39,187 nt of DNA from assembly GCA_025454835.1 (NCBI GenBank), contig JALONQ010000024.1:1-39187 (forward strand). Direction: 5' to 3'. This DNA is from Bacteroidota bacterium (lineage in GTDB: Bacteria; Bacteroidota; Ignavibacteria; UBA10030). Positions 1 through 39,187 of the stretch are shown here, piece after piece. Position numbers and translations under genes: made by a program. The notes beneath the pieces are model-generated. The model ran no database searches and was not told the origin of the DNA. It was given only the letters and a program-made list of their open reading frames with translations. The stretch's first letter is position 1. Every line of letters begins with the position of its first letter.

Positions 1-104
1 TCTCATCAGATCGGCAGGCGGCCGCAAGTTACTCTGTCAAAGAACAACCAGCAAAATCAGCACACGCTAAAGCTGTCTACTTCTATTTGTCACCCAGCCT
101 CTAA

Positions 105-1025
105 CTACTTCCATCCCACTAGTTCTTTCACAAAGTATCCCACCGCATGTAAATGATCCCCGTGATCGATCCCTGAATTCCCCGCGAATCCGAGGATCGC
201 GAAGTTCCCAGTCCGCACCTCACTCGTCTGTTGCATGCCAAGAGGCCCCCACCTGAGTACCGGCGTGCGCCGGAGTCCGAGTTGTTCGATGAGCCAATCG
301 GTCGCCTCCGTCGTGCTGACGAATGTTCCCGGAAAGACCTCGGAATGCGTGATCATGAACCGCTTTTTCGAATCAGGACGCATCGTCTCACGGGCGAACG
401 ACAGGAACGCTTCGACGTTCGTTGAGTCGATCCGTCCACCTTCTGCGATCGGGGTGCGCTCGGGAATGTAGCTCGCATGAATGCCGTCGAGCAACAAGGC
501 GGCATCGATCCTCGCGCGATTCTCGGGTTGTGAAAGGATGCGGCGGACCGCCCCATAGCCCGCACTGAATCCGGCCAGCGCCACCCGGTTCCACCGCGCT
601 CCAACACCGCGCCCCCGGAGCACCGAATCGACCGACTTCAGCAGCCGCAGAAAGACCGTCGAGTCGGTAAACGGAGCGCCGTACGCGCTCGACCCTCCTC
701 CCAGATTGATCGTGACGCCGATCAGATCCACGCCGGACGACTCCGCCGCATGATGCGTGACGTAGGCCGCCGTGTGGAAGTTCAGGAACATCAGCAGGTC
801 CCGTCGGTCGTTGTGGCGGTTCGGAAGGTACACGTCTACCACCCGGGGCAGGACGCCGACGATCGAATCCCGAATGCCGTCGTAGGTGGCCGGTGCAATG
901 CGTCCATGGGCACGTGTCCGCTCGACCATGGGTGATGGATACTGTGCGCGGATCCGCACAGAGTCCTGTGCCTGGATCGGCGGAACAGCAAGAAGCATCA
1001 AGAGTGCAACAGGGAGCGGCTTCAT
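105..1025 (-). CDS. Secreted alpha/beta-hydrolase (esterase-like) protein
   Basis: The 306-residue product begins with a hydrophobic signal peptide (about residues 1-20, ending in IQAQ), so it is probably periplasmic or secreted. GFSAG at 152-156 looks like an alpha/beta-hydrolase nucleophile elbow with Ser154. An Asp in LLDGIH (about 180) and a His in the C-terminal DHLHAVGYF segment (about 290-297) could complete a triad. Charged residues just before the elbow and a region rich in Gly and Ser (about 107-117) fit the fold. The substrate cannot be read from sequence. It stands alone, divergent from glnB-amtB. The fold assignment is moderately sure; the exact enzyme is unknown. Confidence 0.6.
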   Translation of the reverse strand: MKPLPVALLMLLAVPPIQAQDSVRIRAQYPSPMVERTRAHGRIAPATYDGIRDSIVGVLPRVVDVYLPNRHNDRRDLLMFLNFHTAAYVTHHAAESSGVDLIGVTINLGGGSSAYGAPFTDSTVFLRLLKSVDSVLRGRGVGARWNRVALAGFSAGYGAVRRILSQPENRARIDAALLLDGIHASYIPERTPIAEGGRIDSTNVEAFLSFARETMRPDSKKRFMITHSEVFPGTFVSTTEATDWLIEQLGLRRTPVLRWGPLGMQQTSEVRTGNFAILGFAGNSGIDHGDHLHAVGYFVKELVGWK

Positions 1026-1081
1026 GAGATCACAGTACGCAAACCTTGCTGGACCAGCAAGATGAATGGTGGAATGACGTG

Positions 1082-1109
1082 TTGACAGTAGAAAATGCTT
1101 GTATGTTTG
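1082..1109 (+). promoter_or_regulatory. Candidate promoter for glnB-amtB, Bacteroidota-like
   Basis: TTGACA lies at 1082-1087 and TATGTTTG at 1102-1109. The second motif fits the Bacteroidota -7 consensus TAnnTTTG exactly, with 17 bases between its TA and the upstream TTG. A second possible -10 (TATATT, 1123-1128) lies just downstream. The leader to glnB would be about 320 nt. No experimental support. Confidence 0.45.
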
Positions 1110-1237
1110 TCGGACGCTTAACTATATTAGGCAGAGTAACGATTCGGGCTGCATCGTGTGGCCTTTTTGGGGATGGCAGGCAAGCTTCTGAGGTCTCGGC
1201 AAGAGCGGGCACAGGTGCCGTCCCTGGGCCAGAAGCC

Positions 1238-2999
<1,762 letters not shown>

Positions 3000-3311
3000 A
3001 ATTCGAGGACCTCGAACGCGGGGAGGGTTCCAGATGCCATCGGGCGCCGGGGTCTCTGCGATCCACCCATTTGTGGGGTCTTCTTGACGGATCCATCCCC
3101 GGGGCCGGAAGTCCATGATCCTGCAGGCTTTGCCCCCACAGGCCTCTCCCGGAAACCTTATCTCCGCTTCTGCTTCTTTCTAGCCGGTTGCTGAGAAACC
3201 CTGCGGAGGTCAGAACATCAGCCGCCAAGAACGCCAGCCGAAGACTCATCACCACCATCACGAAGTGATCAATAACCGGTCAGGCAGGCGGTAGGTGGCC
3301 CGTACACAAGT
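3000..3311. other. Gene-free region after amtB
   Basis: No credible ORF is seen. Directly after the amtB stop is a perfect palindrome, TTCGAGG-A-CCTCGAA (3002-3016). The rest is GC-rich and ends in the strong hairpin at 3312. Transcription of this stretch as an untranslated tail or a small RNA is possible but unsupported. Confidence 0.35.
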
Positions 3312-3357
3312 GAAGGCGCGGCCAGGTCGTGACGACCCAACCGCGCCTTCGGTTTTT
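3312..3357 (+). terminator. Rho-independent terminator after amtB (copy 1 of shared hairpin)
   Basis: The ten-base arms GAAGGCGCGG (3312-3321) and CCGCGCCTTC (3341-3350) pair perfectly. An inner stem, GGTCG-TGA-CGACC, sits inside, and GGTTTTT follows. It lies between the convergent amtB and ftsZ genes and is oriented for the plus strand. A related hairpin is at 31482-31518. Confidence 0.8.
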
Positions 3358-3516
3358 CAGGTGGAGGCAGACGGGCGCACGTGCTGACGACGCGGTCACC
3401 AGTGAGCCAGCGCCGCGCACATCGCCCTGCCGGATCCAGCGTCCCATCCCGAGCGCCAGAACCGAGTTCCTGCGAATCCTTCCTCCACCCCTCACCTCAC
3501 ACCTGACGCCTTCCCG

Positions 3517-4701
3517 CTAGTCCATGATCTTCCGCAGAAACGCCGGCTTCTCCGTATCGCTCTTGTCGATCTTGTCCTCCCGCTGGCCGGCTTCGCGGAG
3601 CGTCGTGCTCGAGATGTCGATGGCGCGTCGGATGAACGCCGGCTCGTCGTTGTGCTGGAGCTGCGCCGGACCCGACGGAACGCTCGACACCCGGCTGACG
3701 AGGTTGGCCGACGGACGGGCCGCCGGACGCTGCGTCGCCAAGCGCCGATTGAACCCGGTCGCAACGACCGTTACGTAGAGCTCTTCGTCGACGTCTTCGT
3801 TGATCACCGTGCCAAAAATGATCTCGGCATCGTCGCCGGCGGCGTTGTGGATGACGTTCATCGCCTCTTCCACCTCCCACATCGTCAGGTTCGGACCGCC
3901 GGTGATGTTGATCAGGATCCCCTGCGCGCCGGCGATCGAGACCCCTTCGAGCAGCGGGCTCGAGATGGCGCTGTTCGCCGCTTCGATGGCGCGGTTGTCG
4001 CCGCGGGCAACGCCCGTACCCATGAGCGCGTCCCCCATTTCCCGCATGACACGACGTACGTCCGCAAAGTCGACGTTGATGAGGCCGGAGACCGTGATGA
4101 TCTCCGAGATACCACGGGCCGCCTTGTGCAGCACATCGTTGCAGATCTCGAACGCCTGGCCGACAGTCGTCTTCCGGTCGATGATCTCGAGCAGCTTCTG
4201 ATTCGGGATGACGATCATGGTATCGACCTGCTTCTTCAACTCTTCAAGGCCCGCATCGGCCTGCGTCATCCGTTTCTTGCCTTCGCTGAGGAACGGCTTC
4301 GTCACAATGCCGACGACCAATGCACCGAGCGATTTCGCGATGCCGGCCACGACGGGTGCTCCGCCCGTACCGGTGCCGCCGCCCATGCCGGCCGTGATGA
4401 ACACCATGTCGCTGCCCGACAGAGACTGCGCGATCTCCTCCCGGTCCTCCTCGACCGCCCGGAAACCGATGTTGGGATCTGCCCCTGCGCCGAGTCCGCG
4501 CGTCAGGGTCTTGCCGATCTGGATCTTGTGCTGTGCTTTGCTCCTCTCGAGCGCTTGGGCGTCGGTATTGATGGCAACATAGTCGACGCCGATCAGGCCC
4601 TTGTCGATCATGCTGTTGACGGCGTTGTTGCCGCCGCCCCCTACGCCCACGACGCGGATCTTCGCGCCGCGCGAGACTGCGGGATCGAGTTCAATAGGCA
4701 C
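3517..4701 (-). CDS. ftsZ: Cell division protein FtsZ
   Basis: The 394-residue tubulin-like GTPase polymerises at mid-cell to form the Z ring. The nucleotide-binding loop [12 protein letters not shown] is near residue 20, the GTP signature GGGTGTG near 110, and the T7-loop region LINVDFADV near 210. The C-terminus [11 protein letters not shown] is the conserved tail that binds FtsA and other partners, after a short linker. The start is GTG at 4701 with an excellent ribosome site. It is the last dcw gene, 195 bases after ftsA; that gap holds a G-run motif and an inverted repeat. Nothing suggests loss of function. Confidence 0.97.
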
Positions 4702-4706
4702 TGGTG

Positions 4707-4714
4707 ACCTCCTT
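4707..4714 (-). promoter_or_regulatory. Strong Shine-Dalgarno site of ftsZ
   Basis: Read on the minus strand, AAGGAGGT ends five bases before the GTG start of ftsZ. This is an eight-base match to the usual anti-Shine-Dalgarno sequence, much stronger than at most genes here, and it fixes the start. Confidence 0.8.
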
Positions 4715-4719
4715 GAAAA

Positions 4720-4740
4720 GGGATGGGATGGGTGGATGGG
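4720..4740 (+). other. Four G3 runs upstream of ftsZ (possible G-quadruplex)
   Basis: GGG runs begin at 4720, 4725, 4730 and 4738, with loops of 2, 2 and 5 bases. The motif is on the strand opposite the ftsZ mRNA, so it would form in the template DNA strand during transcription, just upstream of the ftsZ ribosome site. Confidence 0.4.
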
Positions 4741-4815
4741 TGGTGATTATCAGTTTCATGAGTGGCGAGGGACGATCCTCACCGTTGCATTTCATTGTCG
4801 CGACAAAGAGCGCCT

Positions 4816-4886
4816 CCACGAAGAGACACGAATGATCCTGACCATGAGAAGATGCTGTGTGCGTGTTGATTCGTGAGCCTTCGTGG
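4816..4886. repeat. Inverted repeat (CACGAAG family) between ftsA and ftsZ
   Basis: The left arm CCACGAAG..ACACGAAT (4816-4832) pairs imperfectly with ATTCGTGAGCCTTCGTGG (4869-4886). The units recall the 9-base phased element at 23397. It fills most of the ftsA-ftsZ spacer. Confidence 0.55.
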
Positions 4887-4896
4887 TTCCTCTTTT

Positions 4897-6135
4897 TCAA
4901 AGCTCATCGAACCACTGCTTCATTCGCGACAGGATCGACTTGCCTCTTCCGTCCTTGATCGTCGTTGCGATCGTCGAACGGTCACGGTGTCTCAGCTCAT
5001 GCATGACAAGTCCGACGCCCGTCGCAAAGATCGGGTTCTCGATCTCCCGCACAAGCCCTGCGCCAAAGCCGGTCGGAATACCGATCTTCACCGGCATCCC
5101 CATGACCTCCTTCGCCAACTCCGCGGTCCCCTTGATGAGCGACCCTCCGCCGGTCAGCACGACGCCGGCCGAGAGATGCCGGGAGTAGCCCGAACGCTTG
5201 ATCTCCATCGCCACGAATTCGAGGATCTCCTCCATGCGAGGCTGGATGATCTTGCACAGCAGCTGCTTGTCGATCTCCTGCGGCGGGCGGCCGCCAATGC
5301 CCGGCAGCAAGATCGGCTGGTTGTCGACGACGGCCGGTTCATACGCAAAGCCGTGCTCGATCTTGAGCCGTTCCGCTTGGTCGCCAAGAAGTCCGAGTCC
5401 CTTGCGGATGTCGTCCGTCACCTTCCTGCCGGCGACTCCGATGACCGCCGTGTGTCGGATCGTCCGTTCTTCGAACACCGCCAGGTCGGTCGTCCCGCCG
5501 CCGATGTCCAGGAGCGCGACGCCGACCTCCTTCTCTTGCTCGTCCAGCACCGCATAGCTCGACGCCAGCGGTTCGAGCACCATGTCGTTGACCTGCAGTC
5601 CGGCCCGCTGAACGCAGCGATAGATGTTCTGCGCGGCCGTGACGAGGCCCGTCACAATGTGGACGACCGCCTCCATCCGCACGCCGGCCATGCCGACCGG
5701 ATCATAGATCCCGTCCTGCCCGTCGACGATGAACTGCTGCGGAATGACGTGAATGATCTTCCGGTCGAGCGGCAGCGCCACGCGGCGCGTGTCATCGATC
5801 AGACGGTCGACGTCCTCCTTCGTGATCTCGTTGTCCGGACGGCTGATGGCGATGACCCCCCGGCTCTGAAAGCTCTGGATATGATCGCCCGCAATGCCGA
5901 CGGTGACCGCATTGATCTTGACGCCCGACTGTGCCTCCGCATCGGCCACGGCGGCCCGTACGGACTGAACGGTCTTTTCGATGTTCGTCACGACGCCGCG
6001 CGTCAATCCCTCCGACGGGCTCCGTCCGATCCCGAGGACTTTCAGCTTGCCCGGATGGGCCTCATCCGGCGACGCCACGATGGCGCAAACCTTCGTGGTG
6101 CCGATATCCAGTCCAACTGCGATGTCCTGTTCCAT
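4897..6135 (-). CDS. ftsA: Cell division protein FtsA
   Basis: The 412-residue actin-like ATPase anchors FtsZ filaments to the membrane and recruits later divisome proteins. Actin-fold motifs are visible: GLDIGTTKVCAIV at the N-terminus (phosphate 1), LLDIGGGTTDLAVFE in the middle (phosphate 2), and VVLTGGGSLIKG (adenosine site). The C-terminal helix ILSRMKQWFDEL is amphipathic and is the expected membrane-targeting tail. The ATG at 6135 has AAGGA six bases upstream. It sits between ftsQ and ftsZ, the standard order. Confidence 0.96.
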   Translation of the reverse strand: MEQDIAVGLDIGTTKVCAIVASPDEAHPGKLKVLGIGRSPSEGLTRGVVTNIEKTVQSVRAAVADAEAQSGVKINAVTVGIAGDHIQSFQSRGVIAISRPDNEITKEDVDRLIDDTRRVALPLDRKIIHVIPQQFIVDGQDGIYDPVGMAGVRMEAVVHIVTGLVTAAQNIYRCVQRAGLQVNDMVLEPLASSYAVLDEQEKEVGVALLDIGGGTTDLAVFEERTIRHTAVIGVAGRKVTDDIRKGLGLLGDQAERLKIEHGFAYEPAVVDNQPILLPGIGGRPPQEIDKQLLCKIIQPRMEEILEFVAMEIKRSGYSRHLSAGVVLTGGGSLIKGTAELAKEVMGMPVKIGIPTGFGAGLVREIENPIFATGVGLVMHELRHRDRSTIATTIKDGRGKSILSRMKQWFDEL

Positions 6136-6185
6136 GGTCTTCCTTGGCCCTTTTGTCGTCAGGGCTTCACTGCGAATCGCTGTCC

Positions 6186-6213
6186 GATTCTCTATTCTCT
6201 ATTTTCCATTCAC
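6186..6213. repeat. Four degenerate heptamers between ftsQ and ftsA
   Basis: GATTCTC, TATTCTC, TATTTTC and CATTCAC follow each other with no gap. They lie in the 85-base ftsQ-ftsA spacer. Confidence 0.5.
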
Positions 6214-6220
6214 GGCTTTC

Positions 6221-6979
6221 CTACAACCGCTTCTTCACCTGCTCGGGCGCCCACCGTACCACTACCTGGTCCCGATACCGCAGGTCGATGTACTCCAGGT
6301 CCTTCGTTCCACGCTCAAGCACTTCCGACGCCCAGAATGCTTCGAGCCTTGCCACTTTGTCGGCGATCTCGCCGCGGCCGAAGATGATCGGAACGCCCGA
6401 TTCCGCCGACGTGAGCACCATGTCGCCGCCATCACGCACTCGGATCTCCGAGATGCGATGGAACATCTCCCTGTTGACCCTCTTCAACACGTTCAGCAGG
6501 AGCAAGGCCTCTTGCACATCGTCTTTCTCGATAGCTGTGCCCGCCGCCAATCTTGTGCCGGGCGGAATGCCCGCCAGCACCGGCAGGTCGTACACGGCCT
6601 TCGAGATGGACGACGGCAACACGACGCCGCGATCGTCCACGTACCACAATGGCGAGCCGAGAATGACGGCCAGCGGCGTCCGTTCTTCCACCGTGATCCG
6701 AATGCCCCCCGACAGGTCGCGCTCCACCGTCGCGCGCCGGATGAAGTAGTGGCTCTGCACGTTTCGTTGCACGCGCGTGAGGTCGACCCCGTAGAGCGGC
6801 GTCCCCGTCGGGATCTCGGCCAGCTGGATGATCTGGTTTGTCTCAACGTTGACCGCCCCGGCCACCGCCACCCGCTTCACGCGCAGGTTCGACTTCCACA
6901 GGTTCCCGCCGACGACCAGAAGGAGAACGAGGCCCACCAGGGCGACGACGCCGGTCCACCGAATGCGTTCTTCGCTCAC
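6221..6979 (-). CDS. ftsQ: Cell division protein FtsQ/DivIB
   Basis: This 252-residue bitopic protein links the cytoplasmic and periplasmic parts of the divisome through FtsL/FtsB-type partners. It has a short cytoplasmic N-terminus, one membrane helix (about 9-25, VVALVGLVLLLVV) and then a POTRA domain starting at LRVKRVAVAG, followed by the FtsQ beta domain. An open frame continues upstream, but that part is the shadow of murB. I chose the GTG at 6979 because it overlaps the murB stop as GTGA and gives a normal FtsQ length. The identification rests on topology, POTRA-like sequence and position. Confidence 0.88.
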   Translation of the reverse strand: MSEERIRWTGVVALVGLVLLLVVGGNLWKSNLRVKRVAVAGAVNVETNQIIQLAEIPTGTPLYGVDLTRVQRNVQSHYFIRRATVERDLSGGIRITVEERTPLAVILGSPLWYVDDRGVVLPSSISKAVYDLPVLAGIPPGTRLAAGTAIEKDDVQEALLLLNVLKRVNREMFHRISEIRVRDGGDMVLTSAESGVPIIFGRGEIADKVARLEAFWASEVLERGTKDLEYIDLRYRDQVVVRWAPEQVKKRL

Positions 6980-7887
6980 GCCGCTCTCGCCGTCGTCTTG
7001 AATCCGATGAGCTTCACTTCCAACTCCAGTTGAAGGCCCGAATGCTGATACACGGTCCGCTGCACAAGGTTGATGAGTTGCACGACGTCCTGCGCCGTGC
7101 CGTTTCCGAGGTTGACCATGAAGTTGGCGTGCTTCTCCGACACCTGAATGCCGCCGATCTTTTTGCCTTTCAATCCAGCTTCTTCGATCAGCCTCGCCGC
7201 GAACGCTCCCTGAGGGTTCTTGAACATCGACCCGAGATTCGGCAGCTCGAGCGGTTGCGTTGCATTCCGCTTCTGGATCAGTTCCTTCCGCCGCCGGATC
7301 AGCGTCTCTACGTCGCCCGATGGGAGCTGGAATCGACCCGACAACACCACGCGTCCTTCGAACGCCGAGTGACGATACCGGAACCCGCACTCCTCCTTCG
7401 GCAGCCACACCGGAACGCCGCCCTCTAAGACCTCCACCGCGGCGCAGTGATCGGCGATCTCGCCGCCGTGCGCCCCGGCGTTCATCACGATCCCTCCTCC
7501 GACGCTGCCGGGGATCCCCGCCAGCATCTCGACCCCGGCCAGCCCTTGCTGGACGCAGAAGTCGACGAATTTCGTCAGCCGCACGCCTGCTTCTGCGATC
7601 ACGTCGCCATGGTCGCGGCGCACGGATGTCAGTGCCGATTCCAGGCTGATGACGACGCCGCGGAAGCCGTCGTCGCTCACCAGCATGTTGCTGCCGCGGC
7701 CGAGCAAGAGATACGGCACACGTTGCGCCACCAGGACCGAGACAAGGTCGAGAAGGTCCTTCCGGTCCGCCGGTTCGATGTAGCAGTCGGCCGGTCCACC
7801 GACCTTCATCCATGTGTACGGACCCAACAGCTCGTTGAGCGCGATGCGTCCGCGAACCACCCGGTGGATCTCGTCCAACGGTATCAT
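6976..7887 (-). CDS. murB: UDP-N-acetylenolpyruvoylglucosamine reductase
   Basis: This 303-residue flavoenzyme reduces UDP-GlcNAc-enolpyruvate to UDP-MurNAc with NADPH in the cytoplasm. FAD-binding signatures are visible: TWMKVGGPAD near the N-terminus, LGRGSNMLVSDDGFRG, and AGIPGSVGGGIVMNAGAHG. The catalytic serine lies in GSMFKNP, and the glutamate probably lies in the C-terminal QVSEKHANF segment. The tyrosine-type motif FRYRHS is present. The ATG at 7887 gives the family length; a longer frame to 8016 adds 43 unlike residues. It is placed between murC and ftsQ and coupled to ftsQ. Confidence 0.95.
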   Translation of the reverse strand: MIPLDEIHRVVRGRIALNELLGPYTWMKVGGPADCYIEPADRKDLLDLVSVLVAQRVPYLLLGRGSNMLVSDDGFRGVVISLESALTSVRRDHGDVIAEAGVRLTKFVDFCVQQGLAGVEMLAGIPGSVGGGIVMNAGAHGGEIADHCAAVEVLEGGVPVWLPKEECGFRYRHSAFEGRVVLSGRFQLPSGDVETLIRRRKELIQKRNATQPLELPNLGSMFKNPQGAFAARLIEEAGLKGKKIGGIQVSEKHANFMVNLGNGTAQDVVQLINLVQRTVYQHSGLQLELEVKLIGFKTTARAA

Positions 7888-7928
7888 TCTAGAAGTCGCC
7901 TCAAAGGGCCAACATGCAGTATCTCCAG

Positions 7929-7955
7929 CAGCTCGCGCAGCGTCCGCAACGTCCG
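7929..7955. repeat. Three nonamers between murC and murB
   Basis: CAGCTCGCG, CAGCGTCCG and CAACGTCCG are consecutive 9-base units in the 143-base spacer. The pattern is weak but matches the phased spacers elsewhere in the window. Confidence 0.35.
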
Positions 7956-8030
7956 CAGCCAACATGTATCGATGTTTCCGTTGCATCGCGTGGGCTGCGT
8001 TTGCCGCGCGACGCATTCTTGAGACCGCTC

Positions 8031-9413
8031 CTAGGTCGAGCGAAGTTCCTTCAAGAACTGCTCTCCGAACTTCCAGATGTCGCCGGCGCCCATCGTGATG
8101 ACGATATCACCCTCCTTCGTGATCGACCGGAGGTACGACGGGACCTTCGCTTTGTCCGTCACGTAATGCACGTCCTTGTGGCCGAACTGCTTGGCCGCGT
8201 TCGCGATCAGGGCGCCTGTCACTCCCTGGATCGGCTCCTCGCGCGCGGGATAGATGTCCGTCACGACGATCACGTCCGACAGGAGGAAAGCCTTGCCAAA
8301 CTCCTCATAGAAATCGCGCGTCCGTGTGAAAAGGTGCGGCTGGAACACGCACACCACGCGCCGCCGCCAGCCGGCCTTGACGCCCGACAACGTGGCCGCG
8401 CACTCGGTCGGATGATGCGCGTAGTCGTCGTAGACCGTGATGCCTTTCGCTTCCCCCTTCTTTTCCCACCGGCGATAGACGCCGGCGAACCGCTCGATGC
8501 CTGCCTTGATCCGTTCGAACGGAACCTGCAGCTCGAGCCCGACCGAAATGGCCGCCAAGGCGTTCTGCACGTTGTGTTTGCCGGGCACCTGGATCGTCAC
8601 TTCGCCCAGGTCATGATCGCCGCGGACGACGATGAACGTTGTGCGGTTCTCGCGGTGCCGGAGGTCGACCGCCTGCACGTCGGCCTGCGGGTTCAACCCG
8701 TACGTGATGATACGCTTCTTGTTGAGCGTCGGCATGATGTCGAGCAACGCCGGCTCGTCAAGACACAGGACGATGAAGCCATAGAACGGGACGCGCGACG
8801 CGAACTGGATGAACGCGCCCTTGATGTCCTCGAGGTCGCGGTAGCAATCCAGGTGGTCCGTTTCCAGCGTCGTCATAACGGCAATGGTCGGCGTGAGCGA
8901 CAGGAACGACCTGTCGAATTCGTCCGCCTCGACAACGATGAAATCACCTTTGCCCAGCCGCGCATTGGTGCCGCCGAGTCCGCTCAGCTTGCCTCCGACG
9001 ATCACCGTCGGGTCCAGTTCCCCCTCCATCAGCACAAGGCTGATCATCGAGGTCGTCGTCGTCTTGCCGTGCGTGCCGGCGATGCCGATGCCGTACTTCA
9101 ACCGCATCACTTCGGCCAGCATCTCGGCCCGGCGCACGACCGGGATCTTCCGGCGGTTCGCCTCTTGGATCTCCGGATTGTCGGGCGCGACGGCGGAGCT
9201 GTAGACCACCGTATCCACGTCGGCAGCGATGTTCGTGGCCTGGTGGCCTTCGAAGATCGTCGCGCCCAGTTGTTGCAGCCGCTCGGTGACCTCGGTCAGC
9301 GCCCGGTCCGAACCCGACACGGCAAAGCCCTGATCGAGCAGGATCTCGGCGATGCCGCTCATCCCGATGCCGCCGATGCCGATGAAGTGGATCTTCTTGA
9401 TCGAGGAGAACAT
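8031..9413 (-). CDS. murC: UDP-N-acetylmuramate--L-alanine ligase
   Basis: The 460-residue Mur ligase adds L-alanine to UDP-MurNAc using ATP, the first peptide step. The N-terminal Rossmann segment IHFIGIGGIGMSGIAEIL is typical of MurC. The ATP loop GIAGTHGKTTTTSM is near residue 110 and the C-terminal YDDYAHHPTE motif near 335. Length is normal. The ATG at 9413 has no Shine-Dalgarno site. Its neighbours are the unknown membrane gene upstream and murB downstream. Confidence 0.97.
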   Translation of the reverse strand: MFSSIKKIHFIGIGGIGMSGIAEILLDQGFAVSGSDRALTEVTERLQQLGATIFEGHQATNIAADVDTVVYSSAVAPDNPEIQEANRRKIPVVRRAEMLAEVMRLKYGIGIAGTHGKTTTTSMISLVLMEGELDPTVIVGGKLSGLGGTNARLGKGDFIVVEADEFDRSFLSLTPTIAVMTTLETDHLDCYRDLEDIKGAFIQFASRVPFYGFIVLCLDEPALLDIMPTLNKKRIITYGLNPQADVQAVDLRHRENRTTFIVVRGDHDLGEVTIQVPGKHNVQNALAAISVGLELQVPFERIKAGIERFAGVYRRWEKKGEAKGITVYDDYAHHPTECAATLSGVKAGWRRRVVCVFQPHLFTRTRDFYEEFGKAFLLSDVIVVTDIYPAREEPIQGVTGALIANAAKQFGHKDVHYVTDKAKVPSYLRSITKEGDIVITMGAGDIWKFGEQFLKELRST

Positions 9414-9425
9414 GTTGGCTAATGT

Positions 9426-9453
9426 GAAATCAACAATTCGAAATCCGAAATCG
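9426..9453. repeat. Four degenerate heptamers upstream of murC
   Basis: GAAATCA, ACAATTC, GAAATCC and GAAATCG fill almost the whole 40-base gap between the unknown membrane gene and murC. Confidence 0.5.
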
Positions 9454-9933
9454 TTATTGTGCCCGATAGCGCTTCATCGGCCTTGACGGGACCTTGGTGG
9501 CCAGCCTCTCGATCTCCGCCACCAGCTCTTGCTCCCGTTCGTATCGTCCGATGCGGATCCGATATGCCCAGCGCCGGCCCTTCGTCTTGATGAGGACCTG
9601 CTGGAACCGCCCCGCCGTCTGTACGAGCCGCTCCCGGCCGATGTGGATCCATTCGATGTCGTCCAGCATGACCACCCGTTCGCGATGCCGAGCATGAAAC
9701 ACGATGCGGTCCGGTCCGACGTTCACATGCCTCGCGCGCCAAAGATTCAGCAGAAGAGTTCCAAGCGCAGTGGCGAAGAAGAACAGGATGACGACGACGA
9801 TCGGGTCGTGGAAGAAGAACGTGAATGTCCCTTCCATGAAACTCCCGCGGATACCGGCATACAAGACCAGCGTGACGAGATACAACAGCGTCTGCTGGTA
9901 GTGAAAGTCCAGTTTGTATCTGAAGGTGGACAT
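9454..9933 (-). CDS. Two-helix membrane protein with PH-like C-terminus, unknown function
   Basis: The 159-residue protein has two predicted membrane helices (about 15-32 and 43-65). A charged, beta-rich tail follows (about 68-145) with alternating hydrophobic residues (DRIVFHARHRERVVMLDDIEWIHI). This layout resembles bacterial PH-like (YdbS/DUF304-type) membrane proteins, an inference from topology rather than a clear motif. It lies inside the dcw cluster between murG and murC, same strand, separated by repeat-filled gaps of 102 and 40 bases. I know of no standard dcw gene of this kind here. It could help the divisome or be a passenger. Confidence 0.6.
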   Translation of the reverse strand: MSTFRYKLDFHYQQTLLYLVTLVLYAGIRGSFMEGTFTFFFHDPIVVVILFFFATALGTLLLNLWRARHVNVGPDRIVFHARHRERVVMLDDIEWIHIGRERLVQTAGRFQQVLIKTKGRRWAYRIRIGRYEREQELVAEIERLATKVPSRPMKRYRAQ

Positions 9934-9958
9934 GGGGGAGGCTGGGAGAGAGCGGTAC

Positions 9959-10014
9959 GGTTGTCGGTGGTCGGTTGTCAGTGAGTAGTGAACAGTGAAC
10001 GGTGAACGGTGTTC
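9959..10014. repeat. Eight consecutive degenerate heptamers
   Basis: Units read GGTTGTC, GGTGGTC, GGTTGTC, AGTGAGT, AGTGAAC, AGTGAAC, GGTGAAC and GGTGTTC in strict 7-base phase. They fill the spacer between murG and the unknown membrane gene. This is the longest phased array in the window. Confidence 0.7.
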
Positions 10015-10035
10015 TGCGTTAGTTCCTTGCGTCCG

Positions 10036-11136
10036 TCACAGCAGGTCCAGCACCATTTCTGCGATGGTATCGGCCGCACGAGGTTTGCCGAGTTGCCTCG
10101 CGGCCAGTTCCATTTCCCGTCGCCGTGCAGGATCGTTCGCCAACTTCAGGACCTCCGGCGCCAGTCGCTCCATCACATCCTTGTCGGGTACCACGATCGC
10201 CGCACCCGCCGCCTCCATGGACCGTGCGTTCTTGGTCTGGTGGTCGGCCGCCGCATGCGGATACGGTACCAGCACGCTCGCCTTGCCGATCGCGGTCAAT
10301 TCCGCCAGCGTCGAAGCTCCGGCCCGAGCCACAACAAGATCGGCTGCGGCGTACGCGGCGTCCATGTCCTCGATGAACCCCGTGACCCTACCGACTCCGG
10401 CCTTGCCGAATCGCTCCGTCAGGTCGGCTTCGTCCGTCCGTCCCGTCTGCCAGATCAACTGCAGCCCGGCGGCCCTGATCGCCTCAGCCGAGGCGGCCAC
10501 CGTCCGGTTGATCGACGACGCCCCAAGACTCCCGCCGACGATCAGCACCGTCGCACGAGCGGCGTCCAGCCCGAACTGCGCCCGGGCCGCCGAACGATCG
10601 GCCGTTCCCAACCCTTTCCGCACCGGCGTTCCGACGACCGTCACATGGTCCGTCGGCGACAACCAACGCTTCGTGTCTTCGAAGGACACGAGGAGCCGGT
10701 CCACGCGAGACGCCAGCAAGCGTGTCGTCATGCCCGGATACGCGTTCGACTCGTGCACGACCGTCGGGATGCCCATCCACGAAGCCACGGCCAGTACCGG
10801 CCCGCAGACATAGCCGCCAGTACCGACAACGACCAGCGGACGAAAGCGCCCCAGGGCCCGCCACGATTGCCACAACGACACGACAACTTTCACAGGGAAG
10901 AGCAGGTTGCCCGGGCGCAGACTGCGATGGAAGCCGCTGATCCAGATCGACGCGAACGGATATCCCTTGGCGGGGACGACCCGCGCTTCGATCTTGCCCG
11001 AAGTGCCAAAGAACAGGAACTCAGCGTCTGGACGGCGTTCCTTCAACGCTTCGGCGACGGCGATCGCCGGGTACAAATGACCGCCCGTCCCTCCGCCCGC
11101 CAACGCCACGCGCAGTGTCGTTGCCATACGTGTCAC
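10036..11136 (-). CDS. murG: UDP-GlcNAc:lipid I N-acetylglucosaminyltransferase
   Basis: The 366-residue GT28 enzyme adds GlcNAc to lipid I, making lipid II, at the inner face of the cytoplasmic membrane. The family signature GGGTGGHLYPA is at the N-terminus, the mid-protein acceptor-side loop GTGGYVCGP follows, and the donor-site region (RAGASTLAEL, PYPHAAADHQ) is in the C-terminal half. The GTG at 11136 overlaps the ftsW stop as GTGA; an ATG three codons later is the alternative. Length is normal. Confidence 0.96.
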   Translation of the reverse strand: MTRMATTLRVALAGGGTGGHLYPAIAVAEALKERRPDAEFLFFGTSGKIEARVVPAKGYPFASIWISGFHRSLRPGNLLFPVKVVVSLWQSWRALGRFRPLVVVGTGGYVCGPVLAVASWMGIPTVVHESNAYPGMTTRLLASRVDRLLVSFEDTKRWLSPTDHVTVVGTPVRKGLGTADRSAARAQFGLDAARATVLIVGGSLGASSINRTVAASAEAIRAAGLQLIWQTGRTDEADLTERFGKAGVGRVTGFIEDMDAAYAAADLVVARAGASTLAELTAIGKASVLVPYPHAAADHQTKNARSMEAAGAAIVVPDKDVMERLAPEVLKLANDPARRREMELAARQLGKPRAADTIAEMVLDLL

Positions 11137-12290
11137 GCCGGCGTACCCACCGCCGGCTCTGCGTCGGCCACCGAGTTCGTCGACGACAATCGGGGGTGGA
11201 GGTCGGTGTACGCCGAGATATTCAGCAGCACGCCGACCGCGAACGATGAGAACAGGAGCGACGAGCCGCCATACGACACGAACGGCATCGGCTGGCCGGT
11301 CGTCGGCAGCACGCCGATCGCCACGCCGGCATTCACGAGAGCATAGAAGGCGATCGTGCTCGTGATCGCCAGCGCCAGCAGCTGACCGAACTCATCTTTT
11401 GCCACGCGCGCGATCTTGAACCCTCGCAACAGGATGACGAGGAACAGGAACAGGAAGAAGAGCGTCCCGACCAGGCCGTACTCTTCCCCCACGATCGAAA
11501 AGACAAAGTCGCCGTACGACTCGGGCAGGAACAGGTCCCGCTGCCGGCTCTCACCGGGTCCGACGCCGAAGAGACCGCCGTTGGCGAATCCGATGAGACC
11601 TTGCAGCAACTGATAGCTGTGTCCCCCTCCCGACGAGCCCGTCAGGAACGATTGGATGCGCGCCATCCGGTACGGAGCGCTGACGGCGTAGATCGCGAGC
11701 GCCGGGATCGCCAACGCCGCCGTCCCGAGCAGGTGCGACCATCGGGCCCGGCTCATGAACAGAAGGATGAAGCTGAGGGCGGCGATCATCGCGCCGGCGC
11801 TGAAATTCGGCTGCAGCATGACGAGTCCGACGACCGCCCCGACCCAGATCATCATGGGAACGTAGCCGTGCTTGAAGTCGCGTACGAGCTCTCCCTTGAC
11901 GGCGATGAGCGCGCACAGGTGGAAGAGCAACGCGAACTTCGCCAACTCAGACGGCTGAAGGCCGAATCCGCCGAGACGCAGCCAGCGTGTCGCGCCCTTC
12001 GTCTCGCCACCCAGCACGAGCGTCGTGGCCAACAGCACGATGGCGCCGATCAGGACCGGTTTCGTGAACTTCCGGTACACCCGGTAGGGGATGAACATGC
12101 CGGCAAAGATCGCGCCGATACCGAGCACGACCTTGAGGAGGTGCGAGTTCAGCAGTCGTTCTGACTCGCCGAATTTCTCATAGGCCCAGGTCGCCGACGC
12201 GCTGTAGACGACGCCGAGACTCAGCACCATCAAGAGCAGCACCACGGTCAGCAACGGAAGGTCGATATGATTGCGTTGACGCTCGTTCAC
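11133..12290 (-). CDS. ftsW: Peptidoglycan glycosyltransferase FtsW
   Basis: The 385-residue SEDS protein with about ten membrane segments polymerises septal glycan strands together with FtsI. The signature GATRWLRLGGFGLQPSELAK is present near 110-130, the large extracytoplasmic loop with a GxGxGESRQR-type segment follows (GVGPGESRQRDLFLP), and PFVSYGGSSLL is near the C-terminus. RodA is the alternative, but the position between murD and murG argues for FtsW. The start is GTG at 12290, overlapping murD as GTGA. Confidence 0.95.
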   Translation of the reverse strand: MNERQRNHIDLPLLTVVLLLMVLSLGVVYSASATWAYEKFGESERLLNSHLLKVVLGIGAIFAGMFIPYRVYRKFTKPVLIGAIVLLATTLVLGGETKGATRWLRLGGFGLQPSELAKFALLFHLCALIAVKGELVRDFKHGYVPMMIWVGAVVGLVMLQPNFSAGAMIAALSFILLFMSRARWSHLLGTAALAIPALAIYAVSAPYRMARIQSFLTGSSGGGHSYQLLQGLIGFANGGLFGVGPGESRQRDLFLPESYGDFVFSIVGEEYGLVGTLFFLFLFLVILLRGFKIARVAKDEFGQLLALAITSTIAFYALVNAGVAIGVLPTTGQPMPFVSYGGSSLLFSSFAVGVLLNISAYTDLHPRLSSTNSVADAEPAVGTPA

Positions 12291-13639
12291 AGCGCGTTCA
12301 CCAGTTCTTTGAAGACCCGTCCCCGATGTTCGTAGTTCTGGAACCAGTCGAACGAGGCGCAGGCCGGCGAGAGCAGCACGACGTCGCCGGCGTCCGCGAC
12401 GAATCGCGCCGTCGAGACCGCCTCTTCCATCGAAGACGCCTTCTTGATCACGGCCATGCCCGCGAAGGCCTCCGCGACCTTGTCCGCTGATTCACCGATG
12501 GCCACGACCGCCTTCACCCGCTGTTTGACCAGGTCGAGCAGCCTCGAGTAATCATTCCCCTTGTCGCGTCCACCGAGCATCAGCACGATCGGGGCCGTGA
12601 ACGCCTGCAGGGCATACCAGACCGAATCGACGTTCGTTGCTTTCGAGTCATTGTAGTACCGCACCCCCTGGATCTCGCGGACGAATTCGAGCCGGTGCTC
12701 GACGCCTTTGAAGTTCCGGAGCGTCGCCCGCAACGACGCCGGACTCACGCCACACAGCAACCCGACCAGCGCGGCCGCCATCGCGTTCTGCAGATTGTGG
12801 CGGCCTTTGATCGTGATCTCATCGGCGCGGATGATCTCGCGTGGCACTCCATCGATCGAGGCGACCATCATCTCGTCCTGAACCCAAGCTCCATCGGTCG
12901 CCGACCGCGTCAGGCCGAACGGGAGCTTCCGGCATCGGCACTGCTCTGCCACCTTCGCTGTCCACGGGTCGTCCGCCCCGAACACAAACGTATCGCCCGA
13001 CTCCTGTGCCTGAAAGATCCGCGATTTCGACGCCGCGTAGCGCTCCATCGAGTTGCCGTACCGGTCCATGTGGTCGGGCGTGATGTTCAGCAGCACCGAG
13101 ACCTTCGGCCGGAACGTTTCGCAGTGGTCGAGCTGGAACGAGCTCACCTCCAACACCGCCCACTCCTCGGGCGTCATACCGCCGACCACTTCGGAGAACG
13201 CCGTTCCGATGTTGCCGGCCACGGTATGACGGATGCGCGCATCGCCCAGCATGCGTCCGATGAGCGTGGTCGTCGTCGTCTTACCGTTGCTGCCGGTGAT
13301 CGCCGCGACCGGCCCGGGACAGAACCACGACGCCAATTCCAACTCGCTCACGACGGGAATACCCCGGCGGAAAGCCTCCGCGATGACCGGCGACGAGCTC
13401 GGCACTCCGGGGCTGATCACCATCAGCCCGCACTCAAAGACCCGGCCGCTGTGCCCCCCTGTCTCATGGTTCACGCTCGCATCCTTGAGCCGCTGGACCG
13501 ACGGCCCGAGCTTTTCAGCCGTCGCCAGGTCGCTGACGAATGGCGTACCGCCAGTCGCGACGACCAGCTTCGCCGCGGCCAGCCCGCTGCGCGCCGCCCC
13601 GATGATCGTTACCGCCCCTTGTACGAGCTCGCGACCCAC
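12287..13639 (-). CDS. murD: UDP-N-acetylmuramoyl-L-alanine--D-glutamate ligase
   Basis: The ligase adds D-glutamate to UDP-MurNAc-L-Ala. The N-terminal VTIIGAARSGLAAAKL fold, the ATP loop ITGSNGKTTTTTL, the DHMDRYG and AASKSRIF segments, YYNDSKATN and the C-terminal LLSPACASFDWF are all present. I chose the GTG at 13639 (450 residues) because it places about ten residues before the first beta strand, as in other MurD proteins. A GTG at 13702 would add 21 unlike residues. Neither has a good ribosome site, so the start is uncertain. The gap to mraY is 123 bases. Confidence 0.93.
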   Translation of the reverse strand: MGRELVQGAVTIIGAARSGLAAAKLVVATGGTPFVSDLATAEKLGPSVQRLKDASVNHETGGHSGRVFECGLMVISPGVPSSSPVIAEAFRRGIPVVSELELASWFCPGPVAAITGSNGKTTTTTLIGRMLGDARIRHTVAGNIGTAFSEVVGGMTPEEWAVLEVSSFQLDHCETFRPKVSVLLNITPDHMDRYGNSMERYAASKSRIFQAQESGDTFVFGADDPWTAKVAEQCRCRKLPFGLTRSATDGAWVQDEMMVASIDGVPREIIRADEITIKGRHNLQNAMAAALVGLLCGVSPASLRATLRNFKGVEHRLEFVREIQGVRYYNDSKATNVDSVWYALQAFTAPIVLMLGGRDKGNDYSRLLDLVKQRVKAVVAIGESADKVAEAFAGMAVIKKASSMEEAVSTARFVADAGDVVLLSPACASFDWFQNYEHRGRVFKELVNAL

Positions 13640-13762
13640 GCTAGTGCCGTTTCGCGAAAAGAACCTTGTCTGGAACACAGAAGTGCGTCGAAGAACGAGC
13701 ACGAGGGCACGTTCCCAAGGCCGTTCCAGCGTGTCTCAGAGCATGGACCATTGGGCACGGCA

Positions 13763-14887
13763 CTACCGCACCTTGAAGGTCGCGAGCGTGATGATCATGA
13801 GCAGGATCGCGACGATGTAGAATCGCGTCACGATCTTCGGCTCCGGCCAGCCGAGCAATTCAAAATGATGGTGGATGGGAGACATCCGAAACACCCGTCG
13901 TCCCTCTCCATATTTCCGTTTGGTGTACTTGAAGTACGACCGCTGAATGATGACCGACAGCGTCTCCATCAGAAAGATGCCGCCGAGCGTTGGCAGCAAC
14001 AGCTCCTTCTTGAGGAGGACGCACATCGCACCGATGATGCCGCCCAGCGCCAGCGAACCGGTATCGCCCATGAAGACCTGGGCGGGATACGAGTTGTACC
14101 ACAGGAACCCGAGGGCCGCGCCCCCCATGGCCACGCAGAAGATCGCCAGCTCGCCCGAACCGCGCAGGAACGGGATCGTGAGGTAACCGCTCAGCTCAAA
14201 GTTGCCCGTGATGTACGCGATGATCGCCAGCGTCACGCTCACGATGCCGACCGTGCCGATCGCCAGCCCGTCGAGCCCGTCCGTGAGATTGACGGCGTTC
14301 GACGTGGCCGTGATGATGAAGATGACCATCGGGATGTAGAACCACCCGAGGTCCAGCTCCAGATGCTTCACGAACGGGACCGTCGTGCTCGTCCGGATCG
14401 AAGCCAGGCTCGTGTCGATCCATTCCGGCGTGAAGACCATCACGCTCCCGAGCACGATGCCGACGAACACCTGGCCGACGATCTTGTACCGGCCGATCAG
14501 CCCCTTCGGCTTCTTCTTGACGACCTTCAGATAGTCGTCGAGGAAGCCGACGACGCCCAGCGTGACGGTGACGAACAGGATGAGCAGGATGTAGCCGTTC
14601 GTCAGATCGTTCCACAACAGAGTCGGGATGACGATCGAGGCCAGCACGATCAGTCCGCCCATCGTCGGCGTTCCGGCCTTCGAGAGGTGCGTCTTCGGCG
14701 CCTCCACCTTGGCCGCTTCGCCGATCTGATGTTCCTTCAGCTTCCGGATGATCTTTGGACCGAGCCAGAAGGCGATTACGAGCGCCGTGATGGCCGAAAG
14801 CCCGGCGCGAAATGTGATATACTTGAACACGCCGAACCCCGGCGGGTCGTACGTGTAGTGCAGCCACATGAAGAGGTGATACAACAT
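13763..14887 (-). CDS. mraY: Phospho-N-acetylmuramoyl-pentapeptide-transferase
   Basis: The 374-residue integral membrane enzyme transfers phospho-MurNAc-pentapeptide to undecaprenyl phosphate, making lipid I. Family motifs are clear: THLSKAGTPTMGG, the aspartate pair in GFLDDYLK, NAVNLTDGLDGLA, QVFMGDTGSL and the histidine motif MSPIHHHFELLGW. About ten membrane helices are evident. Length is close to the usual 360. ATG at 14887. Confidence 0.97.
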   Translation of the reverse strand: MLYHLFMWLHYTYDPPGFGVFKYITFRAGLSAITALVIAFWLGPKIIRKLKEHQIGEAAKVEAPKTHLSKAGTPTMGGLIVLASIVIPTLLWNDLTNGYILLILFVTVTLGVVGFLDDYLKVVKKKPKGLIGRYKIVGQVFVGIVLGSVMVFTPEWIDTSLASIRTSTTVPFVKHLELDLGWFYIPMVIFIITATSNAVNLTDGLDGLAIGTVGIVSVTLAIIAYITGNFELSGYLTIPFLRGSGELAIFCVAMGGAALGFLWYNSYPAQVFMGDTGSLALGGIIGAMCVLLKKELLLPTLGGIFLMETLSVIIQRSYFKYTKRKYGEGRRVFRMSPIHHHFELLGWPEPKIVTRFYIVAILLMIITLATFKVR

Positions 14888-14937
14888 CTACACGGTTCTC
14901 CCGAACATCATTCCACCGTGAATGTGGTCGTGTTTCT

Positions 14938-15010
14938 TGTCACCGCAAAGAGGTGGAGACGCGAAGCAATGCTTCCATTCTCTCGGCGCCTTCGCGTCTT
15001 GGCGGTTCAT
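14938..15010. repeat. Inverted repeat (CGCAAAGA octamer family) between murF and mraY
   Basis: The left arm has octamers CGCAAAGA, GGTGGAGA and CGCGAAGC from 14944. The right arm ends CGCGTCTTGGCGGTTCAT. GTCACCGC and GGCGGT close the element. It fills the 124-base murF-mraY spacer. Related elements are at 17948, 28096 and 32870. Confidence 0.65.
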
Positions 15011-15011
15011 C

Positions 15012-16403
15012 TTATCCCTGAGCCACGATCGCCGCCACGACTTCCTCCATCTGCATTCCGCGCGAACCCTTCACCAGGATCACGTCACCCGGACGCATGA
15101 TGTCCTGCAGTCGCCGGATCAACGCGCGCTTGTCGGCGAAGTGCTCTGCGGTCGACAGCCCCGATGCCCGTCCGATCTCCGCCGCCAACGTCCCGGTGGT
15201 GAACAACAGATCGACCTTTTCTTTCCGGACCGCCTTCCCGACGACCCGGTGCCCGGCCTCGGCCGTGGCGCCCAGCTCGAACATGTCTCCCAGCACCGCG
15301 ATGCGGCGACCGGATACCGAAAACGTCCTGAGCGTGGCCAGCGCCGCCAGCATCGAATCAGGATTGGCGTTGTACGTGTCGTTCAGCACTACCACGCCAT
15401 TCGCGCGAACGACCTGCATCCGCTTGTTTGCGGCGGGCACGGTGCCAAGCGCCCCGATCACGTCGCTTGAAGGCACGCCCAGCGTCAATCCGACGGTCGC
15501 CGCCGCCAGGGCGTTCATGCCGTTGTGAAGACCCGGGATCGCGACGCGTACTTCGAACGGCTTCCGCGAACCGCGGCGCAGGCTGAACACCGCCCGCCCG
15601 TCGCTGTCGGCCTTCAAGCGCGATCCCTTCACTGTCGCCGCGCGGCTCTTGAACCCGAACATCACCTTCTTCTTCACCGGCTTTGACCGGCGGACGATGC
15701 GGGCATCGTCACCGTTGACGAAGGCCGTACCGTCGTGCTCAACCAGCCATTGCCACAGCTCCGCCTCCGCATCGGCCACGCTGTCGAGCGACCCGAAGAA
15801 CTCCATGTGCTCGTGGCCGATGTTCGTCAGGAGCCCGTGGGTCGGTTCCGCCACCGAGCAGAGGTACGCGATCTCACCCGGATGGTTTGTCCCGACCTCG
15901 ATCACGGCCGCTTCGTGCTTCGGCTCGAACCGGAACAGCGTCTGCGGCACGCCAATGTGGTTGTTGAGGTTCCCCTCCGTCGCCAGCACCTTCATCCTGC
16001 GCGACAGGACCGCCTTCAGCATTTCCTTCGTCGTCGTCTTGCCGTTGCTGCCGCCGACGGCGATGACCGGTATGTCAAATCTTCGCCGAACGAGCCGCGC
16101 TAGCGCTCCGAGCGTCTGGACCGTATCCTCGACCACGACACGCGGTACGTGCAGACGCGTCATCATCGGGCCGTTCGCCTCCGCCCATCGGGCGTCGACG
16201 ACGATACCGGACGCGCCTCGTTCGACCGCCGCGCTCACGAAATCGTGGCCGTCGAACCGCTCGCCCCGGATCGCGACGAAGAGGTCCCCCGTTCCCACCG
16301 ATCGTGAATCGGTCGACACGCCCGTCGCGGTCCAACGCTCCGCCGACAGGTCGAACGCTCCACGCTGCGGCACCGTCCGCAGATCGGCCAACGACAGCTT
16401 CAC
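15012..16403 (-). CDS. murF: UDP-MurNAc-tripeptide--D-Ala-D-Ala ligase
   Basis: The 463-residue Mur ligase adds D-Ala-D-Ala to complete the pentapeptide. The N-terminal domain carries GVSTDSRSVGTGDLFVAIRGERFDGHDF; the ATP loop GSNGKTTTKEML is followed by the typical TEGNLNNHIGVPQTL; VLNDTYNANPDSM is in the C-terminal domain. The open frame extends upstream, but that part is the shadow of murE. The GTG at 16403 overlaps the murE stop as GTGA and gives the normal length. No ddl gene, which makes its dipeptide substrate, is in the window. Confidence 0.96.
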   Translation of the reverse strand: MKLSLADLRTVPQRGAFDLSAERWTATGVSTDSRSVGTGDLFVAIRGERFDGHDFVSAAVERGASGIVVDARWAEANGPMMTRLHVPRVVVEDTVQTLGALARLVRRRFDIPVIAVGGSNGKTTTKEMLKAVLSRRMKVLATEGNLNNHIGVPQTLFRFEPKHEAAVIEVGTNHPGEIAYLCSVAEPTHGLLTNIGHEHMEFFGSLDSVADAEAELWQWLVEHDGTAFVNGDDARIVRRSKPVKKKVMFGFKSRAATVKGSRLKADSDGRAVFSLRRGSRKPFEVRVAIPGLHNGMNALAAATVGLTLGVPSSDVIGALGTVPAANKRMQVVRANGVVVLNDTYNANPDSMLAALATLRTFSVSGRRIAVLGDMFELGATAEAGHRVVGKAVRKEKVDLLFTTGTLAAEIGRASGLSTAEHFADKRALIRRLQDIMRPGDVILVKGSRGMQMEEVVAAIVAQG

Positions 16404-17896
16404 GCGACCGCCTCCACTTCTTCCCGGTCGCTGAAATGATGCTTCTCGCGACCGATCACCTGATAGTCCTCGTGTCCTTTGCCGGCGACGAGGATCACGT
16501 CGCCCGGCCCTGCCTGCGAGGCGGCCCAACCGATCGCCGCCTTCCGGTCCGCATCCCGATGCGCCGTATGGCCCGCCGGAAACCCTGCCGAGATCTCGTC
16601 GATGATCCGCTCCGGATCTTCGGTGCGGGGATTGTCCGACGTGACCACGATGACATCTGCCAGCTTCGCGGCGACGGCCCCCATCTGCGGCCGTTTCGTC
16701 CTGTCGCGATCTCCGCCGGCGCCGAACACGACGAACAACCGTCCGCCGTTCTCCGGCGTCATGAGCGATCGCGCCGCGGCCAGGCACTTCTCCAATGCAT
16801 CGGGCGTGTGCGCGTAGTCGACGATGGCCGTCCAGCCGCGCTTCGAGGCGATCCGCTCGAACCGTCCCCGCACGCGATCCGCCGCCATCACGCCCGCAAT
16901 GACCTGCTCGCGCGGCAGTCCGATCGCCAGACCGGCGGCCGTCGCGGCGAGCGCGTTCTCCACGTTGAACTGGCCGACGAGCGGGGTCCGCACGGTGAAC
17001 CGACCTCGTTCATCCTCGAGCTCCAGCACCGATCCGTCGATGCTCGTCGTGGCATTCCGAAGCCTCAACTGCGCGTCGATCGACCTGCCGAATCGGTACA
17101 CGCGGGCCTTCGTGTCGGCGGTGATGCGGCCAGACCAAGGGTCGTCGGCATGCACGACCGCGGCGGCCGACGCTTCGAGCCCGTCGAACAAGATCTTCTT
17201 GGCGGCGAAATACGACTCCATCGTGCCGTGATAGTCGAGGTGGTCCTGCGTCAGGTTCGTGAAGACGCCGGCGGCGAACGGTACGCCGTGGACCCTCGAT
17301 TGCTGCAACGCGTGCGACGAGACCTCCATCGAGACCGCGAGACACTGCTCATCCCGCATGCGGGCGAAAGCTTGCTGCAACTCGAGCGATTCGGGCGTCG
17401 TGTGCGTGGCCGGCTCTGTCGTCGTACCGAATCGCACTTCGATCGTTCCGATCAGTCCGCACCGGCGTCCGGCTGTTTCGAGCACCGAACGCATGATCGT
17501 CGACGTCGTCGTCTTTCCGTTCGTGCCGGTGATGCCCACGATCGTCATTGCCGCCGCCGGCCGGCCGTAATAATTGGCCGCCATCTGCGCCAGCGCGACC
17601 CGCGAATCCGGAACGACCAGCTTCGCGACGCCGGTGTGCATGCACTCCGGGTCGCTGATCGCGTCGTCCCGTTCAACGACCACCACCTTCGCTCCCTGCG
17701 CGATGGCCGACGAGAGAAACCGGTGACCATCGGACGCGGAACCGCTGATCGCCACGAACAGGTCTCCTCGCTCGACGCGGCGAGAGTCATACTGGACCCG
17801 ATTGACCTCGACCTCATGCGTCACCACCATCCGCCCGAAGACGGTCTGGAACATCTTGCGGACCGTGACGTCCCGCATCAACTCGCCCAGTCTCAT
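16400..17896 (-). CDS. murE: UDP-MurNAc-dipeptide--meso-diaminopimelate ligase
   Basis: The 498-residue ligase adds the third residue of the stem peptide. The ATP loop GTNGKT is at 124-129, the carbamylated-lysine region at about 231-236 (AAKKIL), and DYAHTPDAL near 360. The DNPR motif at 421-424 is the signature for meso-diaminopimelate rather than lysine, so a directly cross-linked DAP-type wall is expected. The ATG at 17896 follows a 90-base gap after ftsI that contains a half repeat. It is coupled to murF by GTGA. Confidence 0.97.
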   Translation of the reverse strand: MRLGELMRDVTVRKMFQTVFGRMVVTHEVEVNRVQYDSRRVERGDLFVAISGSASDGHRFLSSAIAQGAKVVVVERDDAISDPECMHTGVAKLVVPDSRVALAQMAANYYGRPAAAMTIVGITGTNGKTTTSTIMRSVLETAGRRCGLIGTIEVRFGTTTEPATHTTPESLELQQAFARMRDEQCLAVSMEVSSHALQQSRVHGVPFAAGVFTNLTQDHLDYHGTMESYFAAKKILFDGLEASAAAVVHADDPWSGRITADTKARVYRFGRSIDAQLRLRNATTSIDGSVLELEDERGRFTVRTPLVGQFNVENALAATAAGLAIGLPREQVIAGVMAADRVRGRFERIASKRGWTAIVDYAHTPDALEKCLAAARSLMTPENGGRLFVVFGAGGDRDRTKRPQMGAVAAKLADVIVVTSDNPRTEDPERIIDEISAGFPAGHTAHRDADRKAAIGWAASQAGPGDVILVAGKGHEDYQVIGREKHHFSDREEVEAVA

Positions 17897-17947
17897 TCAG
17901 TCCCTTGGGTCGACCCGTGCCGCTTTTGGAACGACAGCATCACTGTT

Positions 17948-17976
17948 GGCTTTGCGTCGTGGCGTCTTTGCGGTGA
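17948..17976. repeat. Half copy of the octamer inverted repeat
   Basis: CTTTGCGTCGTGGCGTCTTTGCGGTGAA-like sequence matches the right arm of the elements at 14938, 28096 and 32870. No left arm is visible. It lies in the ftsI-murE spacer. Confidence 0.5.
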
Positions 17977-17986
17977 AGTTGTTCAT

Positions 17987-20155
17987 CTAGTACAGCACCG
18001 CCGTCGTCATCGACCGTGGCTCACACACCAGCGTGACCGATGCCCCGGCCTTCGCTGCCGTACCGGCGGCCGGCATCTGCTGTCGCACGATGCCGCTGCC
18101 GCGCACGTCAACGTCAAATTCGTCGACCACCAACCGCGTCATCGCCCGGCGCACGCTCAAGCCGCGCACGTCGGGAACGGCGACCAGGCCGTTCGCCGCT
18201 GGTTTCAAGGCCGTTCCGAGGACGAGCGATACGACGTCGCCCGGTTCCGCCGGATGTCCGGCTTCGGGTATCTGCTTGGCGATCACGGCACCGTCGCCGA
18301 AGACCCGGCCATTGAGTCCCATGCTGGCCAGCATCTGGCGCGCAAACTCCGGCTGCATCGACCGCACGTCGGGCACGCTCAGCACCCGGTCGCGATGCGG
18401 GTCGCGCTGCGTCATCACCGACCGCGAGATGCGCGACGACGAATTGACGATCCGTTCCGCGATGGCCCTGAAGATCGGTCCGCTCGTCACACCGCCGTAG
18501 AAACCCCGCGTCCGGGGATTGTCCATCATGACGACACCGACCACTTGCGGGTCGTCCGCGGGAAAGAACCCGACGAACGACGCCGTGTACGATCCGCTCG
18601 CGTAAGAACCTTCAATCACTTTGCGCGCCGTTCCGGTCTTGCCGGCGATGCGAACGCCAGGGATGCGCACATCCGTCGCGGTGCCACGCTCCACCACCCC
18701 TTCGAAGGCCTCCGTCAGGCGTTTCGCTGTTTCAACAGACATCACGCGACGGATGACCGTCGGCGAGGTTGAGCGAACGACATCGCCCGACGGCGTCCGT
18801 ACCGACCGCACGACGTACGGGCGGACGAGCACGCCACCGTTGGCCACCGCACCGTATGCCGAGAGCATCTGCACGGGCGTCACGCCCACTTCGTAGCCGT
18901 ACGCCATCGTCTGCAGGGTCGTGCCCGACCAGGTTGAGGGGCGCTTCAGCGTGCCGCGCACTTCGCCCGGAATGTCGATCCCCGTCGGTACTCCGAAGCC
19001 CAGGTTGCGCGCCATGTCATACAGCCGCTCCGGACCCACCACCTTCCCCACTTTCGCCATCACAATGTTGCTCGACACTTCCATCGATTCGCGGAAGGTG
19101 AGCCAGTCGTGCTCGTGCGTGTCTTTGATCAGCCGCGTGTACCGGCCGATCGTCACTTTCATCGTGCCGCGCTCGGCGTAGAAACGTTCCTCCGGCTGGA
19201 CCAGGTGGTGCTCGTACGCCGCCGCCGCCGTCACAACCTTGAAGGTCGAGCCGGGCTCGAAAATGTCGGTCACGGCCCGGATGCGGGCGCGTGAAGCATC
19301 GACCGCACCCGGCGCATTCGGGTTCACGCCCGGCGCCACGGCCAGCGCCAGGATCTCCCCCGTCCGCGGGTTCATCAACACGGCCAGACCGCCGTCGGCA
19401 CCGTTGATCTCGAGGCCGCGGCGAAGCTCCTCTTCGGCCACGGCTTGGTACTCGATGTCGAGCGTCAGGTCCACGTCATGGCCATTCACCGGCTCGATGC
19501 GCGGGTAGTCGGCCGACGGACGCGAACGGCCGAGACCGTCGCGTTGGAGCGTCACCGACCCGTTCGAGCCCTTCAGGTCCGCGTTGAGCGCCAGCTCGAT
19601 ACCCGAGATCCCCCGATGGTCCAGGTCGGTGAATCCCAACAGCGCACCGCCGACATGGTCGTAGTGATAGAGCCGCCTCGGCTCATTCATCATGACAATA
19701 CCGGGCAGATGGGCTGCTGCGACCCGCTTCGCCATTTCCGGACGGACACTCCGCTCCATCCAGACGAAGCGCCGCCGATCCGATCCGCTCGGACCTCCGA
19801 GCTTCTCGAGGTAGAAACCGCCCGGCTTGCCGAACACCTGGGCGAACGCTTTTGCCACGCGGCGCGCGTCGTCACCGACGATCTTCGGGTCTGCCGCGAA
19901 CGAGACGAACATCGTGTTCGACGCAAGGACGCTGCCGTTGCGATCGACCAGATTGCCGCGCAATGCGGGCAGCACGAAGCGTTGCTCATACTGCTTCTTC
20001 GCCAGAGCCCGATACTTTCCGGCATCGAGCACCTGGACCATGACGAGCCGTCCGCCGATCACAAGAAAGAACAGCGCAAAGAAGAACTTCAGGAGCAGGA
20101 AGCGCGCACGGAATCCTCTTGCCGGATCGGGCGTCGCGGCCACGGGTTCGTTCAT
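17987..20155 (-). CDS. ftsI: Division transpeptidase FtsI/PBP with two PASTA domains
   Basis: The 722-residue class B penicillin-binding protein cross-links septal peptidoglycan with FtsW. One membrane helix is at about 20-40, then the dimerisation region (RGNLVDRNGSVLA near 66-78). The transpeptidase motifs are complete: STFK with Ser303, SSN at 361-363 and KTGT at 506-509. The C-terminus carries two PASTA repeats, about 591-647 (VPDVRSM) and 656-714 (VPDVRGL), which the E. coli FtsI lacks. The ATG at 20155 overlaps the ftsL-like stop by four bases. The product acts in the periplasm. Confidence 0.95.
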   Translation of the reverse strand: MNEPVAATPDPARGFRARFLLLKFFFALFFLVIGGRLVMVQVLDAGKYRALAKKQYEQRFVLPALRGNLVDRNGSVLASNTMFVSFAADPKIVGDDARRVAKAFAQVFGKPGGFYLEKLGGPSGSDRRRFVWMERSVRPEMAKRVAAAHLPGIVMMNEPRRLYHYDHVGGALLGFTDLDHRGISGIELALNADLKGSNGSVTLQRDGLGRSRPSADYPRIEPVNGHDVDLTLDIEYQAVAEEELRRGLEINGADGGLAVLMNPRTGEILALAVAPGVNPNAPGAVDASRARIRAVTDIFEPGSTFKVVTAAAAYEHHLVQPEERFYAERGTMKVTIGRYTRLIKDTHEHDWLTFRESMEVSSNIVMAKVGKVVGPERLYDMARNLGFGVPTGIDIPGEVRGTLKRPSTWSGTTLQTMAYGYEVGVTPVQMLSAYGAVANGGVLVRPYVVRSVRTPSGDVVRSTSPTVIRRVMSVETAKRLTEAFEGVVERGTATDVRIPGVRIAGKTGTARKVIEGSYASGSYTASFVGFFPADDPQVVGVVMMDNPRTRGFYGGVTSGPIFRAIAERIVNSSSRISRSVMTQRDPHRDRVLSVPDVRSMQPEFARQMLASMGLNGRVFGDGAVIAKQIPEAGHPAEPGDVVSLVLGTALKPAANGLVAVPDVRGLSVRRAMTRLVVDEFDVDVRGSGIVRQQMPAAGTAAKAGASVTLVCEPRSMTTAVLY

Positions 20156-20736
20156 CGCTGGCGACGCGCCTCCTCGAGCGCTTCCTCGATCTGATGCACC
20201 CGGTCCGGACTCACCGCGAGCCAGCCGGGAACGGCGGCTGAATTCCGCAGCCCAAGGTCCTGCTCCGCCATCGTCCGCACCCGTTCGAGACTCGACATCC
20301 GGTTGATCTGGGCGCGCAGCATCTCCTGTTCGTTCAGGCTCCGCTGGTGCCGGTTCTCAAGGTCGCCAATGCGCACCACCAGTTGGCCGACCGCAATGAT
20401 GTTGCTGATGTACACGACGCTGGCCACCGCGGTGGCGATGAGCGTCAGAACGATCGAGAACGGAGAAACGCGGCGGCGGGCCGCGGTCCGGTTGCGGGGC
20501 TTGGCAACGGACGCGCCCGTGACCGTGTCGGGACGGCTGGAGTAGACGGCGTCGCGCTGGTCGGCCGACGGGGCGATCGGCGGCGTGTCGGCCCCATGCG
20601 CGCGGCGAAGATACGCCTCGATCAGCTCGTTGTCGGGCGTGGCCGGACGGCGCTGGACGTCGATGGGTTGGGGGGTCGGCACGATGTGGAGATCCTGGGT
20701 AAGCCGTCTCGGAAAGACGAACCTGTCCCGCCTCAT
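20152..20736 (-). CDS. ftsL: FtsL-like divisome protein
   Basis: The 194-residue protein has a polar, proline-rich cytoplasmic N-terminus of about 90 residues, one membrane helix (about 91-116) and a short coiled coil (about 117-150, IGDLENRHQRSLNEQEMLRAQI). This topology and the place between rsmH and ftsI identify it as the FtsL equivalent; sequence similarity in this family is too low to be decisive. The N-terminus is much longer than in E. coli FtsL. It overlaps ftsI by four bases. No Shine-Dalgarno site precedes the ATG. Confidence 0.75.
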   Translation of the reverse strand: MRRDRFVFPRRLTQDLHIVPTPQPIDVQRRPATPDNELIEAYLRRAHGADTPPIAPSADQRDAVYSSRPDTVTGASVAKPRNRTAARRRVSPFSIVLTLIATAVASVVYISNIIAVGQLVVRIGDLENRHQRSLNEQEMLRAQINRMSSLERVRTMAEQDLGLRNSAAVPGWLAVSPDRVHQIEEALEEARRQR

Positions 20737-20770
20737 GGAGGCGAGGATGAATCGCCCCGGGGAGGCGAAG

Positions 20771-21694
20771 CTACAAGCGCTCCGCTGCGCGGAGCTTCGC
20801 GCTCCGTGCGCGCGGGTTTGACTTCTCTTCGTCGGGACCGGCCACGACGGGTTTTTTCGTCAGCGGCCGGAGCGTCGGGGTCCGGGGTTCGTCGGGCAGA
20901 TACTTCGAGCCCGAGGGAATCCGGTCCGCGGCGGCGTCCCGTATGAATTCTTTGACAATGCGGTCTTCGAGCGAATGGTACGCGATCACCACCAGCCGAC
21001 CGCCTGGCCTCAACAACTCCGGAGCGTCCACGAGACAGCGCCGAAGCTGCTCCAATTCCTGGTTCACCTCGATCCGGATCGCCTGAAAGACCCGGGCCAA
21101 CGACTTGGTCGCCGTCGGGCCGGGGGTCAGCGACTCCACGATCCGCGCCAACTGCGTCGTCGTCTCGACCGGACGCTGTCGGACGATCGACCTCGCGATC
21201 TGGCGGGAGCGTCGCTCCTCGCCGTATTCCCAGAGGATGCGGGCCAATTCCTGCTCGTCGGTGGCGTTCACGACATCGTAAGCCGACCGGCCCGAGCGAC
21301 GGTCCATCCGCATATCGAGACGCTCATCTCCCCGAAAGCTGAACCCCCGCGAGGCGTCGTCCAATTGGTGCGACGAGACGCCGAGGTCGAGCAAGATCCC
21401 GGCGATCTTTGCCGATCCGATCGACGCCAGTTCGGCCGCCACGTCGCCGAAGTTCGCACGCCGAAGGTCGATGCGGCCTTCGAAGCGCGCCAGGCGTTTC
21501 TTTGCCTCCGCGATCGCTTCGTCGTCCTGGTCGAAGGCCACGACGCGTCCGGCCGGAGACAGCCGCAACAGCAACGCCTCGGTGTGACCGCCCCCGCCGA
21601 GCGTCGCGTCGACATAGACGCCGCTCGGGTCGGTCACAAGATACTCCAGCGATTCGTTCAGCAGTACCGGGGTATGATAAGGCGAAACAGCCAC
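20771..21694 (-). CDS. rsmH: 16S rRNA (cytosine1402-N4)-methyltransferase
   Basis: The 307-residue enzyme (MraW) methylates C1402 of 16S rRNA with S-adenosylmethionine. The start YHTPVLLNESLEYL, the SAM site VDATLGGGGHTEALL, LDLGVSSHQLDDASRGFSF and VIAYHSLEDRIVKEF are family signatures. The open frame runs upstream into the mraZ shadow. I chose the GTG at 21694, which leaves an 8-base gap after mraZ and a normal length; no nearer start codon exists before the conserved YHTPVL. Confidence 0.95.
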   Translation of the reverse strand: MAVSPYHTPVLLNESLEYLVTDPSGVYVDATLGGGGHTEALLLRLSPAGRVVAFDQDDEAIAEAKKRLARFEGRIDLRRANFGDVAAELASIGSAKIAGILLDLGVSSHQLDDASRGFSFRGDERLDMRMDRRSGRSAYDVVNATDEQELARILWEYGEERRSRQIARSIVRQRPVETTTQLARIVESLTPGPTATKSLARVFQAIRIEVNQELEQLRRCLVDAPELLRPGGRLVVIAYHSLEDRIVKEFIRDAAADRIPSGSKYLPDEPRTPTLRPLTKKPVVAGPDEEKSNPRARSAKLRAAERL

Positions 21695-21702
21695 GTCGGC
21701 CG

Positions 21703-22146
21703 CTACGTCTTCCGTTGAAAGACGTGTTCGACGACCGTTTCGTAGGTATCGGGTTGCGACTTCTGGTACTCGTCGTACACGGCAGGATCCCACATCTCGA
21801 TGCGGTCCACGACACCCAGGATGAGCACCTCGCCGCCGATCCCAGCATACTTCAACAATTCCTGCGGCACGGAGATGCGCGATTGGCCGTCGAGGTCGAC
21901 GTCCGTCGCCCACTGGAAGAGCGTCCGGCCAAAGAACCGATGGCGAGCGTCGAGGAACGAAAGTCCGCGGATGTACGATTCGACCTGCCTCCATTCCTCC
22001 TGCGGATACACATACAGGCACCTCTCAAACCCGCGCGTGAGCACGAGGGAGCCCTGGGCCCCAAGGCTCTTGCGGAGCCGGGCCGGGATCGCGATGCGCC
22101 CCTTGGCGTCGAGGGTATAGAGGTACCTGCCTTTGAAGGAGGACAT
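21703..22146 (-). CDS. mraZ: Transcriptional regulator MraZ
   Basis: The 147-residue protein has two AbrB-like SpoVT/MraZ halves: FKGRYLYTLDAKGRIAIPARLR at 4-25 and TDVDLDGQSRISVPQELLKYAG in the second half. MraZ forms a ring and binds short G-rich direct repeats at the dcw promoter, usually repressing its own operon. A matching repeat set is at 22301-22326. The ATG at 22146 starts the conserved domain exactly; the frame further upstream lies in the leader. Confidence 0.95.
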   Translation of the reverse strand: MSSFKGRYLYTLDAKGRIAIPARLRKSLGAQGSLVLTRGFERCLYVYPQEEWRQVESYIRGLSFLDARHRFFGRTLFQWATDVDLDGQSRISVPQELLKYAGIGGEVLILGVVDRIEMWDPAVYDEYQKSQPDTYETVVEHVFQRKT

Positions 22147-22164
22147 TGGCTCTTGATAAAAGAT

Positions 22165-22246
22165 GAACGCTGATGAAGGCAGAAAAACGGGATTTCCGCG
22201 GATCAAAGATCTGCGATCATCCAGTTTTTCAGTGTCATCTGCGTTC
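22165..22246. repeat. Long imperfect inverted repeat in the mraZ leader
   Basis: GAACGCTGATGAAGGCAGAA (22165-22184, continuing AAAC) pairs imperfectly with the segment 22224-22246. Inside it a second hairpin, CGCGGATC-AAA-GATCTGCG, is visible. The leader RNA could fold into a long stem directly before the mraZ start. Confidence 0.55.
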
Positions 22247-22300
22247 CCGCTTCGGGACCTCAAATTGATAAGTGAGCATCTGAGTGTGGCCTTGGGACTG

Positions 22301-22326
22301 TCGCCCCAATTCCCCACTTTTCCACA
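22301..22326 (-). promoter_or_regulatory. Candidate MraZ operator
   Basis: On the minus strand the sequence reads TGTGG-AAAAG-TGGGG-AATTG-GGGCG, that is G-rich pentamers at 10-base spacing. This matches the TGGGN-N5 arrangement described for MraZ sites in E. coli. It lies just downstream of the predicted transcription start and so is well placed for autorepression. Confidence 0.65.
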
Positions 22327-22337
22327 CTCGAGGTAGA

Positions 22338-22365
22338 AAAATACGCAAATACCCCTCAAAGTCAA
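22338..22365 (-). promoter_or_regulatory. dcw cluster promoter
   Basis: On the minus strand, TTGACT (22365-22360) and TATTTT (22343-22338) are separated by 16 bases. TATTTTTC also resembles the Bacteroidota TAnnTTTG element. A start near 22331 leaves a leader of about 185 nt to mraZ. Confidence 0.55.
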
Positions 22366-22471
22366 GCGAATTATGCTTGATTTCTGGGGTTTTTTGAGGC
22401 GGAGGGGGGATTTTGGGGGATGTGGAGAAGGGGTGGAGAAGGCAGAACTCCCCACCCATCCCCTCAATAGG

Positions 22472-22493
22472 CGTCAGACTGAATGGTCTGACG
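22472..22493 (-). terminator. Hairpin overlapping the stop codon of the 6PGDH-family gene
   Basis: The arms CGTCAGAC and GTCTGACG (8 bp, perfect) with a 6-base loop enclose the end of the gene; its TGA lies in one arm. No U-tract follows, so it may act as an RNA 3' end or a weak terminator. Confidence 0.5.
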
Positions 22494-23358
22494 AGCTTGG
22501 TTGAACCTTGATCACCGCTTCGAGCACTGCTGAGTAGTCGCTCTTTGCCAATCCCAACCCCATTGCCCGGTCGAAGAGGTCTTCCAGCATCGGCATCGAA
22601 GGCAGCGCAACGCCCATGGAATGGGCCGATCTGGCGGCAAGATGGACGTCCTTGTGCATGTGCTCCAGATAGAACCGGGCTGGATACTCCCCTTTCGCCA
22701 TCGCCGGGCCTTTGGCCTGATACATGGGTGCATTAAGTGCCGAGAGACTCAGGATCTCGAGTAATGTCGTCACCTCGATGCCGGCTCCCCGCGCGAACAC
22801 GATCCCCTGCGACAGCGCGCTGATCATGCTGGCGATGAAGAAATTGGCAAGCAGTTTCGTGTTCGTCGCCTGCATGACGGTCGGGAACTCGAACACCTTC
22901 TGGCCGAACGCCGCCAGGACCCGCCTCACCCGTTGCACATGCTCGGCCTTTCCGCCGGCGAACATGACGAGCGATCCCTCGGTCAACTGCGGCACGCTCC
23001 CCAACACCGGGGCGTGCACGAATCCTTGACCCTCTGCCTCCGCGAGCTCCGCCAGTCGTTGTGTCGTCGCCGGGTCGATCGTGCTGCAATCGACGTGAAC
23101 GCTCCCATTTGCCGAAGCTCCACGGATCCGGCCGGCCATCTCCTCTACCACCTCTGGCGTCGTGAGCATCGTAACAACGAGCGTCGATTGGCCGGCGAGT
23201 TCCTCCGGACTGTCGGACCACGTCGCTCCGGCTTTCAGTTGATCTGTTGCTTTCTCTCTTGTGCGATTCCAGACGGCAACCGGATAGCCGGCGTCGAGCA
23301 ACCGTCGCACCATCACGGTGCCCATGAGCCCAAGTCCGATGAAGCCGATGCGTTCCAT
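22474..23358 (-). CDS. 3-hydroxyisobutyrate dehydrogenase-family oxidoreductase
   Basis: The 294-residue beta-hydroxyacid dehydrogenase has an N-terminal Rossmann fold (RIGFIGLGLMGTVMVRRLLDAG) and NRTREK after beta 2, which suggests NADP preference. DCSTIDPATT and APVLGSVPQLTEGSL mark the substrate region, a lysine in TNTKLLANFF is the probable catalytic residue, and KDVHLAARSAHSMGV is the C-terminal cofactor segment. APVLGS differs from the commoner APVSGG, so the substrate (3-hydroxyisobutyrate, tartronate or succinic semialdehyde) cannot be named. The ATG at 23358 has a clear AGGAGG site. It is transcribed toward the dcw promoter. Confidence 0.85.
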   Translation of the reverse strand: MERIGFIGLGLMGTVMVRRLLDAGYPVAVWNRTREKATDQLKAGATWSDSPEELAGQSTLVVTMLTTPEVVEEMAGRIRGASANGSVHVDCSTIDPATTQRLAELAEAEGQGFVHAPVLGSVPQLTEGSLVMFAGGKAEHVQRVRRVLAAFGQKVFEFPTVMQATNTKLLANFFIASMISALSQGIVFARGAGIEVTTLLEILSLSALNAPMYQAKGPAMAKGEYPARFYLEHMHKDVHLAARSAHSMGVALPSMPMLEDLFDRAMGLGLAKSDYSAVLEAVIKVQPSSSDHSV

Positions 23359-23396
23359 AGTAGTTCCTCCTGACATCGTGAAGTTAGCCACAAAGA

Positions 23397-23415
23397 GCAC
23401 AAAGAACACGAAGAC
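23397..23415. repeat. Nonamer-phased repeat (CACAAAGAG family)
   Basis: CACAAAGAG, CACAAAGAA and a partial CACGAAG unit are in 9-base phase. They lie upstream of the 6PGDH-family gene and are related to the inverted repeat at 4816. Confidence 0.45.
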
Positions 23416-23550
23416 GAGGTCGGTGCAGGTTGAGTTTTGTGGGACGATGGTGTAGTTTGAGGCGTCACATGCGAGGTAGCGAGGTTGTTGGATCTTCGAG
23501 TTCAACACATGCGGAGAGCTGGTCTTATGTCGCAGCTATTCGCTCAGACC

Positions 23551-23585
23551 CTTTCTCCTCCCTCCTACCTCCTTTCTCCTCTAAC
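23551..23585. repeat. Five degenerate pyrimidine heptamers
   Basis: CTTTCTC, CTCCCTC, CTACCTC, CTTTCTC and CTCTAAC are consecutive. They end 18 bases before the epimerase start and leave no room for a clear ribosome site. Confidence 0.5.
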
Positions 23586-23603
23586 GATCTTCACAGACTC
23601 GCC

Positions 23604-24734
23604 ATGTCCTCCGACCGTCGTCAGTTCCTCACCCACGCCGCCGCCATCGCGGGGGCATCGCTCATGACACCGACCATCTCCTCCGCCCATCCGGCTGTGT
23701 CCGGCTCCAAGAGGCTTCTCTTCCGCTACCGACCGTACACGCTTGCGCTCAAGCATGTCTTCACCGTCGCAGCCATGTCGCGCACCACGACGCCCGTCAT
23801 GCTGACCGAAGTGGAATACGACGGCGTCGTCGGCTATGGTGAAGCTTCGATGCCGCCGTACCTAGGCGAGTCGCATGCCACGGCCGAGGCGTTCCTGTCA
23901 AAAGTGGATCTTGCGAAGTACCCGGATCCGTTCGACCTGGAGCGCATCATCGCCGACATTGACGCCATCGCCCCGGGTAACCCGGCCGCGAAGGCTTCTA
24001 TCGACATCGCCCTGCACGATCTGATCGGCAAACTCGTCGGACAACCCTGGTTCCGTCTGTGGGGCCTCGACGCCTCTCAGGCGCCAGTGACGACCTTCAC
24101 GATCGGCATCGACAAGGCCGACGTCGTGCGTGAGAAGACAAAGGAAGCGCTCGGGTTCAAGATGCTCAAGGTGAAGCTCGGAAAGGACAATGATCGCGAG
24201 ATGATCGAGACCATTCGCTCGATCACCGACATGCCCTTGACCGCCGACCCGAACCAGGGTTGGAAGGACCGCGCATACGCAGCGGAGATGGCGCACTGGC
24301 TCAAGGAACAGGGGGTCCTGTATATCGAACAGCCCATGCCGAAGGACCGGCTGGACGATCTGGCGTGGCTCTCAGCGCACAGCCCGCTCCCCATTCTCGG
24401 CGACGAGGGGATCCAGCGGCTTCCCGACCTGATCAAAGCGCACGAGCGTGGAACGTACAACGGCGTCGTGATCAAGCTCATGAAGACGACGGGACTTCGC
24501 GAGGCACATACGATGATCCGGATGGCAATAGCCTTCGGCATGAAGGTGCTCTTCGGCTGCATGACCGAGACGTCGTGCGCCGTTACAGCGGCGGCACAAC
24601 TGTCGCCCCTCGTGGATTGGGCCGACCTGGACGGCAATCTCCTCATCAGCAACGACATCTATGACGGGGTGAGGGTCGTCGACGGAAAGTTGGTGTTGCC
24701 CGATCGTCCGGGAATCGGCGTCGTTAAGGCATAG
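23604..24734 (+). CDS. Tat-exported dipeptide (L-Ala-D/L-Glu-type) epimerase
   Basis: The 376-residue enolase-superfamily protein starts with a twin-arginine signal (SDRRQFLTHAAAIAGASL), so it should be exported folded. The (beta/alpha)8 barrel carries the acid/base set in order: KVK (K-x-K), DPNQGW, IEQP, LGDE and VVIKLMK. The later DLDGNLL segment matches the DxD that grips the dipeptide amino group in Ala-Glu epimerases. The family usually epimerises L-Ala-D-Glu from murein. Location beside the dcw cluster is suggestive. The ATG at 23604 was chosen because the Tat motif starts there. Other dipeptide specificities are possible. Confidence 0.85.
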   Translation: MSSDRRQFLTHAAAIAGASLMTPTISSAHPAVSGSKRLLFRYRPYTLALKHVFTVAAMSRTTTPVMLTEVEYDGVVGYGEASMPPYLGESHATAEAFLSKVDLAKYPDPFDLERIIADIDAIAPGNPAAKASIDIALHDLIGKLVGQPWFRLWGLDASQAPVTTFTIGIDKADVVREKTKEALGFKMLKVKLGKDNDREMIETIRSITDMPLTADPNQGWKDRAYAAEMAHWLKEQGVLYIEQPMPKDRLDDLAWLSAHSPLPILGDEGIQRLPDLIKAHERGTYNGVVIKLMKTTGLREAHTMIRMAIAFGMKVLFGCMTETSCAVTAAAQLSPLVDWADLDGNLLISNDIYDGVRVVDGKLVLPDRPGIGVVKA

Positions 24735-24756
24735 AACTGAGATTCAGTTGGACTTT

Positions 24757-24786
24757 CGAACCCGGAGGATCTTTCCTTCGGGTTCG
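24757..24786 (+). terminator. Terminator after the epimerase gene
   Basis: The arms CGAACCCG and CGGGTTCG pair over 8 bp with an inner AGGA/TCCT stem. CTGTTTCTT follows. It sits 22 bases after the stop codon. Confidence 0.7.
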
Positions 24787-24904
24787 CTGTTTCTTGGGTG
24801 TTTTCGGCAGACGCAACTGGTTGCTGAATAATGCTTTATTACGTTAGCACGTTTTAATAGCACATACGTCGGTTTTTGTGGAACTTTTTCATGAACTTGA
24901 GCGT

Positions 24905-24930
24905 ATTCACTGACTCGCAGTCATTTGAAT
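24905..24930. promoter_or_regulatory. Candidate TetR-family operator
   Basis: A perfect core TGACT-CGC-AGTCA is flanked by ATTCA and TGAAT, giving an imperfect 26-base inverted repeat. It ends 13 bases before the tetR-family start, where autoregulation would be expected. An upstream direct repeat of TAGCAC (around 24846-24863) is a second possible site. Confidence 0.5.
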
Positions 24931-24943
24931 ACCGAAGAAGCCC

Positions 24944-25627
24944 ATGGGCACACACGAGCGAAAAGAACGTGAAAAGGAGCAGCGCCGCGAGGAGATCGTC
25001 AACGCGGCGACGAAGGTCTTCTTTGAGAAGGGCCTTCAGAACGCCACCATGGACGAGATCGCCGAAGCCGCCGAGCTGAGCAAGGGGACCATCTACCTCT
25101 ACTACAAGAGCAAGGAAGATCTCTACCTGGCGGTGATGAACGTCGGGTCCACGATCCTCTTCGACATGTTCGACAACGCCGTTGCGAAAGCACCCTCGAC
25201 CCTCGAACGCCTCTTGATCCTGGCAGACTCGTACAAGGAGTTCTTCGCACAGCACCGCAACTACTTCAGGATGTTCCACTTCCTTCAGAATCAGCAGCTG
25301 CATAAACAGGTTTCTCCCGAAATGCGTGAGATCTCACAACTGCACCAGCAGCGCGTGTGGGACCTGGCCGTCGGCATCCTCCGCCGTGGTGTCGAGGAGG
25401 GACTCTTGCGCCGCGATGTCGACCCGGCGGAGATGGCCGTCGTCCTGTGGTCGGCCACCAACTCCCTGCTCATGCAGATCGACTATCAATATGAACACTG
25501 GAAGCACTCGCTCGGCATCGACATGGAGCGGGTGCTTCGTCACTCGACGAACCTTCTGCTCGAAGCCATCATGACCGAGGCCGGCCGCGCGCAGTACCGT
25601 CGGCATGTGGCTGTCCCCGTCGCATGA
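24944..25627 (+). CDS. TetR/AcrR-family transcriptional regulator
   Basis: The 227-residue repressor has an N-terminal helix-turn-helix: RREEIVNAATKVFFEKGLQNATMDEIAEAAELSKGTIYLYYKSKEDL spans about residues 11-60 (quoted in parts, with the recognition helix at LSKGTIYLYY). The C-terminal half is helical and would bind a ligand. It is the first gene before a TolC-adaptor-RND set on the same strand, so it probably controls that pump and itself through the palindrome just upstream. The ATG at 24944 is the natural start; the ligand is unknown. Confidence 0.93.
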   Translation: MGTHERKEREKEQRREEIVNAATKVFFEKGLQNATMDEIAEAAELSKGTIYLYYKSKEDLYLAVMNVGSTILFDMFDNAVAKAPSTLERLLILADSYKEFFAQHRNYFRMFHFLQNQQLHKQVSPEMREISQLHQQRVWDLAVGILRRGVEEGLLRRDVDPAEMAVVLWSATNSLLMQIDYQYEHWKHSLGIDMERVLRHSTNLLLEAIMTEAGRAQYRRHVAVPVA

Positions 25628-25658
25628 ACGCTCTCTTCTCTTTCGATCACCGAACCCT

Positions 25659-27017
25659 ATGAACCGTCTTCTTCTTCTCACTGTCGTGGCCGCGCTTACC
25701 GTATCGAGCGTCGCCGCCCAAACATCCGCCCGCCGGGTCACGATCGACGACGCCGTCCGGATCGCGATGGAAAAGAACTCCGACCTTCAGGCCGCGCGCT
25801 TCGAAGTGGACCGCGCCGACGCCCGCGTGCAGGAGGCCATTGGCTACGCCCTTCCGTCGCTCGACCTGAGCGGTCGCTACACGCGCTCGTTGAAGCGGCC
25901 CGTCTTCTTCCTTCCCGACTTCGCCAACCCAGGCAGCGGCAAGATCATGCCGGTGCAGATCGGCTCGAACCACTCCGTCGACATGACGCTGAACGCCCGC
26001 CAGATCTTGTTCAACGGCACGGTCTTCGTGGGCATGGGGGCCGCGGGCATCTATGCCGATGTCGCGCGCGATCTCTACCGGGCGCGTCAACTCGAGACGG
26101 TGACGACCGTGAAGCGGGCTTTCTACCGAGCATTGCTCGCACGCGAAGCGCTCGACCTGACCCGCACGAGCCTGAAGAATGCCGAGGACAACCTGAAGAA
26201 TGTCGATCTGCTTCGGGCCCAAGGTGTGCTGTCGGAGTACGACCATCTGCGCGCCTCCGTCGCGGTCGAAAACCTTCGTCCCGCCGTCATCCAATCCGAG
26301 ACGAACTACACGCTCTCCGTCGACGGCGTCCGAAGCGCCATCGGGCTTGGCGCGCTTGAGCCGATCGATGTCGTTGGTCAGATGCAGATCGAGCCCGTGG
26401 ACGATTCGCTGATCGTGAGCGCACCGCAGCGTTTCCTCGAAACGAACCACACGTACGCCGCCCTGCAGAAACAGGTCGAGGTGAACGAGGCCTTCGTCAT
26501 GGCCGAGCGCGCCAACTACCTGCCGACGATCAGCGCGTTCGGCACGTATCAGTACCAGACGGCCAAGAACACGTTCAACATCTCGACGAGCGATTTCTTC
26601 ACCTCGTCGCAGGTGGGCCTGCAGTTCTCGCTCAGCCTCTTCCAGGGTCTGCAGACCAACGCCCGCGTCCAGCAGACGCAGGTCGATGTTCGCAAGAGCC
26701 AGGAACAGTTGACGAACGTCGAGCGGAACCTCCGCATCGGACTCACGTCGACCCTCGGCAATCTGAAGGCGGCCCGACAGCGCATCGATGCGCAACAGCG
26801 GACGGTCGAGCAGGCCGAGCGCGGCTACAAGATCGTGACGACCTGTTTTCTCAGCGGAGCGGCCACGCAACTTGAAGTGAACGATGCCGAGCTGGCGCTG
26901 ACCCAGGCCAAGGTGAACCGTATCCAGGCCCAGTATGACTACCTCGTCGCTGCGGCAGAGCTGGACCAGTACCTTGGCCGGCTGCCGGCCTCCGTTTCCA
27001 CCGAAGACCTTGACTGA
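25659..27017 (+). CDS. TolC-family outer-membrane efflux channel
   Basis: The 452-residue protein has a signal peptide (MNRLLLLTVVAALTVSSVAAQ) and two repeats of long heptad-rich helices typical of outer-membrane efflux proteins. DDAVRIAMEKNSDLQAARFEV opens the first repeat, and AATQLEVNDAELALTQAKV is the conserved motif near the C-terminus. It should form a trimeric outer-membrane and periplasmic tunnel for the RND pump encoded downstream. The ATG at 25659 lies 31 bases after tetR; a longer frame lacks the signal at its N-terminus. One cysteine before the last motif (TTCFLSG) is unusual in this family. Confidence 0.92.
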   Translation: MNRLLLLTVVAALTVSSVAAQTSARRVTIDDAVRIAMEKNSDLQAARFEVDRADARVQEAIGYALPSLDLSGRYTRSLKRPVFFLPDFANPGSGKIMPVQIGSNHSVDMTLNARQILFNGTVFVGMGAAGIYADVARDLYRARQLETVTTVKRAFYRALLAREALDLTRTSLKNAEDNLKNVDLLRAQGVLSEYDHLRASVAVENLRPAVIQSETNYTLSVDGVRSAIGLGALEPIDVVGQMQIEPVDDSLIVSAPQRFLETNHTYAALQKQVEVNEAFVMAERANYLPTISAFGTYQYQTAKNTFNISTSDFFTSSQVGLQFSLSLFQGLQTNARVQQTQVDVRKSQEQLTNVERNLRIGLTSTLGNLKAARQRIDAQQRTVEQAERGYKIVTTCFLSGAATQLEVNDAELALTQAKVNRIQAQYDYLVAAAELDQYLGRLPASVSTEDLD

Positions 27018-27039
27018 TCGAATCGAAAGGACCCGACCC

Positions 27040-28092
27040 ATGCTGTGGAACCGAACTGTATCTATCTGGTTGTCCGCCGTCTCCGGCGTCGCCATCATCG
27101 CACTTGCCGGCTGCGGCGGCGAGTCGAAAGGCGCCACGGCTGAAGCGGCACCCCGGATCACCGTGCGCATTGAGACCGTGTCGCCCACGCCCCTCAACGA
27201 CGCCATCACCGTGGTCGGAATCGTCAAGGCGGCCGAAGACGTCATGCTCAGCCCCGAAGAAGGCGGCGTCGTCAAGGAGTGGAAGGTCAAGAAGGGGCAG
27301 CGGGTCGAGAAGGGACAAGTGATCGTTGTCCTGAAGGACGAGGTCATCAAGGCGTCGTACGATGCCGCCGTCGCCCAGTACGAGATGGCCGATATGAACT
27401 ACACCAAGCAGCAGCGGGTGTATGAGGAGCAGGGGATCAGCGACCTCCAATACCAGAACCTTCGGCTCGGCCGCGACGCCGCGAAGGCTAACGCCGACCT
27501 GATGAAGGCCCGCTGGGAACGGACGCAGATCAAGAGCTCCGTCGACGGCGTTCTTGACGATCAGTACTTCGACGAAGGCGAGTTCTCGCCGCCGGGCGTG
27601 CCGATCGCGCACCTGGTGAATCTCAGCACGCTCAAGATCTCGGCCGAGGTCCCCGAGCGATATGCCGCGGCCATCGCCCCCGGAGCGGCGATGCTGGTGA
27701 TCTTCGACGCGTTCCCCAACGACACGCTCCGCACGCGCCTGATGTTCGTCGGCTCGACGGTCAACGCCAATAACCGGGCCCTCACGGTCGAAGCGATCCT
27801 GCCCAATCATCGTGGACGCCTCAAGCCGGAGATGATCGGCAAAGTGCTCGTGCTCCGTTCTTCGAAGGAAAGCGCCCTGCTCGTCCCCGAGATCGCCGTA
27901 CAATTGGTCGACCGGAATCGGTACGTCGTCTTCGTCGAGGTCGGCGGCAAGGCTGTGCAGCGCGTTGTGACGCTGGGCGCGCGCGAAGGGAGCCGCGTCG
28001 AAGTGCTCGGCGGCCTCCGGAGCGGCGACCGGCTCATCGTGACTGACCTCCAGAAGCTCACCGATGGCACCTCCGTGAGCGTGGCCGGCTAA
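27040..28092 (+). CDS. RND periplasmic adaptor lipoprotein
   Basis: The 350-residue membrane-fusion protein has a lipobox (IALAGC) after the signal helix, so it is anchored by lipid. A biotinyl-lipoyl-like half (EEGGVVKEWKVKKGQRVEKGQVI) is followed by a short alpha hairpin, the second lipoyl half (IKSSVDGVLDDQYFDEGEFSPPG), a beta-barrel domain and a membrane-proximal domain. It bridges the RND pump to the TolC channel. The ATG at 27040 is preceded by GAAAGGA. A 114-base gap carrying an inverted repeat separates it from the pump gene. Confidence 0.93.
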   Translation: MLWNRTVSIWLSAVSGVAIIALAGCGGESKGATAEAAPRITVRIETVSPTPLNDAITVVGIVKAAEDVMLSPEEGGVVKEWKVKKGQRVEKGQVIVVLKDEVIKASYDAAVAQYEMADMNYTKQQRVYEEQGISDLQYQNLRLGRDAAKANADLMKARWERTQIKSSVDGVLDDQYFDEGEFSPPGVPIAHLVNLSTLKISAEVPERYAAAIAPGAAMLVIFDAFPNDTLRTRLMFVGSTVNANNRALTVEAILPNHRGRLKPEMIGKVLVLRSSKESALLVPEIAVQLVDRNRYVVFVEVGGKAVQRVVTLGAREGSRVEVLGGLRSGDRLIVTDLQKLTDGTSVSVAG

Positions 28093-28095
28093 ATC

Positions 28096-28167
28096 GTTCA
28101 CCGCAGAGACGCTGAGACGCTAAAAGACGATGAACGTTTTCTTTGCGTCTTGGCGACTTGGCGGTAA
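28096..28167. repeat. Inverted repeat (CGCNNAGA octamer family) between adaptor and pump genes
   Basis: The left arm runs CGCAGAGA, CGCTGAGA, CGCTAAAA in strict 8-base phase from 28102. The right arm is TTTGCGTCTTGGCGACTTGG followed by CGGT. TTCACCGC and GCGGTAA close the ends. Confidence 0.65.
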
Positions 28168-28206
28168 TCCTCTTCAGAAAAATCCGTTGCCCTAACGAGA
28201 ACCGAT

Positions 28207-31200
28207 ATGCGACCCTGGAATCTGGCCATCGACAATTCGGTGGCCGTCTACATCATGCTGCTCCTCATCGTCATCGTGGGATTCATCTCTTACACCTCGA
28301 TGCCGCGAGAAGCTGCCCCCGATATCTCCATCCCCATCATCATCGTCAACGTCCCCTACCCCGGCGTGTCGCCGGCCGACATCGAGGGGCTCGTCGTGCA
28401 GCAGCTCGAGCGCGACCTGCAATCGCTGGCCGACGTCAAGCAGATCACGTCGGTATCGAAAGAGGGGATGGGAACAGTCCGCGTCGAGTTCAACACGGGC
28501 GTCGACATTGACGAAGCACTCCGACGCGTGCGCGACAAGGTGAGCTCGGCCAAGCCGAGCTTGCCGAACGACATCCTCGAGCCGATCGTGTCGGAGATCA
28601 ACATCAGCGAGTTCCCGATCATGTACGTCAACGTCGGCGGCGACGTCGGGCTGGCGCGTCTCAAGAAGATCGCCGAGGACCTGCAGGACCAGGTCGAGGC
28701 GATCCCGGGCGTCCTTCGCGCCGACCTGAACGGCGGCCTTCAACCCGAGATCCAGGTCAACTGCGACGTCTACCGACTCAAAGCCTACCAGATCGGTTTC
28801 GAAGATGTCGTCAATGCCATCCGGGGCGAGAACCTCTCCATCCCCGGTGGTTCGATCGACGACGGCAGCCAATCCTTCAGCGTGCGCGTGCCGGGCGAGT
28901 TCAAGGAGGTCCGTCCGATCGAGGACATCGTCATCAAGATCCAGAATAGCAAGCCGATCTACGTGCGCGACGTCGCCCAGATCGAATTCTCGTTCGAAGA
29001 TACGCGCACGATGGCACGCCTGAACGGCGTGGATGTCGTGTCACTCCAGGTGCGGAAACGGGCCGGCGAGAACCTCATACGGATCGCGGATGAGGTGCAC
29101 AAGATCGTCAAGGCGGAGCAGGTGACGATCCCGGCCGGCATCCAGCTGAGCGTGTCGAACGATCAATCGAAGAACATCAAGCGGTCCGTGGAAGAACTCG
29201 AGAACAGCATTTTCACGGGCATGTTCCTCGTCGTCGTGGCGCTCTTCATGTTCTTCGGACTCAAGAACTCGCTACTCATCTCGACGGCCATCCCGATCTC
29301 GATGCTCATCGGGTTCATGGTTCAGTCCGCGCTCGGCATTACGCTTAACTTCGTCGTCCTGTTCGCGCTCGTCCTGGTGCTCGGCATCGTGGTCGACGAC
29401 GCTATCGTCGTCATCGAGAACATCTACCGCCACCAGCAGATCTACCACAAGTCGCCGGTCCAGGCGGCCCGCGACGGCGTGGCCGAGGTGGCCGTTCCCG
29501 TGCTCACCTCGACCTTGAGCACGCTGTCCCCCTTCATCCCCCTTCTCTTCTGGCCGGGCGTGGTCGGCGACTTCATGTGGTACCTCCCGATGACGTTGAT
29601 CACCACGCTCGGCGCGTCGCTCTTCGTGGCGATGGTCATCAGTCCGGTACAGGGGGCGAAGTGGATCGACTACAAGAAGGAGATCGCCAAGGCCAAGTTG
29701 GCGCTCGAACATCCGACCTGGTGGCGCAAGCACAACCCCATTACGAAGGTCTACCACTTTACGGACGAGAAGATGTTCCCGTGGATGCAGGAGATCTACG
29801 CGACCACACTTCGCTGGGCGCTCGGACATAAGTGGAAGACGATCGGCGGCGCATTCGGTCTGCTCGTGGTCGCCTTCGTCCTGACCGCACTCTTCGGTAC
29901 CGGAATCGAGTTCTTCCCGACGACCGACCCGCAGATGGTGAACGTACGCATCGAAGCCCCTCCAGGCACGGCGCTTGAAGTGACCGACGCCTTGACGCTT
30001 GAGGTGGAGCGCCGCCTCAACGGCGTGTCGGGCCGCCAGGATGTGGAATTCCTGACTTCGAGCGTCGGTTCCTCCGACGATATGTTCGACTTCGGGGGTC
30101 AGGGGACGTCGAACAAAGCTGGACTTGGCGTCAACTTTCACGAGAAGGCCGTGCGCATGCAGAGCTCGACGACCACGGTCGAGGAGATCCGGAAGGCCGT
30201 CCAGGTGATGCCGGGGGCCGACATCCGCGTGGTCAAGCAAGAGATGGGGCCGCCGGTCGGAGCGGCCGTCAGCATTGAGATCGCCGGCGACGACTACGCG
30301 CAGCTGGCCGAGATCAGCCGCGACGTGCGTGGCACGATCCGCGATATCCCGGGCCTTGTCGACCTGAAGGACGACTACAACCCGGCAAAGCCCGAGATCG
30401 CCGTCGTCGTCGACCGGGAGAAGGCGGGACTGTTGTGGACGTCCACAAGCCAGATCGCCGGCACCATCCGCTCGGCCATCACGGGTACGGAAGCGTCGAA
30501 GTACCGCGTCGGCGAGGACGAGTACAAGATCCGCGTGCGTCTGCGCGAAGACCAGCGCTCGTCCGTCAACGATCTGTCGAACATCAACGTCAGCTTCATG
30601 AACCGGCGCGGGCAGATGCTTTCGATCCCCGTCGTGGCCGTGGCTGATATTCAGCGCTCCGCCAGTGTGAGCGAGATCCGCCGGAAGGACCTGAAGCGGG
30701 TCATCACGGTGTCGGGCAACGTGGAAGGACGCGTGGCGTCCGAGGTCCTTGACGACGTGAAGGCACGGCTGGAATCAAAGAGCCTGCCGGCCGGTTACTC
30801 CGTTCGATTCACGGGAAAGGACGAAGAGCAGAACAAGGCGATGGTCTTCCTCGGACGCGCGTTCCTGTTCACGATCCTGCTTGTATTCCTGACGCTCGTG
30901 ATGGAGTTCAATTCTATCAAAGTGCCCATCGTCATCATGCTCACGGTGCCGCTGGCCTTGGTCGGCGTATTATTTGGACTGCTCGTCACGCGCATGCCGT
31001 TCTCGGTGATCATGACGGGGGTCGGCGTCATCGCCCTCGTGGGCATCGTGGTCAAGAACGCCATCGTGTTGCTGGACTTCGTCAAACAGAAGCGTGATGA
31101 AGGGGGGATGACCCTCGACGAAGCTCTGGTCGAAGCGGGCAAGACGCGCTTGCGTCCTGTCATGCTCACGGCGGCAACGACGGTCTTGGGTGTCGTTCCT

Positions 31201-31428
31201 CTGGCGACGGGCTTCGACTTCAACTGGCGTGAGCTGCACTTCGTCATCGGCGCGGAGAGCGCCGGTTTCTGGGGACCGCTCGGCGTGGCGATCATCTCTG
31301 GTCTGACGTTGTCAAGCTTCCTGACGCTCGTCGTGGTGCCCGTGGTGTATTCGAAGGTGGAAGAGACGGCGGACGCATTGCATCGATGGGTGAGCAGGAT
31401 CCGAGGGAAGGACGTGGCGGGGGCATAA
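28207..31428 (+). CDS. RND multidrug/efflux transporter permease
   Basis: The 1073-residue inner-membrane proton antiporter is full length for the AcrB/HAE family. The first helix (about 11-30) is followed by the porter domain (PGVSPADIEGLVVQQLE). The TM4 proton-relay pair is seen in VLGIVVDDAIVVIENIYRH, and TM10-12 near the C-terminus include GIVVKNAIVLLDF. It forms a trimer that takes substrates from the periplasm or membrane. With the TetR, TolC and adaptor genes it makes a complete tripartite pump. Substrate class cannot be read; metal-type signature residues are not evident. Confidence 0.95.
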   Translation: MRPWNLAIDNSVAVYIMLLLIVIVGFISYTSMPREAAPDISIPIIIVNVPYPGVSPADIEGLVVQQLERDLQSLADVKQITSVSKEGMGTVRVEFNTGVDIDEALRRVRDKVSSAKPSLPNDILEPIVSEINISEFPIMYVNVGGDVGLARLKKIAEDLQDQVEAIPGVLRADLNGGLQPEIQVNCDVYRLKAYQIGFEDVVNAIRGENLSIPGGSIDDGSQSFSVRVPGEFKEVRPIEDIVIKIQNSKPIYVRDVAQIEFSFEDTRTMARLNGVDVVSLQVRKRAGENLIRIADEVHKIVKAEQVTIPAGIQLSVSNDQSKNIKRSVEELENSIFTGMFLVVVALFMFFGLKNSLLISTAIPISMLIGFMVQSALGITLNFVVLFALVLVLGIVVDDAIVVIENIYRHQQIYHKSPVQAARDGVAEVAVPVLTSTLSTLSPFIPLLFWPGVVGDFMWYLPMTLITTLGASLFVAMVISPVQGAKWIDYKKEIAKAKLALEHPTWWRKHNPITKVYHFTDEKMFPWMQEIYATTLRWALGHKWKTIGGAFGLLVVAFVLTALFGTGIEFFPTTDPQMVNVRIEAPPGTALEVTDALTLEVERRLNGVSGRQDVEFLTSSVGSSDDMFDFGGQGTSNKAGLGVNFHEKAVRMQSSTTTVEEIRKAVQVMPGADIRVVKQEMGPPVGAAVSIEIAGDDYAQLAEISRDVRGTIRDIPGLVDLKDDYNPAKPEIAVVVDREKAGLLWTSTSQIAGTIRSAITGTEASKYRVGEDEYKIRVRLREDQRSSVNDLSNINVSFMNRRGQMLSIPVVAVADIQRSASVSEIRRKDLKRVITVSGNVEGRVASEVLDDVKARLESKSLPAGYSVRFTGKDEEQNKAMVFLGRAFLFTILLVFLTLVMEFNSIKVPIVIMLTVPLALVGVLFGLLVTRMPFSVIMTGVGVIALVGIVVKNAIVLLDFVKQKRDEGGMTLDEALVEAGKTRLRPVMLTAATTVLGVVPLATGFDFNWRELHFVIGAESAGFWGPLGVAIISGLTLSSFLTLVVVPVVYSKVEETADALHRWVSRIRGKDVAGA

Positions 31429-31481
31429 GCGCGGGGCCGAAGCGCACAAACACGCGCTGAGGGAGTTCTCTACGACGTGCC

Positions 31482-31518
31482 AAAGGCGCGGGAGGTCATG
31501 CGACCAACCGCGCCTTTT
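31482..31518. terminator. Hairpin between convergent genes (copy 2 of shared hairpin)
   Basis: The arms AAAGGCGCGG (31482-31491) and CCGCGCCTTT (31508-31517) are joined by an inner GGTC-ATGC-GACC stem and an AA bulge; a fourth T follows. It ends the RND gene and may also serve the opposing HAD gene. A smaller hairpin (AGCGC/GCGCT, 31441-31458) precedes it. Confidence 0.7.
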
Positions 31519-31565
31519 CGATTTCATGCTTCTCGATGCGAGCTTGTTTCGTATCTCGCGCTTCC

Positions 31566-32168
31566 TCAGACCTCGAACCCCGCGGACCGCAGATCCTCGG
31601 TCAGTTCCTTGATCCCCCTGAAGACGATCCCCTGCACACCAGCCCGCCGCGCCCCTTCAATGTTTTCCGGCAGATCGTCAATGAACAGCATGGAGGACGA
31701 TTCGAGTCTCTCTCCTCGCACGACGCCTTCGTAGAAGGCTGGGTCGGGTTTGAGGGCTTTGAGCTCGTAGGACAGATAGAATCGGCGCAAATGGCGCAGC
31801 GACGGCGCGGTCCGCAGGCAATGGTCGAAATGGAGCGGGTTCGTGTTGCTGACCAACGCTGTGGAAGCCTGCTCGGCGACCTTTCGCACCAGTTCTTCCA
31901 TTCCCTCAACCGGCTCCGGCAGAACTCCGAGGAACGCTCGCTCGATATCGGCCGCCTTGCGGCTACCGACGATCTTCAACGCTTCGTGACGGAACTCGTC
32001 CGTCGTCATCCTCCCCCCTTCATACACCTTCCCCATCTCCCGCAGATCGTGGCCGATGCGCTGACGCCGCTCCGCATCGGGTTCATGCAGGGTGTCCCAA
32101 AATCGCTCCAGCCGCAGATAGACCAGTACGTTCCCAAGGTCGAACAACACGACTCGCGGAAGGCTCAT
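31566..32168 (-). CDS. HAD-superfamily hydrolase
   Basis: The 200-residue phosphatase-like protein has HAD motif I DLGNV (Asp10), motif II in LVSNTN, the motif III lysine in LKPDPAFYEG and motif IV in FIDDLPENIEGA. DLGNV, with Gly in place of the second Asp, is common in the YihX-type sugar-phosphatase and haloacid-dehalogenase subgroup, so the protein is probably active. A helical cap lies between motifs I and II. Its ATG overlaps the metallophosphoesterase stop as ATGA, so the two are coupled. Substrate unknown. Confidence 0.85.
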   Translation of the reverse strand: MSLPRVVLFDLGNVLVYLRLERFWDTLHEPDAERRQRIGHDLREMGKVYEGGRMTTDEFRHEALKIVGSRKAADIERAFLGVLPEPVEGMEELVRKVAEQASTALVSNTNPLHFDHCLRTAPSLRHLRRFYLSYELKALKPDPAFYEGVVRGERLESSSMLFIDDLPENIEGARRAGVQGIVFRGIKELTEDLRSAGFEV

Positions 32169-32836
32169 GGACGCATCTCCACCGAGATCGACCCGCCGAC
32201 CGTAGCGATGGCGTGGTTGCCAAGATGGCCCGGTCCGCAGTTGACAACGACGCTTCGGCCGATCATCTCCATGCCCCGTGCTTCATGGATGTGACCGCAC
32301 ACGACCAGGTCTGGCTGACGCCGATCGATGAACGCCCGCACCGAGGTGCTGCCCACGTGCCGTTTGCCGCCACCGCTTCCGATGAGGTCGAGCGTGGTGT
32401 TGGCCGGAGGGGCGTGCGGCACAAAGATGCGCCATCGGGCCTGCGTGGCGTTGGACCATCCCCGTTCGGCCCGCGCCATGATGTCGTCTTCGCCGATCTC
32501 GTACGGCGTGTGCATCGGCGTCGGCGGAGAGCCCGAGACGCCGAAGATGGCGATGTCGTCCCACCACACGGTGCGGCCATCGACGAAATGCGCTTCTTCG
32601 GAGAAGACGGTCTCAAGCAGACGTGGATCCATATTGCCCGCTACGACAGCCACGCGGACCCGGGAGACGAACGAACGTAACGCCGTGCGCGCCTCTTCGG
32701 CCGTTCCGCGCGTCGTCAGATCGCCGGCGATGATGAGCCCATCGATGCCGGGATTGGAAGCGATCATCCGTTCAACGGCAGCGTAGTCGCCGTGGATATC
32801 CGCACAGAGCAGAAGGCGTCGTGGAGTGCGTTGCAT
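32165..32836 (-). CDS. Metallophosphoesterase
   Basis: The 223-residue calcineurin-like phosphoesterase has the metal-binding set in order: ADIHGDY (Asp13, His15), AGDLTTRG, AGNMDP, a histidine in VPHAPPAN, and CGHIHEARG. Such enzymes cleave phosphomonoesters or phosphodiesters in the cytoplasm. The ATG at 32836 starts just before motif I; the longer frame to 32992 covers a repeat and is unlikely to be coding. It is followed immediately by the HAD gene. Substrate cannot be predicted. Confidence 0.88.
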   Translation of the reverse strand: MQRTPRRLLLCADIHGDYAAVERMIASNPGIDGLIIAGDLTTRGTAEEARTALRSFVSRVRVAVVAGNMDPRLLETVFSEEAHFVDGRTVWWDDIAIFGVSGSPPTPMHTPYEIGEDDIMARAERGWSNATQARWRIFVPHAPPANTTLDLIGSGGGKRHVGSTSVRAFIDRRQPDLVVCGHIHEARGMEMIGRSVVVNCGPGHLGNHAIATVGGSISVEMRP

Positions 32837-32869
32837 CTCGGTGGAGGGATGGGTAGGTTCGAGTAGGGA

Positions 32870-32948
32870 AGCATTGCACCGCTGAGGCGCAAAGACGCTG
32901 AGCGGAATGCAAATGTTGTGGCGTCTCTGCGTCTTTGCGGTACATGCT
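32870..32948. repeat. Inverted repeat (CGCNNAGA octamer family) before the phosphoesterase gene
   Basis: The left arm reads CGCTGAGG, CGCAAAGA, CGCTGAGC in 8-base phase from 32880. The right arm is GCGTCTCTGCGTCTTTGCGG, whose complement is the same octamer. Short flanks AGCATTGCACCGC and GCGGTACATGCT are themselves inverted, suggesting a discrete unit. Confidence 0.7.
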
Positions 32949-32985
32949 TCTGACCTAGGCAGATCTTCGCCAACCTGAACGACTC

Positions 32986-33426
32986 GTGACACAACATACG
33001 CACAACCTTGCTGACCCGGAAGGGGCGCCGTTGGTGCTCTACGACGGCGTGTGCGCGCTCTGCAACTGGGCGGTCCGGTTCATTCTGGACCGGGACCCGG
33101 TCGGCGTCTTTCGATTCGCGCGGCTGCAGTCGGATATCGGCCGTCAGTGGCAGGAGCGGTTTGGACTTCCCGTTGACGCGCTCGACACCGTCATTCTCGT
33201 GCAAGATCGGCGGGCGTTCGTGCGCAGTGAAGCGGCATTTCGGATCCTACGGCAGCTTCGAACCGGTTGGAAAGCTGTACTCATTTTCCAAATTCTCCCT
33301 TCATTTATCAGCGACCTCTTGTATCGCCTTGTGGCTCGATGGCGCTACCGTGTCTTTGGCCGCTACGACTCCTGTCCGCTTCCCCCCTCCGAGGCACGAC
33401 ACCGCTTTCTTGACCTCCACGGCTGA
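32986..33426 (+). CDS. DCC-family thiol-disulfide oxidoreductase-like protein
   Basis: The 146-residue protein carries the family's DGVCALC motif (Asp20, Cys23, Cys26), a CxxC pair at the start of a thioredoxin-like domain (YuxK/DUF393 type). Basic residues and the WRYRVFGRYDSCPLP segment in the C-terminal half also fit. Its redox partner is unknown. It starts with GTG at 32986. It stands alone, divergent from the phosphoesterase gene. Confidence 0.88.
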   Translation: MTQHTHNLADPEGAPLVLYDGVCALCNWAVRFILDRDPVGVFRFARLQSDIGRQWQERFGLPVDALDTVILVQDRRAFVRSEAAFRILRQLRTGWKAVLIFQILPSFISDLLYRLVARWRYRVFGRYDSCPLPPSEARHRFLDLHG

Positions 33427-33448
33427 AGTGTCTCTGCTCTCACCTTCG

Positions 33449-33469
33449 CGAAATGACGAATCGCGAATG
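33449..33469. repeat. Three degenerate heptamers after the DCC gene
   Basis: CGAAATG, ACGAATC and GCGAATG are consecutive 7-base units in the gap after the DCC-family gene. Confidence 0.4.
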
Positions 33470-33594
33470 GACGGTTACAGGTACCTTCTTTTCTCGGCAT
33501 CCTCACCAATGAAGAATTCTCGATCTCAGTGTCGACAAGAGGGTCTTCTTGGTAACCGTTCTCACCTGCCAAGCGTGGTAGCGAATACAGACCG

Positions 33595-33900
33595 CTAGGG
33601 GTCAACAACACGTCTCAGCGCATCCTCTGGGTGGAGAATGTCAATCAACACATCAAACTTGACATCGGAACACCAGCTTTCTAGTTTGCACACAGAGGCA
33701 TCGTGGGTTTTCGCCGACTGGGTGCAGTAGCAGCAAGTTTTGTCTGTTCTGTTTAGATCTCCCGCTGGTATTGGTGCGGCACATAGATTGCGATCACTCG
33801 ATTTGTCGCTTAGAGATTGCATTGCCTTGGATATTGTGTTCAACTTGTCGCTGAAGCGCTGTTGTTCTCGTCGCGGCCACAATGGGTGTGGTGCAGACAT
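33595..33900 (-). CDS. Doubtful small protein in lower-GC island
   Basis: A 101-residue frame begins at ATG 33900. It is hydrophilic, with a cysteine cluster (TCCYC, then SVC, WCSD) in the second half and an acidic C-terminus (DILHPEDALRRVVDP). I recognise no family. Its composition looks protein-like, but codons are more AT-rich than the neighbours, there is no ribosome site and nothing around it suggests a job. It may be a recently acquired gene, a remnant, or chance. Confidence 0.3.
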   Translation of the reverse strand: MSAPHPLWPRREQQRFSDKLNTISKAMQSLSDKSSDRNLCAAPIPAGDLNRTDKTCCYCTQSAKTHDASVCKLESWCSDVKFDVLIDILHPEDALRRVVDP

Positions 33901-34140
33901 TAGCGGCTGCGGAACCGTATCAGTGCATGTGCGCATGCTTCGGGGAATGTGTTGGCCCGGCTACCCAATACCTGATATCGAGTGCTTCTGTGGAGATATC
34001 AGGACGTCGTGTCCGGCCTATTGTTTGTTTGGGTGTTCTTAACTTACATGAGCGCCGACTTCTCTGCTCCTGTGTTCAGCTGTTCTGAGCCGATCGTACA
34101 GCTCAAAGGCAGTGCAATCGGCCCAAGACTGCCATGCCGA
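33901..34140. other. Lower-GC gap before the TonB receptor
   Basis: The receptor frame stays open here back to 33982, but the N-terminal extension looks unlike protein. Possible starts are GTG 33982, ATG 34048 and GTG 34141. No clear promoter or ribosome site is visible. Confidence 0.3.
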
Positions 34141-36378
34141 GTGCTGCAAGCATGGCATTCCGTTGGTCGATTGTTGGCAACCGCAGTTCTCTGCCTGACA
34201 GCAGTGACCTCTGTCAGTTCCCAGGTACACGATCTCGCCGGCGTCGTCATCGACGCCCACTCCGGCGATCCAGTCCCGTATGCTCGCGTGACGTTCTGTG
34301 ACCGTTCGGAAGGGACCAACGCCAATACTTCGGGATTCTTCCTCCTGCCGGACGTATCTGCTGGAATCGTCTGCCTCTCGATTCACGCCGTGGGATACCG
34401 TGATACGTCGTTCTTTGTGAAGAACGCACATGCACTGACGGCGTCCATTCGGGTTGCTCTTCATGCGATTCCGATTGAGATGGGTGTTGTGCGCGTGAGC
34501 GGAGCGGCTTCCGCGGCGCTGACGAAGGTCCGGCCTGGCGTCATTGTCATCGACCAGCGTGAAATCAGATCGATGCCTTCAGTGGTTCAGGTCGATGTCT
34601 TCAGAAGCCTCTCGGCCCTCCCCGGCATCGTCTCCACGAGCGATGTGACGACGCAGTTCTACGTTCGTGGCGGAGCTGGCGACCAGAACTCGATCCTGCT
34701 CGACGGCATGCGAATCTACAGTCCGTATCATGCGCTGGGGCTGTTCAGCATCTTCGACGCCGACCTGCTCCGTGACGTGACAGTCTATACCGGCGCATAT
34801 CCCGCCGGCTACGGGGGACGTCTGTCCTCCGTCATCGCACTCTCCCCGCGGGGAGGGATGTCAACCATGGCAGCCGTCAACGTCGCGGTGAACCCCCTGG
34901 CGGCCAAGCTTGGGATTGAAGGACCTGTCGGAACCGAGTTTCGGGTGGTGATGAGTGGCCGTCGTTCGATCTCCAGCACACCGATGCAGCACTTTCTCGG
35001 CCGAAGCGCGCCCCTTGAATTCTACGATCTCTTTTCCAGAGTGACCCGCGATTCCCCGAACAGCTCGGGAGGCTTCGCTGCGACAGTCTTCTTCTCCGGG
35101 GACCGGCTCCGTCCCACAGCACCTGAAGATGCAGATTACTCCTGGCGCAATACGGCGGTGGGAGTTCGCTGGAACGGGCTCCTGGCCGATCGACTGTACG
35201 TCTCTTCTCAACTCTCGTTTAGCGGATTCGAAGGATCCCGCGAGCCCGCAGCGTCGCTCCTCACGCCGGCGAGCTCTTCCGTGGCTGATCTGACATTTCG
35301 GACCGATGCGACCGTGTACTCCGCTTCCGGCCATGAGGTCATGCTCGGGTTCGAATTCAGCTTCCCCACATTGGAGTATCGTCTCGTCAATACGCTGGGG
35401 CGATCGCTACTCGTGAAGAAGACGCTCGCCAATGCTTCGGCATGGGGGCGAACCATCGTCACGGCTGGTCGGTGGTCGTGGGATGTTGGGTTGCATGTCG
35501 ATGCCGGGGCTCTCTTACTCGGTCGGTCCGGCTATGCCCTTCAGCCCCGACTTGCCCTCAGCTCGGCGCTCGATGATGTGTGGAAGGCAAAGATGGCGTA
35601 CGGGCGCTACACGCAGAATGAAGTGACCGTCAACAATGAAGACGATGTGCTGTCATTGTTCGACGCCTGGATCGCCGTGCCCGACGACATGGGGCCCGAG
35701 CATTCCGATCATGTCGTGGCCGGCTTGACTGGAACGCTCACTTCACATCTGGGCATCGATCTGCAGACGTATTTCAAGAGCTATGGCGCCCTCCTGACGT
35801 ACAATCCGGAGAAGCTGGTCCCGACGGATCCGGATTTTACTAGCGCTTCAGGACGATCGTACGGAACAGAGCTGACTGCTCGATATGCGGACGGCGGACT
35901 CGACCTGTCGGTTTCGTATTCCCTCGCATGGACCACCCTTTCGGTCGCCCGGGTGACATATCATCCCCGCTACGACCGGCGTCACAGCCTGAAGTCAATG
36001 GCGGTGATCGAGATCGGACAGGGTCTGGAGGCCTCGGCTCGCTGGGAGTATGGCTCGGGACTCCCGTTCACACCGAGCCTGGCGTACTACAACAGGGTCA
36101 CGTACGAAGAGGTGTTCCGTAAGCCAACCGTCCTTGAGCCGGGAGAGCCCTATATCGCGCTAGGAGCAAAGAACAGCTCACGGCTTCCGGCTTTTCATCG
36201 GCTGGATATTGCGGTGTCGTGGCGCTTCAATGTGGGTCCGCTGGAGTGCGGTCTGTCGGGAAGTGTGATCAATGTCTACGCTCGGCAAAATATCTTCTAT
36301 GTCGATCGACAGACAGGACGGCGCGTCAACTCGCTCGGGTTTGTTCCAACGGCTCAGATCGGGGTGACCTACCGATGA
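34141..36378 (+). CDS. TonB-dependent receptor with carboxypeptidase-regulatory-like domain
   Basis: Starting at the GTG at 34141 gives 745 residues with a signal peptide ending VTSVSSQ. A CarboxypepD-regulatory-like beta domain follows (DLAGVVIDAHSGDPVPYARV to GYRDTSF). The plug domain then carries LSALPGIVSTSDVTTQFYVRGG, DGMRIYSPYHALGLFSIF and YPAGYGGRLSSVI. The rest is a beta barrel rich in alternating residues. This architecture imports or handles ligands at the outer membrane with TonB energy; the ligand is unknown. The gene overlaps the DUF4249 gene by four bases (ATGA). The true start could also be 34048 or 33982. GC content is lower than in the dcw region. Confidence 0.87.
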   Translation: MLQAWHSVGRLLATAVLCLTAVTSVSSQVHDLAGVVIDAHSGDPVPYARVTFCDRSEGTNANTSGFFLLPDVSAGIVCLSIHAVGYRDTSFFVKNAHALTASIRVALHAIPIEMGVVRVSGAASAALTKVRPGVIVIDQREIRSMPSVVQVDVFRSLSALPGIVSTSDVTTQFYVRGGAGDQNSILLDGMRIYSPYHALGLFSIFDADLLRDVTVYTGAYPAGYGGRLSSVIALSPRGGMSTMAAVNVAVNPLAAKLGIEGPVGTEFRVVMSGRRSISSTPMQHFLGRSAPLEFYDLFSRVTRDSPNSSGGFAATVFFSGDRLRPTAPEDADYSWRNTAVGVRWNGLLADRLYVSSQLSFSGFEGSREPAASLLTPASSSVADLTFRTDATVYSASGHEVMLGFEFSFPTLEYRLVNTLGRSLLVKKTLANASAWGRTIVTAGRWSWDVGLHVDAGALLLGRSGYALQPRLALSSALDDVWKAKMAYGRYTQNEVTVNNEDDVLSLFDAWIAVPDDMGPEHSDHVVAGLTGTLTSHLGIDLQTYFKSYGALLTYNPEKLVPTDPDFTSASGRSYGTELTARYADGGLDLSVSYSLAWTTLSVARVTYHPRYDRRHSLKSMAVIEIGQGLEASARWEYGSGLPFTPSLAYYNRVTYEEVFRKPTVLEPGEPYIALGAKNSSRLPAFHRLDIAVSWRFNVGPLECGLSGSVINVYARQNIFYVDRQTGRRVNSLGFVPTAQIGVTYR

Positions 36379-37325
36379 GATCTGGAACTTTCGGCATCAT
36401 CATCTCAGTCGGCCTGCTGGCCTGCGATGTTCCTTTCGATCCGGTGGCCGAAGGGGAGCGACCTATTGTCGTCTACGCCTTGCTGAATGCGGGAGCCGAC
36501 ACCCAGGTCGTACGGGTGCATCGAACAAGCCGCCCTTCTTCCGTCGATCCTGGATATCCGTCTGTTCCAGGGGCAACCGTTCTTATTCGTGGCTCCCAAG
36601 GGGACGTCGTGTATCGATCTGTCCAAATCATGGATGGCAGCCGCTCCATTGAGGCGTTTCTTGCAACCGGATGGGCTCCGGTTCGTGGAGTGCCGTACCA
36701 GCTTCTCGTTCGGACGCCTCAGGGCGATGCAACGAGCGACGTCACCGTACCGGGCGCATGTACCATCTCTTCCAGCTCGGCATGGATCATGCAGGATCCT
36801 TACCATCAGCCGCCATTTGAGGTGATCATCTGTCGAGCGGTCTTGGCCAAGGAAGCCTATGGCTTACTGATTCGGCTGGTGGTCGAGTACGAAGAATCCC
36901 TCGGATCGGGTTGGGCGAGCAAGCGGATGGAGGTCCCTCTGGCGTATTGGAGCTCGTCGGATGATCCCACACAGACCAAAGGAGTATATCCATATCCTCG
37001 GCGGCGGACCACGCTTGTGATCATGGAGGGAGAGCCGCGGCAAGAGTGGGAGGGATTCAGCAACCTTACATATCAGCAAACATTGAAACGGATCTATGGA
37101 GTTGCCTCTGGCTCGGTACGAATGCGGCGGGCACTCTTCGTCGTTCACCAGATCGACAGGCACTTCTTCGCTTACTTTAGTCTGGCAAATCACTTCCTCG
37201 ACCCAAACAGCATTCGCGTCGACCGTCCTGACTATTCGAATCTGTCGGGAGCACTCGGATTCTTCGGTGCAATCACGAGCGACACGTTGGCGATCTCATT
37301 GCCCGCCGATCTTTCTCCGCCATAA
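36375..37325 (+). CDS. DUF4249-family lipoprotein
   Basis: The 316-residue protein has a short signal peptide with a lipobox (GLLAC, Cys17 or nearby), then PFDPVAEGERPIVVYALLNAGAD, typical of DUF4249. Members are surface or periplasmic lipoproteins encoded next to TonB-dependent receptors in Bacteroidota. The body is beta-rich and no catalytic motif is seen. The ATG at 36375 overlaps the receptor stop, so the two are co-translated and probably work together, perhaps with this protein as a ligand-binding lid. The family's exact function is not established. Confidence 0.82.
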   Translation: MRSGTFGIIISVGLLACDVPFDPVAEGERPIVVYALLNAGADTQVVRVHRTSRPSSVDPGYPSVPGATVLIRGSQGDVVYRSVQIMDGSRSIEAFLATGWAPVRGVPYQLLVRTPQGDATSDVTVPGACTISSSSAWIMQDPYHQPPFEVIICRAVLAKEAYGLLIRLVVEYEESLGSGWASKRMEVPLAYWSSSDDPTQTKGVYPYPRRRTTLVIMEGEPRQEWEGFSNLTYQQTLKRIYGVASGSVRMRRALFVVHQIDRHFFAYFSLANHFLDPNSIRVDRPDYSNLSGALGFFGAITSDTLAISLPADLSPP

Positions 37326-37330
37326 CATGA

Positions 37331-37357
37331 CGAAGGAGAGGGTTCTCCTCTCCTTCG
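37331..37357. terminator. Hairpin between convergent genes
   Basis: The arms CGAAGGAGAG (37331-37340) and CTCTCCTTCG (37348-37357) pair perfectly around a 7-base loop. It follows the DUF4249 stop and faces the small membrane gene on the other strand. TGTTTTGCTT occurs 11 bases on, but there is no immediate U-tract. Confidence 0.65.
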
Positions 37358-37378
37358 AAGGGTCCTTCGGTGTTTTGC

Positions 37379-37588
37379 TTACTGGGCGAGGATCTCTCGC
37401 GCCAATAGCACCGCCATCACCACCCACGTGATGCCCACCAGCACCAGCGGGTTCTTGAACGTGCGCTTGAGCCGCTCTGAAAAGGTCGGAGACACGGGTG
37501 CCGCTGGCTCGACGCCGGCAGGAAGTTCTGGCGCCAGCGAACGGGACACGCGTGCCCGGACCCTCTGTTGGGACAGGGTCTGAGACAT
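37379..37588 (-). CDS. Small single-helix membrane protein, unknown
   Basis: The 69-residue product has a basic N-terminal half, a proline/alanine linker (PAGVEPAAPVSP) and one C-terminal membrane helix (about 49-66, NPLVLVGITWVVMAVLLA). I chose the ATG at 37588; a frame to 37723 adds 45 unconvincing residues. The C-terminal helix and positive N-side suggest insertion with the N-terminus in the cytoplasm. No family recognised. Confidence 0.5.
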   Translation of the reverse strand: MSQTLSQQRVRARVSRSLAPELPAGVEPAAPVSPTFSERLKRTFKNPLVLVGITWVVMAVLLAREILAQ

Positions 37589-37794
37589 GATCAGACTCGG
37601 AAACAGTGGCACAGGGTTGAAGGCGGATACATGGAACGGAATACCCGCCACAGATGCGTTGCGACCGGTCACATTCTCATGGACACGCGCCCGTACGCGG
37701 GGATTTGATGGAAGCGCTCCCAACGGAATGGCGGCGGACTTTGGGCAGAATCATCGATGACTTCGGGAGGGTGGCCGTGGGGGTCACAGCAAAG

Positions 37795-38229
37795 TCATGA
37801 AAGTCTTTTCATCATGCATGCGGCCGTTGAAGCGCAGACGTGCGTGAATTCCGGCGAACTGAGCAGGTCGGCATTCGTGATGGCTGAGCGCTCGACCCGC
37901 GCAAACCCCTTCCTTTGAAAGAACTTCTCCGCCGTCTCCGTCAACAGCCAGACACGTCGCACTCCCCTCTCCATGGCGATCACCAGTAGCGCTTCCGTCA
38001 ATCGCCCGCCGAGACCCGTGCCGCGATGCGTCTCATCGACTGCGACGGACCGCAACAACGCATCCTCTCCGTAGAATTCGAATCCGCCAACGCCCGTCGC
38101 CTCGCCGCTGCGGGCGATCCACAATTCTCCGAGCCCGCTCGTGAGGATGTCCGTCGGGAGTTTCGCCGAGATCAAGAGTTGCTCGGCGAGATCGCGTTCA
38201 GGCCCGACGGCCGGCATCAGGTCGATCAC
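37795..38229 (-). CDS. arsN2: Arsenic-resistance N-acetyltransferase-like (ArsN2) GNAT protein
   Basis: The 144-residue GNAT has the acetyl-CoA loop RGTGLGGRL and the C-terminal features of ArsN2: LLTETAEKFFQRKGFARVERSAI and EFTHVCASTAACMMKRL. ArsN-type enzymes acetylate organoarsenicals such as arsinothricin; ArsN2 function is less settled. The open frame continues upstream only as the shadow of arsM. I chose the GTG at 38229, which overlaps the arsM stop as GTGA. The pairing with arsM makes an arsenic role likely. Confidence 0.85.
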   Translation of the reverse strand: MIDLMPAVGPERDLAEQLLISAKLPTDILTSGLGELWIARSGEATGVGGFEFYGEDALLRSVAVDETHRGTGLGGRLTEALLVIAMERGVRRVWLLTETAEKFFQRKGFARVERSAITNADLLSSPEFTHVCASTAACMMKRLS

Positions 38230-39017
38230 GCCGGCTTCCTTCCCGTCACGGTGATGCTCAGGACGGCGGCGCCCGATGCGCGGAATGCTCCGATCTGGCC
38301 GGCGCTCAGCGTCTCGGCGAGGAATTCGTCCGTCAGGTCGTACGCCCGTTCTTTGCGGATGGACACCTCCTGGAAGCCCGCTTCCGTCAGGAGGCGCACA
38401 TACTCGTCCCGATCGATGGCTCCCGAGACGCATCCCGCATACAGCACGGCCGCTTCTTTCACGTCTGGAGTCAGCGTGCCACGGATGACCGTGTCGGAAA
38501 CAGCGAAGTGTCCGCCGGGCTTGATGATGCGATACATCTCGGCAAACGCCTTCACCTTGTCGGGGACGAGGTTCAGGACGCAGTTCGAAACGACGACGTC
38601 GGCCACGCCATGCTCCAGCGGCATCTGCTCGATCTCGCCGCGGACGAACTCGACGTTCGCGAATCCCCGCTTCGTCGCATGCTCCTGCGCCTTGCGGATC
38701 ATCGCCGGCGTAAAGTCGACGCCGATGACGCGTCCCTTCTCCCCCACCAGATGCCGGGCGACAAAGCAATCGTTGCCGGCGCCGCTGCCAAGGTCGACGA
38801 CCGTGTCGCCGGGGCGGATGTCGGCGACGTCGGTCGGGATGCCGCAGCCGAGGCCCAGGTCGGCTTCGGCCACGTAGCCTTCGTGTCCGGCGTAGGGGTC
38901 GGCGAAGGTGACGTCGGTGCCACAGCCGCAGGCTGAACCGCAACAGGAAGAGGAGGTGTTGACCACTTTGGTGTAGTGGTTGCGGACCTCGTGTTTGATC
39001 TGATCGGGTGAGTTCAT
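38226..39017 (-). CDS. arsM: Arsenite S-adenosylmethionine methyltransferase
   Basis: The 263-residue enzyme methylates As(III) to methylated species. The SAM motif DLGSGAGND is at 75-83. The three arsenite-binding cysteines expected in ArsM correspond to Cys58 (GLGCGIPT), Cys146 (VSNCVLNL) and Cys196 (YAGCVSG). The N-terminus also has a cysteine cluster (CCGSACGCG, 25-33), common in bacterial ArsM. The ATG at 39017 has AAGG about eight bases upstream. It is coupled to arsN2; no arsR or arsenite pump gene is in the window. An IS end lies about 85 bases upstream. Confidence 0.95.
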   Translation of the reverse strand: MNSPDQIKHEVRNHYTKVVNTSSSCCGSACGCGTDVTFADPYAGHEGYVAEADLGLGCGIPTDVADIRPGDTVVDLGSGAGNDCFVARHLVGEKGRVIGVDFTPAMIRKAQEHATKRGFANVEFVRGEIEQMPLEHGVADVVVSNCVLNLVPDKVKAFAEMYRIIKPGGHFAVSDTVIRGTLTPDVKEAAVLYAGCVSGAIDRDEYVRLLTEAGFQEVSIRKERAYDLTDEFLAETLSAGQIGAFRASGAAVLSITVTGRKPA

Positions 39018-39101
39018 GTGAGAACCTTGTGGTTATACTGTTGAGATCGAAAAACCAAAGAGCAAACTTCAAACAGCAAGAAAACCGAAAATGCCTCGTC
39101 C

Positions 39102-39136
39102 TGAAAAATGTTGACAGGTATTTATGACCTATCAAC
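39102..39136 (+). mobile_element. Left end of an IS3-like insertion sequence (truncated by window)
   Basis: From about 39102 the sequence TGAAAAATGTTGACAGG resembles an IS terminal repeat. The arms GTTGACAGGT (39110-39119) and ACCTATCAAC (39127-39136) pair with one mismatch around a 7-base loop, and a transposase start follows at 39149. The exact outer boundary, the right end and any target duplication are not visible. Confidence 0.6.
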
Positions 39137-39148
39137 GGAGGACGGGTG

Positions 39149-39187
39149 ATGACACAGGTAATACGTCGCTACAGCATTGCGTTCAAA
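39149..39187 (+). CDS. IS3-family transposase OrfA, N-terminus only
   Basis: Thirteen residues, MTQVIRRYSIAFK, are visible before the window ends. They match the usual opening of IS3-family OrfA helix-turn-helix proteins (RRYSxxFK). GGAGGACGGG precedes the ATG as a ribosome site. Identification rests on these few residues plus the adjacent IS-like end. Confidence 0.7.
   Translation, partial: MTQVIRRYSIAFK

Follow-up and report, generated by a model that had tools for sequence, protein, structure and literature searches.

The repeats described here, found in a stretch of Bacteroidota DNA of 39,187 nucleotides (the window), are probably MITE-like and non-autonomous, derived from a family of very small mobile elements that encode a GxxExxY protein. 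The computed evidence that bears on this reading comprises the family itself, the bracketing of GxxExxY genes by its arms, the specificity of arm for protein, nuclease-type residues in that protein, empty junctions in relatives and a rule of position. An earlier note on this DNA had described three full copies and one half copy of an inverted repeat built on an 8-base phased unit, and the sequence bears out the copies and their places as well as the unit and its phase. The gene names given there (dcw genes, adaptor and pump) agree with Pfam, which finds MraY, Mur ligases, a transpeptidase with PASTA, and HlyD-type and AcrB-type proteins. The elements and their neighbours are as follows.

Arms 14942-15006, no strand assigned: hairpin element 1, at the murF-mraY junction, 5 bases past the murF stop
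Arms 28100-28165, no strand assigned: hairpin element 2, in the gap between the HlyD-type adaptor and AcrB-type pump genes, 7 bases past the adaptor stop
Arms 32878-32941, no strand assigned: hairpin element 3, in a gap whose flanking genes are probably divergent
17948-17974, minus strand: half element, a single right arm (ACCGCAAAGACGCCACGACGCAAAG on the minus strand), at the ftsI-murE junction
13763-14887, minus strand: mraY (PF00953, PF10555), downstream neighbour of element 1
15012-16403, minus strand: murF (Mur ligase domains), upstream neighbour of element 1
16400-17896, minus strand: murE (Mur ligase by Pfam), downstream neighbour of the half element
17987-20155, minus strand: ftsI-like transpeptidase gene with PASTA (by Pfam), upstream neighbour of the half element
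27070-28092, plus strand: adaptor (membrane-fusion) gene, HlyD-type (PF16576, PF13437), upstream neighbour of element 2
28207-31428, plus strand: RND pump gene, AcrB-type (PF00873), downstream neighbour of element 2

Co-directional genes flank elements 1 and 2 and the half copy. Element 3 adjoins the start of a minus-strand metallophosphoesterase gene and a plus-strand ORF without a Pfam match, and therefore its setting is probably divergent. The arms of all three full copies end exactly in ACCGC...GCGGT and are built from the unit CGCNRAGA with a period of 8, wherein N is free and the following position is A or G; in element 3 the inverted repeat is prolonged outward by GAAGCAT/ATGCTTC. The full copies have fold z values of -2.7, -5.0 and -6.3, in order, and the half copy has no fold (z = +1.45), and the full copies could plausibly form long RNA stems between genes that are co-transcribed. 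In 18 hairpins from this genome, the free positions (two per unit) change on one arm independently of the other, so the stem is not the sole feature that is kept.

A genome search agrees with the earlier description of a dispersed repeat: ACCGCNRAGNCGCNRAG with zero mismatches occurs at 51 places in the 3.2-Mb genome, compared with 0 for the reversed pattern. Searches of the genome with two mismatches return mostly noise (203 versus 141). Within the window only, ACCGCNRAGACGC with two mismatches is found 21 times versus 15.6 expected, with 11 of 100 shuffles as high, and a looser scan with two units and three mismatches performs at chance (81 found, 81.5 expected). The significance of the family thus derives from the genome-wide arm count and from the paired arms, none of which appear in 80 kb of control stretches, rather than from the window-only scan. 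The same reversed-pattern and paired-arm controls rule out chance or simple repeats as the source. Our hairpin list for this genome is hand-curated, with three array copies lengthened over an inner palindrome. Phased inverted hairpins are also present in contigs of many phyla, among the matches listed. No Rfam family matches the window at the gathering score; in the open-access literature searched, six arm strings of the CGC type had no match and six further strings matched three unrelated papers, whose subjects are a fungus, cardiac cells and the developing eye.

Sequences just outside the arms were compared for 66 elements (21 from this genome and 46 named elements, minus one too close to the end of its locus), and their base frequencies there read TTT[A/C]. 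Direct repeats of 3-8 bases flank 28 of the 66, versus approximately 14 expected from swapped flanks, in a sample of genomes that differ in composition. An outer palindrome spanning 10 bp beyond the arms has a score of 39% versus 33% for swapped pairs (1 of 2000 shuffles as high), a slight excess that arises in part because the TTT[A/C] end is common to the elements.

Full and gene-less copies mostly occupy the short gap between co-directional genes, directly behind the upstream stop, a location in which an operon can carry such elements. For 27 sites in this genome (tandem arrays counted as one each; 14 single-arm sites and the half copy left out), 22 of the 24 that have a gene directed at them lie no more than 40 bp past its stop codon (p = 7e-10 versus random intergenic bases), and none of 25 falls between convergent genes, compared with 21% of random intergenic bases. 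Elements that carry GxxExxY behave similarly: 14 of 19 are within 40 bp of a stop codon, all 14 at -14 to +6. The earlier note had held that random placement, including inside genes, would count against a family of this kind; the gene caller places all 37 listed rows (36 hairpins plus the half copy) between genes, with one running 16 bases into the end of a gene. Single-arm matches lie inside called genes in 4 of 14 cases. A probable in-gene hairpin of one relative (locus L234) is present in a second genome (G041) too, and the L234 array has a partial match only in G041.

The junctions murF-mraY, ftsI-murE and adaptor-pump, which represent three of the four window sites (elements 1 and 2 and the half copy), are arm-free in five of five relatives, where the best match to the 13-base arm start has 3-5 mismatches as opposed to 0 in the window. 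A GxxExxY element in genome G046 is likewise absent from the same junction of G054, and empty radA and fabD-fabG junctions in other genera measure 13, 24 and 30 bp; all of these comparisons are across species or genera. For locus L300, a search for an empty site in G046 and G054 found no synteny.

These observations bear on the idea that the repeats are sites kept for the host, either paired sites to which a chromosome protein or a regulator binds, or hairpins for RNA processing or stability or termination. Position behind stop codons, stable predicted RNA folds and the fact that orthologous copies keep their unit positions are what such sites might exhibit, and this is the reading that the authors of a Geobacter study gave to look-alike repeats (PMC2700814). 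We nevertheless consider it unlikely, given that the same junctions are arm-free in relatives, that the number of arms ranges from 0 to 51 per genome among 61 genomes, that convergent gene pairs are avoided, and that the GxxExxY gene inside some elements is left unexplained. Identity as intrinsic terminators was rejected, since a scan that allowed loops of 3-8 only made no call at the elements and gave 10 calls in 14800-33000 versus 12.4 expected.

The link to GxxExxY is most evident from the flanks of its genes. When each genome contributed a single locus, picked on its protein score, 22 of 30 had inverted flanks and 8 of 30 had none at threshold (some, such as L256/L260, are orthologous places in two genomes, so the loci are not all independent). 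Random intervals had such flanks in 1 case of 400, and 870 swapped pairs had them at a rate of 6.3%. Two-sided inward octads occur at 34 of 53 GxxExxY loci, including 28 of the 43 that were not picked for their arms, and at none of 30 PF05635, 20 PF01797 or 240 random loci. Inverted flanks per se reach the GxxExxY threshold at 12 of 29 PF05635 loci and 7 of 19 RAYT loci, with other repeats. The PF05635 arms have a 7-base phase that differs from that of GxxExxY arms, and thus arms go with the protein; this family we take to be S23p.

The reverse search is consistent with this association. Among the matches listed, 8 of 118 named stretches found by their arms hold GxxExxY, of which 7 have inverted flanks and 6 have two-sided inward octads, and they represent Planctomycetota, Alphaproteobacteria, Acidobacteria (with Holophagaceae), Verrucomicrobiaceae and Prolixibacteraceae. 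ACCGC arms surround GxxExxY at six loci, all in other genomes (L080, L114, L157, L161, L168 and L232), and where an arm lies near a Y1 gene (L231-L233), GxxExxY is found between arms in two of three. For plasmid or chromid loci found by protein, inverted flanks are present at 3 of 8 (4 of 8 when arms are allowed to extend into the ends of annotated ORFs) and lacking at threshold at 5 of 8, with two-sided octads at only 2 of 8. The gene-bearing elements, found in several phyla, mostly measure 440-600 bp and have arms of phased 8-9 base units of the form C[A/G]C-N-[A/G]-A-[G/T], in the dialects CGC, CAC-AGAG, CACGGAT and CACGAAG. Of the plasmid or chromid copies with inverted flanks, one lies between radA and an FAD-protein gene in Bacteroides finegoldii, and another separates fabD from fabG in Sphingomonas parapaucimobilis.

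The encoded protein (PF13366/TIGR04256, 120 aa) is PD-(D/E)XK nuclease-like. In 37 sequences, E23, D63, K75 and Q87 are invariant and E73 and Y91 nearly so, residues to which we provisionally assign the E, D, ExK and Q...Y motif labels. The structure model is confident (pLDDT 95), and Foldseek returns weak matches, with SSO0001 first and lambda exonuclease also present (best E 0.025); no solved structure matches by sequence. By its residues and modelled fold the protein belongs to the PD-(D/E)XK superfamily, and nuclease activity is predicted. It is multicopy in this genome and receives only passing mentions, in two papers, in the open-access literature searched.

We also judge it improbable that GxxExxY is a mere passenger, with some other factor spreading the hairpins and the nuclease gene having settled there repeatedly. 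Such an arrangement would account for the arms in two relatives that lack PF13366, and for the eight GxxExxY copies examined in this genome, none of which combines strict ACCGC arms with a step of 8 bases: C44 comes closest but steps by 9 bases, and others use CAC or other dialects, so none was matched as the present partner of the window hairpins. The number of PF05635 genes also tracks hairpin number. Yet the bracketing of GxxExxY recurs across the four dialects listed above, PF05635 has 7-base arms of its own, and no other clear coding cargo lies between arms within 600 bp in the named sample. Two wide arm pairs do enclose genes other than GxxExxY, which counts against the preferred reading.

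Across 61 genomes, with kinship ignored, hairpin number correlates best with GxxExxY number (rho 0.48, p 1e-4), then with PF05635 (rho 0.34, p 0.008) and weakly with RAYT (rho 0.22, p 0.09), while GxxExxY and RAYT numbers correlate at 0.45. Since PF05635 and RAYT also correlate, copy numbers alone cannot decide the partner. PF13366 is absent from 2 of 29 hairpin-bearing relatives, each with one arm match, and present in 19 of 32 genomes without hairpins.

That these are REP/REPIN elements moved by RAYT, a Y1 transposase and the first partner considered, is very improbable: RAYT genes are indeed found in 52 of 61 relatives, in 29 of 29 hairpin-bearing genomes and twice in this genome, and REPs are also reported near stop codons (PMC3733652), but the RAYT loci carry no octad arms, their inverted flanks are unphased, the two Y1 genes here have no arm (up to two mismatches) within their surrounding 4 kb and 7 kb, and the GTAG/CGTC end is absent, with TTT[A/C] frequencies outside the arms instead. 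Thus, of the two likenesses offered in the earlier note, REP lacks support and MITE-like is supported, since the copies are dispersed, have common termini, are missing from orthologous junctions in relatives and have a gene-bearing version with like arms.

For the preferred reading, that of MITE-like copies of a GxxExxY element, we envisage that GxxExxY, or another protein that uses GxxExxY arms, would recognise the units and move both forms, whether it cuts DNA or acts through repair-associated copying. The transcribed hairpin may be tolerated, and by analogy with 23S rRNA intervening sequences might even be excised from RNA. More tentatively, GxxExxY may be the mobility protein of widespread minimal elements, a single-domain nuclease that reads degenerate units of 8 bases in palindromic ends and inserts, at operon stop codons, both its own element and, in trans, hairpins that lack the gene, with the 7-base elements of PF05635 as a second class on the same plan. 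A tie between hairpins and GxxExxY would jointly explain a widespread kind of repeat and a common, functionally uncharacterised protein. If true, a minimal selfish element spreads in operon gaps behind stops without disrupting genes, repeats formerly taken as regulator sites become probable insertions, and a small nuclease-like protein gains a defined candidate substrate for assay.

Several known systems invite comparison. Bacterial MITEs derived from insertion sequences are gene-less and have inverted ends in common with a gene-bearing element. The hairpins are likewise short and gene-less with terminal inverted repeats, have empty sites in relatives, and share like ends with a gene-bearing element in other genomes. 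However, that element differs from insertion sequences in that its gene is TIGR04256/PF13366 instead of a DDE or HUH transposase or a serine/tyrosine recombinase, its ends are degenerate phased units, and there is no clear target duplication.

REP/REPIN sequences with RAYT (TnpA-REP) are, in the cited accounts, similarly small dispersed hairpins, mostly behind genes and presumed to depend for their movement on a single small protein acting in trans (PMC3733652, PMC8266576), but the two differ in ends, arm phasing, protein family and the lack of convergent sites here. The 23S rRNA intervening sequence is described as a selfish element of approximately 430 bp that has one small gene and resides inside a transcript, from which RNase III removes it (PMC4990558). 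It sits in rRNA with an S23p gene, here equated with PF05635, whereas the elements here carry PF13366, another family; PF05635 copies in the host's order have 7-base-phased arms.

A further counterpart comes from Geobacter metallireducens, for which 'putative global regulator binding sites' of classes 1-4 were reported in 2009 as opposite-strand pairs, at variable distance, of tandem octa- or heptanucleotide units, the fourth set being called similar to multicopy sequences in many genomes (PMC2700814). The sections describing these sites interpret them as targets of IHF/HU or other regulators, and give there no GxxExxY/PF05635 or mobile-end reading (PMC2700814). Class 3 has the 7-base unit MTYCTGA, with one pair between proB and proA (PMC2700814). 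The class 2 unit TCTCCGTS[Y] reads as the complement of a CACGGAGA-type unit; judged from these printed units, the Geobacter sites look like the same family as our hairpins.

The three full hairpins (14942-15006, 28100-28165 and 32878-32941) and one half copy (17948-17974) that the earlier note described in the window were all found, and the 8-base phasing attributed to them was confirmed: the unit is CGC-N-[A/G]-A-G-A at 8-base steps, in arms bounded by a starting ACCGC and an ending GCGGT. Across the 3,225,489 bp of this genome (47 contigs), a two-unit arm pattern occurs at 51 places, compared with 0 for the reversed pattern, while loose two-unit matches inside the window alone are not above chance. 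Good RNA folds are obtained for the full copies and not for the half copy, and no Rfam family matched the window copies. In the third hairpin (32870-32948), the inverted repeat runs 7 bases further outward (GAAGCAT/ATGCTTC). Among 66 elements, the flanks outside the arms are slightly more complementary than swapped flanks.

From fetched stretches around arm matches, we listed 36 hairpins and the half copy in this genome, 37 rows that include three tandem arrays, two of them on contig C2 and the third at the end of C9. The last is a 90-bp tandem array (end of L040), and a like copy opens contig C34 (start of L057), where the array probably continues after having, again probably, broken the assembly. 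Regarding the prospect raised in the earlier note that copies might be found at random positions or inside genes, all 37 rows are intergenic by the calls of a purpose-made gene scorer, with one running 16 bases into a gene end; 4 of 14 single-arm matches fall inside called genes. Control stretches totalling 80 kb held no paired arms. A family hairpin inside an apparent coding run in G046 and its relative G041 (L234:7398-7448) is a possible in-gene copy. Three array copies carry a 39-bp palindrome, CCTGCCTGCC...GGCAGGCAGG, within the right arm (L037:4265-4303, 5893-5931 and 6007-6045) that is absent from other copies, as though a second hairpin family had inserted.

With each array counted once, there are 27 sites in this genome, 25 of which have both neighbours known. 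These 25 gaps are co-directional in 23 cases, divergent in 2 (one being the third window hairpin) and convergent in none, where 21% of random intergenic bases (n = 4000) lie in convergent gaps. If a gene points at the site, the element usually lies no more than 40 bp downstream of its stop codon (22 of 24 sites, p = 7e-10; 22% for random bases with a gene pointing at them), and the median gap without the element is 60 bp versus 351 bp at random intergenic bases. Elements might simply survive where they do no harm, but the lack of convergent sites argues, in this small sample, against this; it favours a preference linked to operon junctions or to transcription.

The murF-mraY, ftsI-murE and adaptor-pump junctions are arm-free in five relatives (G001, G003, G011, G018 and G027), where the best match to the 13-base arm start has 3-5 mismatches, versus 0 in the own genome. 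Most of these gaps are shorter than 80 bp, and ftsI-murE of G011 holds a different, unrelated long spacer. Arm counts over 61 genomes range from 0 to 51, with 29 positive.

Among places where an arm lies near a Y1 transposase gene, two (L232 and L231) show facing arms that enclose an ORF roughly 120 codons long. The ORF in L232 is a TIGR04256 GxxExxY protein (137 bits), and both loci match PF13366, which is present in 46 of the 61 genomes and in nine copies in this one. At 30 GxxExxY loci selected on protein alone, one per genome and not fully independent (L256 and L260, for example, are one place in two genomes), 22 have inverted flanks, against a background of 1 in 400 for random intervals and 6.3% for swapped pairs (n = 870); the repeat spans 444-605 bp at these 22 loci (median 486). 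Loci of PF05635 (12 of 29) and RAYT (7 of 19) pass an equal threshold with other kinds of repeats, and therefore the test for phased units (octads) carries more weight. Inward octads stand on both sides at 34 of 53 GxxExxY loci, and at 0 of 30 PF05635, 0 of 20 PF01797 and 0 of 240 random loci. The 30 protein-selected loci give 21 of the 34 and 13 further loci from the own genome and G001 (L282-L294) give 7; the other ten loci comprise L231, L232, L250 and L295-L299, which were selected with arm matches in view, and two from L300. RAYT (PF01797), which was tried first as the partner, does not fit given its lack of octads. The MITE-like half of the earlier note's 'REP or MITE-like' proposal stands while the RAYT/REP half is unsupported. 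The better of the RAYT-type genes in this genome opens contig C33 (L054:1-700) beside other short repeats, CCGAAGGGTTTCATTC, which are likely its REPs.

Arms at GxxExxY loci come in the dialects CGC-NRAG, CAC-NRAG, CACGGAT and CACGAAG, and their self-identity peaks at lags of 8-9 (0.37-0.40), against lag 7 (0.70) for PF05635 and no phase for PF01797. PF05635 genes (four-helix-bundle, 23S rRNA IVP; L311-L340 in relatives, 15 copies in this genome) have their own inverted flanks with this 7-base phase, which would make them a second class of similar design. In this genome, most GxxExxY copies show 9-base spacing or another dialect, so no single copy stands out as the helper of the window hairpins. 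One of them carries an in-frame TAG (L274/L281, C3:137072-137419); the G041 orthologue of the L232 gene (L301, contig C40) differs by a 2-base gap and is therefore probably frameshifted. Over the 61 genomes, with kinship ignored, hairpin number correlates more strongly with copy number of GxxExxY (rho 0.48, p = 1e-4) than with that of PF05635 (0.34, p = 0.008) or RAYT (0.22, p = 0.09), which is weak support for the GxxExxY link.

The gene-bearing elements follow the same stop-codon rule: among the 22 loci with inverted flanks, 19 have a gene (taken as a long ORF) pointing at them, and 14 of these lie no further than 40 bp from its stop, each of the 14 at -14 to +6 bp. Residues E23, D63, K75 and Q87 are invariant among 37 GxxExxY proteins, and E73 and Y91 nearly so, the residue pattern of RecB/Cas4-type PD-(D/E)XK nucleases. 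The structure model is confident (pLDDT 95); its nearest solved folds are weak matches, led by SSO0001 (E = 0.025) and including lambda exonuclease and tRNA splicing endonucleases, and no sequence match to solved structures was found. Between the orthologous elements L256 and L260 (G046 and G041), the 25-base arms differ at 8 places, every one an N or spacer position, and a second pair (L232 and its G041 counterpart) has one difference at N and one change of CGC to CAC. Within 18 hairpins of this genome, the bases at N and R in one arm resemble those in the other no more than they do in shuffled pairs. From the placement of the orthologue differences and this independence, we infer that the units are recognised, rather than pairing alone. 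Among 46 hairpins from named genomes these positions are more alike than shuffled, but in that set the dialect may differ from genome to genome. GxxExxY is the likely partner of the hairpins; it would bind the arm units and promote insertion by cutting or repair copying.

A three-unit arm occurs in at least 118 stretches of named genome contigs from many phyla. Among the 139 arm matches listed, by a loose rule, 61 have a partner within 250 bp, 65 have none in reach, 6 (4 loci) bracket GxxExxY and 7 (4 loci) have a wider partner without it; of these last loci, L091 and L133 lack a clear gene and L139 and L149 hold other genes, in pairs 2.4 and 1.4 kb wide. By profile, GxxExxY is present in 8 of the 118 stretches listed, 7 with inverted flanks and 6 with two-sided inward octads. 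Eight plasmid or chromid copies, selected on protein only, include three with inverted flanks (Bacteroides finegoldii, 45; Gemmatirosa, 84; Bernardetia, 36) and two with two-sided octads; the Sphingomonas copy reaches 42 only if arms may run over annotated ORF ends (tried on all eight), and 17 otherwise. Four of these elements are placed as follows.

Bacteroides finegoldii: between radA and an FAD-protein gene
Bernardetia: between ade and a mannose-1-phosphate guanylyltransferase gene
Sphingomonas: between fabD and fabG
Gemmatirosa: in a record without annotation

The radA junction is 13 bp in Parabacteroides and holds other sequence in Phocaeicola; without the element, the fabD-fabG junction is 30 bp in Rhizobium and 24 bp in Sinorhizobium.

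In the open-access literature searched (preprints and most subscription journals lying outside it), we found neither the six CGC arm strings nor a description of the element's protein, ends and target. Two papers there mention GxxExxY in passing and one has PF13366; six other strings matched three papers, whose subjects are a fungus, heart cells of mammals and the development of the eye. Paired tandem octa- or heptanucleotide sites of Geobacter metallireducens, one with the unit TCTCCGTS[Y], were described by their authors as putative regulator sites (PMC2700814); judged from the units printed there, they look like the same family as the hairpins. REPs are likewise known to be located near stop codons (PMC3733652). 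A small element with gene-less derivatives is a known kind, and the Coxiella 23S rRNA IVS with its S23p gene is described as a 428-nt selfish element (PMC4990558).
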